A DNA stretch of 64,000 nucleotides from NCBI GenBank assembly GCA_016946835.1, contig JACVTC010000166.1, positions 201,501-265,500 of the forward strand, read 5' to 3'. Positions 1 through 64,000 of the stretch are shown piece after piece. Source of the DNA: Neocallimastix lanati (nom. inval.). Taxonomy: Eukaryota > Neocallimastigomycota > Neocallimastigomycetes > Neocallimastigales > Neocallimastigaceae. The notes under the pieces were generated by a model. That model ran no database searches. It had not been told where the DNA came from and saw nothing but the letters and a program-made list of their open reading frames with translations. Position 1 is the first letter of the stretch; every line of letters starts with the position of its first letter. The translations under genes were made by a program, and so were the position numbers.

Positions 1-149
1 TACAAAAATAATAATAATATATAATTTATAATATTGGTTTATTGTTGATCATTATATTTATACTAATATTTTAATATAAATATATACATTGATTATTTTA
101 TTCGTACTGAATATAGCTGTATTTAAATAATTTGTGGTTTTTATTTTTT

Positions 150-480
150 ATTAATTTTATTTAATAGCGTAATTCACCAACTTCTATTTTTGTATATAAA
201 TATTTATACGATTCCTATTTATATTCATGTGTTAAGTATTGATTTGAAGCACCAAAAATTATATCATTAGGATATTTTTTTTTTATTTTCTTCTAAAAGC
301 ATTTTTATACATTATTGTTTTCTTATGGTATGATTATCACAAATTAATATTGGATTATTAGGATATTTCTTTAAGTTTGGTATCAGTCTTTAATGGTTAT
401 TTATATTTCTTTCATACCAGAAGATTTCAATTAATCTGGATATTTATTTATAATCTAAATATTTAATATTTTTATATATT
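150..480 (-). pseudogene. Decayed glycosyltransferase-module fragment
   Basis: Read on the minus strand, broken frames give phrases such as WYERNINNH, LIPNLKKYPNN, MLLEENKKKYPNDIIFG and SNQYLTHEYK. These align by eye with the module of the intact glycosyltransferase at 22920-25763 (LLWYHNILSHKKLIPVLQKYPEND ... DKYPDYVICGI, quoted here only in part). The catalytic Asp cluster is degraded (CDNHT instead of a DDD-type motif) and stops interrupt the frame. The downstream part of the fragment also resembles 11140-11290 inside element D1, so it may belong to the interior of the D3 element that lies beside it. Alternative: an independent dead host gene. The assignment is inference from short matches. 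Confidence 0.45.
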
Positions 481-508
481 AATTATTTAAATTTTCTCCT
501 TTAGTATT

Positions 509-715
509 TGTTAGAAATATAAATATTTAAGTTTATAATTATAATAATTTAAGGAGTAATTTTATATATGTTAGTATATTCTTGTGTAAGATATGTGATC
601 GATAATAATAATAAGCCACATATAATAATAACTATAAAAGTCATAAAAATAATATGAGATCTGATACCATTCTCACATCTTAAAAACATAATAAAGAGAT
701 TTCTTATATTTAAAA
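509..715 (+). mobile_element. Solo LTR, family F (F1)
   Basis: A 207-bp LTR starts TGTTAGAAATATAAA and ends TATATTTAAAA. It is flanked by a perfect 5-bp target duplication GTATT (504-508 and 716-720), so it is a solo LTR. It is related to the D-family LTRs (shared AAGGAGTAATTTTATAT and GTGTAAGATATGTGA blocks) and to F2 at 58062. Confidence 0.8.
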
Positions 716-949
716 GTATTTTATAAAAAGTTTTCTTTTAGTGTATCTTTATCATTTAATTGTTTTAATTCATGAAGGCTTTTATTTTGTGCAAAAATAA
801 TCTAATATTTTCTTTTATTTTTAAGATATTTAAAATAAATATCATTTACAATAATACATTTTTTTTTCAAATATTTTATTAATATTTAAGGAATATAAGG
901 TTTCCTCAACATTCCTAACAAATAATTCAAATAATATAATTTAAATTAC

Positions 950-2410
950 TTTTTATTGATTATCTGAAAATAATTTTTATAAATATTAAATATTACTAAT
1001 AATATTTTTTATTTAAAAATTTTAAAATGTTATTAATATTGATGGATTTAATTAAATATTATTGATTAAAGTTTAACAAAAATAATGTTATTAATATTGA
1101 TGGATTGGATTAAATATTATTGATTAAAGTTTAACAAAAATAATAAAATTTATATTATGGATTGAATTTGATTTAATTTTCATTTAATAAAACATTAATA
1201 TTATTTTTAATGGATTGATATAATTGAACATTTTAAAATTATTATAAATTAAAATTTGAAATGTATTAAATAATAATGAATATTATAATAAATTAAAATT
1301 TTATTGAATATAAAAGTTCAGTTAAATTAATTTTTTGGATACTCTAATTTGAATTTATTTGTAAAATATTTTAGACACATTAATGTTCATTTAATTAAAT
1401 AATAGTTTAATTTATTTATATTATAGATATTATATTATTTATTAATATATTTTTTATAAAAAATAGAACTAAAGAAAAACATGTTCATTTAGAAAGCTTA
1501 TATACATGAATATTATTTATTAAACTAATTGATTGGTTAATATAAAATGAAATATAGTAAATATATTTTAACAAAATATTATTTGTTAAAGTTTTATATA
1601 AAACTTTAATTATTAAAATTTTTATTATTTACTAAAAGTAATTTAAATAATAAATATTATTTAATTTGATTAATTTAATTTGAATTTTTTTATTTGAATT
1701 TATTTGAATAAATTTTATTGAATTGGTTTGAACTTTAAATAAATCTAATTGAAATCATTTTAACATAATTGAATAAATCTAATTGAAATTTCCTATTTTC
1801 TTTCCTTTGATTCATGTATCAAGTTAAACAATATAGAAAATTTAAATTTATAGGGTACTATTAAAAGTGACAAATTTTATTTCGTACATATATATATTAC
1901 TGTGTATATTAAGATTACTTAGTTTTTACCAATGAATGTAATTGATTGATTTTGTTATATATTAACTTAATTTAGTTATGATTTATTTTTCATAAATATA
2001 ATTACTCTTATTGGTTTTCTATTAGTAAATTTTATATTTATATTAATGTTAATTTTTGTAATGTATTTTTATTTTTCTCTGTTTAGATTAGTTGTTTATT
2101 TTTTATTTTAAGTTCATCATCAATATTTAGTTAAAAATAGTTATTATTAATTAACTTGAATAAATAGGTTATTTTTCATTAATTAGTCTTAGTCTTGATG
2201 ACTTAAATGATTATATATTTATGTATTTAGTTATTTTCAACTTAAGCTATTTAACAATTATTTTTATTTTTATTTTCAATTATTTTCAACTTAGTTAATC
2301 TAGTTGACTATTATTTTATAATTTATTATTTACAACTTAAATAAACTAATCTACATTTATTTTTAATTTCAATTATTTTCAACTTAGTTAGTTGTATATT
2401 ATTTATATTT
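950..2410 (-). mobile_element. Leader/interior of a D-type element (D3), minus strand
   Basis: The reverse complement of this stretch matches, with many differences, the long non-coding leader of D1 (about 9880-10990). Examples are the block with TTAATCAATAATATTTAATCCAATCC (1021-1140, here as a 2-copy tandem duplication of about 60 bp) and the CAACTTAGTTAGTTGACTA-type repeats at 2220-2400, which correspond to the GTCAACTAG...CTAAGTTG repeats of D1. It has no coding potential. It is interrupted by the solo A LTR at 1369-1573 and cut on the right by A1 at 2411. Confidence 0.6.
1369..1573 (-). mobile_element. Solo LTR of family A
   Basis: Reverse-complement copy of the A LTR (TGTTAAAATATATTT ... 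GTGTCTAAAA). It is flanked on both sides by the 5-bp duplication AAATA (1364-1368 and 1574-1578). It is 205 bp long and, like the 5' LTR of A1, has an extra TTAATTA-type segment that A2 and A3 lack, so it belongs to the A1 sublineage. Confidence 0.9.
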
Positions 2411-2615
2411 TGTTAAAATATATTTACTATATTTCATTTTATATTAACCAATCAATTAGTTTAATAAATAATATTCATGTATAAAAGCTTTCTAAATGAA
2501 CATGTTTTTCTTTAGTTCTATTTTTTATAAAAAATATATTAATAAATAATAAAATATCTATATTATAAATAAATTAAACTATTATTTAATTATATAAACA
2601 TTAATGTGTCTAAAA
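2411..2615 (+). repeat. A1 5' LTR
   Basis: Starts TGTTAAAATATATTTAC and ends GTGTCTAAAA immediately before the PBS. It is 205 bp, about 11 bp longer than the LTRs of A2 and A3. Confidence 0.9.
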
Positions 2616-2643
2616 GATTAAGAGTCTCAATCTACTAATTGAG
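2616..2643 (+). promoter_or_regulatory. A1 primer binding site (half tRNA-Lys)
   Basis: GATTAAGAGTCTCA directly abuts the LTR. It is complementary to UGAGACUCUUAAUC, the 5' side and loop of the tRNA-Lys(CUU) anticodon arm. The following CTCAAT...ATTGAG also resembles the complement of the D arm. This implies that a 5' tRNA half cleaved in or near the anticodon loop is the primer, as known for Drosophila copia (there with initiator tRNA). Confidence 0.75.
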
Positions 2644-2846
2644 TTTGAATTAAAATAAAGTTAAGTTATAATATAAATTAAATTTTTCTATTTTTACCTT
2701 TCAATAAAACCAAAGAACTAATAAATTATTATTTTTATTATTTATTGTATTTTATTTATTACCGAATCAAATCCATAAGAAATAAAGATATTTTTTTTTA
2801 ATCAACAATAAATAAAATTATAGTTAAATTGTTAAATAATAAAATT

Positions 2847-3081
2847 AATATCATCAAGATGAAAAATTTATTGTCAACTGATGATATTAATATTAAAATA
2901 AAATAAAAATGATATCATCAAGATGAAAAATTTATTGTCAACTGATGATATTAATATTAAAAATAAAATAAACACAGTATCATCAAGATGAGAAATAAAT
3001 AGTCAACTGATGGTACTAATATTAAATTAAATTAAATCTAATATCATCAATATGAGAAATAAATAGTCAACTGATGGTATT
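2847..3081 (+). repeat. A1 leader: four tandem hairpin units
   Basis: Four units of the form A(A/G)TATCATCA, a 22-nt loop, then TGATGATA(T/C)T, separated by AT-rich linkers. The loops are of two types (GATGAAAAATTTATTGTCAAC and GATGAGAAATAAATAGTCAAC, shown without flanks). Two units of A1 have TGATGGTA, which leaves a G-U pair in the stem. Confidence 0.85.
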
Positions 3082-3583
3082 TAGATAAATTTGAAACTAA
3101 AATATTATTAATATAAAAAAAATATAAATAAATTAAAATAATAATAAAAAAACTAATTATATGTATTAAATAAAATTTTGAATAAATCACATTATATAAT
3201 ATATCAAATATATTAAAATGAAATTATAAAACTAATCAATGAATAAAAAATAAAAAATCTAATCAAATAATAATCACCTTTTATTTAATCAAAATTAATA
3301 ATAAATTAAATAATATAAATGCCTTATTTATTAAAGTTTGGTATTACAATACTAAATGAGATAAAAATAGTAACAAATTAATGAAATCAAATTTAAGTAA
3401 AAATTAAAATGAGAATTTTTAATATAACAAATTAATACTAATAAATTAATAAAATTTAACAGAATTAAATATTATAATATTTTTTTAAAACTACTAAAAT
3501 ATTTTTATTAATTGAGATTTAAAAAACAATATATAATTAATTTAAAACAATAATAAAAATTTTAAATTTCAAAAGTACTCGAA

Positions 3584-6500
3584 ATGGCTGGAAGAAGAAG
3601 AAACCAAGAACAAGTTATCAACCTCACCGGAGAAGATATTACACATAACGGAATAACCTTTAATTATTCCGAAAATTTCAACCAAATTACTGAACTAAAT
3701 ACAGAAAACTACCCTGGTTGGAGAAGAAAAATTCTGTATTTGCTAACAATAAATAAATTAACCAAATATGTCCTTCATCCAATTGTAAAGAAGTTAAGAA
3801 AGAGAGATATAAGAGAAGAATTAACAGATTACCCGGAGGATCAATTTGATAGTTCGTTAGTTTATGAAAAGAACACTAAAAACATTGATATAACTAACGA
3901 CATCACGGCCAAATGGATTATCATAAATGGGCTTGGAGAACAAACACAAAAACTAATAAATGGAAATGAAAAGACCGCTTTTCAAATTTGGAACATCTTC
4001 CAAGAATCGTTTACCAAAAGCAAGGAAAGAAGAAAAATCGAAATCCAAAACAAAATTGAAACAATGAAGTTTGACACCAAGACCGATATAAATATATTCA
4101 TTGCCAATTTGCAAAATTTAATAGACGAACTTGAGAAAATTGACAATGACCTTAGTATAAATACAAAAATCGGCATTCTAAATAGATGCTTACCTGAAGA
4201 TCTAAGGTGGATAAACGTCTTTCAACATAAGAGTTGGGAATCATGCTGCACCTATGTTAAGGAAATCATCCCTAATATCGTTTTATCTAATTTAAAAGAA
4301 AAAAATTCAATTCAGGAAAACAACAATAATGTTCTCTTCAATGCTGAAACAATAAAGAGCAAGAATTATCGAAACAATAATAGAACTAAAGGTAAAAGAA
4401 AAAGCCTCAAAAGGAATAGTGGAAGATGTAACTATTGTGGAAGAAGAGGACATTACTTCTATGAATGTAAATTCAGAAAAAATAATTTATATAAAAATCA
4501 AAACAAAAATAAATTTAATAAAAGAACTAAAAACAAAAGAAAATTTCAAAACGATATTAATTATGTGAACACTAATGATGCCTCTTCAAGTAATTATGAC
4601 ACAATATACGCAGATGCCTTTACTAAAGATTATAATACAGAAAATAATATTGAATTAAATTACTGTAACGTTGAAAAAGAATTTTTAAATGAAGATAGTG
4701 ATAAAAATTTTCTTTCATGTTGGATTTTGGACTCCGGTGCTTCAATCAATATCACAAGCAATCTTAATCTTCTAATAGACATAAAAAAATGTAATGAAGA
4801 AATTAATCTAGCTAATGGACAAATAATTACAGCTGTCCATAAAGGAAAATTTAAGGGGTATGTAAACAACAATGAAATAATACTTAATGAGGTATACTAC
4901 TCTCCAGCCATCAATAAAAATTTAATATCCATATACAAATTACTAAAAGAAAATTATAAAATTGTTTTTAATAACTCAAATAATAAATCATATGCAATCA
5001 TTTACAATAGCAACAATAAAAGAATAGTTAACATTACTGCAACCAAGACTAATACATTTAAAATTTGGTTTTCCAATAATAAAATAAATCTCAATAATAA
5101 TAACAATCAACATAATAATTTAGAAATAAATTTCACTACACCAAATGCAGTAAAGAGATTAAATTTATGGCATAGAAGATTATGTCATTTTGATATTAGC
5201 CATATTAAAAATAAATTATTAAAACTTAATACACCAGTTAATCAATGCCTAATTTGTATAAATTCAAAATTTAAAAATAAACCATATAAGCAAGCAATAA
5301 ATAAGTCGAAACATATATTTGAATTACTTCACATGGACTTGGTTGGTCCTCTTCCTGAATCACTTTATGGTAACAAATATCTTTTTACAATATTCGATGA
5401 CTATTCACGCTATGGATGGACTTTGTTTTTAAAATCTAAAAGTGACACCTTTAACTCATTTTACAATTAGTTTTTTAAGTATTAAAAATAAGTATAATAC
5501 TAGAATTATATATATTCGAACGGATAATGGTACAGAATTTTGCAATAATAATTTTAATTTATTCTTTAAATCTTATGGTATCAAACATCAGCTAACTGTA
5601 CCATATAACCCACAACAAAATGGAAGAGTGGAACGATTCAATGGCACCCTAATTAATTCCGCCAAAGCTATGCTGAATGACTCTAAACTTAGTCACCAAT
5701 TTTGGGAAGATGCTACCTCTACTGCTAATTATATACATAATCGCATTCCACACAAAGGAATAAATATGAAAATACATTATGAAATAATTAACAAAACAAA
5801 GGTCAACTATTCAAATATTAAAGTATTTGGATGCAAAGTTTATTTCTTTATTCCTAAAGTCTTTAGATCTAAATTCGATAACAATACTAAACCAGGGATT
5901 TTTCTAGGATACTCTGAAAATCCATCAGCTTACAAAATTTTAGATATTACTACTAATAAAATAATCCTATCTAGATCTGTTGCTTTTTTCGAATCCGATC
6001 CTGGAAACAGTTATCTTAAAGAATGCTCACCTGAATTTTCCAATTTTATTCCGGATCACGAAATCAGAGGAGATAATACATATAATACATACTATAATAA
6101 AAATACATACGATACCAATACATATAACATTAATCATAATATTCAACAAAGATTAAATAAAATTGATCATCCAGGTTCTAATGAATTTTTTAATTCAGAA
6201 AACATCCTAAGTAATTCACCAATATTAAATAATAGCAATATACAAAATATATACGAAGATATAATCAATAAAAATAATTCTAAGAATAAAAGAAAATATA
6301 ACAAAAAACAAAGAAATAATAATTACAGTAACAATAATAGTAACAATAACAATGAAAATATCAATAATAATAACCATAACAATAATTTCATTAATAATAA
6401 TACAAATAATAATAATAATATAAACAATAATAATATTAATAATAATGACATAACCAATAATAATTTTATCAATAATAATAATATAAATAATAATAATAAT

Positions 6501-8374
6501 AATAATACAAATAATAGTAATAATCAAATTAGAAATAATAATAATATTATTGAAAATAATAATAATAGCCAAAATAGAGAAGATACTAATAATAAAATAA
6601 ATGATAATACAACCAATAAAACAATCAATAACAATAATAATATTGAAAACAGCAGAGTAAATGACAAAAAAATTATCAATAAAAATTATATTCAACGTAA
6701 TGAAAACGAAATTATAAATACTTTATTGACTAATAACAATTCATTTAAATTAAATAATATCGAGACCAATAATAAAAAAAGAACTATGAATGTTATAAAT
6801 GAAAGTAATAACAAAAGAAGAAAGACAACAAATACCTTAAGAGAACCAGAAAATTATAAAAACATTCAAAATTTAACTTATAGAAAAGAGTGGATTAATA
6901 CAGAAAATGAAGAATTAAGTAATATGAAAAACTTAAATGTATTTAATACAATTAAATATATACCCAAAAATGCCAATGTAATTTCCTCACGATGGATTTT
7001 CAAATATAAAAGAAATGCAAATGGCGTGATAACAAAAAGAAAGGCAAGATTGGTAGCACGAGGTTTTACCCAAAAACTTGGAATAGACTTTCATGATAAT
7101 TTTGCACCAACGTTAAAACACGACTCTATCAAAATTTTAACTTCAATTGCTGCCTAAAATAATTTTAATATAGAACAAATTGATATAAACTCTGCTTATC
7201 TTAATGCCAAATTAAGTGAAAATATTTATATGAAACCTCCAGAAGGTCATACATATTTTAATAGAAAATACTGGAAATTAAACAAGGCTATATATGGTCT
7301 GAAACAAAGCGGACGAGAATGGAACAAAGAAATTAATAAATTCTTAACTAAAATAGGACTTAGAAGAATGGTAAGTGAACCATGTATTTATGTAAAAAAT
7401 GGTAAGAATAAAAATATTTTATGTATCGTCGGTATTTATGTTGACGATATTTTAATAGCTGGAAAGGAGAATGAAATTAAATGTATAAAAGAATATTTCA
7501 AAAGAAAATATAAGATAAAAGAAATTGGCGACGTTGATTTCGTTATCTGACTAAAATTTGTTAAACACAAAAATGGATATTTTATACATCAAAAAAGATA
7601 CATTACAGAGGTTTTAGAAAAATTCAATATGAATAATGAAAAGCCATTAAGAAATACAAAACAAATTATGGCCGACAAACTTAGAAATATAAAATTTAAT
7701 CAAACTACCTACCGAAGTGCAATAGGAAATTTACTCTACATTGCTATATGCACCAGACCTGATATTCTATTTTCGGTAAGTAAAGCAGCACGAAAATCAA
7801 ATAATCCGAATATGGAAGACTGGAACAATGTCGTAAGAATACTAAGATATCTTAAAGGAACAACGAGTTACGGGATAAACTATACAAGGAAACTAGGAAT
7901 AGAAGCCTTTGTTGATGCCGACTTTGCAGGAGACACTGAAACCAGAAGATCAACAACAGGTTTTTTAGTAACCATGGGCAACGCACCAACTAGCTGGTGT
8001 TCCAAGCTACAACACTGTGTGTCAACATCTACTGCAGAATCGGAGTATTATAGTCTGAGTGAATGTGGCAAGCACTGCATTTGGTATTTAAACTTAATGA
8101 AAGAATTATATTATAATATTAAATGTATTAAAATAAAAATAGATAACAAAGCTGCTATATTCAATAGCAAAAATCAATCCATTAATCCGAAGTCAAACAT
8201 ATTGATATAAGAATTCATTATATTAGAGAAATAATAAATAAAAATTTTATAAAATTAGAATATATTCAATCTCAAAATAATTTGGCCGATGGATTCACTA
8301 AATATTTAAACAACACCCTTATGGAAAAATTTAGAAATTCTTTGTTATATAAAATTGAGGATTTAAAATTTTAA
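3584..8374 (+). pseudogene. A1 gag-pol polyprotein (broken)
   Basis: Copia-type Gag, protease, integrase, reverse transcriptase and RNase H in order. Visible motifs: zinc knuckle CNYCGRRGHYFYEC, protease WILDSGAS, integrase RTDNGTEF and NGRVERFNG, RT YVDDI, RNase H FVDADFAGD and DNKAA. Lesions against A2/A3: a Trp codon turned TAG plus a 1-nt insertion near 5468; CAA to TAA at 7155; GGA to TGA at 7548; an indel near 8191 shifting the last part of the frame. It keeps the Arg codon CGA (7000 region, SSRWIF) where A2 and A3 have TGA. Its stop codons differ from those of A2/A3, so it decayed separately. Confidence 0.9.
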
Positions 8375-8399
8375 TTCTAAAAATATAGTTAAAATTAAA

Positions 8400-8438
8400 C
8401 AAATGTAACATTGAAACGAAGTTACATTTGAGGAGGAG
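8400..8438 (+). promoter_or_regulatory. A1 pre-PPT hairpin and polypurine tract
   Basis: CAAATGTAAC (8400-8409), an 11-nt loop, then GTTACATTTG (8421-8430) form a perfect 10-bp stem that touches the polypurine tract AGGAGGAG (8431-8438), which in turn touches the 3' LTR. Confidence 0.8.
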
Positions 8439-8570
8439 TGTTAAAATATATTTACTATATTTCATTTTATATTAACCAATCAATTAGTTTAATAAATAAT
8501 ATTCATGTATAAAAGCTTTCTAAATGAATATGTTTTTCTTTAGTTCTATTTTTATAAAAAAAATATATTA
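8439..8570 (+). repeat. A1 3' LTR, truncated
   Basis: Matches the 5' LTR up to about TTTTTATAAAAAAAATATATTAATA and then breaks into unrelated sequence. A short LTR end in the opposite orientation (TATTTCTAACA ending near 8623) follows, suggesting another old insertion at this spot. Confidence 0.8.
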
Positions 8571-9341
8571 ATATATATAACAATACTTAATATGATTTAT
8601 ATAAAATCATATTTATATTTCTAACACATTTTTCATTGTGAATAAATAATTATTAATAATCCCTATAAAGGTACCAAAATGTCATTTGTTATTTAGGCTA
8701 ATATATCTAAATGGTTAGTGATACTGATGTAAACTCCAGAATCGAGAATCCAACAAGTTAATTCTCTCTTTTATATTTTTCAAGAATTGAATAGATTTTC
8801 ACGTAAATTATTACTCATAGTATCTTCATTAATATAATAATATATGAAAGACTACCTTTTAAGTAATATTATAATTATTTTTTGAGAAAAGTTACAATAA
8901 TTCTTATAATTTTTTTTTTGTTATGATTTCTATTAAAATTATTTATTCTTTAGTTTTTTTTATTTTTAATATGGTTTATTATCTATATTAAAAGAATTAT
9001 CTAAATTATTATAGCAGTTAAAAATTTCATTATTTTTGTTTATATTTTTATTTAACTTCCTCGGTTTATTAAATGAATTTTTTGAATTAATATTATTACT
9101 ATTGTTAATAGCGAATATCTTCTTAATATTTATAGTATTATTTTAAATATGTTTCGAGGATATAATTTCTTGTATTATGTCCTTAATATATGTTGAGCAT
9201 TTTCACATTTCATTTTTATTCTGAAAGACTTTTAATATTCTTTAAATATTCTTGAATAGTTCTGTAAAGAATTTTACATTTAATGGCGATACTTAAGTCA
9301 TTATCTATTTTTTTTAATTACTATATAATATGTTGCAATTC

Positions 9342-9548
9342 TGTTAGAAACAAAAATAATAAGATTTATAGTTATATTATTTAAAGGAGTAATGTTATAT
9401 AAATTAATATATTAGTGTAAGATATGTGACCAATAGTAACAAAAAGCCACATATTATTTTTACTATAAATACTATAAAGAAGTATAAAATTATGTATGTA
9501 TACTATTCTTTATTCTTATATAATAAAAAGAGATTTATACTTTTCACA
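9342..9548 (+). repeat. D1 5' LTR
   Basis: Starts TGTTAGAAACAAAAAT and ends ACTTTTCACA; 207 bp. Confidence 0.92.
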
Positions 9549-9577
9549 GATTAAGAGTCTCAACTCTTCAGTTGAGC
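9549..9577 (+). promoter_or_regulatory. D1 primer binding site
   Basis: GATTAAGAGTCTCA plus ACTCTTCAGTTGAGC. The first 14 nt are complementary to the tRNA-Lys(CUU) anticodon arm. The rest, with the following TATCC, resembles the complement of its D arm. The second part can also fold on itself (CTCAACT/AGTTGAG). Confidence 0.75.
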
Positions 9578-9888
9578 TATCCATAAAGCTAAGTTGAAAT
9601 ATATAAAATATAAAATCATTTAAATATAAAATTATTACTAATCAAACTAATAAATATATATTTTTATTATTTTTATAAAATTTATTATAGAAGCAAAACG
9701 TAATAACCAATATCCATAAGAAAATATTACTGAACAATTGTGAGAATGTTAAGGATATAAAATTTAAAATAAAATGCTTATTGTAATAGGTCATAGTTAT
9801 TATTAATTATTAAAAATAAAAAATGATATAAATACATATACATATAATTTGATAAAAAGAAAATATTAAAACAAAATAATAGTCAACT

Positions 9889-10170
9889 AGTCTATCTAAG
9901 TTGAGAATTATTGAAAATAAAAAATAAATGTCAACTAGCTAAGCTGTGAATAATTGATAATAGAATAAAAATAATTGTCAACTAGCTAGGTTGATTAACA
10001 ATAAAAATAAAAATAATTATTGATTAGTTTATCTAAGTTGTAAATAATTAACTATAAAATGATTGTCAACTAGATTAACTAAATTGAAAATAATAGAAAA
10101 TAAAAATAAAAATAATAGTCTAACCAGTGAAGTTTTGAATAATTAAATTTAAAATAATAGTCATTTTAAG
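9889..10170 (+). repeat. D1 leader repeats with hairpin potential
   Basis: About six divergent units separated by AT linkers, centred on GTCAACTAG ... CTAAGTTG (for example 9892-9914). The arms are partly complementary (CAACTAG against CTAAGTTG with a 1-nt bulge). The architecture resembles the A and B leader arrays but is more decayed. Confidence 0.6.
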
Positions 10171-11139
10171 TTATTAAGACTAAGAATTATCAATTACAAA
10201 TAATCTGTTTATTCAAGTTAATTAATAATAACTATTTTTAACTAAATATTAATGAAACACATAAAATAAAAAATTAACAACTAATTGAAAAAGAGACAAA
10301 TAAAAATGATTTATAAAAATTAATATTAACATTAATAAATAATATAAACATAATTTATTTTTAATATAAATAAATATATAATTAATAAAATAATAAAATT
10401 ATTAAATATTAAATAATATATCCTTACACACAAAATCCGTTCTGACATTATACAATTCAAAATAATTTAAAAGATATAATATACATTTATTATGAATCAA
10501 CTTAATTTTTAATATACAATAAAATACCATCAAGAAAAATTAACAAGTAATTAACGTTGAAACTAGAAACAATCCACAGAAAATATAATAATAGAAATTT
10601 TAATAATTAAAGTTTTACACTAAAATTTTAACAAATAATGTTCAAGAAATAAATTAAAATTAAAGTATCCGAGAAATTATTTTTAACAAAACTTTTATAA
10701 TCAATAAAATTTTAATTTATTATAATATTTTTATTTAATATATTTCAAATTTTAATTTATAATAATTTTAAAATGTCCAATTATATCAATCTATTAAAAA
10801 TAATATTAATGATTTATTAAATTAAAATTAAATTAAATTCAATCAATAATATAAATTTCATTATTTTTGCTAAACTTTAATCAATAATATTTAATACATT
10901 CCATCAATATTAATAACAATTTAAAATATTTTTAAAAAAATTATATTATTAATAATATATAATATTTATAAAAATCTAATCTATCATTTATTAATCTAAA
11001 TTTTGTTAAATCTCGAAACTTGATGTTTAAAATATTTATATAATTTTTTTATAACATATTTATTCATATAAAACCCATTTATATATCATTAACAATAATA
11101 GGGAAGATTAAATTTAGATAATCTATATAAAAAATTTAA

Positions 11140-11290
11140 AATATATTATTTTAATTATTTATTATTCTCCAAATCAATGCTTAACATCTAAACATAAATG
11201 GGAATCATATATATATTTATATATAAAAAAGAGGTAGGAGATTTAAATGCTATTAAAAATATGATCGTTAATACCAGAAAACCTATGAAT
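11140..11290 (+). pseudogene. Captured fragment, possibly glycosyltransferase-derived
   Basis: A broken frame reads NQCLTSKHKWESYIYLYIKK followed by EVGDLNAIKNMI and RKPMNRFGVTF. It resembles the minus-strand fragment at 150-480 (SNQYLTHEYK, ESYKYLYTK, EVGELRY), whose upstream part looks like a glycosyltransferase module. No start, stop or catalytic motif is visible here. The family assignment rests only on that link. Confidence 0.35.
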
Positions 11291-11728
11291 AGATTTGGAG
11301 TTACGTTTATCCTTCGCAATTTATTATTATTTAAAAGATATTACTTTGAATTAACAAATAAATGACAAATGCGTTGTAGATTTTGAAACAGTGTTATATT
11401 TATTTTATAAAAATAATAATTAATTTAATGGAGATATTCTAGTAATACATGATGACAAATACAGCATTTTATCAAATGAATTAAATTTTATTATTTATAA
11501 TTAGTAAAAAAAAAAAAAAAAAAAAAAAATAATAATAATAATAAAAAACACACATTATTTAAATACAGTTATATACAATACTCTTAATATAATCAATATA
11601 TATATATAAAAAAAAAAAAAAAAAAAAAAAAAATATTATATTAGTATAAATGTAATAATCAACATTAAACCAATATTATAAATTATATATTGTTATAGTT
11701 TTGTAATTTTTTTTTTATTTATTTTCAG

Positions 11729-11967
11729 CTTGCTTTAATCAAGATTTTAAAGAACAAGTTAATGCTCAGTTTGGCTTTTTCTAACCAGTTAAAACTGTTG
11801 ATCCAAAGGTTGATACAACTATTGATATACTTAATAGATTGAAGAAATATATCAAACAACCGAAGACAATATTAAAAAGATGATTAATTGTATGAAAACA
11901 ACTATGAACGAACAAAAGCGATTTGCCTTTGTATCTAAAGATGCAAAATCAAAAGGAGATAAAGTTG

Positions 11968-12008
<41 letters not shown>

Positions 12009-12462
12009 ATAAATCTTGTTAGTTATTCTTTAAGTTCAAGTTCTAAAGATATTAATTATTTATACTTACCTGTTATGGAAAACTTCCATGAATGGCTAAA
12101 AACTTTCTTAGATAAAACTATTCGTGATGCCGAAGATCCTGTTTACAATTATAATAATGTTCGTACTGAAATGGATATTACTACTCAAATGATTGCTCAA
12201 ACAAAATAAAGATTAAGTACCGAAATTAATGGCATTCAAGAATGTAGACGTGCTATCTCAATATTAAGGGAACATGAACAATTATAAAATAAAGAAGGAT
12301 AAATATGAATTATTATGTGAAGAAGTCATTAAAAATATTGAATTATTAGAAGCTAAGGGTAAGGCTGATATACCAAATTACCTTCAATTTATGTATGATT
12401 CTATGAATATTTTCTATCATCAAACAATAAATTATTTCCCAGAAAGTGATTCATATAAATAA
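11729..12462 (+). pseudogene. Captured BAR-domain-like host gene fragment
   Basis: Three frames together give a BAR-like helical protein: FKEQVNAQFGF, KTVDPKVDTTIDILNRLKKY, then ENFHEWLKTFLDKTIRDAED, MDITTQMIAQTK, GIQECRRAISILREHEQ and finally ELLEAKGKADIPNYLQFMYD and the end at 12462. The xTVDPKxD block near the start and the long amphipathic helices resemble fungal amphiphysin/Rvs-type BAR domains; that is inference. It begins right after TTTATTTTCAG, a good 3' splice site, so part of an intron seems retained. It is broken by several stops and frameshifts and by a poly(A) run (11971-12004) encoding poly-Lys. A second copy lies in D2 (45788-46014). Confidence 0.6.
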
Positions 12463-12733
12463 AAAATAATAATAATAATAAAATAAGATAAAAAGACATA
12501 ATAATAATTTAAGTAAAGAAAGATTAATAAATAATTTTAATAATAAAAAAATAACTCCAATCCAATTTGAAAGTAAGGGGAAACGTTAGAATTTAAAGTA
12601 TATAAAAAAATTTCTTAAGTTTACAAATAAAAATAATAATAATTCTTTTCATATACTTAATAATATGTTAGTTGTATTATTATTAAAAATATTATTTTAT
12701 ATAGTAATACATTTGCAATATTTCTCTTCAACT

Positions 12734-12767
12734 CTAACTTTCACCCAAAGTTAGATTTGAGGGGGAA
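12734..12767 (+). promoter_or_regulatory. D1 pre-PPT hairpin and polypurine tract
   Basis: CTAACTTT (12734-12741), loop CACCC, AAAGTTAG (12747-12754), a perfect 8-bp stem, followed by ATTTGAGGGGGAA and the 3' LTR. Confidence 0.8.
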
Positions 12768-12974
12768 TGTTAGAAACAAAAATAATAAGATTTATAGTTA
12801 TATTATTTAAAGGAGTAATGTTATATAAATTAATATATTAGTGTAAGATATGTGACCAATAGTAACAAAAAGCCACATATTATTTTTACTATAAATACTA
12901 TAAAGAAGTATAAAATTATGTATGTATACTATTCTTTATTCTTATATAATAAAAAGAGATTTATACTTTTCACA
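12768..12974 (+). repeat. D1 3' LTR
   Basis: 207 bp, same ends as the 5' LTR, followed by the target duplication AATTC. Confidence 0.92.
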
Positions 12975-13569
12975 AATTCTGTCATAAAAAAATTCATATC
13001 GTTCTTTTCATCAAATTTGATCTTTTCCAACTTCGCTTTTAAATGATTTTTTCTAAATTATTCGTTTTCATTAAAGGATGCTTTGAGTGATCGCCATACC
13101 TAATTTGCTATATATCATTTAATCTCAACTATTTTATGAGAATTTTCTAATCGTTTGCTTAGTATTAATATCATTATTTCGTTATTTACCTCAATTTCGT
13201 TTGTACCTAGATTATATACTAAGATTTCATCAAATTGATCTTGAATATAGTCTTCTAAATTTCTCTTGATATCCCTTTTTTCACAATTTTCTATAGCTAC
13301 ATAAATTGTAAAATCATTAATATTAAATATACGAAACATATTTACTTTCCACTTCATTCATTTTTCATTGTTTAATTTAATTATTTTACTGAAATTCTCA
13401 GAATAAAGTCTTTTTTCTAGGTAGTTTGTACTTAGAATTGTAGTTAACATAGATAATAAAACAACAATATTCATCAATAAAACCAAAAAAAGTAGTATAT
13501 GGACATCATATAGGAGAACTATAATGGAACAAAACAAAATAATTGAGATTTGTAAATTCAGAATGAAAT

Positions 13570-13720
13570 TTAACAGACCGGTTTATGAATTATTAAATTA
13601 ATATATTAATGAATAAATTCAGAAATTCGTTATTAATTAAATTAAAAGAAAAAGATTATTATACATTTCAAAAATATAAAATTTCAAGTACAATATTAAA
13701 GAAGAAAGTTAAACTTATTA
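13570..13720 (+). pseudogene. Copia pol C-terminal scrap
   Basis: Decayed match to the pol tail LADGFTKYLN..MDKFRNSLL: here TDRFMNY followed by MNKFRNSLLIKLKE. It is plus strand, opposite to the neighbouring G remnant, so it comes from another dead element. No LTR is recognisable after it; the sequence to 14100 is AT-rich with nothing I can name. Confidence 0.6.
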
Positions 13721-14106
13721 AGAATTTTAAAAATAAAATTATATCCAAAATAAAATTATTATCACTTTTTCATTAATTTATTATTAATTTATAGAAATCT
13801 ATAAAATAAACATTGCTTATATGTTTTATAAACTTATAATTTAAAATAAAAATGTAATTATTTTTTATCTTTTTTCTACTAAATTATATAATATTTAATA
13901 ATATACGTAATAAAATTTATTTAAATGTATTATAATGATGTATTGTTTTATTTCTAAAATTATATTTATATAATATTACTTATTACATTAATATAATTTT
14001 AAAACTTTAGTATTTATTTTTCTATGAATTTTTTTTATCAAAAAAAAAAAAAAAATAAATAAAAATAAAAATAAAATAAAAAAATAAAATAAAAAATAAT
14101 CTTTAT

Positions 14107-14496
14107 ACAAAATAAAATTTACAAAAAATAATATTTTCCTCTTTTTATTCTTTTTATTAAAATAATAAAAAAATTAAAGGGTATATCTTATTTTTTATTA
14201 AATAAAAATAAGAATGAAAAAAAAGTATGAAAATTATAGTTTAATTTCTATTTAATATTTTTAAAATAAAATTAAAATCTAATCTTCCTTGAATGATTTT
14301 CATATATCAAAATTTTTATAGGAAGTATATTATTTTTAGGAAATGTATAAATATTAAAGAAAAGTTCTCTCTTTATTATAAAAAATTAAGAAAAGAGCAC
14401 AGTCTTATTTTTTTTATATACCCTTTAATTTATTTATTATTTTAAAAAGGAAAAAAAAAAGAGAAAATATTATTTTTATTAAATTTTATTTATTAT
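14107..14496. repeat. Imperfect inverted repeat (about 90-bp arms)
   Basis: The left arm (about 14107-14200, with TTTTCCTCTTTTTATTC and AATTAAAGGGTATATC) is the approximate reverse complement of the right arm (about 14404-14496, with TATATACCCTTTAATTTATT and GGAAAAAAAAAAGAGAAAATA). About 200 bp lie between the arms. It could be a foldback/MITE-like element or a chance-free hairpin of unknown origin; no target duplication was found by eye. It ends about 200 bp upstream of the start of the repeat-protein gene. Confidence 0.6.
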
Positions 14497-14703
14497 ATAG
14501 CCTCTTTTTTTTTTTTAATTTTATTTTAAAATAAGCAAAAAAATATATATATATATAAATATATATATATATATTTTAACTATATTGTTTTTAATTTTTT
14601 TTAATATTAGTAAAAATATAATAAATTAAAGAAGATTAATTATAATATTTTTATTTAAATTCTTTATTTTCTATTCAAAAATTTCCATCCAGTTCTTGAT
14701 ACC

Positions 14704-17700
14704 ATGTTGGGTTGGAAATATTTGAGGTAACTATCTCATAAATTATTGATTAAATTTTATAAATAGAAGAATTTTTTTTACTTGATTTATACAATTTATA
14801 CATATTATTTAAATTATATTATTATTTATATTTTTTAACTTCTATAAATTATTATTTATTTTAATATATTTTATTAATAATAAAATTAATAGCCTTGTAG
14901 GACTACTTATATTCCTAAATATATTTGAAGTAAAAGCTGACGATGATACATCTATTACAAGTAAATGAAATAAAAAAAATATTTATTAATTTAAAATTGT
15001 AGAAATAGAAAAAAAGAATCATATAGAAATAAAACAATTTTATAATATATAAAATATTGAAATTTATTTATTATTCATTTTATTAAGTATTATCACATTT
15101 AGTAAAAAAGATTTAAATAAAAATATAGTTTTTATACAAATCTTTTAAATTTTATATCTCATATATAGCTTATATGTTTTTAAACCATATAAATAATATT
15201 TAATTATTTTATATATATTATTATAGATTAATATTTAAATAAAATAAAAAGAGATATTATTTTATTTTATGTATAATAAAATTAATTCTAATTTTGTTTT
15301 TATAATTATTTTATTCTATTTTATAAAATTTTTAATTTTTTTATAATACAATTCTTTGCTAAAAGCTCTTCCACCGTGTAGTGTACCAGGTTCTGATGAG
15401 GGTTCTAATGAAGGATCATTAGAAGAAGATTTACTTTGTCTTGAAGGTTCAGTGTTATACAATGTTGGAAGTACTGAACCAGTTGAAGGTTTAATTGAAA
15501 ATGAATATATTGTTATAAATTGTCTTTTTGATGAAGAATGTACTAGAGTTATGAATTACAATGAAATAGATAGAGATGATGATTTATTAATTTACCAATA
15601 TGGTAATGGTAAAGTGACTAAAAAAAAGAGCTTTACATATTTAGATACTAATGAAAAAAAATTAATTACATGTAATAGTGAGGGGGCATGTTTATTAGAA
15701 ACAAATGAAGGTTACTACGTTAATGATGTAAGCAAATCCTCTGTCATTGATAGTCCCTTAATTAATATTGATAATGGTGATGCTACTCCAGTGGCTAATG
15801 TTCAACCAGGAAATACATATGCTGGTGTTGATTATAATGTTATTGAATGTAAAACTGTATCATCAATGGTGAAATGTACTTCCAGATTAGGTAGATTGGG
15901 TGAGATTTTCGTTAATTCTGCTGGTACTGGTTTAGAGGATGCTTTAATTGAATGTAGTGAGGAACTACCAGAAGATGGAGGATCTGATTCTGGAAGTGGA
16001 TCAAATGAAGATTTACCTGATAAGGAAGTTTATTGTTATCCGAAGGAAGCAACACCAAAGGAATACTATTTAAATTCTGGACTAAATAGAACTACCAAGC
16101 CATTAATTGAATGTAACGATTCAAAATGTGAAGAAAAAGTAGGTGAATCTGGTGCAAACTATTTGAATGCAGCAAGTGATAGTTTGACAGATGCCATCAT
16201 TTTCTGTTCCAATAACAAGTGTGAAAAGCAAACACCAGCTGGTGTTAATAAATACTATGTAGGTAAAGATGGAGATGATGTTGATGGTTTAATTGAATGT
16301 TTAGCTGGTGAAGGATCAGAAGAAGGACAGTGTAGTTTGAAGTCAGCCTTTACTTCAGAAGGTTATTATTTGAATAGTGGTTACAATAAATCTGTCAATC
16401 AAACCATCATTTGTGATTCTACTGAAGGTTGTAATGCTTTGAAGGTAGATCTTGGTTACTATGTCAATGCTGGAAATACCGAAAAGCCGATCATAAAATG
16501 TGAAAAGGAAGGTAATGAATGTGTTGAGGAAGCCTCTTCTGCATGTCCGGAAATCTCAAAGGCAGTTCCAGGAAATTATTGTTATGAAAGTGGTCAATTG
16601 AAATTCTTTACAGTCAATAATTCTACAGCTATTACTGCTACTAGATCTGATAATATCTATGCTTATGCTATTATTCCAAGTTATGGATTCCCAGGTATTA
16701 AGACAGAAACAGGTTCTTTATTCAAGATATCTCGTTTCTTCATCACTCGTTACTATAAAAGTGGTATCATCATGCTTGATAAGAATGGTAAATTAGTGGA
16801 TAGCTTAGATGGCGATACATCGGACATTACGCTCTTTGACTGTAATGAAACAACAAAGAAATGTAATGAACGTGAAGGATGTACTTCAAATACATACATG
16901 TTTGATTCAGAAAGTGCGAAGGTTGTTTTCTGTAATGATGGCAAATTAGAATATGCTAAATTCACTGGTTATGTCGTTGATGCTAATCGTTTTGGTAGTG
17001 GTACTAAACATCCATATATTATTCAATGTAAAGGAGGTGAAAATTGTATCAGTATAAAACCTAAAGTTTCTACTTATTATGAAAACAATGGATATGATTC
17101 TAATATAAATGGTTTAATTCAATGTAACAGTAATAATTGTATGACTGTCGCTGCTAAAGTTGGATACTACGTGGCTCATGGAGAAAATGAAAATGCAGGT
17201 ATTATCAAATGTACTTCTAATACGAGTTGTTCTTATATTCAAGTCAAGAATAAGGTAAAGTATGTCAATGCTGGATATGACAAGAAAAATAATGCTATCA
17301 TTGATTGTTATCGTGGTAAATGTAGTGTTGCTAAAGCCAAATCAGGATACTATCTCACTCATACTAGTACTCTTTTGATTCAATGTACTAGTCCAACTTC
17401 ATGTGCTGAATTTACTCCAACCGTCAATTACTATGATAACGCTGACTCCTCAGAAAGTAGTAACACCATTATCAATTGTGTCCAAAACAGTAATGTGGTA
17501 ACTTGTTCTTCGGAAGCCACGAACAATGGTTTCTACTTGTCTAGTATATCAAATGTTTTAATTCGTTGTAAGAATGGTCAAAAATGTAAAACTATTGTTG
17601 TTAAGAATGGTATCTTTAGAGGTGCTTTCAAGGGACTCACTTCCAATAAACGTTCTGAAAATGTTAAAAACGTCCATGAACGTACTGATGATGATTTAGA

Positions 17701-19534
17701 GGAAGATGGAAAGATGGTCAACTTGAGAGACAATAATGATGATGCTTATGGTATTATTCGTTGTGTTGCAGGTAAATGTGCAGCTCTTTCAGCTAGTGAA
17801 TTAGCAGCCATACCAATGTGTGAATTTAATAACAATAAATGTTACATTACTCTTGAATATGCTATGACTAAGACTGCAACAACTTCTATTGCTGCTGGTA
17901 ACATTTGTACTAATAATGATCGTTCAGTCTTCTATTTCGCTACAGATACTGTTGTCGTTAAACCAAATGTCATTTCTGGTGTCACTTCCACTTATGTCTA
18001 CACAACCACAAATACAAATTGTCTTGAAGTCAACGATTCCTATAACGATATGTTCTTTACTGTCGGTTCCAATATTTACACTCTTGACCAAGGTAGTGTC
18101 TTCCAATACTATGAAACCGGTTATTATTTCATTAATGTAGCGAAGAATACTCTTGTCGGAGGTAATGAAATTGATGCCTACAATGATGAAAATGTAAAGC
18201 TTTATCGCTGTAATGGAAATAGTTGTAGTATCATTGACAAGCCTGATGCAAACACTTACTACGCTGATGTTAATAAGCGTATCTTGAAGTATAATGTCAA
18301 TAATGATATATTCTCATTTGCTTATGAAAAAGATATTCTTTGTATCTTCTCCAATAATAAATGTACACCAAATGCTGATATGAAAGATCAAGAATTTTGT
18401 ATCACATACAAGGGTGAAATTGCTCTCACTACCGCTGATATAAAGAATCGTGAAACTGGAGAATGTTATCGTGCCAATAGCATTAGTAACTACATTTACG
18501 GTTATTCTCAGCACCTCTACCATATGAACCAATTTGCTGCTGAAATGGTCGATCAAACTGGTTTCTATATTATCAGTCTCTCGACAAACACCACAGTGGT
18601 CAGTAAGAACTACAAAAATAAGAATAATAGTATTGTGATTTATGGTTGTACCCTTTCCTCTTGTAAGGTCTATGAACCTCGTGAAGATACATATTATTAT
18701 GATGCCCAAGCTAAGAACATCTTAAGATATAGAAATGGTGTATGGAACTCTCCAAGCACTTCTGGTTTTGCCTATATTGCCTTAGATCCATTGAATACAT
18801 ACATTTACAAATTCGAAAAAGAAGGAGATGAAATCACCATTCAAGGTAAAGCAAATTACGGTTACTACTACACGATTGATAATGAGATGTATAAATGTGA
18901 CGAAGAAGATGGAGAATGCAAACTCATTGATAGAACTGGTTACTACTTTACTAATTCTGGTGAAGTTTACAGTTGTGTCTATGATTCTGAAGGATTGGAA
19001 GCCACCGAATGTGTTAGGAAGAACTGTGTCAGTGGACAATACTACTACATTGATGAGGCCTACTACCGCTGTGAAGTCAGCTCACTTCTGGTCCCTGTTG
19101 TTTCTCGTTACTGCTCCTATGATGAAAATGTTGTTATGAACTTCCCACTTGCTTTAACTGAAGAATTGCCAGATAAAATTAAACAAGGTATTGATGATAT
19201 TCAGAAGAATAACAACTCCACAGCTGTCGTCAAACGTCGTGGTAAGAACTACCTTGAATCCATCAGTGGTATTTTCACTAACTGCACTTACAATGTTGAG
19301 GAGACAAAGTCCACTTTTGATCTCGTCTGTCTCAATAACTATGTTGCTGTGGATGAAAAAACAGATGAAGTAAAGATCTGTAATGTGGATCAACTTGGTT
19401 ATGTTGAATGTGTAGAAGATGAGGAAAATCCAGAGAAATGTACAATTAGTAAAGCCTTCCATTCCAGGAAATCATCACTCTTCTTGACAATTGGTGTTCT
19501 TTTCTTCGGTGTTCTGATGAATGTGTTCTTTTAA
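14704..19534 (+). CDS. Secreted Cys-repeat protein, scaffoldin-like
   Basis: Three exons by eye: 14704-14726, 14893-14960 and 15366-19534 (or 15390-19534; both acceptors keep frame). The join gives MLGWKYL, then LVGLLIFLNIFEVKADDD, a clear signal peptide; splice sites are GAG/GTAACT, AATAG/C and CAA/GTAAAT. About 1419 aa. The body is many divergent units of about 35-45 residues of the type GYYVNxG...xxLIxCxxxxC, acidic, without enzymatic motifs. It ends in SLFLTIGVLFFGVLMNVFF, a membrane or GPI-type tail. Such Tyr/Gly/Cys repeats with signal peptide and C-terminal anchor are the pattern reported for gut-fungal scaffoldin (ScaA) proteins, which would bind dockerin-tagged enzymes at the cell surface; assignment by resemblance only. 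Codon use is richer in GC than the flanks. Alternative: another cell-surface repeat protein. Confidence 0.65.
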
Positions 19535-21519
19535 TATTCATGAACTACTTTAAATTCCCATTTCTTGTTAATATAATAATTCAAAAAAAATTTTAAACTC
19601 AATTTTTTGAAATTTATTTTATATTTATTACATTTTTAATTTAAAATAAAAAGTAAATTGCAAAATCCTTTAATTTCAATTCTTATCCTTCAAAATAGAA
19701 AAAATTTTATATGAATAAATATAAAATTTATACATATATATTATTTTTTTAAAATCAATTTTTCATATCATTTAATACATTATATAAAAAAAAAAAAGAA
19801 TTAGAAGAGTTCATTTTATTCTTTCAATTTTTAAATATTTTTTAAGTATTCTTTTAATTATTCATTTAATGAAGAAATGTTGAGTAGTAAATCTATATAA
19901 TAAGTAATGGTTACATTATTTTTTTATCAGTAAAGAAATATATACTTATTCAATCATATTAATAAAAATATTCAATCATTAATGGAAAATATATTTTAAT
20001 TTAATATATTAAAATTAAATTTTATAACATGTAATAAGACAAGGAGAAAAAAACCTGTTATTAATTATTAATCATAATTTTTAATTCATTAAGTTATGAT
20101 TATTAAAATATTGAACTACAACGAATATTAATAAATTAGATTTTTTTTATTAATATAATCATTGTAGTATTTTATACATAAAGAACCTTTTATTAAAACA
20201 TGATAATCAATTATATTGAAAAAATTGCAATTTTCTTTAAAAAAAAAAAAAGAAATATATTTAAATATTATTATCAGTTCAATCTATGTTAAACATAAAA
20301 AATTACAATCTTTCAAAAAATATCTTATAAATTATTTTTTTATATCTTTTTTATTTACAAATAGAAAAAGAATTTCACTTTAATAATAGATAATATATAA
20401 ATTTAAAATTATGTTGATTAAATAATCAATTTGTCAATTATTTTTTTTTTAATTATTTTAATAATAATTAAATATATATAAGCAATAATATGAAGTTTTG
20501 CAATTAATTTTTGTTAAAAAAAAATATTTTAAATTTTCATTTATTAATTTTATTTTATTTTATTTTAAATATATCTATTAATTATATATTTTTAGATAAT
20601 TTCATAATTTCATTACTTTTTTTTTTTTTTTAAAAAAAAAAATAATAATAGATAAAACTAGAATATCATTATAAATTAAATGATTACAATGAAATTTAAA
20701 ATTGTAATCTTATAAGTTATCTATTTTTTCTTTATTTATATTTATAAAATATTAAAGATTTGAAATATTTAATGAATAATATAATTTAATATTCATAAAA
20801 GCATTCATTTTATTTATTAAATTAAACAACAAAAAATCAACAATATTTTCTTATTTAAATATTTATAATAATTCTTTTTAAATAGTAATTATAATTATTA
20901 TATTCGAAAAAAACCATCAATTATATTTTTAATATTTTTTCACTATTATATACTATTGTATATATATAATTATACCAGTTTAATGCAATTAGATTAATAA
21001 AAAAATAATCCAAAAAAAAAAAATTTTAAAAAATAAAAAAAATTATTACAAAATTATTTTTTATTTCATTTTTATTTAATAATAAATAATAAAGTATTTT
21101 TATTATTTGATTATAATACAATCTATAAATAATATATTTATATTTATTATTAGTATTTAAATATTTTACTATTCACTAATTATAAATAATGAAGATTATA
21201 TAATATTTATTACATATTCAATATATTAAAATTACCCCTTAGGGACGTATATCTTTTGCGGGTTCAGTGAGTGAAGACCATATTAATTTTGTTGTTAAAA
21301 TTGTGATAATAGAATATTCAAAGATCGCATAATTAACGTATTTTACAATTGCTTATTGCTGTTGATCTTTATCGGTATTATTTATCCAATTTATTTATTT
21401 AAAAAAAATTAAGGAAATATTATTATTTTTCATTTATATAACTTTTTCTATTTTTTATATTTTTAATTATAAAATAAATATAATTTTATTTTAATTATTA
21501 AAATTTAACTTTATTTCTT
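19535..21519. other. AT-rich intergenic stretch
   Basis: Long A/T runs and no ORF, LTR or RNA gene that I can recognise. One patch at 21236-21370 (with TTAGGGACGTATATC and GCGGGTTCAGTGAGTG) is clearly less AT-rich than its surroundings but I cannot identify it. Confidence 0.5.
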
Positions 21520-21738
21520 GCTCAATCTGATGAGATTGAGACTTTTAATCTTTTAAAAATAATAATCTAATTTTTGGTATTGATAAGGAGTTGTAATTAT
21601 TAAAATTTTTCTATAGTTGTTTTATTAAGGTTAAGTAAATATTATTGGTTATATTACTTGATAATATATATATTAAAAATGTATTATAAAGCTCCTTAAT
21701 ATAGTATATACAAAACTTTAATACTTATATTTCTAACA
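21520..21738 (-). mobile_element. Family H 5' LTR with PBS, minus strand, interior lost
   Basis: The LTR is 21551-21738 (reverse complement starts TGTTAGAAATATAAGT). It is followed at 21520-21550 by a PBS GATTAAAAGTCTCA, one mismatch from the GATTAAGAGTCTCA of other families, then CTCAATCT/AGATTGAG, which can pair. No coding interior follows on the left. Confidence 0.7.
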
Positions 21739-22919
21739 ATACTTAATATATATAAAAATTATATAACAACAAAAAAAAATTATTAATAATTTACATATAT
21801 ATTTAATTAATAATTTTTATTATATATAATTAAAATATATAATTTAAGAGGGAGAATCAAATAATACGAAATGAATATAAATTAAAATAATATTTCCGTC
21901 AATATTTTTTTTTAAATCATATATTTAAAGTAATATTATATAAAGAAATAACAAACTATGCTTAATTCTTAATTATAAATAACTTCTATTTGTATGTTCA
22001 TAAAATATTATATTTTATATATATCAAAAATTATTAAACATTATAAAATATTACAATTTATTATTTTAATTCAAAAATATAGACATTACAATATAATGTT
22101 TTATTGATTTTACATATATTTGTATTTTAATCATTTTTATTTTATTAATTCATTTCATAAAAATTCTACTAATAAAGTTCTAATTTAAATTATTACAAAA
22201 TTTATTTAATTTAAATTTTGTTTATTTTAAACCCAGAAAAATTATAGACATTAATTTTGAAAAAAGCTTTAAAATATTTATATATCGTCAAAAATTTTAA
22301 TTTGAGTTTATAATTTTAAAAATATAAATTTAATATATATTTTTAATAAAAAGTAATTGCGTTATGAAAAATTTTATAAATAAATAATTTTTTCTTTCAT
22401 TAATTTTATTTTAATGATAACAAATAATGACAAAAAAATTTTTATTACATTGAATTTTTTATCATTATTATAATATAAAAAAGAAATAATTAAATCGATG
22501 TCTATACTTATATTTAAATCCAACTAATTTTTATAGAATTTGTTTATTTCTCTAATATTATTATAAATTAGTTAAATATTAATAAAAAGTTTGAAATATA
22601 AAAATTATCATAGTTACCTTTCATGCATTGATTTTAATATTTAATTCTATAAAACTAAATGAAAGAAATTAACTACTATTTAATTACTTTAAAACTAAAA
22701 AGGGTTAGGTATTATTTATTATTAATATTTAGGCTTAGTAAAAACCAATCTTTACTAAACAAAAAAAAATTTATTATATATAAAAAAACTTTAATAAATT
22801 TTAAAACCATAAATACTTTTTGAGGAATTGAAAATTTAAAGTATTTTTATTATTTAACTAAACAAAATAATACAGAATTAAATTAATGCTTTAATATTTC
22901 TCAGTTAAATTCATTAATT
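21739..22919. other. AT-rich stretch upstream of the glycosyltransferase gene
   Basis: No ORF or repeat recognised. It presumably contains the promoter of the gene starting at 22920, but no specific element can be supported. Confidence 0.4.
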
Positions 22920-25763
22920 ATGTTTTTTAAATTAAATTACATCAATTTATTAATATTCTTTTTCTTTGTGAAAATCTTTTCTTATGTATTTGGTAAATAT
23001 CATAATTAAAGTAAAAATTTTAATATATCATAAATTTTATATTGATTCTTTTTATTATTAATTGATATAATTTAGCAATAAATGAAAATTCATTATCAAA
23101 TTTTAATTCTTTTAATAAAAAAGAAAAATGTAGTAACATTATTGAATATTTAATTAATAATAGTAAGTATTTAAATAAAACATATATTAAATTAAACAAT
23201 TAAAATTCATATTAAAATTTAATTTAAATTATTATTAAATAAAAAATTATTATATTAATTATTATATAATATAGATAATAATAATCATATCGTAAATAAG
23301 AGCGATCCAGCAATTAAAATTGCACTTTGCACGATTATTGGAAATAATGAAAATTTATATATTAGAGAATGGGTGAAGTGGTATAAAAATCTTGGAATAA
23401 GTAAAATATTTCTTTATGATATTATGATTGAAAATGATACTTTAAAAGATGTCCTTAGTGATTATGTAAATAATGGATTTATAAATATAATCAGCAGCAG
23501 AGATAACATTAGAAATATCGAAAGAGATGATAAGATGAATATTCATGGTGATATCTATAAGAATTGTTATTATAATAATTATAAAAAATATGATTGGATG
23601 TTTTTCTTTAATGTAGATGAGTTTATTACTATAGATTATAAATATAGTAATATATTTGAATTTTTAAATGATTTCAATGATTATGATGGAATTGAAGTCC
23701 AAAATAGAATATATGGAGATAATGGAAATTTATATTATGAAAATAAACCAGTAATTGAGAGATTTAAAAATGATAATAATGTAATATTTTCTAATTATGT
23801 AAAAATTCTACTTAGATGCAAAAGTTATGATAATTTATTATTTAATAATAATGGAGTTATTAAAAAAAGTTTACACATAGCTAATATGCTTAAAAATAAA
23901 AAAGAATATAGTGACTTTACTATTTTTGAAACTGATAAAGGGTTACCAGTGTATTTAGACTATTATTATACTAAATCAACTGAAGAATATATAAAAAGAA
24001 ATTTTATAGAAACTGCAAATATAAATAATAAAAATCAAAATCAAAAACATTATTCTTTTAAATATCTAATAAAAAAGTATTTTAAATATAATAAAGTTAC
24101 AAAAGAGAAGAAGAGAATGTTTTTTAATTTATTAAAAAGAAAAGAAAATTTTGTTTTCCCAAAATACGAAAATATAATAAAGGAAAATCCAGTAATTACA
24201 GAAGAGGTTATAAATTATTATTTAAATAATAAAAGTAATAATACCCTAACTAATAATACGTTAATTATATCAATGACTTCTTATCCACTAAGAATTAAAG
24301 GAGTTTTTGAAATATTTATATCATTATTACATCAATCAGCAAATATATCTTCCTATCAGTGTTTTTTGACTTTGGCAGGAGAAGAGTTTATTAATGGTGA
24401 GAAAGATTTGCCAGATAATCTTCAAAAACTTATAAATAATGGATGGGTTAAACTATTATGGTATCACAATATATTATCACATAAAAAATTAATACCAGTA
24501 TTACAAAAATATCCAGAAAATGATATTTTAATTGTTGATGATGATATTATAAGAACATATAAATTTGTAGAGCTTTTTCAGAAAGAGCATGATAAATATC
24601 CTGATTATGTTATATGTGGTATTTTTGTACATTATTATGATAATGAATTAAATGTTCATCGGCTAAACGGACCTAAAGGTGAAAATTGTAATAAGATAAA
24701 TGCTGTACCAGATATTATATTCCAAACAGGAAGACCAGCTAATGGAGCAGGAGGCGTTCTCTACCCTAAACATACTTTTACTGATAAAAGATTTTTTAAT
24801 GAAACTCTCTTTATGAATTTATCTCCTACATCAGATGAAATATGGCAATATACATTTAATATTATTGAAAATAGAGTACTTAAACAAATCTCCACGATTA
24901 TAGATTTTTCTTTTAATTTTATTAAAGGAAGTCAAAAATTGAAAACAAGCTTATATAAGGTTAATAAAAAAAACTATTCAGTAATCAATGAAAATATAAA
25001 AAAATTTTTTCCCGAATATATAGAAAATTCTAAAAATCGTCAAAAGAAATTAATAGTTTCAATAACGTCTTATAAACATAGATTAAAAAATTTGCATTTA
25101 GTGTTAGAATCTATATTTAATAATAAAATGAAACCTTCCAAAATTGTACTTACTTTATATAAAGATGATCTTCCATATTTGACTGATAATTTGAAATACT
25201 TAATAGATAACGGTGTAATTGAATTAATTGTTGCAAATAATAATTTAAAGTCACATTTAAAATATTTTGAAGTAATGAAAAAATATAAAGAATACGCAAT
25301 AATTACAATTGATGATGACATTATCTATACGGATGATTTGATTGAATCTTTATATAATAGTTATATTTTAAATCCAAATTGTATTCATGCAAGACGTGTC
25401 CATAAAATAATAACAAAAAATAAAAATGTTATAAAATACAATAAATGGAAAAAGGAATATACAAAAGAGTTAAATGCATCATTTGAATTATTTGCTACGA
25501 ATGTTGGGGGAACATTATATCCTCCAAATATTCTTAATATATCTGATGAAAATATAGTTAACATAGAAAAATGTATTACCACAGATGTTTATCTTAAATA
25601 TCTTGAAAATAAAAGAAATATAAGAGTTATTTGGGTACCAAATAATTATCCCCTCGGATTAAAACAATTAAATGATAAAGAAACACAGAAAGATGCTCTT
25701 TACAAAATAAACACTAAAGGAGAAAATTTAAATGATAAATGTATAAAAATATTAAATATTTAG
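22920..25763 (+). CDS. Three-module glycosyltransferase of the secretory pathway
   Basis: Exons 22920-22992, 23076-23162 and 23275-25763 join in frame into 882 aa (sites G/GTAAAT, TTTAG/CA, A/GTAAGT, ATAG/AT). Exon 1 encodes MFFKLNYINLLIFFFFVKIF, a signal peptide or anchor, so the protein enters the ER/Golgi or is secreted. Residues about 68-290 resemble GT92/DUF23 enzymes: KIALCTIIGNNENLYIREW, GISKIFLYD, and the metal-binding-like FFFNVDEF near residue 166. Two later modules (about 330-560 and 600-870) are related to each other and to bacterial polysaccharide glycosyltransferases: ISMTSYPLRIKG with VDDDII near 474, and VSITSYKHRLKN with IDDDIIYTDD near 732. Donor and acceptor cannot be told. 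A bacterial origin of the C-terminal modules is plausible, since gut fungi acquired many such genes; the introns confine themselves to the N-terminal signal region. Confidence 0.75.
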
Positions 25764-26077
25764 ATTACATAATTTCTAAAGTAATAAATAAATAAATATG
25801 AAAAATTTAAAAAACACTCAAATAAATAAAATTTATATTTGAAATATAATCATTAAAAATTATTTATAAGTATGTTAATTATTATTTTCTTTATAATATT
25901 ATTATAAGAATTAGAAAAATATTTAGTAATAATTTTATGTTTTTTATAATTTTTAAATTTAATTATTAAATATAGTAATATAAGATTAAAATTAAAAATT
26001 GTAATTATTAAATATATTATTTATATTATTATTTATTGCTATATATTTACAAATTTATTAATATTTCAATATCTATT
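25764..26077. other. 3' flank of the glycosyltransferase gene
   Basis: AT-rich, no feature recognised before the A2 LTR. Confidence 0.4.
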
Positions 26078-26270
26078 TGTTAAAATATATTTACTATACT
26101 TCATTTTATATTAACCAATCAATTAGTTTAATAAATAATATTCATGTATAAAAGCTTTCTAAATGAATATGTTTTTCTTTAGTTCTATTTTTAAAAAAAT
26201 ATATTAATAAATAATAAAATATCTATAATATAAATAAATTAAACTATTATAAACATTAATGTGCCTAAAA
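26078..26270 (+). repeat. A2 5' LTR
   Basis: TGTTAAAATATATTTAC ... GTGCCTAAAA, 193 bp, directly followed by the PBS. Confidence 0.92.
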
Positions 26271-26298
26271 GATTAAGAGTCTCAATCTACTAATTGAG
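26271..26298 (+). promoter_or_regulatory. A2 primer binding site
   Basis: Same as in A1: GATTAAGAGTCTCA, complementary to the tRNA-Lys(CUU) anticodon arm, with zero spacing from the LTR. Confidence 0.75.
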
Positions 26299-26498
26299 TT
26301 TGATTTAAAATAAAGTTAAGTTATAATATAAATTAAATTTTTCTATTTTTACCTTTCAATAAAACCAAAGAACTAATAAATTATTATTTTTACTATTTAT
26401 TGTATTTTATTTATTACCGAATCAAATCCATAAGAAATAAAGATATTTTTTAATCAATAATAAATAAAATTATAGTTAAATTGTTAAATAATAAAATT

Positions 26499-26797
26499 AA
26501 TATCATCAAGATGAAAAATTTATTGTCAACTGATGATATTAATATTAAAATAAAATAAAAATGATATCATCAAGATGAAAAATTTATTGTCAACTGATGA
26601 TATTAATATTAAAATAAAATAAAAATGATATCATCAAGATGAAAAATTTATTGTCAACTTATGATATTAATATTAAAAATAAAATAAACACAGTATCATC
26701 AAGATGAGAAATAAATAGTCAACTGATGATACTAATATTAAATTAAATTAAATCTAATATCATCAAGATGAGAAATAAATAGTCAACTGATGATATT
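26499..26797 (+). repeat. A2 leader: five tandem hairpin units
   Basis: Five units. Four have stems (A)ATATCATCA/TGATGATAT(T); the fourth has AGTATCATCA/TGATGATACT, i.e. an A-U pair replaced by G-C on both arms. One unit has a single stem mismatch (TTATGATATT). A2 has one unit more than A1 and A3. Confidence 0.88.
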
Positions 26798-27315
26798 TAG
26801 ATAAATTTGAAACTAAAATATTATTAATATAAAAAAAATATAAATAAATTAAAATAATAATAATAAAACTAATTATATGTATTAAATAAAATTTTGAATA
26901 AATCACATTATATAATATATCAAATATATTAAAATGAAATTATAAAACTAATCAATGAATAAAAAATAAAAAATCTAATCAAATAATAATCACTTTTTAT
27001 TTAATCAAAATTAATAATAAATTAAATAATATAAATGCCTTATTTATTAAAGTTTGGTATTACAATACTAAATGAGATAAAAATAATAACAAATTAATGA
27101 AATCAAATTTAAGTAAAAATTAAAATGAGAATTTTTAATATAACAAATTAATACTAATAAATTAATAAAAATTAACAGAATTAAATATTATAATATTTTT
27201 TTAAAAAAAAAAAAAAAAAAAACTACTAAAATATTTTTATTAATTGAGATATTAAAAAATAGTTATAATTAATTTAAAATAATAATAAAAATTTAAGACT
27301 TCAAAAGTACTCGAA

Positions 27316-30300
27316 ATGGCTGGAAGAAGAAGAAACCAAGAACAAGTTATCAACCTCACCGGAGAAGATATTACACATAACGGAATAACCTTTAATTATT
27401 CCGAAAATTTCAACCAAATTACTGAACTAAATACAGAAAACTACCCTGGTTGGAGAAGAAAAATTCTGTATTTGCTAACAATAAATAAATTAACCAAATA
27501 TGTCCTTCATCCAATTGTAAAGAAGTTAAGAAAAAGAGATATAAGAGAAGAATTAACAGATTACCCGGAGGATCAATTTGATAGTTCGTTAGTTTATGAA
27601 AAGAACACTAAAAACATTGATATAACTAACGACATCACGGCCAAATGGATTATCATAAATGGGCTTGGAGAACAAACACAAAAACTAATAAATGGAAATG
27701 AAAAGACCGCTTTTCAAATTTGGAACATCTTCCAAGAATCGTTTACCAAAAGCAAGGAAAGAAGAAAAATCGAAATCCAAAACAAAATTGAAACAATGAA
27801 GTTTGACACCAAGACCGATATAAATATATACATTGCCAATTTGCAAAATTTAATAGACGAACTTGAGAAAATTTACAATGACCTTAGTATAAATACAAAA
27901 ATCGGCATTCTAAATAGATGCTTACCTGAAGATCTAAGGTGGATAAACGTCTTTCAACATAAGAGTTGGGAATCATGCTGCACCTATGTTAAGGAAATCA
28001 TCCCTAATATCGTTTTATCTAATTTAAAAGAAAAAAATTCAATTCAGGAAAACAACAATAATGTTCTCTTCAATGCTGAAACAAGAAAGAGTAAGAATTA
28101 TCGAAACAATAATAGAACTAAAGGTAAAAGAAAAAGCCACAAAAGGAATAGTGGAAGATGTAACTATTGTGGAAGAAGAGGACATTACTTCTATGAATGT
28201 AAATTCAGAAAAAATAATTTATATAAAAATCAAAACAAAAATAAATTTAATAAAAGAACTAAAAACAAAAGAAAATTTCAAAACGATATTAATTATGTGA
28301 ACACTAATGATGCCTCTTCAAGTAATTATGACACAATATACGCAGATGCCTTTACTAAAGATTATAATACAGAAAATAATATTGAATTAAATTACTGTAA
28401 CGTTGAAAAAGAATTTTTAAATGAAGATAGTGACAAAAACTTTCTCTCATGTTGGATTTTGGACTCCGGTGCTTCAATCAATATCACAAGCAATCTTAAT
28501 CTTCTAATAGACATAAAAAAATGTAATGAAGAAATTAATCTAGCTAATGGACAAATAATTACAGCTGTCCATAAAGGAAAATTTAAGGGGTATGTAAACA
28601 ACAATGAAGTAATACTTAATGAGGTATACTACTCTCCAGCCATCAATAAAAATTTAATATCCATATGCAAATTACTAAAAGAAAATTATAAAATTGTTTT
28701 TAATAATTCAAATAATAAATCATATGCAATCATTTACGATAGCAATGATAAAAGAATAGTTAACATCACTGCGACCAAGACTAATACATTTAAAATTTGG
28801 TTTTCCAATAATAAAATAAATCTCAATAATAATAACAATCAACATAATAATTTAGAAATAAATTTCACTACACCAAATGCAGCAAAGAGATTAAATTTAT
28901 GGCATAGAAGATTATGTCATTTTGATATTAGTCATATTAAAAACAAATTATTAAAACTTAATACACCAGTTAATCAATGCCCAATTTGTATGAATTCAAA
29001 ACTTAAAAATAAACCATATAAGCAAGCAACAAATAAGTCGAAACATATATTTGAATTACTTCACATGGACTTGGTTGGTCCTCTTCCTGAATCACTTTAT
29101 GGTAACAAATATCTTTTTACAATCCTCGATGACTATTCACGCTATGGATGGACTTTGTTTTTAAAATCTAAAAGTGACACCTTTAACTCATTTTACAATT
29201 GGTTTTTAAGTATTAAAAATAAGTATAATACTAGAATTATATATATTCGAACGGATAATGGTACAGAATTTTGCAATAATAATTTTAATTTATTCTTTAA
29301 ATCTTATGGTATCAAACATCAGCTAACTGTACCATATAACCCACAACAAAATGGAAGAGTGGAACGCTTCAATGGCACCCTAATTAATTCCGCCAAAGCT
29401 ATGCTGAATGACTCTAAACTTAGTCACCAATTTTGGGAAGATGCTACCTCTACTGCTAATTATATACATAATCGCATTCCACACAAAGGAATAAATATGA
29501 AAATACCTTATGAAATAATTAACAAAACAAAGGTCAACTATTCAAATATTAAAGTATTTGGATGCAAAGTTTATTTCTTTATTCCTAAAGTCTTTAGATC
29601 TAAATTCGATAACAATACTAAACCAGGGATTTTTCTAGGATACTCTGAAAATCCATCAGCTTACAAAATTTTAGATATTACTACTAATAAAATAATCCTA
29701 TCTAGATCTGTTGCTTTTTTCGAATCCAATCCTGGAAACAGTTATCTTAAAGAATGCTCACCTGAATTTTCCTATTTTATTCCGGATCACGAAATCAGGG
29801 GAGATAATACATATAATACATACTATAATAAAAATACATACGATACCAATACATATAACATTAATCATAATATTCAACAAAGATTAAATAAAATTGATTA
29901 TCCAGGTTCTAATGAATTTTTTAATTCAGAAAACATCCTAAGTAATTCACCAATATTAAATAATAGCAATATACAAAATATATACGAAGATATAATCAAT
30001 AAAAATAATTCTAAGAATAAAAGAAAATATAACAAAAAACAAAGAAATAATAATTACAGTAACAATAATAGTAACAATAACAATGAAAATATCAATAATA
30101 ATAACCATAACAATAATTTCAATTTCATTAACAATAATACAAATAATAATAATAATATAAACAATAATAAAATTAATAATAATGACATAACCAATAATAA
30201 TTTTATCAATAATAATAATATAAATAATAATAATAATAATAATACAAATAATAGTAATAATAATAATACAAATAATAGTAATAATAAAATTAGAATTAAT

Positions 30301-32136
30301 AATAATAATATTGAAAATAATAATAATAGCCAAAATAGAGAAGATAATAATAATAAAATAAATGATAATACAGCCAATAAAACAATCAATAATAATAATA
30401 ATATTGAAAGCAGCAGAGTAAATGACAACGCAATTATCAATAAAAATTATATTCAACGTAATGGAAACGAAATTATAAATACTTTATTGACTAATAACAA
30501 TTCATTTAAATTAAATAATATCGAGACTAATAATAAAAAAAGAACTATGAATATTATAAATGAAAGTAATAACAAAAGAAAAAAGACAACAAATACCTTA
30601 AGAGGACCAGAAAATTATAAAGACATTCAAAATTTAATCGATAGAAAAGAATGGATTAATGCAGTAAATGAAGAATTAAGCAATATGAAAAACTTAAATG
30701 TATTTAATACAATTAAATATATACCCAAAAATGCCAATGTAATTTCCTCATGATGGATTTTCAAATATAAAAGAAATGCGAATGGCGAGATAACAAAAAG
30801 AAAGGCAAGATTGGTAGCACGAGGTTTCACTCAAGAATTTGGAATAGATTTTCATTATACTTTTGCACCAACGTTAAAACACGACTCTATCAGAATTTTA
30901 ACTTCAATTGCTGCCCAAAATAATTTTAATATAGAACAAATCGATATAAACGCTGCTTACCTTAATGCCAAGTTAAGTGAAAATATTTATATGAAACCTC
31001 CAGAAGGTCATCCAGATTTTAATAGAAAATACTGGAAATTAAACAAGGCTATATATGGTCTGAAACAAAGCGGACGAGAATGGAATAAAGAAATTAATAA
31101 ATTCTTAACTAAAATAGGACTTAGAAGAATGGTAAGTGAACCATGTATATATGTAAAAAATGGTAAAAATAAAAATATTTTATGTATCGTCGGTATTTAT
31201 GTTGACGATATTTTAATCGCTGGAAAGGAGAATGAAATTAAAATTATAAAAGAATATTTCAAAAGAAAATATAAAATAAAAGAAATTGGAGACGTGGATT
31301 TCGTTATCGGAATAAAATTTGTTAAACACAAAAATGGATATTTTATGCATCAAAAAAGATACATTATAGAGATTTTAGAGAAATTCAATATGAATAATGA
31401 AAAACCATTAAGGAATACAAAACCAATTACGGACGACAAACTTAGAAATATAAAGTTTAATCAAACTATCTACCGAAGTGCAATAGGAAATTTACTCTAC
31501 ATTGCTATATGCACCAGACCTGATATTCTATTTTCGGTAAGTAAAGCAGAACGAAAATCAAATAATCCGAATATGGAAGACTGGAACAATGTCGTACGAA
31601 TACTAAGATATCTTAAAGGAACAACGAGATACGGGATAAACTATACAAGGAAACTAGGAATAGAAGCCTTTGTTGATGCCGACTTTGCAGGAGATACTGA
31701 AACCAGAAGATCAACAACAGGTTTTTTAGTAACCATGGGCAACGCACCAACTAACTGGTGTTCCAAGCTACAACACTGTGTGTCAACATCTACTGCAGAA
31801 TCGGAGTATTATAGTCTGAGTGAATGTGGCAAGCACTGCATTTGGTATTTAAACTTAATGAAAGAATTATATTATAATATTAAATGTATTAAAATAAAAA
31901 TAGATAACAAAGCTGCCATATTCAACAGCAAAAATCAATCCATTAATCCGAAGACAAAACATATTGATATAAGAATTCATTATATTAGAGAAATAATAAA
32001 TAAAAATTTTATAAAATTAGAATATATTCAATCTCAAAATAATTTGGCTGATGGATTCACTAAATATCTGAATAACACTCTTATGGAAAAATTCAGAAAT
32101 TCTTTATTATATAAAATTGAGGATTTAAAATTTTAA
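27316..32136 (+). CDS. A2 Gag-Pol polyprotein with one in-frame TGA
   Basis: 1606 codons, one frame, interrupted only by TGA at 30751-30753 (codon 1146). Order: Gag with zinc knuckle CNYCGRRGHYFYEC near residue 281; protease WILDSGAS near 380; integrase HRRLCHF zinc site near 528 and D,D,E residues in MDLVGP, RTDNGTEF and NGRVERFNG (about 585, 646, 680); poly-Asn linker about 895-1055; RT from about 1145 with YVDDI near 1294; RNase H FVDADFAGD near 1452 and DNKAA near 1529. The TGA falls at the start of the RT domain (SS-stop-WIFKYKRN) where A1 has CGA (Arg). A3 has the same TGA. ATG context CGAAATGGCTGG. Without readthrough the product ends before RT. Confidence 0.92.
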
Positions 32137-32162
32137 TTCTAAAAAATATAGTTAAAATTAAA

Positions 32163-32201
32163 CAAATGTAACATTGAAACGAAGTTACATTTGAGGAGGA
32201 G
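32163..32201 (+). promoter_or_regulatory. A2 pre-PPT hairpin and polypurine tract
   Basis: CAAATGTAAC/GTTACATTTG stem (32163-32172, 32184-32193) followed by AGGAGGAG and the 3' LTR. Confidence 0.82.
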
Positions 32202-32395
32202 TGTTAAAATATATTTACTATACTTCATTTTATATTAACCAATCAATTAGTTTAATAAATAATATTCATATATAAAAGCTTTCTAAATGAATATGTTTTT
32301 CTTTAGTTCTATTTTTATAAAATATATATTAATAAATAATAAAATATCTATAATATAAATAAATTAAACTATTATAAACATTAATGTGTCTAAAA
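32202..32395 (+). repeat. A2 3' LTR
   Basis: 194 bp, TGTTAAAATA ... GTGTCTAAAA. Confidence 0.92.
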
Positions 32396-32408
32396 TATAT
32401 ATATATTT

Positions 32409-32439
<31 letters not shown>

Positions 32440-32444
<5 letters not shown>

Positions 32445-32935
32445 ATCAAAAATAACTATGACCTATTACAATATATTCTCACCATTGTTTTGTAATATTT
32501 GTCTATTAATATTGGTTATTACGTTTTGTTTCTATAATGAATATTACGAAAATAATAAAAATATAATTTTATTAGTTAGGATATTAATGATAAATTGATT
32601 TTATGTTTTATTTATTCCAACTTAGCTTTATTGATAGCTCAACTGAAGAGTTGAGACTCTTAATCTGTGAAAAACAAATTTATAAATCTAAGACAAACAT
32701 TGTATTAATAAAAACAATATAACAAAGTATTTTATGTTATGAGTAATATTATAAAATGCTTATTAATAATTTTTATTATAAGGATATATATATCTATCTA
32801 AGAGATATTTTTACATTAAATTTATTTCATATTTTTATATCTTAGATAACATTATTTAATTTACTTAGAGATTAATTATTGGTTGATATAAATTAATAAT
32901 ATAAATAAATGTATGTAACGATTTTGTCTCTAACA
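32440..32935 (-). mobile_element. Family E 5' LTR, PBS and partial leader, minus strand
   Basis: The LTR is 32666-32935 (270 bp; reverse complement TGTTAGAGACAAAATC ... TTTTTCACA). The PBS is 32637-32665, identical in its first part to D1 (GATTAAGAGTCTCA, then ACTCTTCAGTTGAGC). The leader to about 32440 resembles the D1 leader just after its PBS (shared AACAAAACGTAATAACCAATAT). The rest of the element is missing; a poly(T) tract and the end of A2 lie on the left. Confidence 0.85.
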
Positions 32936-33075
32936 ATTTATTATTTATTATTTATTATTTATTATTTATTATTTTTTATTTATTATTTATTATTTATTAT
33001 TTATTATTTATTATTTATTATTTATTATTCATTACTTATTATTCATTACTTATTATTTATTTATTATTTATTTTA
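32936..33075. repeat. ATTTATT microsatellite
   Basis: Nearly pure tandem TTATTTA heptamers beginning at the very end of the E LTR. The open frames across it (Ile/Leu/Tyr repeats) are repeat translations, not a gene. Confidence 0.85.
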
Positions 33076-33446
33076 TTATATTATTATATTTTTTTTATAT
33101 TTGTTAAAAATAATGAGTGTACATATTATAAATAGATTAAACTTATGAATAAAATAAACAATGATATATATGTCATTGTATAATAAAAAAGTATTAATAA
33201 AAAAGAATATATCTTTTTTTTTAAATAACAATAACAATAATATAATATAAAAAGCACAATATTTAAAATATACTAAATAAAAATCATACCTTTAACAAAA
33301 CTCTTTAACATGTTTTTAATGAAAATTGAGTGTCTATTAATTTTGTTTTTTAACAATATTACTATGTTATTATTTTATTATATATCTATTTTATTATATA
33401 TTTATTAACTATTTGATATTTATAAATTTATTATTTATTATTTATT

Positions 33447-33504
<58 letters not shown>

Positions 33505-34124
33505 CGTGACAGAGAACACACTTCCAGTTTTTTATTAAATAGATGATTATATTTTTATGTATTACATTTATTAAAAAAAATTCTTTATATATAATTTAAA
33601 GATAAAAATAAAATATTTCAAAAAGTTTAAGTAAAATAAAGAATAATTAAAATAAAAAAAAATGAATTTTAAATAATTAAAGAACATTTGATAAAGAATA
33701 AAAGTTTAAAAGAAAAAAAAATTTTCGGTGTGATGTATACCCTTTATTAATGAACTATATATATTACTATTATCTTCAATATTATTATTAGTAATTCCTT
33801 TTTAATTTGATACATCAATAGTGAATTTAGTTGAGTGTCAAGTCATTTTTCGCTTGACTAAACGTTTAAAATTCTTTCATACTATTACTATTAATAGATT
33901 TATAAAAATCATCTTTATTCATTTATCTATTTACGCTTTCTATTTCATCAGGAGTTTCTATAAAGTAACTGTGAGTGAGTAATTAATTTGTATTTTAATT
34001 TATGATTATGTTTAAGTTCTGATACTTGATGTTTACTTTATAGCTTCAGTATTCTTTTTATTTTGAACATTTATAGAATCTTCAATACTGTATCTTCTAG
34101 CTATATCATTATTAAATTTATTAT
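33076..34124. other. AT-rich stretch with a 47-nt poly(T) tract
   Basis: A poly(T) of 47 nt (33455-33501) is followed by AGACGTGACAGAGAACACAC, a short GC-richer sequence. On the minus strand this has the look of a 3' end with a poly(A) tail (SINE or retrocopy), but no body could be recognised. Nothing else was supported here. Confidence 0.4.
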
Positions 34125-34334
34125 TGTGAAAAGTAGGAATCACTTTTTTATTATGTAAAAATAAAAATAGTATATATATATATAATTTTGTACATTTTGA
34201 TAGTATTTATAGTCAACATAAAATGTGGCCTGTTATTATTATTGTTCACATATCTTACACTAATATATTAATATATATATAACATTACTCCTTTAATTAT
34301 TATAATTATAAATCTTTATATTTTTGTTTCTAAC
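34125..34334 (-). mobile_element. D-like solo LTR
   Basis: The reverse complement starts TGTTAGAAACAAAAATATAA and ends CCTACTTTTCACA (210 bp), close to the D2 LTR. Flanks ATTAT and AATAT match at 4 of 5 positions, consistent with an aged target duplication. No PBS follows, so it is a solo LTR. Confidence 0.75.
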
Positions 34335-34908
34335 AAATATTTTCATACTTTATTGAGTATATATTAAAATTATTTGAGGATTAGAAATAATGAAAGCGTT
34401 TAATATTAAATGAATTATGAAATTAATATCTTTGTATATAAAAAATATAAATTATATTATAATTCCAAATGATAATAATTTATTTAAATTTTATTAAAAT
34501 AAATTTAAATTAAAGTAAAATTTTAGAATTTTGAAAATTTAAATTTTAAAAATTTAAAGTAAGAATATTATTAAATATAGTAGAAATTAATTCAAAAATG
34601 ATTTCTAAAGTCATAAACGAATAAAAGTATTAGTTGAAATTTTAAATTTATAATAATTTGAATTTAGCTAAATAAACAATGAAATTTTAATGCATTTATA
34701 AACTTCACATTTAAAATTTGAAGGAACAAATATTTTCCATTTATGAAAATAAACAAATAAACAAATAAATAAAATTAATGAAATTAATGAAATTACAAAA
34801 TAATTTAAATTTCAATATTTTATCTAAATTTATTTAATAAAAAAATTTATATATTTTATTTTAGAAACAAATAATTTCATATTGAAATTATAAAATAAAC
34901 AATTAAAA
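34335..34908. other. AT-rich 5' flank of the esterase gene
   Basis: No ORF, repeat or intron signal recognised; presumably contains the promoter of the gene at 34909. Confidence 0.4.
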
Positions 34909-35976
34909 ATGAATGTGAATAATAAATCTTCAGTTATTATTATATTATTTTTTGCTCTCTTATTTATTAAATTAGACTATGCTTTTGTCCTAAAAGAATC
35001 GAATAATCTAAAATTATTACAACGTTGCAAAAAAAGATGCCAAAATAAAAATATAAATTCAATAAGATTTTGCAAAAAATGTCATTCTTTAGGAATGCTT
35101 AATAACAATGTAATATCGGAGAAGAAAAATTCAGTAATAATGTTATCCAGTTCTTCAAAATTTGACTACAATAAAATTGAAAATTTGATCATTTTTGGAG
35201 ATTCTCATTCATCAGTTGATACAAATTTTACAGATATGTCTTATACCGGTAATTGCCATTCAGGGGGTAAAAATTGGCCTTTACATCTTTTAGATTTTAA
35301 TAGTAATATAAAATTATTGAATTTTGCAACAAGAGGAGCGGTTGTTGATTCAAATATTGCCTATCATAAAAATGATACAATTGATTTTTTAAGGCAATAT
35401 AAATTATTTTATGAAAAAACAACTTGTGAAAAGAAATCACTTAATGAATGGAATAGTTATAATACATTATTTGTAATTTATATAGGAACAAACGATATTG
35501 GTCATATAAATAATAAATGTAAAAATGAACATTCTATTTTTTGTACTAAAAATAATAAACCAGTAAATGATAATATAAACGATATTATTGATATCATTTT
35601 TAATATAATTTATAAATTATACAATTTTGGTGCAAGAAATATAATGATATTTACTATATCTCCAAAACGCTATATCTTAGATAATTATTTAAAAAATGAT
35701 GTCTTAAGTTTTAACAATAATATAATTGAAAAATCAAAGTATTTTTTTAAAAAGCATTCTGACATTAACTTTATTATTTATAATACTGCTGATAAATTTA
35801 AAGATATCATTTCTAATTGTAATATGTATAAATTAAAAGATTGTACCAATATGTGGAAATTAAATAAAGAAAATAATTTATCAGATTATTTATGGTTTGA
35901 TAGTCATCTAACTGATCATGGAAATAAAATTTTAGCAGAGGATATTAATTATTTACTTTACTCTTTAAATAATTAA
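34909..35976 (+). CDS. Secreted SGNH/GDSL hydrolase, CE16-like esterase
   Basis: 355 aa, single exon. MNVNNKSSVIIILFFALLFI is a signal peptide. Residues about 39-62 are a small Cys-rich segment (CKKRC ... CKKCH). The SGNH fold follows: block I LIIFGDSHSS with the nucleophile Ser near 100; TYGNCHSGGKNW-like segment (here YTGNCHSGGKNWPLHLL), as in acetylesterases of family CE16; block II Gly in ATRGA; block III GTND near 192; block V WFDSHLTDHG near 329-338 with the catalytic Asp and His. All catalytic blocks are present. Likely role: removal of acetyl groups from plant polysaccharide or oligosaccharide outside the cell. No dockerin is visible. The substrate is inference. No intron is needed, unlike the two other host genes. 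Confidence 0.85.
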   Translation: MNVNNKSSVIIILFFALLFIKLDYAFVLKESNNLKLLQRCKKRCQNKNINSIRFCKKCHSLGMLNNNVISEKKNSVIMLSSSSKFDYNKIENLIIFGDSHSSVDTNFTDMSYTGNCHSGGKNWPLHLLDFNSNIKLLNFATRGAVVDSNIAYHKNDTIDFLRQYKLFYEKTTCEKKSLNEWNSYNTLFVIYIGTNDIGHINNKCKNEHSIFCTKNNKPVNDNINDIIDIIFNIIYKLYNFGARNIMIFTISPKRYILDNYLKNDVLSFNNNIIEKSKYFFKKHSDINFIIYNTADKFKDIISNCNMYKLKDCTNMWKLNKENNLSDYLWFDSHLTDHGNKILAEDINYLLYSLNN

Positions 35977-37334
35977 ATCAATATTAAATTAGTAAATTAA
36001 ATAATATATAGTTAAAAATGTTTACATTTATGTCAACTTTGTTAATATTATAAAAGTTAATAATGAGTAATATTAAATTAACTAGTACAAATTATGTTTT
36101 TTATTTGTTCACATTTACTTAAAATTATAATAATAGTTATGAAGAGAAAAATACTTTAAATGTATGTTAGAACAAAATCATCAAACATCTATAATTGTTG
36201 TTATAAATTGATATTTTAATAAATAAAATATAATTCAATTTTAATACACAATATTATAATTTATAATTAATTTTAATAGTTATTGCTAAAATTACATAGT
36301 CAAAAAATATAAAGGTTAATGCTAGTTTATAAAGGAGATTATAATTTAAAGTGATAAAAATCCTAATATATAAGAAGTATTCAATATTCACAAATTAAGA
36401 TATCATAGTATTATCCTTTAAGAGAAAAGTTTTCCTCATATTAACGAAATATATATATTATAGATACATCTGATAATAATGATATAATAAAATAGAAGTT
36501 AAATTTTTTTTTTTTTTTTTATTTCTAGAAAATGAAATATTAAAATTTATTTTAATTTAAACTTAAAAGAAAAAAAAAGTTGATTATTTCTACTTTAAAT
36601 ATTATTATTATTTTAAAATTATTAGAAGAAGTATTTATTAAAGTATTTTTAGCTTATTTTTTTTTTATAATTATATTATTTTTTTCTAAACTACTAATAA
36701 TCAACAATATTTTATTATATAATGAATAATTCTAACCCATTATATTAGTTATTAATAACATTACTTATTTTATTTTGTATTATTTTTAACTGTTTATTAA
36801 TAACTTTTATTAGTAAATTATTTGTGTATCCTTTAATATTTTACTTGTTTTTTTTATTTCATTATTTTTTTTATATTTTTATATTTGTTTCATTTTTATC
36901 TTTTATTATATATTTTTTTTTTGGTTTTCAAAATAGAATTTTTTTTTTATTTTTTAATAAAACGAATATTTTTTTTATATTTTGCTAGGGATTAACTAAA
37001 GAGTTTTTGTTTATCAAGATATCTGTAATTGAGAAATGTATCTGATCTTGGAGGTGGAAGATTTTATATAATTAATATTTATTTTATTATAAGTTTATAA
37101 ATTTTTTATTAGCTTAATAAATATTTATGAAATTGATCTTTTTTCGATCGATAAAAGTAAATAGAAAATTGTTAGTTTTCATATAAATTTCATATTATTA
37201 TTTTTACAACAAACATAATAAAGTTAATGAAAATATAAAATAATTTTAGTTCTTGAGATTAATTATAAAATAAAAATTTATTGTCATCAAATCATTTATT
37301 TAATATATTAAATACTGACTAATTTTATTAATTA
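35977..37334. other. AT-rich intergenic stretch
   Basis: No gene or LTR recognised. A less AT-rich patch at 36988-37060 (with GGATTAACTAAAGAG and GATCTTGGAGGTGGAAG) stands out but has no open frame that I can name. Confidence 0.4.
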
Positions 37335-37968
37335 TGTTGGAAATAAAAACAACATTCATTTTTATTATTAATTTAAATATATCCAATTATTTGTTATGAA
37401 TAAATTAATGTATTGTTTCATGAATGATATAAATTATTCTATGATTCATAAAAATAAAATTTCTCTTCTTAATCTTTTTATTGATAATTATAAATTCAAA
37501 ATAAAACTAATAAAAGATTACATAAATTAAAACTTTTATATTTGGTGTTTAAAATTGTTCTTAAAAGATTAAGAGTCTCAACTCATCCAGTTGAGCAATA
37601 TATCAAAGCTAAGTTGAAATATTTAATAATATATATATATTTATAACTATAAATTTCATATACTTAATTTTTTTTTAAATTTACAGGAAACGATTTTTTT
37701 TTTGAACCAGAACCATCAATTACAAAATTTTGAGGACATAATAATAAATAAATTAACATATATAGATAGTAACATATATAATAATGAAATAAAAATTAGA
37801 TTATTTCAGATAAACACTCCTTAAAATAATTAATTAAGATGAAAATAATTGATAGTCATCTAATTAAGTTACAAATTTAAGACATAGAGTCAACTAATAA
37901 ACACTAATTTGAAAATATAAATTGAATGATAGTCAAATAGTGGTTGTTAAGTTGAAAATAATAATGAT
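37335..37968 (+). mobile_element. Family C 5' LTR, PBS and leader (truncated)
   Basis: The LTR is 37335-37566 (232 bp; TGTTGGAAATAAAAACAAC ... TTGTTCTTAAAA), nearly identical to the 3' LTR at 62743-62974. The PBS is 37567-37596 (GATTAAGAGTCTCA, then CTCAACT/AGTTGAG). The leader holds loose GTCA(T/A)CTAAT ... AAGTT repeats (37850-37960). It is cut at 37968 by a B-family fragment; no coding part remains. Confidence 0.85.
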
Positions 37969-38350
37969 TATTAAACACCAAAAACAAATATTGAGAAAAT
38001 TAGATATATTTTTAGAATAATATTTTATATATAATACTTAATACTTAATTTTATTTATCTTTATTTTTTATAATTACAAAAGTGTATATATTTTTAACAA
38101 GGTTACATTTTATTTCTTTTATAATTTTATTTAAATATAATAATATTCTGATTGGGTAAAATATATTAAAGTCATTATTAAGTATTTATTTTTTTTTTAT
38201 ATTCTAACATTCCTCCTAAAATATGACTTTCCTAAAATGTCATTTTTTTAATTTATATTATTTCAAATAAAATATAAATCATCAATTTTTGTTAATAAGG
38301 AATTTCTAAATTTATCCATTAATGTCCCATTTAAATACTTCGTAAACCCA
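37969..38350 (-). mobile_element. Family B 3' LTR and pol tail, minus strand
   Basis: The LTR is 37969-38209 (reverse complement TGTTAGAATATAAAA ... GGTGTTTAATA). It is preceded (38210-38350) by the AGGAGGAA tract, a slightly mutated pre-PPT hairpin and the end of pol (reverse frame contains MDKFRNSLL). The rest of this element is missing. Element A3 begins 26 bp to the right. Confidence 0.85.
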
Positions 38351-38376
38351 TAAACTATTTAATAAATAACAATAAG

Positions 38377-38570
38377 TTTTAGACACATTAATGTTTATAA
38401 TAGTTTAATTTATTTATATTATAGATATTTTATTATTTATTAATATATATTTTATAAAAATAGAACTAAAGAAAAACATATTCATTTAGAAAGCTTTTAT
38501 ACATGAATATTATTTATTAAACTAATTGATTGGTTAATATAAAATGAAGTATAGTAAATATATTTTAACA
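38377..38570 (-). repeat. A3 3' LTR
   Basis: 194 bp; the same length as the 5' LTR and apparently almost identical. Confidence 0.92.
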
Positions 38571-38609
38571 CTCCTTCTCAAATGTAACTTCGTTTCAATG
38601 TTACATTTG
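38571..38609 (-). promoter_or_regulatory. A3 pre-PPT hairpin and polypurine tract
   Basis: Stem CAAATGTAAC/GTTACATTTG at 38579-38588 and 38600-38609, next to the purine tract AGAAGGAG (A1 and A2 have AGGAGGAG). Confidence 0.8.
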
Positions 38610-38635
38610 TTTAATTTTAACTATATTTTTTAGAA

Positions 38636-41600
38636 TTAAAATTTTAAATCCTCAATTTTATATAATAAAGAATTTCTGAATTTTTCCATAAGAGTGTTAT
38701 TCAGATATTTAGTGAATCCATCGGCCAAATTATTTTGAGATTGAATATATTCTAATTTTATAAAATTTTTATTTATTATTTCTCTAATATAATGAATTCT
38801 TATATCTATATGTTTTGTCTTCGGATTAATAGATTGATTTTTGCTATTGAATATGGCAGCTTTGTTATCTATTTTTATTTTAATACATTTAATATTATAA
38901 TATAATTCTTTCATTAAGTTTAAATACCAAATGCAGTGCTTGCCACATTCACTCAGACTATAATACTCCGATTCTGCAGTAGATGTTGACACACAGTGTT
39001 GTAGCTTGGAACACCAGCTAGTTGGTGCGTTGCCCATGGTTACTAAAAAACCTGTTGTTGATCTTCTGGTTTCAGTATCTCCTGCAAAGTCGGCATCAAC
39101 AAAGGCTTCTATTCCTAGTTTCCTTGTATAGTTTATCCCGTAACTTGTTGTTCCTTTAAGATATCTTAGTATTCTTACGACATTGTTCCAGTCTTCCATA
39201 TTTGGATTATTTGATTTTCGTGCTGCTTTACTTACCGAAAATAGAATATCAGGTCTGGTGCATATAGCAATATAGAGTAAATTTCCTATTGCACTTCGGT
39301 AGATAGTTTGATTAAACTTTATATTTCTAAGTTTGTCGTCCGTAATTGGTTTTGTATTCCTTAATGGTTTTTCATTATTCATATTGAATTTTTCTAAAAC
39401 CTCTATAATGTATCTTCTTTGATGTATAAAATATCCGTTTTTGTGTTTAACAAATTTTATTCCGATAACGAAATCCACCTCTCCAATTTCTTTTATTTTA
39501 TATTTTCTTTTGAAATATTCTTTTATAATTTTAATTTCATTCTCTTTTCCAGCGATTAAAATATCGTCAACATAAATACCGACGATACATAAAATGTTTT
39601 TATTTTTACCATTTTTTACATATATACATAGTTCACTTACCATTCTTCTAAGTCCTATTTTAGTTAAGAATTTATTAATTTCTTTATTCCATTCTCGTCC
39701 GCTTTGTTTCAGACCATATATAGCCTTGTTTAATTTCCAGTATTTTCTATTAAAATCTGGATGACCTTCTGGAGGTTTCATATAAATATTTTCACTTAAC
39801 TTGGCATTAAGGTAAGCAGCGTTTATATCGATTTGTTCTATATTAAAATTATTTTGGGCAGCAATTGAAGTTAAAATTCTGATAGAGTCGTGTTTTAACG
39901 TTGGTGCAAAAGTATCATGAAAGTCTATTCCAAATTCTTGGGTAAAACCTCGTGCTACCAATCTTGCCTTTCTTTTTGTTATCTCGCCATTCGCATTTCT
40001 TTTATATTTGAAAATCCATCATGAGGAAATTACATTGGCATTTTTGGGTATATATTTAATTGTATTAAATACATTTAAGTTTTTCATATTGCTTAATTCT
40101 TCATTTACTGCATTAATCCATTCTTTTCTATCGATTAAATTTTGAATGTCTTTATAATTTTCTGGTTCTCTTAAGGTATTTGTTGTCTTTTTTCTTTTGT
40201 TATTACTTTCATTTATAATATTCATAGTTCTTTTTTTATTATTGGTCTCGATATTATTTAATTTAAATGAATTGTTATTAGTCAATAAAGTATTTATAAT
40301 TTCGTTTCCATTACGTTGAATATAATTTTTATTGATAATTGCGTTGTCATTTACTCTGCTGCTTTCAATATTATTATTATTATTGATTGTTTTATTGGCT
40401 GTATTATCATTTATTTTATTATTATTATCTTCTATATTTTGGCTATTATTATTATTTTCAATATTATTATTATTAATTCTAATTTTATTATTACTATTAT
40501 TTGTATTATTATTATTACTATTATTTGTATTATTATTATTATTATTATTATTTATATTATTATTATTGATAAAATTATTATTGGTTATGTTATTATTATT
40601 AATATTATTATTGTTTATATTATTATTATTATTTGTATTATTATTAATGAAATTATTGTTATGGTTATTATTATTGATATTTTCATTGTTATTGTTACTA
40701 TTATTGTTACTGTAATTATTATTTCTTTGTTTTTTGTTATATTTTCTTTTATTCTTAGAATTATTTTTATTGATTATATCTTCGTATATATTTTGTATAT
40801 TGCTATTATTTAATATTGGTGAATTACTTAGGATGTTTTCTGAATTAAAAAATTCATTAGAACCTGGATAATCAATTTTATTTAATTTTTGTTGAATATT
40901 ATGATTAATGTTATATGTATTGGTATCGTATGTATTTTTATTATAGTATGTATTATATGTATTATCTCCCCTGATTTCGTGATCCGGAATAAAATTGGAA
41001 AATTCAGTTGAGCATTCTTTAAGATAACTGTTTCCAGGATTGGATTCGAAAAAAGCAACAGATCTAGATAGGATTATTTTATTAGTAGTAATATCTAAAA
41101 TTTTGTAAGCTGATGGATTTTCAGAGTATCCTAGAAAAATCCCTGGTTTAGTATTGTTATCGAATTTAGATCTAAAGACTTTAGGAATAAAGAAATAAAC
41201 TTTGCATCCAAATACTTTAATATTTGAATAGTTGACCTTTGTTTTGTTAATTATTTCATAAGGTATTTTCATATTTATTCCTTTGTGTGGAATGCGATTA
41301 TGTATATAATTAGCAGTAGAGGTAGCATCTTCCCAAAATTGGTGACTAAGTTTAGAGTCATTCAGCATAGCTTTGGCGGAATTAATTAGGGTGCCATTGA
41401 AGCGTTCCACTCTTCCATTTTGTTGTGGGTTATATGGTACAGTTAGCTGATGTTTGATACCATAAGATTTAAAGAATAAATTAAAATTATTATTGCAAAA
41501 TTCTGTACCATTATCCGTTCGAATATATATAATTCTAGTATTATACTTATTTTTAATACTTAAAAACCAATTGTAAAATGAGTTAAAGGTGTCACTTTTA

Positions 41601-43453
41601 GATTTTAAAAACAAAGTCCATCCATAGCGTGAATAGTCATCGAGGATTGTAAAAAGATATTTGTTACCATAAAGTGATTCAGGAAGAGGACCAACCAAGT
41701 CCATGTGAAGTAATTCAAATATATGTTTCGACTTATTTGTTGCTTGCTTATATGGTTTATTTTTAAGTTTTGAATTCATACAAATTGGGCATTGATTAAC
41801 TGGTGTATTAAGTTTTAATAATTTGTTTTTAATATGACTAATATCAAAATGACATAATCTTCTATGCCATAAATTTAATCTCTTTGCTGCATTTGGTGTA
41901 GTGAAATTTATTTCTAAATTATTATGTTGATTGTTATTATTATTGAGATTTATTTTATTATTGGAAAACCAAATTTTAAATGTATTAGTCTTGGTCGCAG
42001 TGATGTTAACTATTCTTTTATCATTGCTATCGTAAATGATTGCATATGATTTATTATTTGAATTATTAAAAACAATTTTATAATTTTCTTTTAGTAATTT
42101 GCATATGGATATTAAATTTTTATTGATGGCTGGAGAGTAGTATACCTCATTAAGTATTATTTCATTGTTGTTTACATATCCCTTAAATTTTCCTTTATGG
42201 CCAGCTGTAATTATTTGTCCATTAGCTAGATTAATTTCTTCATTACATTTTTTTATGTCTATTAGAAGATTAAGATTGCTTGTGATATTGATTGAAGCAC
42301 CGGAGTCCAAAATCCAACATGAAAGAAAATTTTTATCACTATCTTCATTTAAAAATTCTTTTTCAACGTTACAGTAATTTAATTCAATATTATTTTCTGT
42401 ATTATAATCTTTAGTAAAGGCATCTGCGTATATTGTGTCATAATTACTTGAAGAGGCATCATTAGTGTTCACATAATTAATATCGTTTTGAAATTTTCTT
42501 TTGTTTTTAGTTCTTTTATTAAATTTATTTTTGTTTTTATTTTTATATAAATTATTTTTTCTGAATTTACATTCATAGAAGTAATGTCCTCTTCTTCCAC
42601 AATAGTTGCATCTTCCACTACTCCTTTTGAGGCTTTTTCTTTTACCTTTAGTTCTATTATTGTTTCGATAATTCTTACTCTTTCTTGTTTCAGCATTGAA
42701 GAGAACATTATTGTTGTTTTCCTGAATTGAATTTTTTTCTTTTAAATTAGATAAAACGATATTAGGGATGATTTCCTTAACATAGGAGCAGCATGATTCC
42801 CAACTCTTATGTTGAAAAACGTTTATCCACCTTAGATCTTCAGGTAAGCATCTATTTAGAATGCCGATTTTTGTATTTATACTAAGGTCATTGTCAATTT
42901 TCTCAAGTTCGTCTATTAAATTTTGCAAATTGGCAATGTATATATTTATATCGGTCTTGGTGTCAAACTTCATTGTTTCAATTTTGTTTTGGATTTCGAT
43001 TTTTCTTCTTTCCTTGCTTTTGGTAAACGATTCTTGGAAGATGTTCCAAATTTGAAAAGCGGTCTTTTCATTTCCATTTATTAGTTTTTGTGTTTGTTCT
43101 CCAAGCCCATTTATGATAATCCATTTGGCCGTGATGTCGTTAGTTATATCAATGTTTTTAGTGTTCTTTTCATAAACTAACGAACTATCAAATTGATCCT
43201 CCGGGTAATCTGTTAATTCTTCTCTTATATCTCTCTTTCTTAACTTCTTTACAATTGGATGAAGGACATATTTGGTTAATTTATTTATTGTTAGCAAATA
43301 CAGAATTTTTCTTCTCCAACCAGGGTAGTTTTCTGTATTTAGTTCAGTAATTTGGTTGAAATTTTCGGAATAATTAAAGGTTATTCCGTTATGTGTAATA
43401 TCTTCTCCGGTGAGGTTGATAACTTGTTCTTGGTTTCTTCTTCTTCCAGCCAT
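38636..43453 (-). CDS. A3 Gag-Pol polyprotein with one in-frame TGA
   Basis: Open from ATG (43453) to the stop at 38636 except for one TGA (40019-40021 on the minus strand), at the same codon as in A2 (SS-stop-WIFKYKRN). All motifs of the A2 protein are present: zinc knuckle CNYCGRRGHYFYEC, WILDSGAS, RTDNGTEF, NGRVERFNG, YVDDI, FVDADFAGD. The poly-Asn linker (about 40316-40800) differs from A2 by several Asn/Ile codons in number. Apart from the TGA the frame looks functional. Confidence 0.92.
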
Positions 43454-43956
43454 TTCGAGTACTTTTGAAATTTAAAATTTTTATTATTGTTTTAAATTAA
43501 TTATATATTTTTTTAAAATCTCAATTAATAAAAATACATTAGTAGTTTTAAAAAAAAATATTATAATATTTAATTCTGTTGATTTTTATTAATTTATTAG
43601 TATTAATTTGTTATATTAAAAATTCTCATTTTAATTTTTACTTAAATTTGATTTCATTAATTTGTTACTATTTTTATCTTATTTAGTATTGTAATACCAA
43701 ACTTTTATAAATAAGGCATTTATATTATTTAATTTATTATTAATTTTGATTAAATAAAAGTGATTATTATTTGATTAGATTTTTTTATTTTTTATTCATT
43801 GATTAGTTTTATAATTTCATTTTAATATATTTGATATATTATATAATGTGATTTATTCAAAATTTTATTTAATACATATAATTAGTTTTATTATTATTAT
43901 TTTAATTTATTTATATTTTTTTTATATTAATAATATTTTAGTTTCAAATTTATCTA

Positions 43957-44191
43957 AATACCATCAGTTGACTATTTATTTCTCATCTTGATGATATTAG
44001 ATTTAATTTAATTTAATATTAGTATCATCAGTTGACTATTTATTTCTCATCTTGATGATACTGTGTTTATTTTATTTTTAATATTAATATCATCAGTTGA
44101 CAATAAATTTTTCATCTTGATGATATCATTTTTATTTTATTTTAATATTAATATCATCAGTTGACAATAAATTTTTCATCTTGATGATATT
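43957..44191 (-). repeat. A3 leader: four tandem hairpin units
   Basis: Minus-strand array of the ATATCATCA/TGATGATAT type with one GTATCATCA/TGATGATAC unit, as in A2 but with four units; one has a TGATGGTATT arm. Confidence 0.85.
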
Positions 44192-44396
44192 AATTTTATT
44201 ATTTAACAATTTAATTATAATTTTATTTATTGTTGATTAAAAAAAAAAATATCTTTATTTCTTATGGATTTGATTCGGTAATAAATAAAATACAATAAAT
44301 AGTAAAAATAATAATTTATTAGTTCTTTGGTTTTATTGAAAGGTAAAAATAGAAAAATTTAATTTATATTATAAATTAACTTTATTTTAATTCAAA

Positions 44397-44618
44397 CTCA
44401 ATTAGTAGATTGAGACTCTTAATCTTTTAGACACATTAATGTTTATAATAGTTTAATTTATTTATATTATAGATATTTTATTATTTATTAATATATATTT
44501 TATAAAAATAGAACTAAAGAAAAACATATTCATTTAGAAAGCTTTTATACATGAATATTATTTATTAAACTAATTGATTGGTTAATATAAAATGAAGTAT
44601 AGTAAATATATTTTAACA
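44397..44618 (-). repeat. A3 5' LTR with adjacent PBS
   Basis: LTR 44425-44618; PBS 44397-44424, reading GATTAAGAGTCTCA then CTCAAT/ATTGAG on the minus strand. Confidence 0.88.
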
Positions 44619-45787
44619 ATAAGCAAAATACCAATTTATTAATAAATATTATTATATTCTTATATTAAAATATTAAGAATTTTGTAATAAAAAAAATATT
44701 TTAAAACTTTAATATATAGTTTGGTTAATCCTTTTATTTTAAAAATTAATAAGTTACGTTTTATTAATTCTTTTTAATTTATTATTGGTATATAAGTAAT
44801 ATTTAATATGATAAATTTAATAATTTTTTTTAATTTTTTTTATTATTTCCTTATTTATAATAATAAAATTTAAAATTTAAAATTTTATAATAATATTAAA
44901 TATTATTAAATAACAAAAAAAAAAATTATTATAACGTTTAAATTTATCAAATTTTTTTTAATACATACCTCGAATCAATCCAATACCAGAAAGGAAATGC
45001 GTTGTTGAATAAAATAGCTGAAATAATAATATTTTTAAAAAATTTTAATACTTAAAACTAAATTTAATATAATAGAGGTATAAATAGATGTAAAATACTA
45101 TACACCAAAAATACATATATATCTGAAATATATTATAAATACATTATATACATATATTTTAAAAAAAATGATTATTAAAATTTTGAAAATTATTTACCGT
45201 AAATAATTATAATGTTTATAATAATACTTATTGAAAAATAATTTTAAATAAAATGAATAAGTGTATTCCTTGAATTTAAATATTTGATAAAAAGAATGAT
45301 TAATGGACAAAAGTAATATAGTTTTTTATTGATTTTATTGTTGGCAGTTTATATATATGCTATTGACTTTTAATTTTTGATGAAAATAATATTAAATTGG
45401 AAGTGATAATAAATGCTTTATTATGAAAATAATTTAAAATATAAAATATATTTATAAAAACAAATATTATATTAGAATTTTTATTAATCCATACAACATA
45501 AATTTTATTAAAAAAACTTTAATATATAGAAAATATATTTTTAATATTTATTATATAAATGTATATTAATTTTTTTTTTAAAAAATAATTAATACATATT
45601 TTCGTTTAGTTTTCATATATAAGTTTTTTTCAAGTATTTGTATAATTTTTATAAAATTATTATTGCTAAAAAATCCAAATATTAATTGTATATATAAATG
45701 ATATTATTTATATTAAATGAAAGTTAAATAGCTAAAAAAATGTATTATTATCAAGAAAAGTATAAAAGTTTGTAAATTTTACTAAAT
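44619..45787. other. AT-rich stretch between A3 and D2
   Basis: Apart from the exon candidate at 44969-45017, I see no gene or repeat. Confidence 0.4.
44969..45017 (-). other. Orphan 49-nt exon candidate
   Basis: On the minus strand a GC-richer 49-nt block is bounded by TATTATTTCAG on its 5' side and GAG/GTATGTATT on its 3' side, both good splice sites. It can be read in two frames, with LFNNAFPFWYWIDS or LFYSTTHFLSGIGLIR. No flanking exon could be recognised with confidence (a weaker acceptor-like TATATTTCAG occurs near 45125). It may be a piece of a host gene with very short exons, or of one broken by transposons. Confidence 0.35.
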
Positions 45788-46014
45788 ACAGACGTGTTAC
45801 CTCAATTTTAAGGGAACATGAACAATCCTATAATATAAAGAAGGATAAATATGAATTATTATGTAAAGAAGTTATTCAAAAGTTTGAATTATTAGAAGCT
45901 AAGCGTAAGGATGATATATCAAACTACCTTCAATCTGTATATGATTCTATGCATATTTTCTATCATCAAACAGTAAAATATTTCCCAGAAAGTGATTCAT
46001 ATAAATATAAATAA
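45788..46014 (+). pseudogene. BAR-like fragment in D2
   Basis: One frame stays open to TAA at 46012-46014 and reads REHEQSYNIKKDKYELLCKE, then ELLEAKRKDDISNYLQSVYD and KYFPESDSYK. It matches the end of the fragment in D1 with many substitutions, and here the frame is not broken. The two copies show that the fragment was captured before the element spread. Confidence 0.65.
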
Positions 46015-46333
46015 AAAAATTAACAATAATAATAATAATAATAATAATAATAAGACATAATACTAATTTAATTAAAAAAAAGATCAATGGATCATAGTAA
46101 AGATAAAAAAAAATAAATCCAATCCAATTTGAAAGTAAGGGGAAATGTCAGAATTTAATATATGTATAAAAAATTAATTAAATTTACAAAAAAAAAAAAA
46201 AATCTTTTTCATATACTTTATAATATATTATTTGTATTATCATTAAAAATAAAAATATTATTTAATATTGTAAAACATTTGCCATATTTCTACTCAATTC
46301 TAACTTTCACTCAAAGTTAGATTTGAGGGGGAA

Positions 46334-46541
46334 TGTTAGAAACAAAAATATAAAGATTTATAATTATATTAATTAAAGTAATAATGTTATATATATTAAT
46401 ATATTAATGTAAAATATGTGACAAATAATAATAATAGACTATATATTATGTTGACTATAAATACTATAAAAATGTACAAAATTATATGCAAATACTATTC
46501 TTTATTCTTATATAATAAAAAAGAGATTCCTACTTTTCACA
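46334..46541 (+). repeat. D2 3' LTR
   Basis: TGTTAGAAACAAAAATATAA ... CCTACTTTTCACA. Confidence 0.88.
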
Positions 46542-47424
46542 TTTACAACACAAACGAATCAAATACTATAGACTTAATAGATTATAAAAATGAATCAACA
46601 AAATCTATAAATAAAGAATTAATCTTTTGAACCTTAGCTTCAATCACCATCACCAACAGACTAGACAAACTCACAAATATTAAATATTTCAATAAAAAAA
46701 TATTTTCTACGAATAATCAATCGATTATCATCAATAAATTTGACATCTTCATAGGATACATTAATGAATATTATAGTTTTAGCGAATGTAGCAAGCATTG
46801 TATATGATACATAAACTTATTTGAAATAATTAAAATCCAACATTAGTGGCATTAAAATCAACTTAAGCAATAAAGCTGCAATCTATAATGCAAAAAAACC
46901 AATCGATTAATCCAAGAATAATACATATAGACATAAGATTGCACTATGTAAGAGAATTAGTAAAGAACAATAAAATAATATTAAAATACGTAAAATCTCA
47001 ATACCATTTAGCAGATGGCTTTACGAAATATCTAAAAAGTACTTCCATGGATAAATTTAGAAATTCGTTATTAATATAGTCAAAGGATTTAAAAATTTAT
47101 TAACTTAAATATATTATAAAAATTAATTATAACCTTAAAAACTAAGTTATAATTGTGGGGGAATGTTAGAGACAAAATCGTTCCATACATTTATTTATAT
47201 CAACCAATAATTAATCTCAAAGTAAATTAAATAATGTTAACTAAGATATAAAAATATGAAATAAATTTAATTTAAAAAAAAAAATATCTCTTTGAAATAT
47301 ATATCTTCATAATAAAAATTATTAATAAACATTTAATAATATTGTTCATAACATAAAGTGCTTCGTTATGTTGTTTTTTTTAATCTAGTGTTTTTTCTTA
47401 GTTTTATAAGTTTTGTTTTTCACA
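46542..47424 (+). mobile_element. Family E: decayed pol tail and 3' LTR
   Basis: 46550-47079 is a broken RNase H/pol tail; the last part is open (NQSINPRIIHIDIRLHYVRE, then YHLADGFTKYL and MDKFRNSLL). It is followed by a pre-PPT hairpin AATTATAAC/GTTATAATT (47125-47133, 47146-47154), a GTGGGGGAA tract and the 261-bp LTR (47164-47424; TGTTAGAGACAAAATCG ... TTTTTCACA). The D2 LTR ends exactly where this fragment starts, so D2 may have inserted into it. This is the only coding evidence for family E. Confidence 0.75.
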
Positions 47425-49110
47425 ATATCTAAGTATTCTAACAACAATGTTCAAGACTTCCATATTAGGGTTATTTGATATTCTTGCTGCTTTACATATC
47501 GAAAATAAAATATTCGTTCTGGTACATATAGCAATGTAGAGTAAATTTCCTATTGCACTTCGGTAAGTAGTTTGATTAAATTTTATATTTCTAAGTTTGT
47601 CGTCTATTATTAGTTTTGTATTTCTTAATGGCTTTTCATTGTTTATATCGAATTTTTCTAAAACCTATATAATGTATCTTCTTTGATGTATAAATATCTA
47701 TTTTTGTGTTTAACAAATTTTATTCCGATAACGAAATCCACGTCGCCAATTTTTTTTATCTTATATTTTCTATTGAAAAATTCTTTTATACAATTAATTT
47801 TATTTTTCTTTCCAGCGATTAAAAAATCATCAACATAAATACGGACGATACATAAAATGTTTTTATTCTTATCATTTTTCACATATATACATGGTTCACT
47901 TACTATTAAGTCCTATTTTAGTTAAGAATTTATTAATTTCTTTATTCCATTCTCGTCCGCTTTGTTTCAGACCATATATAGCCTTGTTTAATTTCTAGTA
48001 TTTTCTATTAAAATCTGGGTGACCTTCTGGAGGTTTCATATAAATATTTTCACTTAATTTGACATTAAGATAAGCAGTGTTTATATCAATTTGTTCTATA
48101 TTAAAATTATTTTGGGCAGCAATTGAAGTTTAAATTCTGATAGAGTCCTGTTTTAACGTTGGTGCAAAAGTATAATGAAAATCTATTCCAAATTCTTGAG
48201 TGAAACCTCGTGCTACCAATCTTGCCTTTCTTTTTGTTATCTCGCCATTCGCATTTCTTTTATATTTGAAAATCCATCGTGAAGAAATTACATTGGTTTT
48301 TTAGATATATATTTAATTGTATTAAATACATTTTAAGTTTTTCATATTACTTAATTCTTCATTTACTGCATTAATCCACTCTTTTCTATCAGTTAAATTT
48401 TGAATGTTTTTATAATTTTCTGGTTCTCTTAAAGTATTTATTGTCTTTCTTCTTTTGTTATTATTTTCATTTATAATATTTATAGTTCTTTTTTTATTAT
48501 TGTTTTAGATATTATTTAATTTAAATGAATTATTATTAGTCAAAAAAGAATAAAAAATTCTTTTTTGTTACGTTGAATATAATTTTTATTGATAATTGTG
48601 TTATCATTTACTCTTCTCTTTTTAATATTATTATTGTTATTGATTGTTTTATTGATTGTATTATTATTTATTTTTTATTGGTATATTCACTATTTTGATT
48701 ATCATTGTGAAAAACAAATTTATAAATCTAAGACAAACACTGTATTAATAAAAACAATATAACAAAGTATTTTATGTTATGAGTAATATTATAAAATGTT
48801 TATTAATAATTTTTATTATGAGGATATATATATTTTTCTAAGAGATATTTTTACATTAAATTTATTTCATATTTTATATCTTAGTTAACATTATTTAATT
48901 TAATTAAAGATTAATTATTGGTTGATATAAATTAATAATATAAATAAATGTATGTAACGATTTCGTCTCTAACAATCATTATTATTTTCAATATTATTAA
49001 TATTATTTCTAATTTTATTATTACTGTTATTTGTATTATTATTATCAATAAAATTATTATTATTTGTATTATTATTATTGATATAATTATTATTAGTTAT
49101 TGTAACGGTG
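47425..49110 (-). pseudogene. Element A4: decayed family A pol remnant, minus strand
   Basis: The reverse frame matches A2/A3 RT, from the poly-Asn linker (48975-49110) through RT (YVDD-type block near 47840 reads IYVDDFLIAG) to the RNase H start near 47440. It has stops and indels throughout. A solo E LTR is inserted in its poly-Asn part with a clean target duplication. Confidence 0.85.
48706..48974 (-). mobile_element. Solo LTR of family E
   Basis: 269 bp, reverse complement TGTTAGAGACGAAATC ... TTTTTCACA, with target duplication ATCAT (48701-48705, 48975-48979). Confidence 0.92.
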
Positions 49111-50384
49111 GAGCGAGATGTAGAGACACATAAAGGAGAAAATTCAATAGGTTTAAACTATCTGTATAAATAATTCGTTTTATTAAAAATATTTTTTATT
49201 AATTATAAAATTTAAAGTAATTATTAATATTAATCAATAAAGGTAATATTTCGAATTACTTATAAGTTAATTATTATAAATAAAATCACTAAGAAAAAAT
49301 ATTTTCATTCGTGAAGTTCGCACTATTTATACTTTTAACGGAAAAACAGTTTTAACATGTAAAAATAATTTTAGAGAAATATTTAGAAATATGTTTATAA
49401 TAATTAATAATGTAAAGTTTCTAGAATATAGATTTTAATTGATCAAAATGAATCTTATCGATAAAAAATAAAATAATTTATATAATAAGATTTTCTAAAT
49501 TCATTTCAGTTAAATTACAAACCGAAAGAGTCTTTAACTTACTATAATTATATACAGAAAGAATATTCAAAAAGATATTATTAATAATTAATAAAATAAT
49601 TATTTATGCAAAATGGGTTGAGGTGTACATAAAATATTGTTCATTGTTAAGGTAACTAACCATTAAACAAAGTTTCTAATTTTACTAACTGTGTGATAAA
49701 GAATAGAATAATAATGATATTTTTAATTAAATTCTTAATAATTTATTATATAAAAATATATTATTATATTCTTTACTATTAATAATTTTCTTATATTCTA
49801 TATATTAATTATATTTTATAATTTTAAATATTAATTTATGTAATTAATTAATTTATATAATTGGATTTAATAATGTAATTAAATAATATAAAAATATGTA
49901 TAATCCATATTTTATATGAGGGGGCCTTTCTGAGGAAAGAATTAGGAGATATAGTATTGATAATAAAATAGGAATAATAAATAGAAAGGTTTCTCATATT
50001 GTTATAAAAATAAATATTAATATTAATAAAGTTATTTTTAACAATAAAATAGTTATATAATTAATAAATAATAAATATTTATAATAATAGTTCTTTAAAT
50101 AAAATTTATAATGTGTAGTAATAATTTTTTTAGTGTAATTTAGTTAGTTAATTTATCTATTTATTAATGTTCACACTCCTTTTACAATATGAGCCTCAAC
50201 ATGTGACAAATCTTGATTTATTTTAGAGATTTATTTTATTATTTAATTTCATATAAAAATTGTTTAATATACTTTATAAATATATATAAGTATATAAATC
50301 TTTATTAATTTATTTATTCATTTATTATTATTAAAATTTTTTTTTATTCAAAAGAGAGAGATTAAAAATATTTTTTAAAATTAT
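49111..50384. other. AT-rich stretch, possible further LTR
   Basis: No gene seen. On the minus strand, near 50167, ATATTGTAAAAGGAGTG is followed by TGAACATTAATAAATAG, which could be a polypurine tract and the start of another LTR running to about 49910 (GAGGGGGCCTTTCTGAGG region). No second copy or ends were found, so this stays a suggestion. Confidence 0.3.
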
Positions 50385-50654
50385 TGTGAAAAACAAATTT
50401 ATAAATCTATTACAAACACTGTATTAATAAAAATAATATAACAAAGTATTTTATGTTATGAGTAATATTATAAAATGTTTATTAATAATTTTTATTATAA
50501 GTATATATATATTTTTTCTGAGAGATATTTTACATTAAATTTATTTCATATTTTTATATCTTAGTTAACATTATTTAATTTACTTAAAGATTAATTATTG
50601 GTTGATATAAATTAATAATATAAATAAATGTATGTAACGATTTCGTCTCTAACA
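50385..50654 (-). mobile_element. Second solo LTR of family E
   Basis: 270 bp, target duplication ATTAT (50380-50384, 50655-50659). Confidence 0.92.
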
Positions 50655-50756
50655 ATTATTATTTTTATATTCTAAAATTGGTGTAACAACAATATCCAAT
50701 CAGTAATAATAATAAAATAATAATTATAATTTTATAATAAAATATTCTTTAGAAAT

Positions 50757-51002
50757 TGTTAGAATATAAAAAAAAAAAAAATAAATACTTAATAATGACT
50801 TTAATATATTTTACCCAATCAGAATATTATTATATTTAAATAAAATTATAAAAGAAATAAAATGTAACCTTGTTAAAAAACATATACACTTTTGTAATTA
50901 TAAAAAATAAAGATAAATAAAATTAAATATTAAGTATTATATATGAAATGCTATTCTAAAAATGTATCTAATTTTCTCAATATTTGTTTTTGGTGTTTAA
51001 TA
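50757..51002 (+). repeat. B1 5' LTR
   Basis: TGTTAGAATATAAAA ... GGTGTTTAATA. Confidence 0.93.
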
Positions 51003-51030
51003 GATTAAGAGTCTCAGTCTACAACTGAGC
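51003..51030 (+). promoter_or_regulatory. B1 primer binding site
   Basis: GATTAAGAGTCTCA followed by GTCTACAACTGAGC. It is complementary to the tRNA-Lys(CUU) anticodon arm and, after a small gap, to the D-arm sequence GCUCAGU. Internal pairing CTCAGT/ACTGAG is also possible. Confidence 0.78.
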
Positions 51031-51259
51031 TTAACCATAAGTTAAGTTATAATTTACATAATTAATATATAAATATATTCATCTTATAAATAAATTGAAC
51101 TAACGCTTTCTTATTTTTAATATTAAAAATCATTTTTATATTTATCAATAATAACATCTAATTTTGAATTATCAAAGAAATAATTTAATTAATTATGAAT
51201 CTACATAATTAACTTTGTTATTTTCATAATAATTAAATCAAAATATATTATCAAAAATA

Positions 51260-51292
<33 letters not shown>

Positions 51293-51380
51293 AAATAAAT
51301 AAATAAATTAATGAGGGATTAATACAATTTAATAATATCATTATTCATTCATTGTATATAAAAATATACATATATATTAT

Positions 51381-51829
51381 AGTCAGTCAATTATAATTTG
51401 AACTGAAAATTAGTATTATCAATAAAATTTTATATTGAAATAAAATAAAAAAAAAAAAAAAAAAAAAAATTAATAATAAAATAAAATAATAAAATAGTCA
51501 GTCAATTATAATTTGAACTGAAAATCATATGGTCAGTCAAATAATTAATTTGAACTGTAAAAATAGTATAGTCAGTCAAATTATAATATGAACTGAAAAA
51601 TGACATAGTCAGCCAAATAATTAATTTGAACTGAAAATCATATGGTCAGTCAAATAATTAATTTGAACTGAAAATCATATGGTCAGTCAAATAATTAATT
51701 TGAACTGAAAATCATATGGTCAGTCAAATAATTAATTTGAACTAAAAATCATATGGTCAGTCAAATAATTAATTTGAACTGAAAATCATATGATCAGTCA
51801 AATAATTAATTTGAACTGAAAATATTATT
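51381..51829 (+). repeat. B1 leader: ten tandem hairpin units
   Basis: Ten units of about 37 bp, TCAGTCAAAT AATTA ATTTGAACTGA plus linker AAATCATATGG (starts near 51381, 51496, 51531, 51570, 51607, 51644, 51681, 51718, 51755, 51792). The arms pair over 10 bp with one bulged A. The first unit is separated by a poly(A)-bearing spacer and has arms TCAGTCAA/TTTGAACTGA. Units 5-10 are nearly identical, suggesting recent expansion. Confidence 0.88.
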
Positions 51830-52348
51830 GTCAATTATTAATAATAAAATTAAAAAAAAAAAAAAAAACATATATATTTTTAATTCCAATATTAATAAAT
51901 GTAAATCAAGTATAAATACCTTTTTCAAACATAAAAAACCAATAATATAAATGTTTAATTAAATTAATTTCAAATAGCATAATGAAAAATATTACATTAA
52001 AAAATAAGATAAAAATAGAAACCAATCATAATTCTGAAATATATTATTTTATAACCTTTTTTTATTAAGTAATAAATATAACTTAACCAATTATCAAAAA
52101 TATATATTATTAAAGTTCATTATAAATTATCAAGGAAATATTAAACAATATATATTTCAATTTACATTTATTTAATGAAAATAGAATAAGGTTTTAATCA
52201 ATATATTGAATATGTATAAATAAACAATCCAGACATACAACATATCCCTCATCAATTATTCTTTAAAATTTTAAAAAAAAAAAAATATTCGCATAATATA
52301 AAATATTAATAAATTATTAAAAAATAAATTAATTTAAAATTCTCCACA

Positions 52349-53398
52349 ATGGCTAACACAAGAAGAAACAATAGAAATGAAGTAATTACCATTGAAGAAC
52401 CCATTGACATCAGGCCAACAATTAAATTTAACTACTCTGAAAATTTTAACAGAGTAGTTGAATTAAATACTGAAAACTATAATAGATGGAGAACCAAAAT
52501 CCTTCATCTATTATCAATTAACAACCTAGTTGGCTATATCACCAAAGAAAAAGTTAAGAAATTAAGGAAGAGAGATATACAAGATGACCTATCTAAGTAT
52601 ATCGAAGATGAATTTGATGACACATTGGTGTATGACAAAAACACCAATGTAGTTGATATCAATAACGATATCACAACAAAATGGATCGTCCTAAACAGTA
52701 TTGGAGAAAAAACACAAGACATTGTGCAAGGATCAAATAAAACCGATTTTGAATTGTGGAAGATTCTAAAAAGATCTTTTACCAAAAACATCAACACGCG
52801 TAAATTAGAACTTAAAACCAAACTCGATAATTTGAAGTATAACCCAGAAGTGGACATTAATATATTTATTGCTGAACTACAGAACACACTTGATGAACTC
52901 GAGAAAATAGATAATGACATTGAATCAAGTGTTAAAGTAGGCATCCTTAACAGAAGCCTCCCAGAAGAACTCCGTTGGATTAATGTGTTTCAATTTAAAA
53001 ATGATTGGAATAAATGCAGTGAATATGTTAAGGATGTATTGCCTGAAATAATCTCTTCAAACCTAAAAGAATCCTTAACAAATAATCAAAATAATAAAAA
53101 TATATTTTCAATAGAAAATAATACTAACATTAATACAAATAAGAAAAAACTTACTAAAATAAAAACATCTACTAAAAAGACCAAAAATGGTAGATGTAAT
53201 TATTGTGGTAAATGGGGCCATTTCTTTTATGACTGTAAAATTAGAAGAGATGATAAAAATAATAACAAAAGAAGAAAAATTTTCAAAAGAAGAAGAAATA
53301 ATTTTAAAAGAAAATTTAATAAACGTAGAAATTATGCAAATTTCATGGGAAAAGAAAGGTACGATACAAGCTATGCCGATGCTTTTACCAAGAATTAA
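52349..53398 (+). CDS. B1 Gag
   Basis: 349 aa, starting MANTRRNNRNE in the context CACAATGGCT. Capsid-like region aligns with family A Gag (YNRWRTKILHLLSINNL against YPGWRRKILYLLTINKL), followed by the zinc knuckle CNYCGKWGHFFYDC near residue 282 and a basic tail. It ends ADAFTKN-TAA. After this stop the same frame stays open into protease and pol, so this is either a separate Gag or the front part of a readthrough polyprotein. Confidence 0.9.
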   Translation: MANTRRNNRNEVITIEEPIDIRPTIKFNYSENFNRVVELNTENYNRWRTKILHLLSINNLVGYITKEKVKKLRKRDIQDDLSKYIEDEFDDTLVYDKNTNVVDINNDITTKWIVLNSIGEKTQDIVQGSNKTDFELWKILKRSFTKNINTRKLELKTKLDNLKYNPEVDINIFIAELQNTLDELEKIDNDIESSVKVGILNRSLPEELRWINVFQFKNDWNKCSEYVKDVLPEIISSNLKESLTNNQNNKNIFSIENNTNINTNKKKLTKIKTSTKKTKNGRCNYCGKWGHFFYDCKIRRDDKNNNKRRKIFKRRRNNFKRKFNKRRNYANFMGKERYDTSYADAFTKN

Positions 53399-53470
53399 AA
53401 TTCTCAAGAAAACCTTGATATTAATTTTGCCGAAGTAAATAAACAAAACGAAGAAAATAAACAAAAAGAA

Positions 53471-56400
53471 ATGATGTGTTGGATATTGGACTCCGGTGCA
53501 TCAATAAATATTACTGGTCATTTAAATAAATTACATAATATTCAAAAGTTCAATGACAAAGTTTATTTAGCTAATAATCAAGTTATATCAACACAATTTA
53601 AAGGAGATCTCATAGGATACATTAATAATCACAAAATAATCATTAAGAATGTTTATTACTTACCAAAAATAAATAAAAATTTATTATCAATTGGAAATCT
53701 AACACAACAAGGATACAAAATAATTTTCAATAATACTAATAATAAATCATATGCACTAATTTATGACGAACACAATCAAAGAATATTATCAATTAAATCG
53801 AACCAATCTAATACATTTAAATTTTGGATTTCAACTCAACCATTAAATTTTCAAAACAACCAACATAATAATAATTTGGTTGAAATCAATTATACACATT
53901 TAAAATCAATTGATAAACTAAATTTATGGCATCGTCGTTTTGCCCATTTTAATATCAATAGTATCAAAAATAAAATTTTAAAAATCAACATAAACTCAAA
54001 GTGCCCTATTTGTAGTTATTCAAAACTTAAAAATAAGCTTTTCAAATCATCACATAATAGAGCTAAAAATATATTTCAACTCATATACATGGATCTTATA
54101 GGTCCAATACAAAACTCTATCTATGACAATAAATATATCTTAACCATTTTGGATGACCATTCAAGATTTGGGTGGACTCTCTTTATGAAGAGTAAATCAG
54201 AATCTTTTTATCACTTCCTTAATTGGTTTAATAAAATAAAAAATCAATTTAACAAAAGAATTCAATATATCCGTACAGATAATGGTACCGAATTTAACAA
54301 CAAAAATTTCAAACAATTCTGCATTGACTTTGGAATACAACATCAATTTACTGTTCCCTACCACCCACAACAAAATGGTAGGATTGAACGATTCAACGGC
54401 ACTTTAATCAATTCTGCAAAGTCAATGCTAAATGACGCAAAACTGAGCTTACAATTTTGGGAAGACGATGTCTCTACTTCCAACTACATTCATAATCGAA
54501 TCCCTCATAAAGGAATAAATAATAAAATTCCATATGAACTTCTAACCAATAACAAAGTTGATTTTTCAAACATACATGTCTTCGGATGTAAAGTTTTTTA
54601 TTACGTTCCAAAACTATTATGTACCAAATTTCAAAATAACTCATCTCCTGGCATATTCTTGGGGTATGTTGATAATCCCACAGCATACAAAATTCTTGAT
54701 ATAACAAATAATAAAATTATAATTTCACGAAATGTTGAATTCTTTGAATTTACACCAGGAAATTCACATTTATCTCATTGCGATAATGACAACTCAAATT
54801 TTATTCCCAATAATATAATAAGGAGGAATGATAATACCTACTTTTATGATAACACGTATGATATAAACCATGGCAAAGACTTTAATAATACTAACAATAA
54901 TAATCCGTATTATCAATATAATAACAATAAGTCAAATAATATTCAAATATTAGACAATAATACTCAAATAAATGAAAATAATATACCAAGTAAAAACATT
55001 CAAATAAAAAATAAAAGAACATATAAAAAAAGAAGAAACAACAATAATAACAACACCAAAAATATTAATAATAATCAAAACAAAGATTATAATAATAATA
55101 TAGAATCTCAAGATAATAACATTAACAACAACGACAATAATAATAACAATAACACAAGTAACAATAAAATTAATAACAACGATAACACAAACAGCAACAA
55201 CAACGCTACCAACAGCAATAATAACAAAATAAATAATAATATTAATCAAAACGACAATATGATCACTGTCAGTAATAAAAACAATCATAATAATTCAAAT
55301 ATAGACAGATATAATTCAAACAATAATAACGATAACAACAATGAACAACGAATCATTAATAACTTAACGAATAACAAATTATTTAACATAGAATCTTCCA
55401 TACATTTAGGAAAAAGAAATAGAAATGAAAACTTCATATTAAATTCAAATAACAAAAAACAAAAATCATTAAAAGAATTACGCGAACCAAATAATTATGA
55501 TGATATCTTTAATTTAAATGATAAAAATGAATGGTTAAAATCAGTCGATAATGAACTCGACAATATGAGAAATCTAAAAGTATATGAAACAATTGATAAA
55601 ATACCTAAGAACGCAAACTTAATATCATCAAGATGGATTTTCAAATTCAAACGAAACTCAAATGGAGAAATAATCAAAAGAAAATCAAGATTAGTAGCAA
55701 AGGGATTTACGCAAGAATACGGCATAGATTATAAAGAAACCTTTGCACCTACCTTAAAACAGGATTCAATAAGAATCTTTACAGCAATTGCCACTCAGAA
55801 CAATTTTGAAATAAACCAAATAGATATAACTGCCGCCTATTTAAATGCTGAATTAAATGAAGATTTGTATATGAAACCACCTAAAGGACATGAAGATTAC
55901 AATAAGAAATTTTGGAAATTGAAGAAGGCAATATATGGACTGAAACAAAGTGGTGCCAAGTGGAATGATAAATTAAACGGCTATCTAATAAAAATTGGAT
56001 ATAAAAGACTTATAAGTGAACCTTGTCTGTACGTTAAATTTAATAAAGGAAAACTTTTAAGTATGTTAGCTATATATGTGGATGATATTCTAATATCAGG
56101 ATCAAAGAAAACAATAGAAAGTGTAAAATTATTAATTGAGAAAAAGTTCAAAATGAAAGATATAGGTAATGTTGATTATATTATTGGAATAAAATTTATA
56201 AAACATAAAAATGGTTACTTTTTACATCAACACAGATATATAGATGAATTACTTTCTAAATTTAATATGAAAAATTGTACACCTCTTAGAATTATGACTC
56301 CAATTGAAAATGAAGATCTTAGGAAGGTAAAAGTAGATGAAACAAAATATAGAAGCATAATAGGAAATTTATTATATCTCAGTATATGTACAAGACCCGA

Positions 56401-57016
56401 CATTATCTTCTCTGTATCAAAAGCAGCTAGAAGGGCAAAGGAACCAAATATGGAAGACTGGAATAACGTAATGAGAATATTAAGATATTTAAAAGGAACT
56501 AAAAAATATGGAATAAATTTCACAAATAATCCGAATGTTAAAGCGTATGTCGATTCGGATTACGGAGGTGACTTGGAAACTAGACGTTCAACAACAGGAT
56601 TCTTAATAACATTTGGTGGTGCACCAACAAGCTGGTGTTCAAAGTTACAAAAATCAATATCGACTTCAACAGCCGAGTCCGAATATTACAGTCTTAGTGA
56701 ATGCGGTAAACAATGTATATTGTACTTAAATTTATTCGAAGAATTGAACTTAAATATTAAAAATATTGAAGTAAATGTTGACAATAAAGCAGCTATTTAT
56801 AACGCTACAAATCAAACTATCAACCCAAAAACTAAACATGTAGACATTAGGGTTCATTACATAAGAGAAATAGTCAAAGAAAATAAAATCTATCTTAAAT
56901 ATATAAAATCTGAAAACAATCTCGCTGATGGGTTTACGAAGTATTTAAATGGGACATTAATGGATAAATTTAGAAATTCCTTATTAACAAAAATTGATGA
57001 TTTATATTTTATTTGA
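53471..57016 (+). CDS. B1 Pol (protease, integrase, RT, RNase H)
   Basis: Listed from the first in-frame Met, 1181 aa; the frame is in fact open from 53399 just after the Gag stop. Protease CWILDSGASINIT lies at the very start, so translation beginning at this Met would leave almost nothing before the active site; readthrough is more plausible. Integrase: HRRFAHF and CPIC zinc site, MDLIGP, RTDNGTEF, NGRIERFNG. Poly-Asn linker (about 54880-55370). RT with QIDITAAYLNAEL and YVDDILISG; RNase H YVDSDYGGD, TSTAESEYYSL, DNKAA. The frame is fully open to TGA at 57014-57016. Expected to be active if the Gag stop can be bypassed. Confidence 0.93.
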   Translation: MMCWILDSGASINITGHLNKLHNIQKFNDKVYLANNQVISTQFKGDLIGYINNHKIIIKNVYYLPKINKNLLSIGNLTQQGYKIIFNNTNNKSYALIYDEHNQRILSIKSNQSNTFKFWISTQPLNFQNNQHNNNLVEINYTHLKSIDKLNLWHRRFAHFNINSIKNKILKININSKCPICSYSKLKNKLFKSSHNRAKNIFQLIYMDLIGPIQNSIYDNKYILTILDDHSRFGWTLFMKSKSESFYHFLNWFNKIKNQFNKRIQYIRTDNGTEFNNKNFKQFCIDFGIQHQFTVPYHPQQNGRIERFNGTLINSAKSMLNDAKLSLQFWEDDVSTSNYIHNRIPHKGINNKIPYELLTNNKVDFSNIHVFGCKVFYYVPKLLCTKFQNNSSPGIFLGYVDNPTAYKILDITNNKIIISRNVEFFEFTPGNSHLSHCDNDNSNFIPNNIIRRNDNTYFYDNTYDINHGKDFNNTNNNNPYYQYNNNKSNNIQILDNNTQINENNIPSKNIQIKNKRTYKKRRNNNNNNTKNINNNQNKDYNNNIESQDNNINNNDNNNNNNTSNNKINNNDNTNSNNNATNSNNNKINNNINQNDNMITVSNKNNHNNSNIDRYNSNNNNDNNNEQRIINNLTNNKLFNIESSIHLGKRNRNENFILNSNNKKQKSLKELREPNNYDDIFNLNDKNEWLKSVDNELDNMRNLKVYETIDKIPKNANLISSRWIFKFKRNSNGEIIKRKSRLVAKGFTQEYGIDYKETFAPTLKQDSIRIFTAIATQNNFEINQIDITAAYLNAELNEDLYMKPPKGHEDYNKKFWKLKKAIYGLKQSGAKWNDKLNGYLIKIGYKRLISEPCLYVKFNKGKLLSMLAIYVDDILISGSKKTIESVKLLIEKKFKMKDIGNVDYIIGIKFIKHKNGYFLHQHRYIDELLSKFNMKNCTPLRIMTPIENEDLRKVKVDETKYRSIIGNLLYLSICTRPDIIFSVSKAARRAKEPNMEDWNNVMRILRYLKGTKKYGINFTNNPNVKAYVDSDYGGDLETRRSTTGFLITFGGAPTSWCSKLQKSISTSTAESEYYSLSECGKQCILYLNLFEELNLNIKNIEVNVDNKAAIYNATNQTINPKTKHVDIRVHYIREIVKENKIYLKYIKSENNLADGFTKYLNGTLMDKFRNSLLTKIDDLYFI

Positions 57017-57030
57017 AATAATATAAATAA

Positions 57031-57069
57031 AAAATATGACATTTTAGGAAAGTCATATTTTAGGAGGAA
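57031..57069 (+). promoter_or_regulatory. B1 pre-PPT hairpin and polypurine tract
   Basis: AAAATATGAC (57031-57040), 11-nt loop, GTCATATTTT (57052-57061), a perfect 10-bp stem, then AGGAGGAA and the LTR. Confidence 0.82.
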
Positions 57070-57316
57070 TGTTAGAATATAAAAAAAAAAAAAAATAAAT
57101 ACTTAATAATGACTTTAATATATTTTACCCAATCAGAATATTATTATATTTAAATAAAATTATAAAAGAAATAAAATGTAACCTTGTTAAAAAACATATA
57201 CACTTTTGTAATTATAAAAAATAAAGATAAATAAAATTAAATATTAAGTATTATATATGAAATGCTATTCTAAAAATGTATCTAATTTTCTCAATATTTG
57301 TTTTTGGTGTTTAATA
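57070..57316 (+). repeat. B1 3' LTR
   Basis: Same ends as the 5' LTR, followed by GAAAT. Confidence 0.93.
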
Positions 57317-57321
57317 GAAAT

Positions 57322-58061
57322 AATAGTAAAATATTACGAATTATTAATAATTTATATTTAATATTAATAAAATAATCTATCATTATTTATATCATAAATT
57401 TTTATAATTAAATTAAAAAATATTTTATATATAAATATATATATTTTTAATAAATAAACATAATTATAGTTATTATTTATCAACTGAAAATGTAAAGAAT
57501 AATAATTATTTTAAAAAATAATTATTATTCTTTATTAAATGTTTAGATTTTGATATATTTTATGTTTTAAATTTAAATATAATAATATGTTTTATTAAAA
57601 ATTTACTAAGTCGATATGTCTATATAGTAATAATCTATATAGATATATAATAATAATAATAAATATTTAAATGGTTTAGTTTTATAAAAATTTATTTATA
57701 ATAAACTTTGATAATTAGAATTATTGAATTAATTTGATTTTAAAATTATTTATTTTATTTAATAACGTAATATCTATAATATATTACTATTAAGGTATTT
57801 TACAATAACCTTACAAAGAACATAAAAGATAGATTTTTACATCTTTCTTTTATACTTTGTAAGTTACATAATAATAATATTTAATTATAAGATATTAATA
57901 ATATAGTAATATAAGTATTAATAAAATATAAAGATAAATTTAATTATATAATTAATTTGAATAATTGAAATTAATATAGGTATGTTGTAAACATATATAA
58001 AACATAATATAAATAAATTACATGTGATGTCAAATGTATCATTGAAATTTGTCAAAATAAT
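57322..58061. other. AT-rich stretch
   Basis: No feature recognised. The palindrome-like AAAGATAGATTTTTACATCTTTCTTT near 57828 (quoted in parts) is a short AT hairpin without known meaning. Confidence 0.35.
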
Positions 58062-58267
58062 TGTCAGAAATATAAATACAAAGTTTTATAATTAGATTAA
58101 TTTAAGGAGTAATGTCATATATTTTAATATATCTGTGTAAGATATATGATAGGTATTAATAATAAGCCGTATATTATGTAAACTATAAATATAACAAAAA
58201 TGTATAATTTTATAAATTGATGTCATTCTAATTTTTTAACATAATAAAGATATTTTTATTTCTAAAT
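58062..58267 (+). mobile_element. Solo LTR, family F (F2)
   Basis: TGTCAGAAATATAAATAC ..., about 206 bp, related to F1. Flanked by ATAAT (58057-58061 and 58268-58272), consistent with a target duplication that sets the right end. Confidence 0.7.
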
Positions 58268-58483
58268 ATAATGATTAATTTGTTAGAATATAAAAAAATA
58301 AATACTTAATAATGACTTTAATATAATTTACCCAATCAGAATATTATTATATTTAAATAAAATTATAAAAGAAATAAAATAAATTAATGGGGGATTAATA
58401 CAATTTAATAATATCATTATTCATTCATTGTATATAAAAATATATATATATATATTATAGTCAGTCAATTATAATTTGAACTG

Positions 58484-60646
58484 AAAAATGGTAGATGTAA
58501 TTACTGTAGTAAATGGGGCCATTTCTTTTATAACTGTAAAAATAGAAGAGATGATAAAAATAATAACAAAAGAAGAAAAATTTTCAAACGGAGAAGAAAT
58601 AATTTTAAAAGAAAATAAAATAAACATAGAAATTTCATGGAAAAAGAAAGTTACTATACAAGCTATGCCGATGCTTTTACCAAGAATTAAAATTCTCAAG
58701 AAAATCTTAATATTAATTTTGCCGAAATAAATAAACAAAACGAAGAAAATAAACAAAAAGAAATGATGTGTTGGATATTGGACTCCGGCGCATCAATAAA
58801 TATCACTGGTCATTAAAATAAATTACATAATATTCAAAAGTGCAATAACAAAGTTTATTTAGCTAATAATCAAGTTATATCAACACAATTTAAAGGAGAT
58901 CTCATAGGATACATTAATAATCACAAAATAATCATTAAGAATGTTTATTACTTACCAAAAATAAATAAAAATTTATTATCAATTGGAAATCTTACACAAC
59001 AAGTATACAAAATAATTTTCAATAATACTAATAATAAATCGTACTAACTAATTTATGACGAACACAATCAAAGAATATTATCAATTAAATCGAACCAATC
59101 TAATACATTTAAATTTTGGATTTCAACTCAATCATTAAATTTTCAAAAAAACCAACATAATAATAATTTGGTTGAAATCAATTATACACATTTAAAATCA
59201 ATTGATAAACTAAATTTATGGCATCGTCGTTTTGCCCATTTTAATATCAATAGTATCAAAAATAAAATTTTAAAAATCAACATAAACTCAAAGTGCCCTA
59301 TTTGTAGTTATTCAAAACTTAAAAATAAGCTTTTCAAATCATCACATAATAGAGCTAAAAATATATTTCAACTCATATACATGGATCTTATAGGTCTAAT
59401 ACAAAACTCTATCTATGACAATAAATTTATCTTAACCATTTTGGATGACCATTCAAGATTTGGGTGGACTCTCTTTATGAAGAGTAAATCAGAAACTTTG
59501 TATCACTTCCATAATTGGTTTAATAAAATAAAAAGTCAATTTAACAAAAGAATTCAATATATCAGTACAGATAATGGCACCGAATTTAACAACAAAAATT
59601 TCAAACAATTCTGCATTGACTTTGGAATACAACATCAATTTACTGTTCCCTACCACCCACAACAAAATGGTAGGATTGAACGATTCAACGGCACTTTAAT
59701 CAATTCTGCAAAGTCAATGCTAAATGACGCAAAACTGAGCTTACAATTTTGGGAAGACGATGTCTCTACTTCCAACTACATTCATAATCGAATCCCTCAT
59801 AAAGGAATAAATAATAAAATTCCATATGAACTTCTAACCAATAACAAAGTTGATTTTTCAAACATACATGTCTTCGGATGTAAAGTTTTTTATTACGTTC
59901 CAAAACTATTATGTACCAAATTTCAAAATAACTCATCTCCTGGCATATTCTTGGGGTATGTTGATAATCCCACAGCATACAAAATTCTTGATATAACAAA
60001 TAATAAAATTATAATTTCACGAAATGTTGAATTCTTTGAATTTACACCAGGAAATTCACATTTATCTCATTGCGATAATGACAACTCAAATTTTATTTCA
60101 AATAATGTAATAAGGAAAAATGATAATACCTACTTTTATGATAACACGTATGATATAAACTATGGCAAAGACATTAATAATATTAACAATAATAATCCGT
60201 ATTATTAATATAATAACATTAAGTCAAATAATATTCAAATATTAGACAATAATACTCAAATAAATGAAAATAATATACCAAGTAAAAATATTCAAATAAA
60301 AAATAAAAGAACATATAACAAAAGAAGAAACAACAATAATAACAACACCAAAAATATTAATAATAATCAAAACAAAGATTATAATAATAATATAGAATCT
60401 CAAGATAATAACATTAACAACAACAACAATAATAACACCAATAACACAAGCAACAATAAAATTAATAACAACAATAACACAAACAGCAACAACAACACTA
60501 CCGACAGCAACAATAACAAAATAAATAATAATATTAATCAAAACGACAATATGATCATTGTCAGTAATAAAAACAATCATAATAATTCAAATACAGACAG
60601 ATATAACTCAAACAATAATAACGACAACAACAATGAACAACGAATC
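58484..60646 (+). pseudogene. B-family gag tail, protease, integrase (broken)
   Basis: Starts in the zinc knuckle (CNYCSKWGHFFYNC), keeps the TAA after ADAFTKN and has WILDSGASINIT. Integrase is open from about 59168 to 60208 (RRFAHF, TDNGTEF, NGRIERFNG) and the frame stops in the poly-Asn linker. Other stops occur near 58619, 58814 and 59045. Very close to B1 in sequence. Confidence 0.88.
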
Positions 60647-62655
60647 AAATCCTTGTAATTCTTATCCTACATTATGCCATCTCGATATTTCGAATTTTAT
60701 TCCACATAATGAAATTTGGGGAAGCAATAGTTATTACAATAATAACACTTATACAAGTTTAATCAATAATAATCTTGGAAATACTAACTCCTATAACTTA
60801 ATAAAAATAATCAACGATAATAAAGGAAACCAAAGCAAACTAAACAAAAATCAAATTAATGACTCAAATAATTCTATTATGAACAACACAAATACAATTA
60901 ATGACAATAATAACGATAAAGACAATAATATAACTTACAATAAAAACACTAATGACAATAATAATAAAAACAGTAATTCGACAGAAATAATCCAAAGTGT
61001 AAATAATACTTCCAGTATAGAATTCTTATCATGATATAAATATCGCATCACCCAAAAATTATAATCAAAAAAGAAAATTTATAAAGTCTCAGAAAACGAA
61101 AAATACAAAAAACAAAAATTAAGTAATGATTTACGAAAACCCTTCAACTATGACAACCTTAAAGATAAAGAAGAATGGTTAATATCTATCAACGAAGAAT
61201 TAGAAAACATGAAAATGTTGAAAGTATTTTAACCCATTAAAAAAGTTCCCGAAGGTGCAAATATAATCACGTCCAGATGGGTATTCAAATATAAAAAGAA
61301 TTCTAAAGGAAAAATTACTAAGAGGAAATCAAGACTGGTAGCAAGAGTCTACACGCAACAAGAAGGAATTGATTATCATTAAATATTTTCGCCTACATTA
61401 AAATTAGACTACATTAGAATCTTCACAGCTCTTGCCGTACAAAATAATTTTGACATACAACAAATAGATATTAATGCGGCTTATTTAAATGCTAAATTAA
61501 AGGAAGAAGTTTATATGAGACCCCCAAAAGGACATCCTGAAAATAGAAAACGTTACTGGAAACTAAATAAAACCATTTATGGCTTAAAACAAAGTGGAAA
61601 GGAGTGGAATGAAAAGCTCAACCAACACCTTCTTATCATTGGATTTAAAAGATTAATAAGCGAATCTTGTTTATATTTTAAAGCTGATAAAAAGAATTAT
61701 CATGTATTCTTGCTATTTATGTTGATGATATTCTACTTGCAGGTAATAGAATAATTGTAGAACGAAATAAAGAATTAATTAAAAATAGATTTAAAATAAA
61801 AGATATAGGTAATGTAAATTTCATTATAGGAATAAAATTTATAAAACACAAAACAGGATACTTTATTAACCAAACAAGATACATAAAAGAAATCATAGAA
61901 AAATTTGGAATGATTAATGCTACTCCTACAAAAAATATGATCCTTACTGAAAACGAAGAACTCAGGAAAATAAAAGTAGACCAAACAAAATACAGGAGTG
62001 CCATAGGAAATCTGCTTTATCTCAGTATATATACTCGTCCTGATATAATCTACCCGGTTTCAAAAGCTGCCCAAAAGTCAAAAGATCCCAATTTAGAAGA
62101 TTGGCAAAATGTTCTGAAAATAATAAAGTGCCTAAAAGGTACAATAAAATATGGCATAAGCTTTTCAAGAAATCCAAACATAAGTGTATTTACTGATGCA
62201 GATTATGCAGGTGATATAGAAACTAGAAGATCCACTACCGGGTTTGTTATATTAATTGGAAATTCCCAACTAGTTGGTGTTCTAAACTCCAACGTTGTAT
62301 TTCAACTTCAACAGCTGAATCGGAATATTACAGCCTAAGCGAATGCTGTAAACACTGTATGTGGTATATGAATCTCCTTAATGAATTGAAATTAAAAATA
62401 AAAAATATAGAAATCAATATCGACAATAAAGCTGCTATTTATAATGCCAAAAACCAATCAATCAACCCCAAGACAAACCATATGGATATTAGAGTACACT
62501 ATACGAGAGAATTAATTAAAGATGAAAAAATAAAATTAAAATATGTTAAGTCACAATACAATCTTGCAGATGGATTTACAAAATATTTAAACAATACTGC
62601 AATGGATAAATTTAGAAACTCTCTTTTAATTAAAATAGAAAACTTAAAAAATTAA
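60647..62655 (+). pseudogene. C-family integrase tail, RT and RNase H (broken)
   Basis: Pieces: CHLDISNFIPHNEIWGS and a poly-Asn linker; RT start near 61260 (SRWVFKYKK, RLVAR); 61515-61754 MRPPKGHPENRKRYWKLNK and YGLKQSG; 61910-62338 with RSAIGNLLYLSIYTRPD and FTDADYAGD; 62359-62655 with DNKAAIYNAKNQSINPKTNH and LADGFTKYLN. At least five stops or frameshifts. This is the only coding sequence of family C. Confidence 0.85.
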
Positions 62656-62690
62656 TTGTTTATATACTCTAGAGATTCAATGCATTCAAT

Positions 62691-62742
62691 TATAACTTTA
62701 TAAAAAAAAATTTAAATTTATAAAGTTATACTTGAAGGGGAA
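62691..62742 (+). promoter_or_regulatory. Family C pre-PPT hairpin and polypurine tract
   Basis: TATAACTTTATAAA (62691-62704), 12-nt loop, TTTATAAAGTTATA (62717-62730), a perfect 14-bp stem, then CTTGAAGGGGAA and the LTR. Confidence 0.82.
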
Positions 62743-62974
62743 TGTTGGAAATAAAAACAACATTCATTTTTATTATTAATTTAAATATATCAAATTATTT
62801 GTTATGAATAAATTAATGTATTGTTTCATGAATGATATAAATTGATCTATGATCCTTAAAAATAAAATTTCTCTTCTTAATCTTTTTTATTGATAATGAT
62901 AAAAATAAATAAAACTAATAAAGGATTACCTAAATTAAAACTTTTATATTTAGTGTTTAAAATTGTTCTTAAAA
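62743..62974 (+). repeat. Family C 3' LTR
   Basis: 232 bp, TGTTGGAAATAAAAACAAC ... TTGTTCTTAAAA, same length and ends as 37335-37566. Confidence 0.9.
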
Positions 62975-63959
62975 CCATTTATTAGTAAATTATTAATTAA
63001 AATGTATAATTTAATATTTATAATTAATTTTTGAATAATAATCTAATAATTATTCATATAAAAACATTAAAAATAATATATAAACAATAAAATAAAAATA
63101 TTACATTTGGTAGTTTATAAATTTTTTTTGCTTTATTTATTATTTAAAATTATGATTTATTTATTATTATTTATTGTAAAAAATTTATGTAAAAAAAACA
63201 ATCCCATTATTTTATAAAAGCTTAATAACATAATGTGATTTTATATTATATGTTATTATAGTATTCATGGTAAGCATAATATATGACTTACTAATATTAT
63301 TAATCAAATGTATTAAAATATTTGACTACATATTACTTCTTAAAATCATTATTAAACTAGTATTCATATTTTCAACAATCACCTTCATACTTAACTTGAT
63401 TAAAAGTCAGAGTTGGATAGAATTATAATATATAAAATTAAAAATAATAATAATTTCAAATGAATTCTTTTTTGATCAAAATTAATTGAAAAGGAAATGG
63501 AAATTATTATTATAAATTAAATTTCATTTAGTAAAGAATTTTTAACATAAAATTTTAAATTCCGAAAATAAAAAAATCCATCAAATAAATTTTATATATG
63601 AATCTCAGAAAGAATTTCATAATTAATAAGAATTCCAATATAAGTATTGTTTAATTTTTATAATTATGTCAGAAACGGTAAAACAAATTTTTAATATTAA
63701 AAATTAAAGAATTATATCAATTTAAATTATCAGAATTAACAGAAATATAAATTAAAATTTTTAAATCACTTAAATTGAATGAAAGATTTGAAATTATCTA
63801 AAAATAAACAAAATTTAATTTAGAAACTAAACAAGTATTAACTTAAATCACTTTATTTCATATAAGCAATATAAATTAACAAATGAATTTAAGCGTATTA
63901 CTCCATTTCACTAATAATTTTCATTTTGAAATTTAGAGCATATACATATACATACAAAG
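62975..63959. other. AT-rich stretch before a possible gene start
   Basis: No repeat or ORF recognised. A short less AT-rich patch lies at 63365-63425. The last few hundred bases have the same texture as the 5' flank of the esterase gene. Confidence 0.4.
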
Positions 63960-64000
63960 ATGAAAATGAATAGTAAATATTCAATCATTGTAATTTTAAT
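63960..64000 (+). CDS. Possible 5' end of a secreted-protein gene (cut by window edge)
   Basis: ATG at 63960 opens MKMNSKYSIIVIL up to the window end. The charged start followed by Ile/Val/Leu resembles the signal peptide of the esterase at 34909 (MNVNNKSSVIIIL). Only 13 codons are visible, so the call is weak. Confidence 0.35.
   Translation, partial: MKMNSKYSIIVIL

Follow-up and report, generated by a model that had tools for sequence, protein, structure and literature searches.

Primer binding sites complementary to the anticodon arm of tRNA-Lys(CUU) suggest half-tRNA priming of Ty1/copia elements in Neocallimastix lanati

Minus-strand DNA synthesis of many Ty1/copia elements in Neocallimastix lanati is very probably primed by a 5' half of tRNA-Lys(CUU), which would be cut after C40 and whose copying would be stopped at m2,2G26. 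This reading was made from sequence, starting with a 64,000-nt window of the genome; all coordinates are positions within that window. Eight sites in the window, named A1, A2, A3, B1, C, D1, E, and H, were found to fit the primer binding site (PBS) 14-mer GATTAAGAGTCTCA, seven of them exactly. On the plus strand these are A1 (2616..2629, the exact complement of tRNA-Lys(CUU) nucleotides 27-40), D1 (9549..9562), A2 (26271..26284), C (37567..37580), and B1 (51003..51016), and on the minus strand E (32652..32665), A3 (44411..44424), and H (21537..21550), the last with one mismatch. All eight had been reported in an earlier sequence-only reading of the window and were found as claimed. In 100 shuffles of the window, with up to two mismatches allowed, the mean count was 0.54 and the largest was 4.

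The same reading had placed every PBS directly at an LTR. This holds for A3, B1, and D1, where LTR pairs and 5-base target duplications give a distance of zero. The 5' LTR of A3 (44425..44618, minus strand, 194 nt, target duplication CTTAT) is identical to the 3' LTR found by LTR pair comparison (38377..38570, minus strand), and so is that of D1 (9342..9548, plus strand, 207 nt, target duplication AATTC) to its 3' LTR, identified in the same manner (12768..12974, plus strand). The B1 LTRs (50757..51002 and 57070..57316, plus strand, target duplication GAAAT) are identical over 235/235 nt counted from the LTR end. The 3' LTR has one extra base within a run of A, and the raw match of 112/246 was discarded as a register artefact caused by this base. 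No target duplication was found in the flanks of A2, and for C, E, and H no second LTR was present in the right place and strand within the window. An LTR similar to that of C stands 25 kb away.

Among the eight sites copia open reading frames were found only behind A1, A2, A3, and B1. B1 encodes gag (52328-53398) and pol (53399-57016) on the plus strand (52328..57016), with integrase before reverse transcriptase (RT) as in the Ty1/copia order. The A3 coding region (38636..43471, minus strand) consists of two open pieces, one with gag, integrase core and SH3 (40019-43471) and one with the RT domain RVT_2 (38636-40018). The copia-type coding region of A2 (27289..32136, plus strand) is also in two open pieces, while that of A1 (3566..8210, plus strand) is in several, of which the first two are of copia type by Pfam and the last (7551-8210) has no Pfam match. 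The Pfam order gag_2, rve, SH3, RVT_2 in B1, A2, and A3, and the paired LTRs with 5-base target duplications in A3, B1, and D1, are both features of the Pseudoviridae (Ty1/copia). D1 is a complete non-autonomous element.

Sequence clustering groups D1 with E and gives five clusters of window sites, where six LTR families had been counted earlier. The motif TGAG was found downstream of the PBS in all five clusters and GCTAAG or GTTAAG in four of them, and because of these common motifs the window clusters are probably not independent of one another. Independent support for the shared PBS is found elsewhere in the genome, outside the window.

The tRNA-Lys(CUU) of the host carries UGAGACUCUUAAUC at nucleotides 27-40, and the window PBS is its exact complement (14/14). 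The tRNA was identical in all 30 gene copies read out of 73 genome matches. This is in agreement with the claim that the PBS is complementary to the tRNA-Lys(CUU) anticodon arm; a host tRNA without this arm would have counted against it. The PBS was also said not to derive from a tRNA 3' end, and indeed the best 3' end among 12 tRNA species fits only 5/14 and the PBS has no TGG for pairing with the CCA end of a tRNA. With the arm present and no better 3' end among the 12 tRNAs, priming by a tRNA-Lys(CUU) half is supported. The next-best tRNA for the PBS is Arg(UCU) with 11/14. The PBS does not point to initiator tRNA-Met, the primer of the classical Hemivirus members, but fits Lys(CUU) 14/14; a generic initiator-half pattern, not taken from this genome's own initiator tRNA, had no match genome-wide. 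Judged by the PBS sequence, a short internal tRNA segment is used instead of the natural 3' end, which is the mark of Hemivirus-type priming in the ICTV profile (PMC8515867).

The sequence-only reading had implied a cleavage in the Lys anticodon loop. Because the spacing between PBS and LTR is zero, the cut is placed after C40, provided that integrase does not remove a base or two from the end of the cDNA. We thus infer a putative cut at 40/41, which lies two nucleotides into the 3' strand of the anticodon stem and outside the loop.

The 14-mer was present in 1902 copies genome-wide, 73 of them tRNA-Lys genes, and the reversed control in none. This leaves 1829 copies (about 1800) outside tRNA-Lys genes, a scale that lends the analysis statistical power. 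The 55 sightings that were read fell into 29 clusters by context around the 14-mer; the base before the PBS was dA in 28 of these, and among the loci read the 14-mer stands behind many LTR ends that cannot be aligned. The same-arm pattern for tRNA-Arg(UCU) had 68 genome matches, 62 of them at known tRNA places. A scan of viral_contigs with a 16-base pattern returned 19 stretches, a number within chance by rough estimate, and none was homologous to B1 pol at E<=1. No relative was found by a protein scan with B1 pol beyond this genome, in collections that did not include other gut-fungus genomes.

On contigs C1-C11 the site was found with seven of eight Ty1/copia loci and with none of nine Ty3/gypsy loci, although the one-sided p of 0.0004 flatters the difference because four of the seven copia loci look like one family. 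When copia loci were chosen by their RT and not by their PBS, 13 of 20 showed the site, always as 14/14, while the best matches elsewhere reached only 10/14. In the other seven the sequence that was read contained no such site, so the claim that all families share the primer was too strong. One copia RT (C2:2099676) had no site within 10 kb, and some copia elements may use another primer. Three gypsy loci lacked an exact Lys-half site on the strand of the element, and one of them had two weak 12/16 matches to tRNA 3' ends.

The match to the tRNA ends abruptly. Position 27 fits in 98% (1902 sites with and 32 without), and position 26 fits in 4% (73 of the 1829 sites outside tRNA-Lys genes) and in 2 of 29 clusters. 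A reading of the low frequency of dC opposite G26 as avoidance (binomial against 10%) was dropped, since the copies of a family are not independent and, with 2 of 29 clusters, no more than chance level is claimed. Departures from the 14-mer numbered 162 at the PBS end facing nucleotide 40 compared to 32 at the end facing nucleotide 27. The edge looks as if m2,2G26, predicted in tRNA-Lys(CUU), stops copying of the primer. The TRM enzyme family (m2,2G26) is encoded in the genome, and m2,2G26 is described as hampering pairing and causing RT misincorporation (PMC4697793). However, a primer starting at nucleotide 27, or a limit to pairing, would give the same edge, because nucleotide 26 borders the foot of the anticodon stem.

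Similarity was earlier said to continue from the PBS into the complement of the D arm, as in D1, where CTC and TTGAGC blocks follow (9563..9581, plus strand). All five window clusters show this, and of the 24 remaining clusters only 3 reach that level; altogether 8 of 29 clusters paired with the D arm at p<=0.023 compared to shuffles, and the summed duplex energy was reached by none of 300 shuffles. A signal specific to Lys(CUU) was looked for and not found, since like D arms of other tRNAs score as well or better: local-alignment totals were higher for tRNA-Ala, and summed duplex energies were better for tRNA-Lys(UUU) and tRNA-Ile.

In the mechanism we propose, tRNA-Lys(CUU) would be cut after C40, most likely by RNase P through hyperprocessing as reported for Ty5, leaving a 3'-OH on the 5' half. 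This half would pair with the PBS by its anticodon arm, in some lineages by the D arm too, and prime minus-strand DNA synthesis, and plus-strand strong-stop DNA would copy it until m2,2G26. Because each cycle would renew nucleotides 27-40 and nothing beyond, the PBS match would be sharp and identical across families.

Three other explanations were considered. The sharp edge at nucleotide 27 equally fits a 14-nt piece of the anticodon arm that starts there, and the primer could be such a shorter tRNA piece (nucleotides 27-40 only) or a different small RNA with the same 3' end. We consider this unlikely, as a short piece would lack the D arm, with which 8 of the 29 clusters nevertheless pair, even if other tRNAs give that signal as well as Lys(CUU). 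Self-priming as in Tf1, where the 5' end of the element RNA folds onto the PBS and is then cut into a primer, is the least probable of all. Partial PBS complements do exist just downstream in some families (9 nt in L058 and 8 nt in L042) and at the LTR end of L039. Yet when seven stretches of 194-247 nt preceding a PBS in the window were compared with it (the complete LTR of A3, B1, and D1, and the final 200 nt for A2, C, E, and H), the longest complement was 5-8 nt, as in shuffles. Moreover, self-priming does not predict the same 14-mer behind unrelated LTR ends, and the 14-mer is exactly a tRNA arm.

Under common descent, the 14-mer would go back to a single copia ancestor and would have persisted by chance or because it has some other function, for example in RNA packaging. 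All users identified by protein are of copia type, which makes one origin possible, and the window clusters do have leader motifs in common. This explanation is nonetheless very unlikely: the flanks differ from cluster to cluster around an exact 14-mer (for the C1 loci this exactness follows from the search pattern, for the RT-chosen loci it does not), protein identity to B1/A3 goes down to about 24-30% in several loci, and the 14-mer lies at the edge of the LTR, as a PBS does.

Extending half-tRNA-Lys(CUU) priming to almost the entire copia complement is a tentative step, for which the chances appear slightly less than even: deeply diverged families would all depend on the 5' half, m2,2G26 would set the PBS length, and a cutter acting at C40 and leaving a 3'-OH would have to exist. 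The PBS of retroviruses is 18 nt long as set by m1A58, and a PBS length set by m2,2G26 would, if true, parallel this. Through the edge at G26, the length of the primer site in a retroelement can be linked to a tRNA modification in a concrete and testable way, and a specific tRNA-cutting activity is predicted in this fungus. Elements of this kind would escape PBS finders confined to tRNA 3' ends.

Copia elements are already established users of half-tRNA primers, and the present case would extend the short list of such primers by an elongator tRNA-Lys. Drosophila copia and yeast Ty5, of the genus Hemivirus, use a half of initiator tRNA-Met, and the copia primer is cut after nucleotide 39. The present elements resemble these as Ty1/copia elements with a half-tRNA primer but differ in using elongator Lys(CUU), with a cut inferred after nucleotide 40. 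Tca2/pCal of Candida albicans reportedly uses an internal part of tRNA-Arg(UCU), and would thus likewise be a fungal copia element using the anticodon arm of an elongator tRNA. The tRNA is another one, however, and here 62 of the 68 Arg-arm matches lie at tRNA places. RNase P is considered responsible for the Ty5 cut, which lies in the anticodon loop, and the RNAs of Ty1 and Ty3 pair with their tRNA in two segments (PMC5371799); the two-segment pairing is similar here, but Ty1 and Ty3 prime from the natural tRNA 3' end. In the portions of the literature searched, no mention of a half tRNA-Lys primer was found, and passages of a choanoflagellate transposable element survey contained nothing on PBSs. 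Priming by an elongator tRNA half does have a precedent in the plant Ty1/copia lineage Bianca with its half tRNA-Ile primer; half-tRNA PBSs of any kind occur in about 2% of the elements surveyed there (PMC6317226). Both cases would thus pair a copia lineage with one half of an elongator tRNA, in plants tRNA-Ile and here, in a fungus, tRNA-Lys, at 13 of 20 RT-chosen copia loci.

The PBS GATTAAGAGTCTCA was found at all eight window sites that the sequence-only reading had named (A1, A2, B1, C and D1, and on the minus strand A3, E and H). It was exact at seven of them and had one mismatch at H, while shuffled windows held an average of 0.54 matches with up to two mismatches. The sequences on both sides of the PBS were unlike between the sites. 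The LTR pairs of A3 (194 nt each, identical; target duplication CTTAT), D1 (207 nt each, identical; AATTC) and B1 (235 nt identical counted from the LTR end; GAAAT) settle the edge, and the PBS adjoins the LTR with zero spacing, as had been proposed. No target duplication was found in the flanks of A2. The D1 element (window 9342-12974) is small and complete, its two identical LTRs being accompanied by a target duplication and a PBS. It had no match to the A3 or B1 proteins and is a non-autonomous element retaining the tRNA-Lys site.

For tRNA-Lys(CUU), the 17-base anticodon-arm pattern matches at 73 places in the host genome (199 Mb, 762 contigs); it is blind to tRNA genes with an intron inside the arm. 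All 30 of the matches that were read represent the same tRNA, and ARAGORN assigned tRNA-Lys(ctt) to 10 of 10 loci submitted. The PBS is the complement of nt 27-40 of this tRNA. Among the 12 tRNA species compared, Lys(CUU) fits at 14/14 positions, followed by Arg(UCU) at 11/14, and no 3' end of the 12 matches at more than 5/14. Both the complementarity to the host anticodon arm and the dissimilarity to the tRNA 3' ends compared were thereby borne out. The tRNA genes on contigs C188 and C251 (loci L015-L033) form arrays of alternating orientation in steps of ~5.4-5.7 kb, and many tRNA matches cluster closely on C555.

The 14-mer occurs 1902 times in the genome, 73 of these occurrences being the tRNA genes, and its backward reading, used as a control, does not occur. 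The same arm of tRNA-Arg(UCU), also a control, gave 68 matches, 62 of them at known tRNA places, while a generic pattern for the initiator-Met half, not taken from the tRNA of this genome, gave none. We collected 55 PBS sightings in the window, at 30 loci on contig C1 and at copia loci chosen by reverse transcriptase (RT) match, leaving out tRNA genes and short-flanked sightings such as that in locus L096; some of the 55 are one site seen twice in overlapping loci. Simple similarity of the surrounding sequence gave 29 clusters, part of which are proved LTR elements. The base preceding the PBS was A in 28 of the 29. Locus L040 has its LTR end and PBS tandemly duplicated, 74 bases apart (about 1427-1501).

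A1, A2, A3 and B1 are Ty1/copia elements by Pfam, with the integrase preceding the RT in B1, A2 and A3, and the A3 and B1 pol sequences are 59-65% identical. An in-frame TGA lies at the same place, the start of the RT domain, in A2 (window 30751-30753, plus strand) and A3 (40019-40021, minus strand), and in A3 it coexists with two identical LTRs; possible readings are that it is recoded or that the function is supplied in trans. Of the 30 loci on C1, 17 had copia gag/pol sequences related to those of A3 or B1, a number of them with no more than 25-31% identity; they were counted irrespective of strand and distance. On contigs C1-C11, for which the list of PBS places is complete, seven of eight listed copia RTs had a same-strand PBS 2.7-5.3 kb upstream, compared to none of nine listed gypsy RT_RNaseH matches with a PBS inside 10 kb (one-sided p 0.0004, which is flattering because four of the seven copia loci have scores that suggest a single family and each RT list holds only its best 150). 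No exact PBS was present on the element strand in three gypsy loci that were read directly, including two of the nine. Of 20 RTs hand-picked across score groups from the best 150 listed, including one on C290 already known as a PBS locus, 11 had an exact PBS 3.9-5.6 kb upstream; in the remaining nine the best match there was at most 10/14. An exact PBS was found in both of the two among these nine that were inspected closer in, giving 13/20 with the PBS (the other seven scanned at 3.9-5.6 kb upstream only), always at 14/14 and never at 11-13. At the loci compared the site is thus associated with copia elements.

The similarity had also been suggested to continue into the complement of the D arm. 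Seven window sites were aligned, A2 being omitted as the twin of A1. TGAG, the complement of tRNA nt 11-14, is common to all and starts 10-13 bases past the PBS, and the CTC/TCT block ahead of it can face nt 21-25. CTC or TCT lies inside 10 bases of the PBS in 22/29 clusters (shuffles mean 4.1, max 13), a count blurred because GACTCTTAA-like stretches also contain CTCT. In eight of 29 clusters, pairing with tRNA nt 1-26 gave duplex energies better than those of mononucleotide shuffles (p<=0.023), and the summed energy was matched by none of 300 shuffles. The extension therefore holds for all five window clusters but for only three of the 24 others (combined p of those 24, 0.019), most of which show no D-arm pairing signal, and it does not separate Lys(CUU) from tRNAs with a similar D arm. 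Since TGAG (7/29 clusters; shuffles 1.3, max 6) and GCTAAG/GTTAAG (5/29; shuffles 0.2, max 3) occur mostly in window clusters, the families of the window appear to be a single lineage. Some clusters instead bear GACTCTTAA-like stretches complementary to the PBS, located either shortly after it or at the end of the LTR in L058, L042, L043 and L039, which could fold back and draw the PBS into a hairpin.

Many CBM_10/fungal-dockerin matches were present in the genome (150 scored of 1440 candidates), against none in 14 control genomes. Together with a window GC of about 20% and the genome size, they are consistent with an anaerobic gut fungus (Neocallimastigomycota). The window also contains a 1395-aa open frame with cysteine-bearing repeats, read from the translation, and no Pfam match (15347-19534), and an 834-aa frame in which a GT92 part precedes a second glycosyltransferase-like part (23259-25763).

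The match has a sharp edge. With the remaining 13 bases exact, the PBS position facing tRNA nt 27 is A in 1902 sites and another base in 32, while the position facing nt 40 is non-G in 162 sites genome-wide, about five times as many departures. One base further on, where the PBS faces G26, 146 sites have C; without the 73 tRNA genes (C in all 30 read) this leaves 73/1829, or 4%, and C occurs there in 2/29 clusters, which is chance level at the GC of the window. A match that runs through nt 27 and fails at nt 26 would be the expected trace of primer copying up to m2,2G26, a stop that would parallel m1A58 in retroviruses. TRM family matches, in pieces at two places (C699 and C745), suggest that the m2,2G26 enzyme is encoded in the genome, and tRNA-Lys(CUU) of this fungus may bear the modification. 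In an S. pombe study, misincorporation at G26 in 27 of 36 tRNAs with G26 was ascribed to m2,2G26, which impairs base pairing (PMC4697793). The same edge coincides with the foot of the anticodon stem.

The sites, their edge, the tRNA and the association with copia at the loci compared are established; the cut, the cutter, the priming and the copying are what we infer. The best account is that the minus-strand primer would be the 5' half of tRNA-Lys(CUU), cut after C40. Trimming of the cDNA end by integrase would allow a cut one or two bases before that point. The cutter would have to be an RNase leaving a 3'-OH. No earlier mention of a half tRNA-Lys primer was found in the literature searched, which included few subscription papers. 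The observation of PBSs that fit half tRNA-Lys is real and well explained, and half-tRNA PBSs as such are already known. One paper ascribes the tRNA cut of Ty5 to RNase P (PMC5371799). In a plant survey about 2% of the elements had a half-tRNA PBS, with half tRNA-Met in Osser, Bryco and part of Gymco-II (PMC6317226). Whereas Bianca in the same survey has a half tRNA-Ile PBS (PMC6317226), many copia elements of this gut fungus appear to carry one for half tRNA-Lys.
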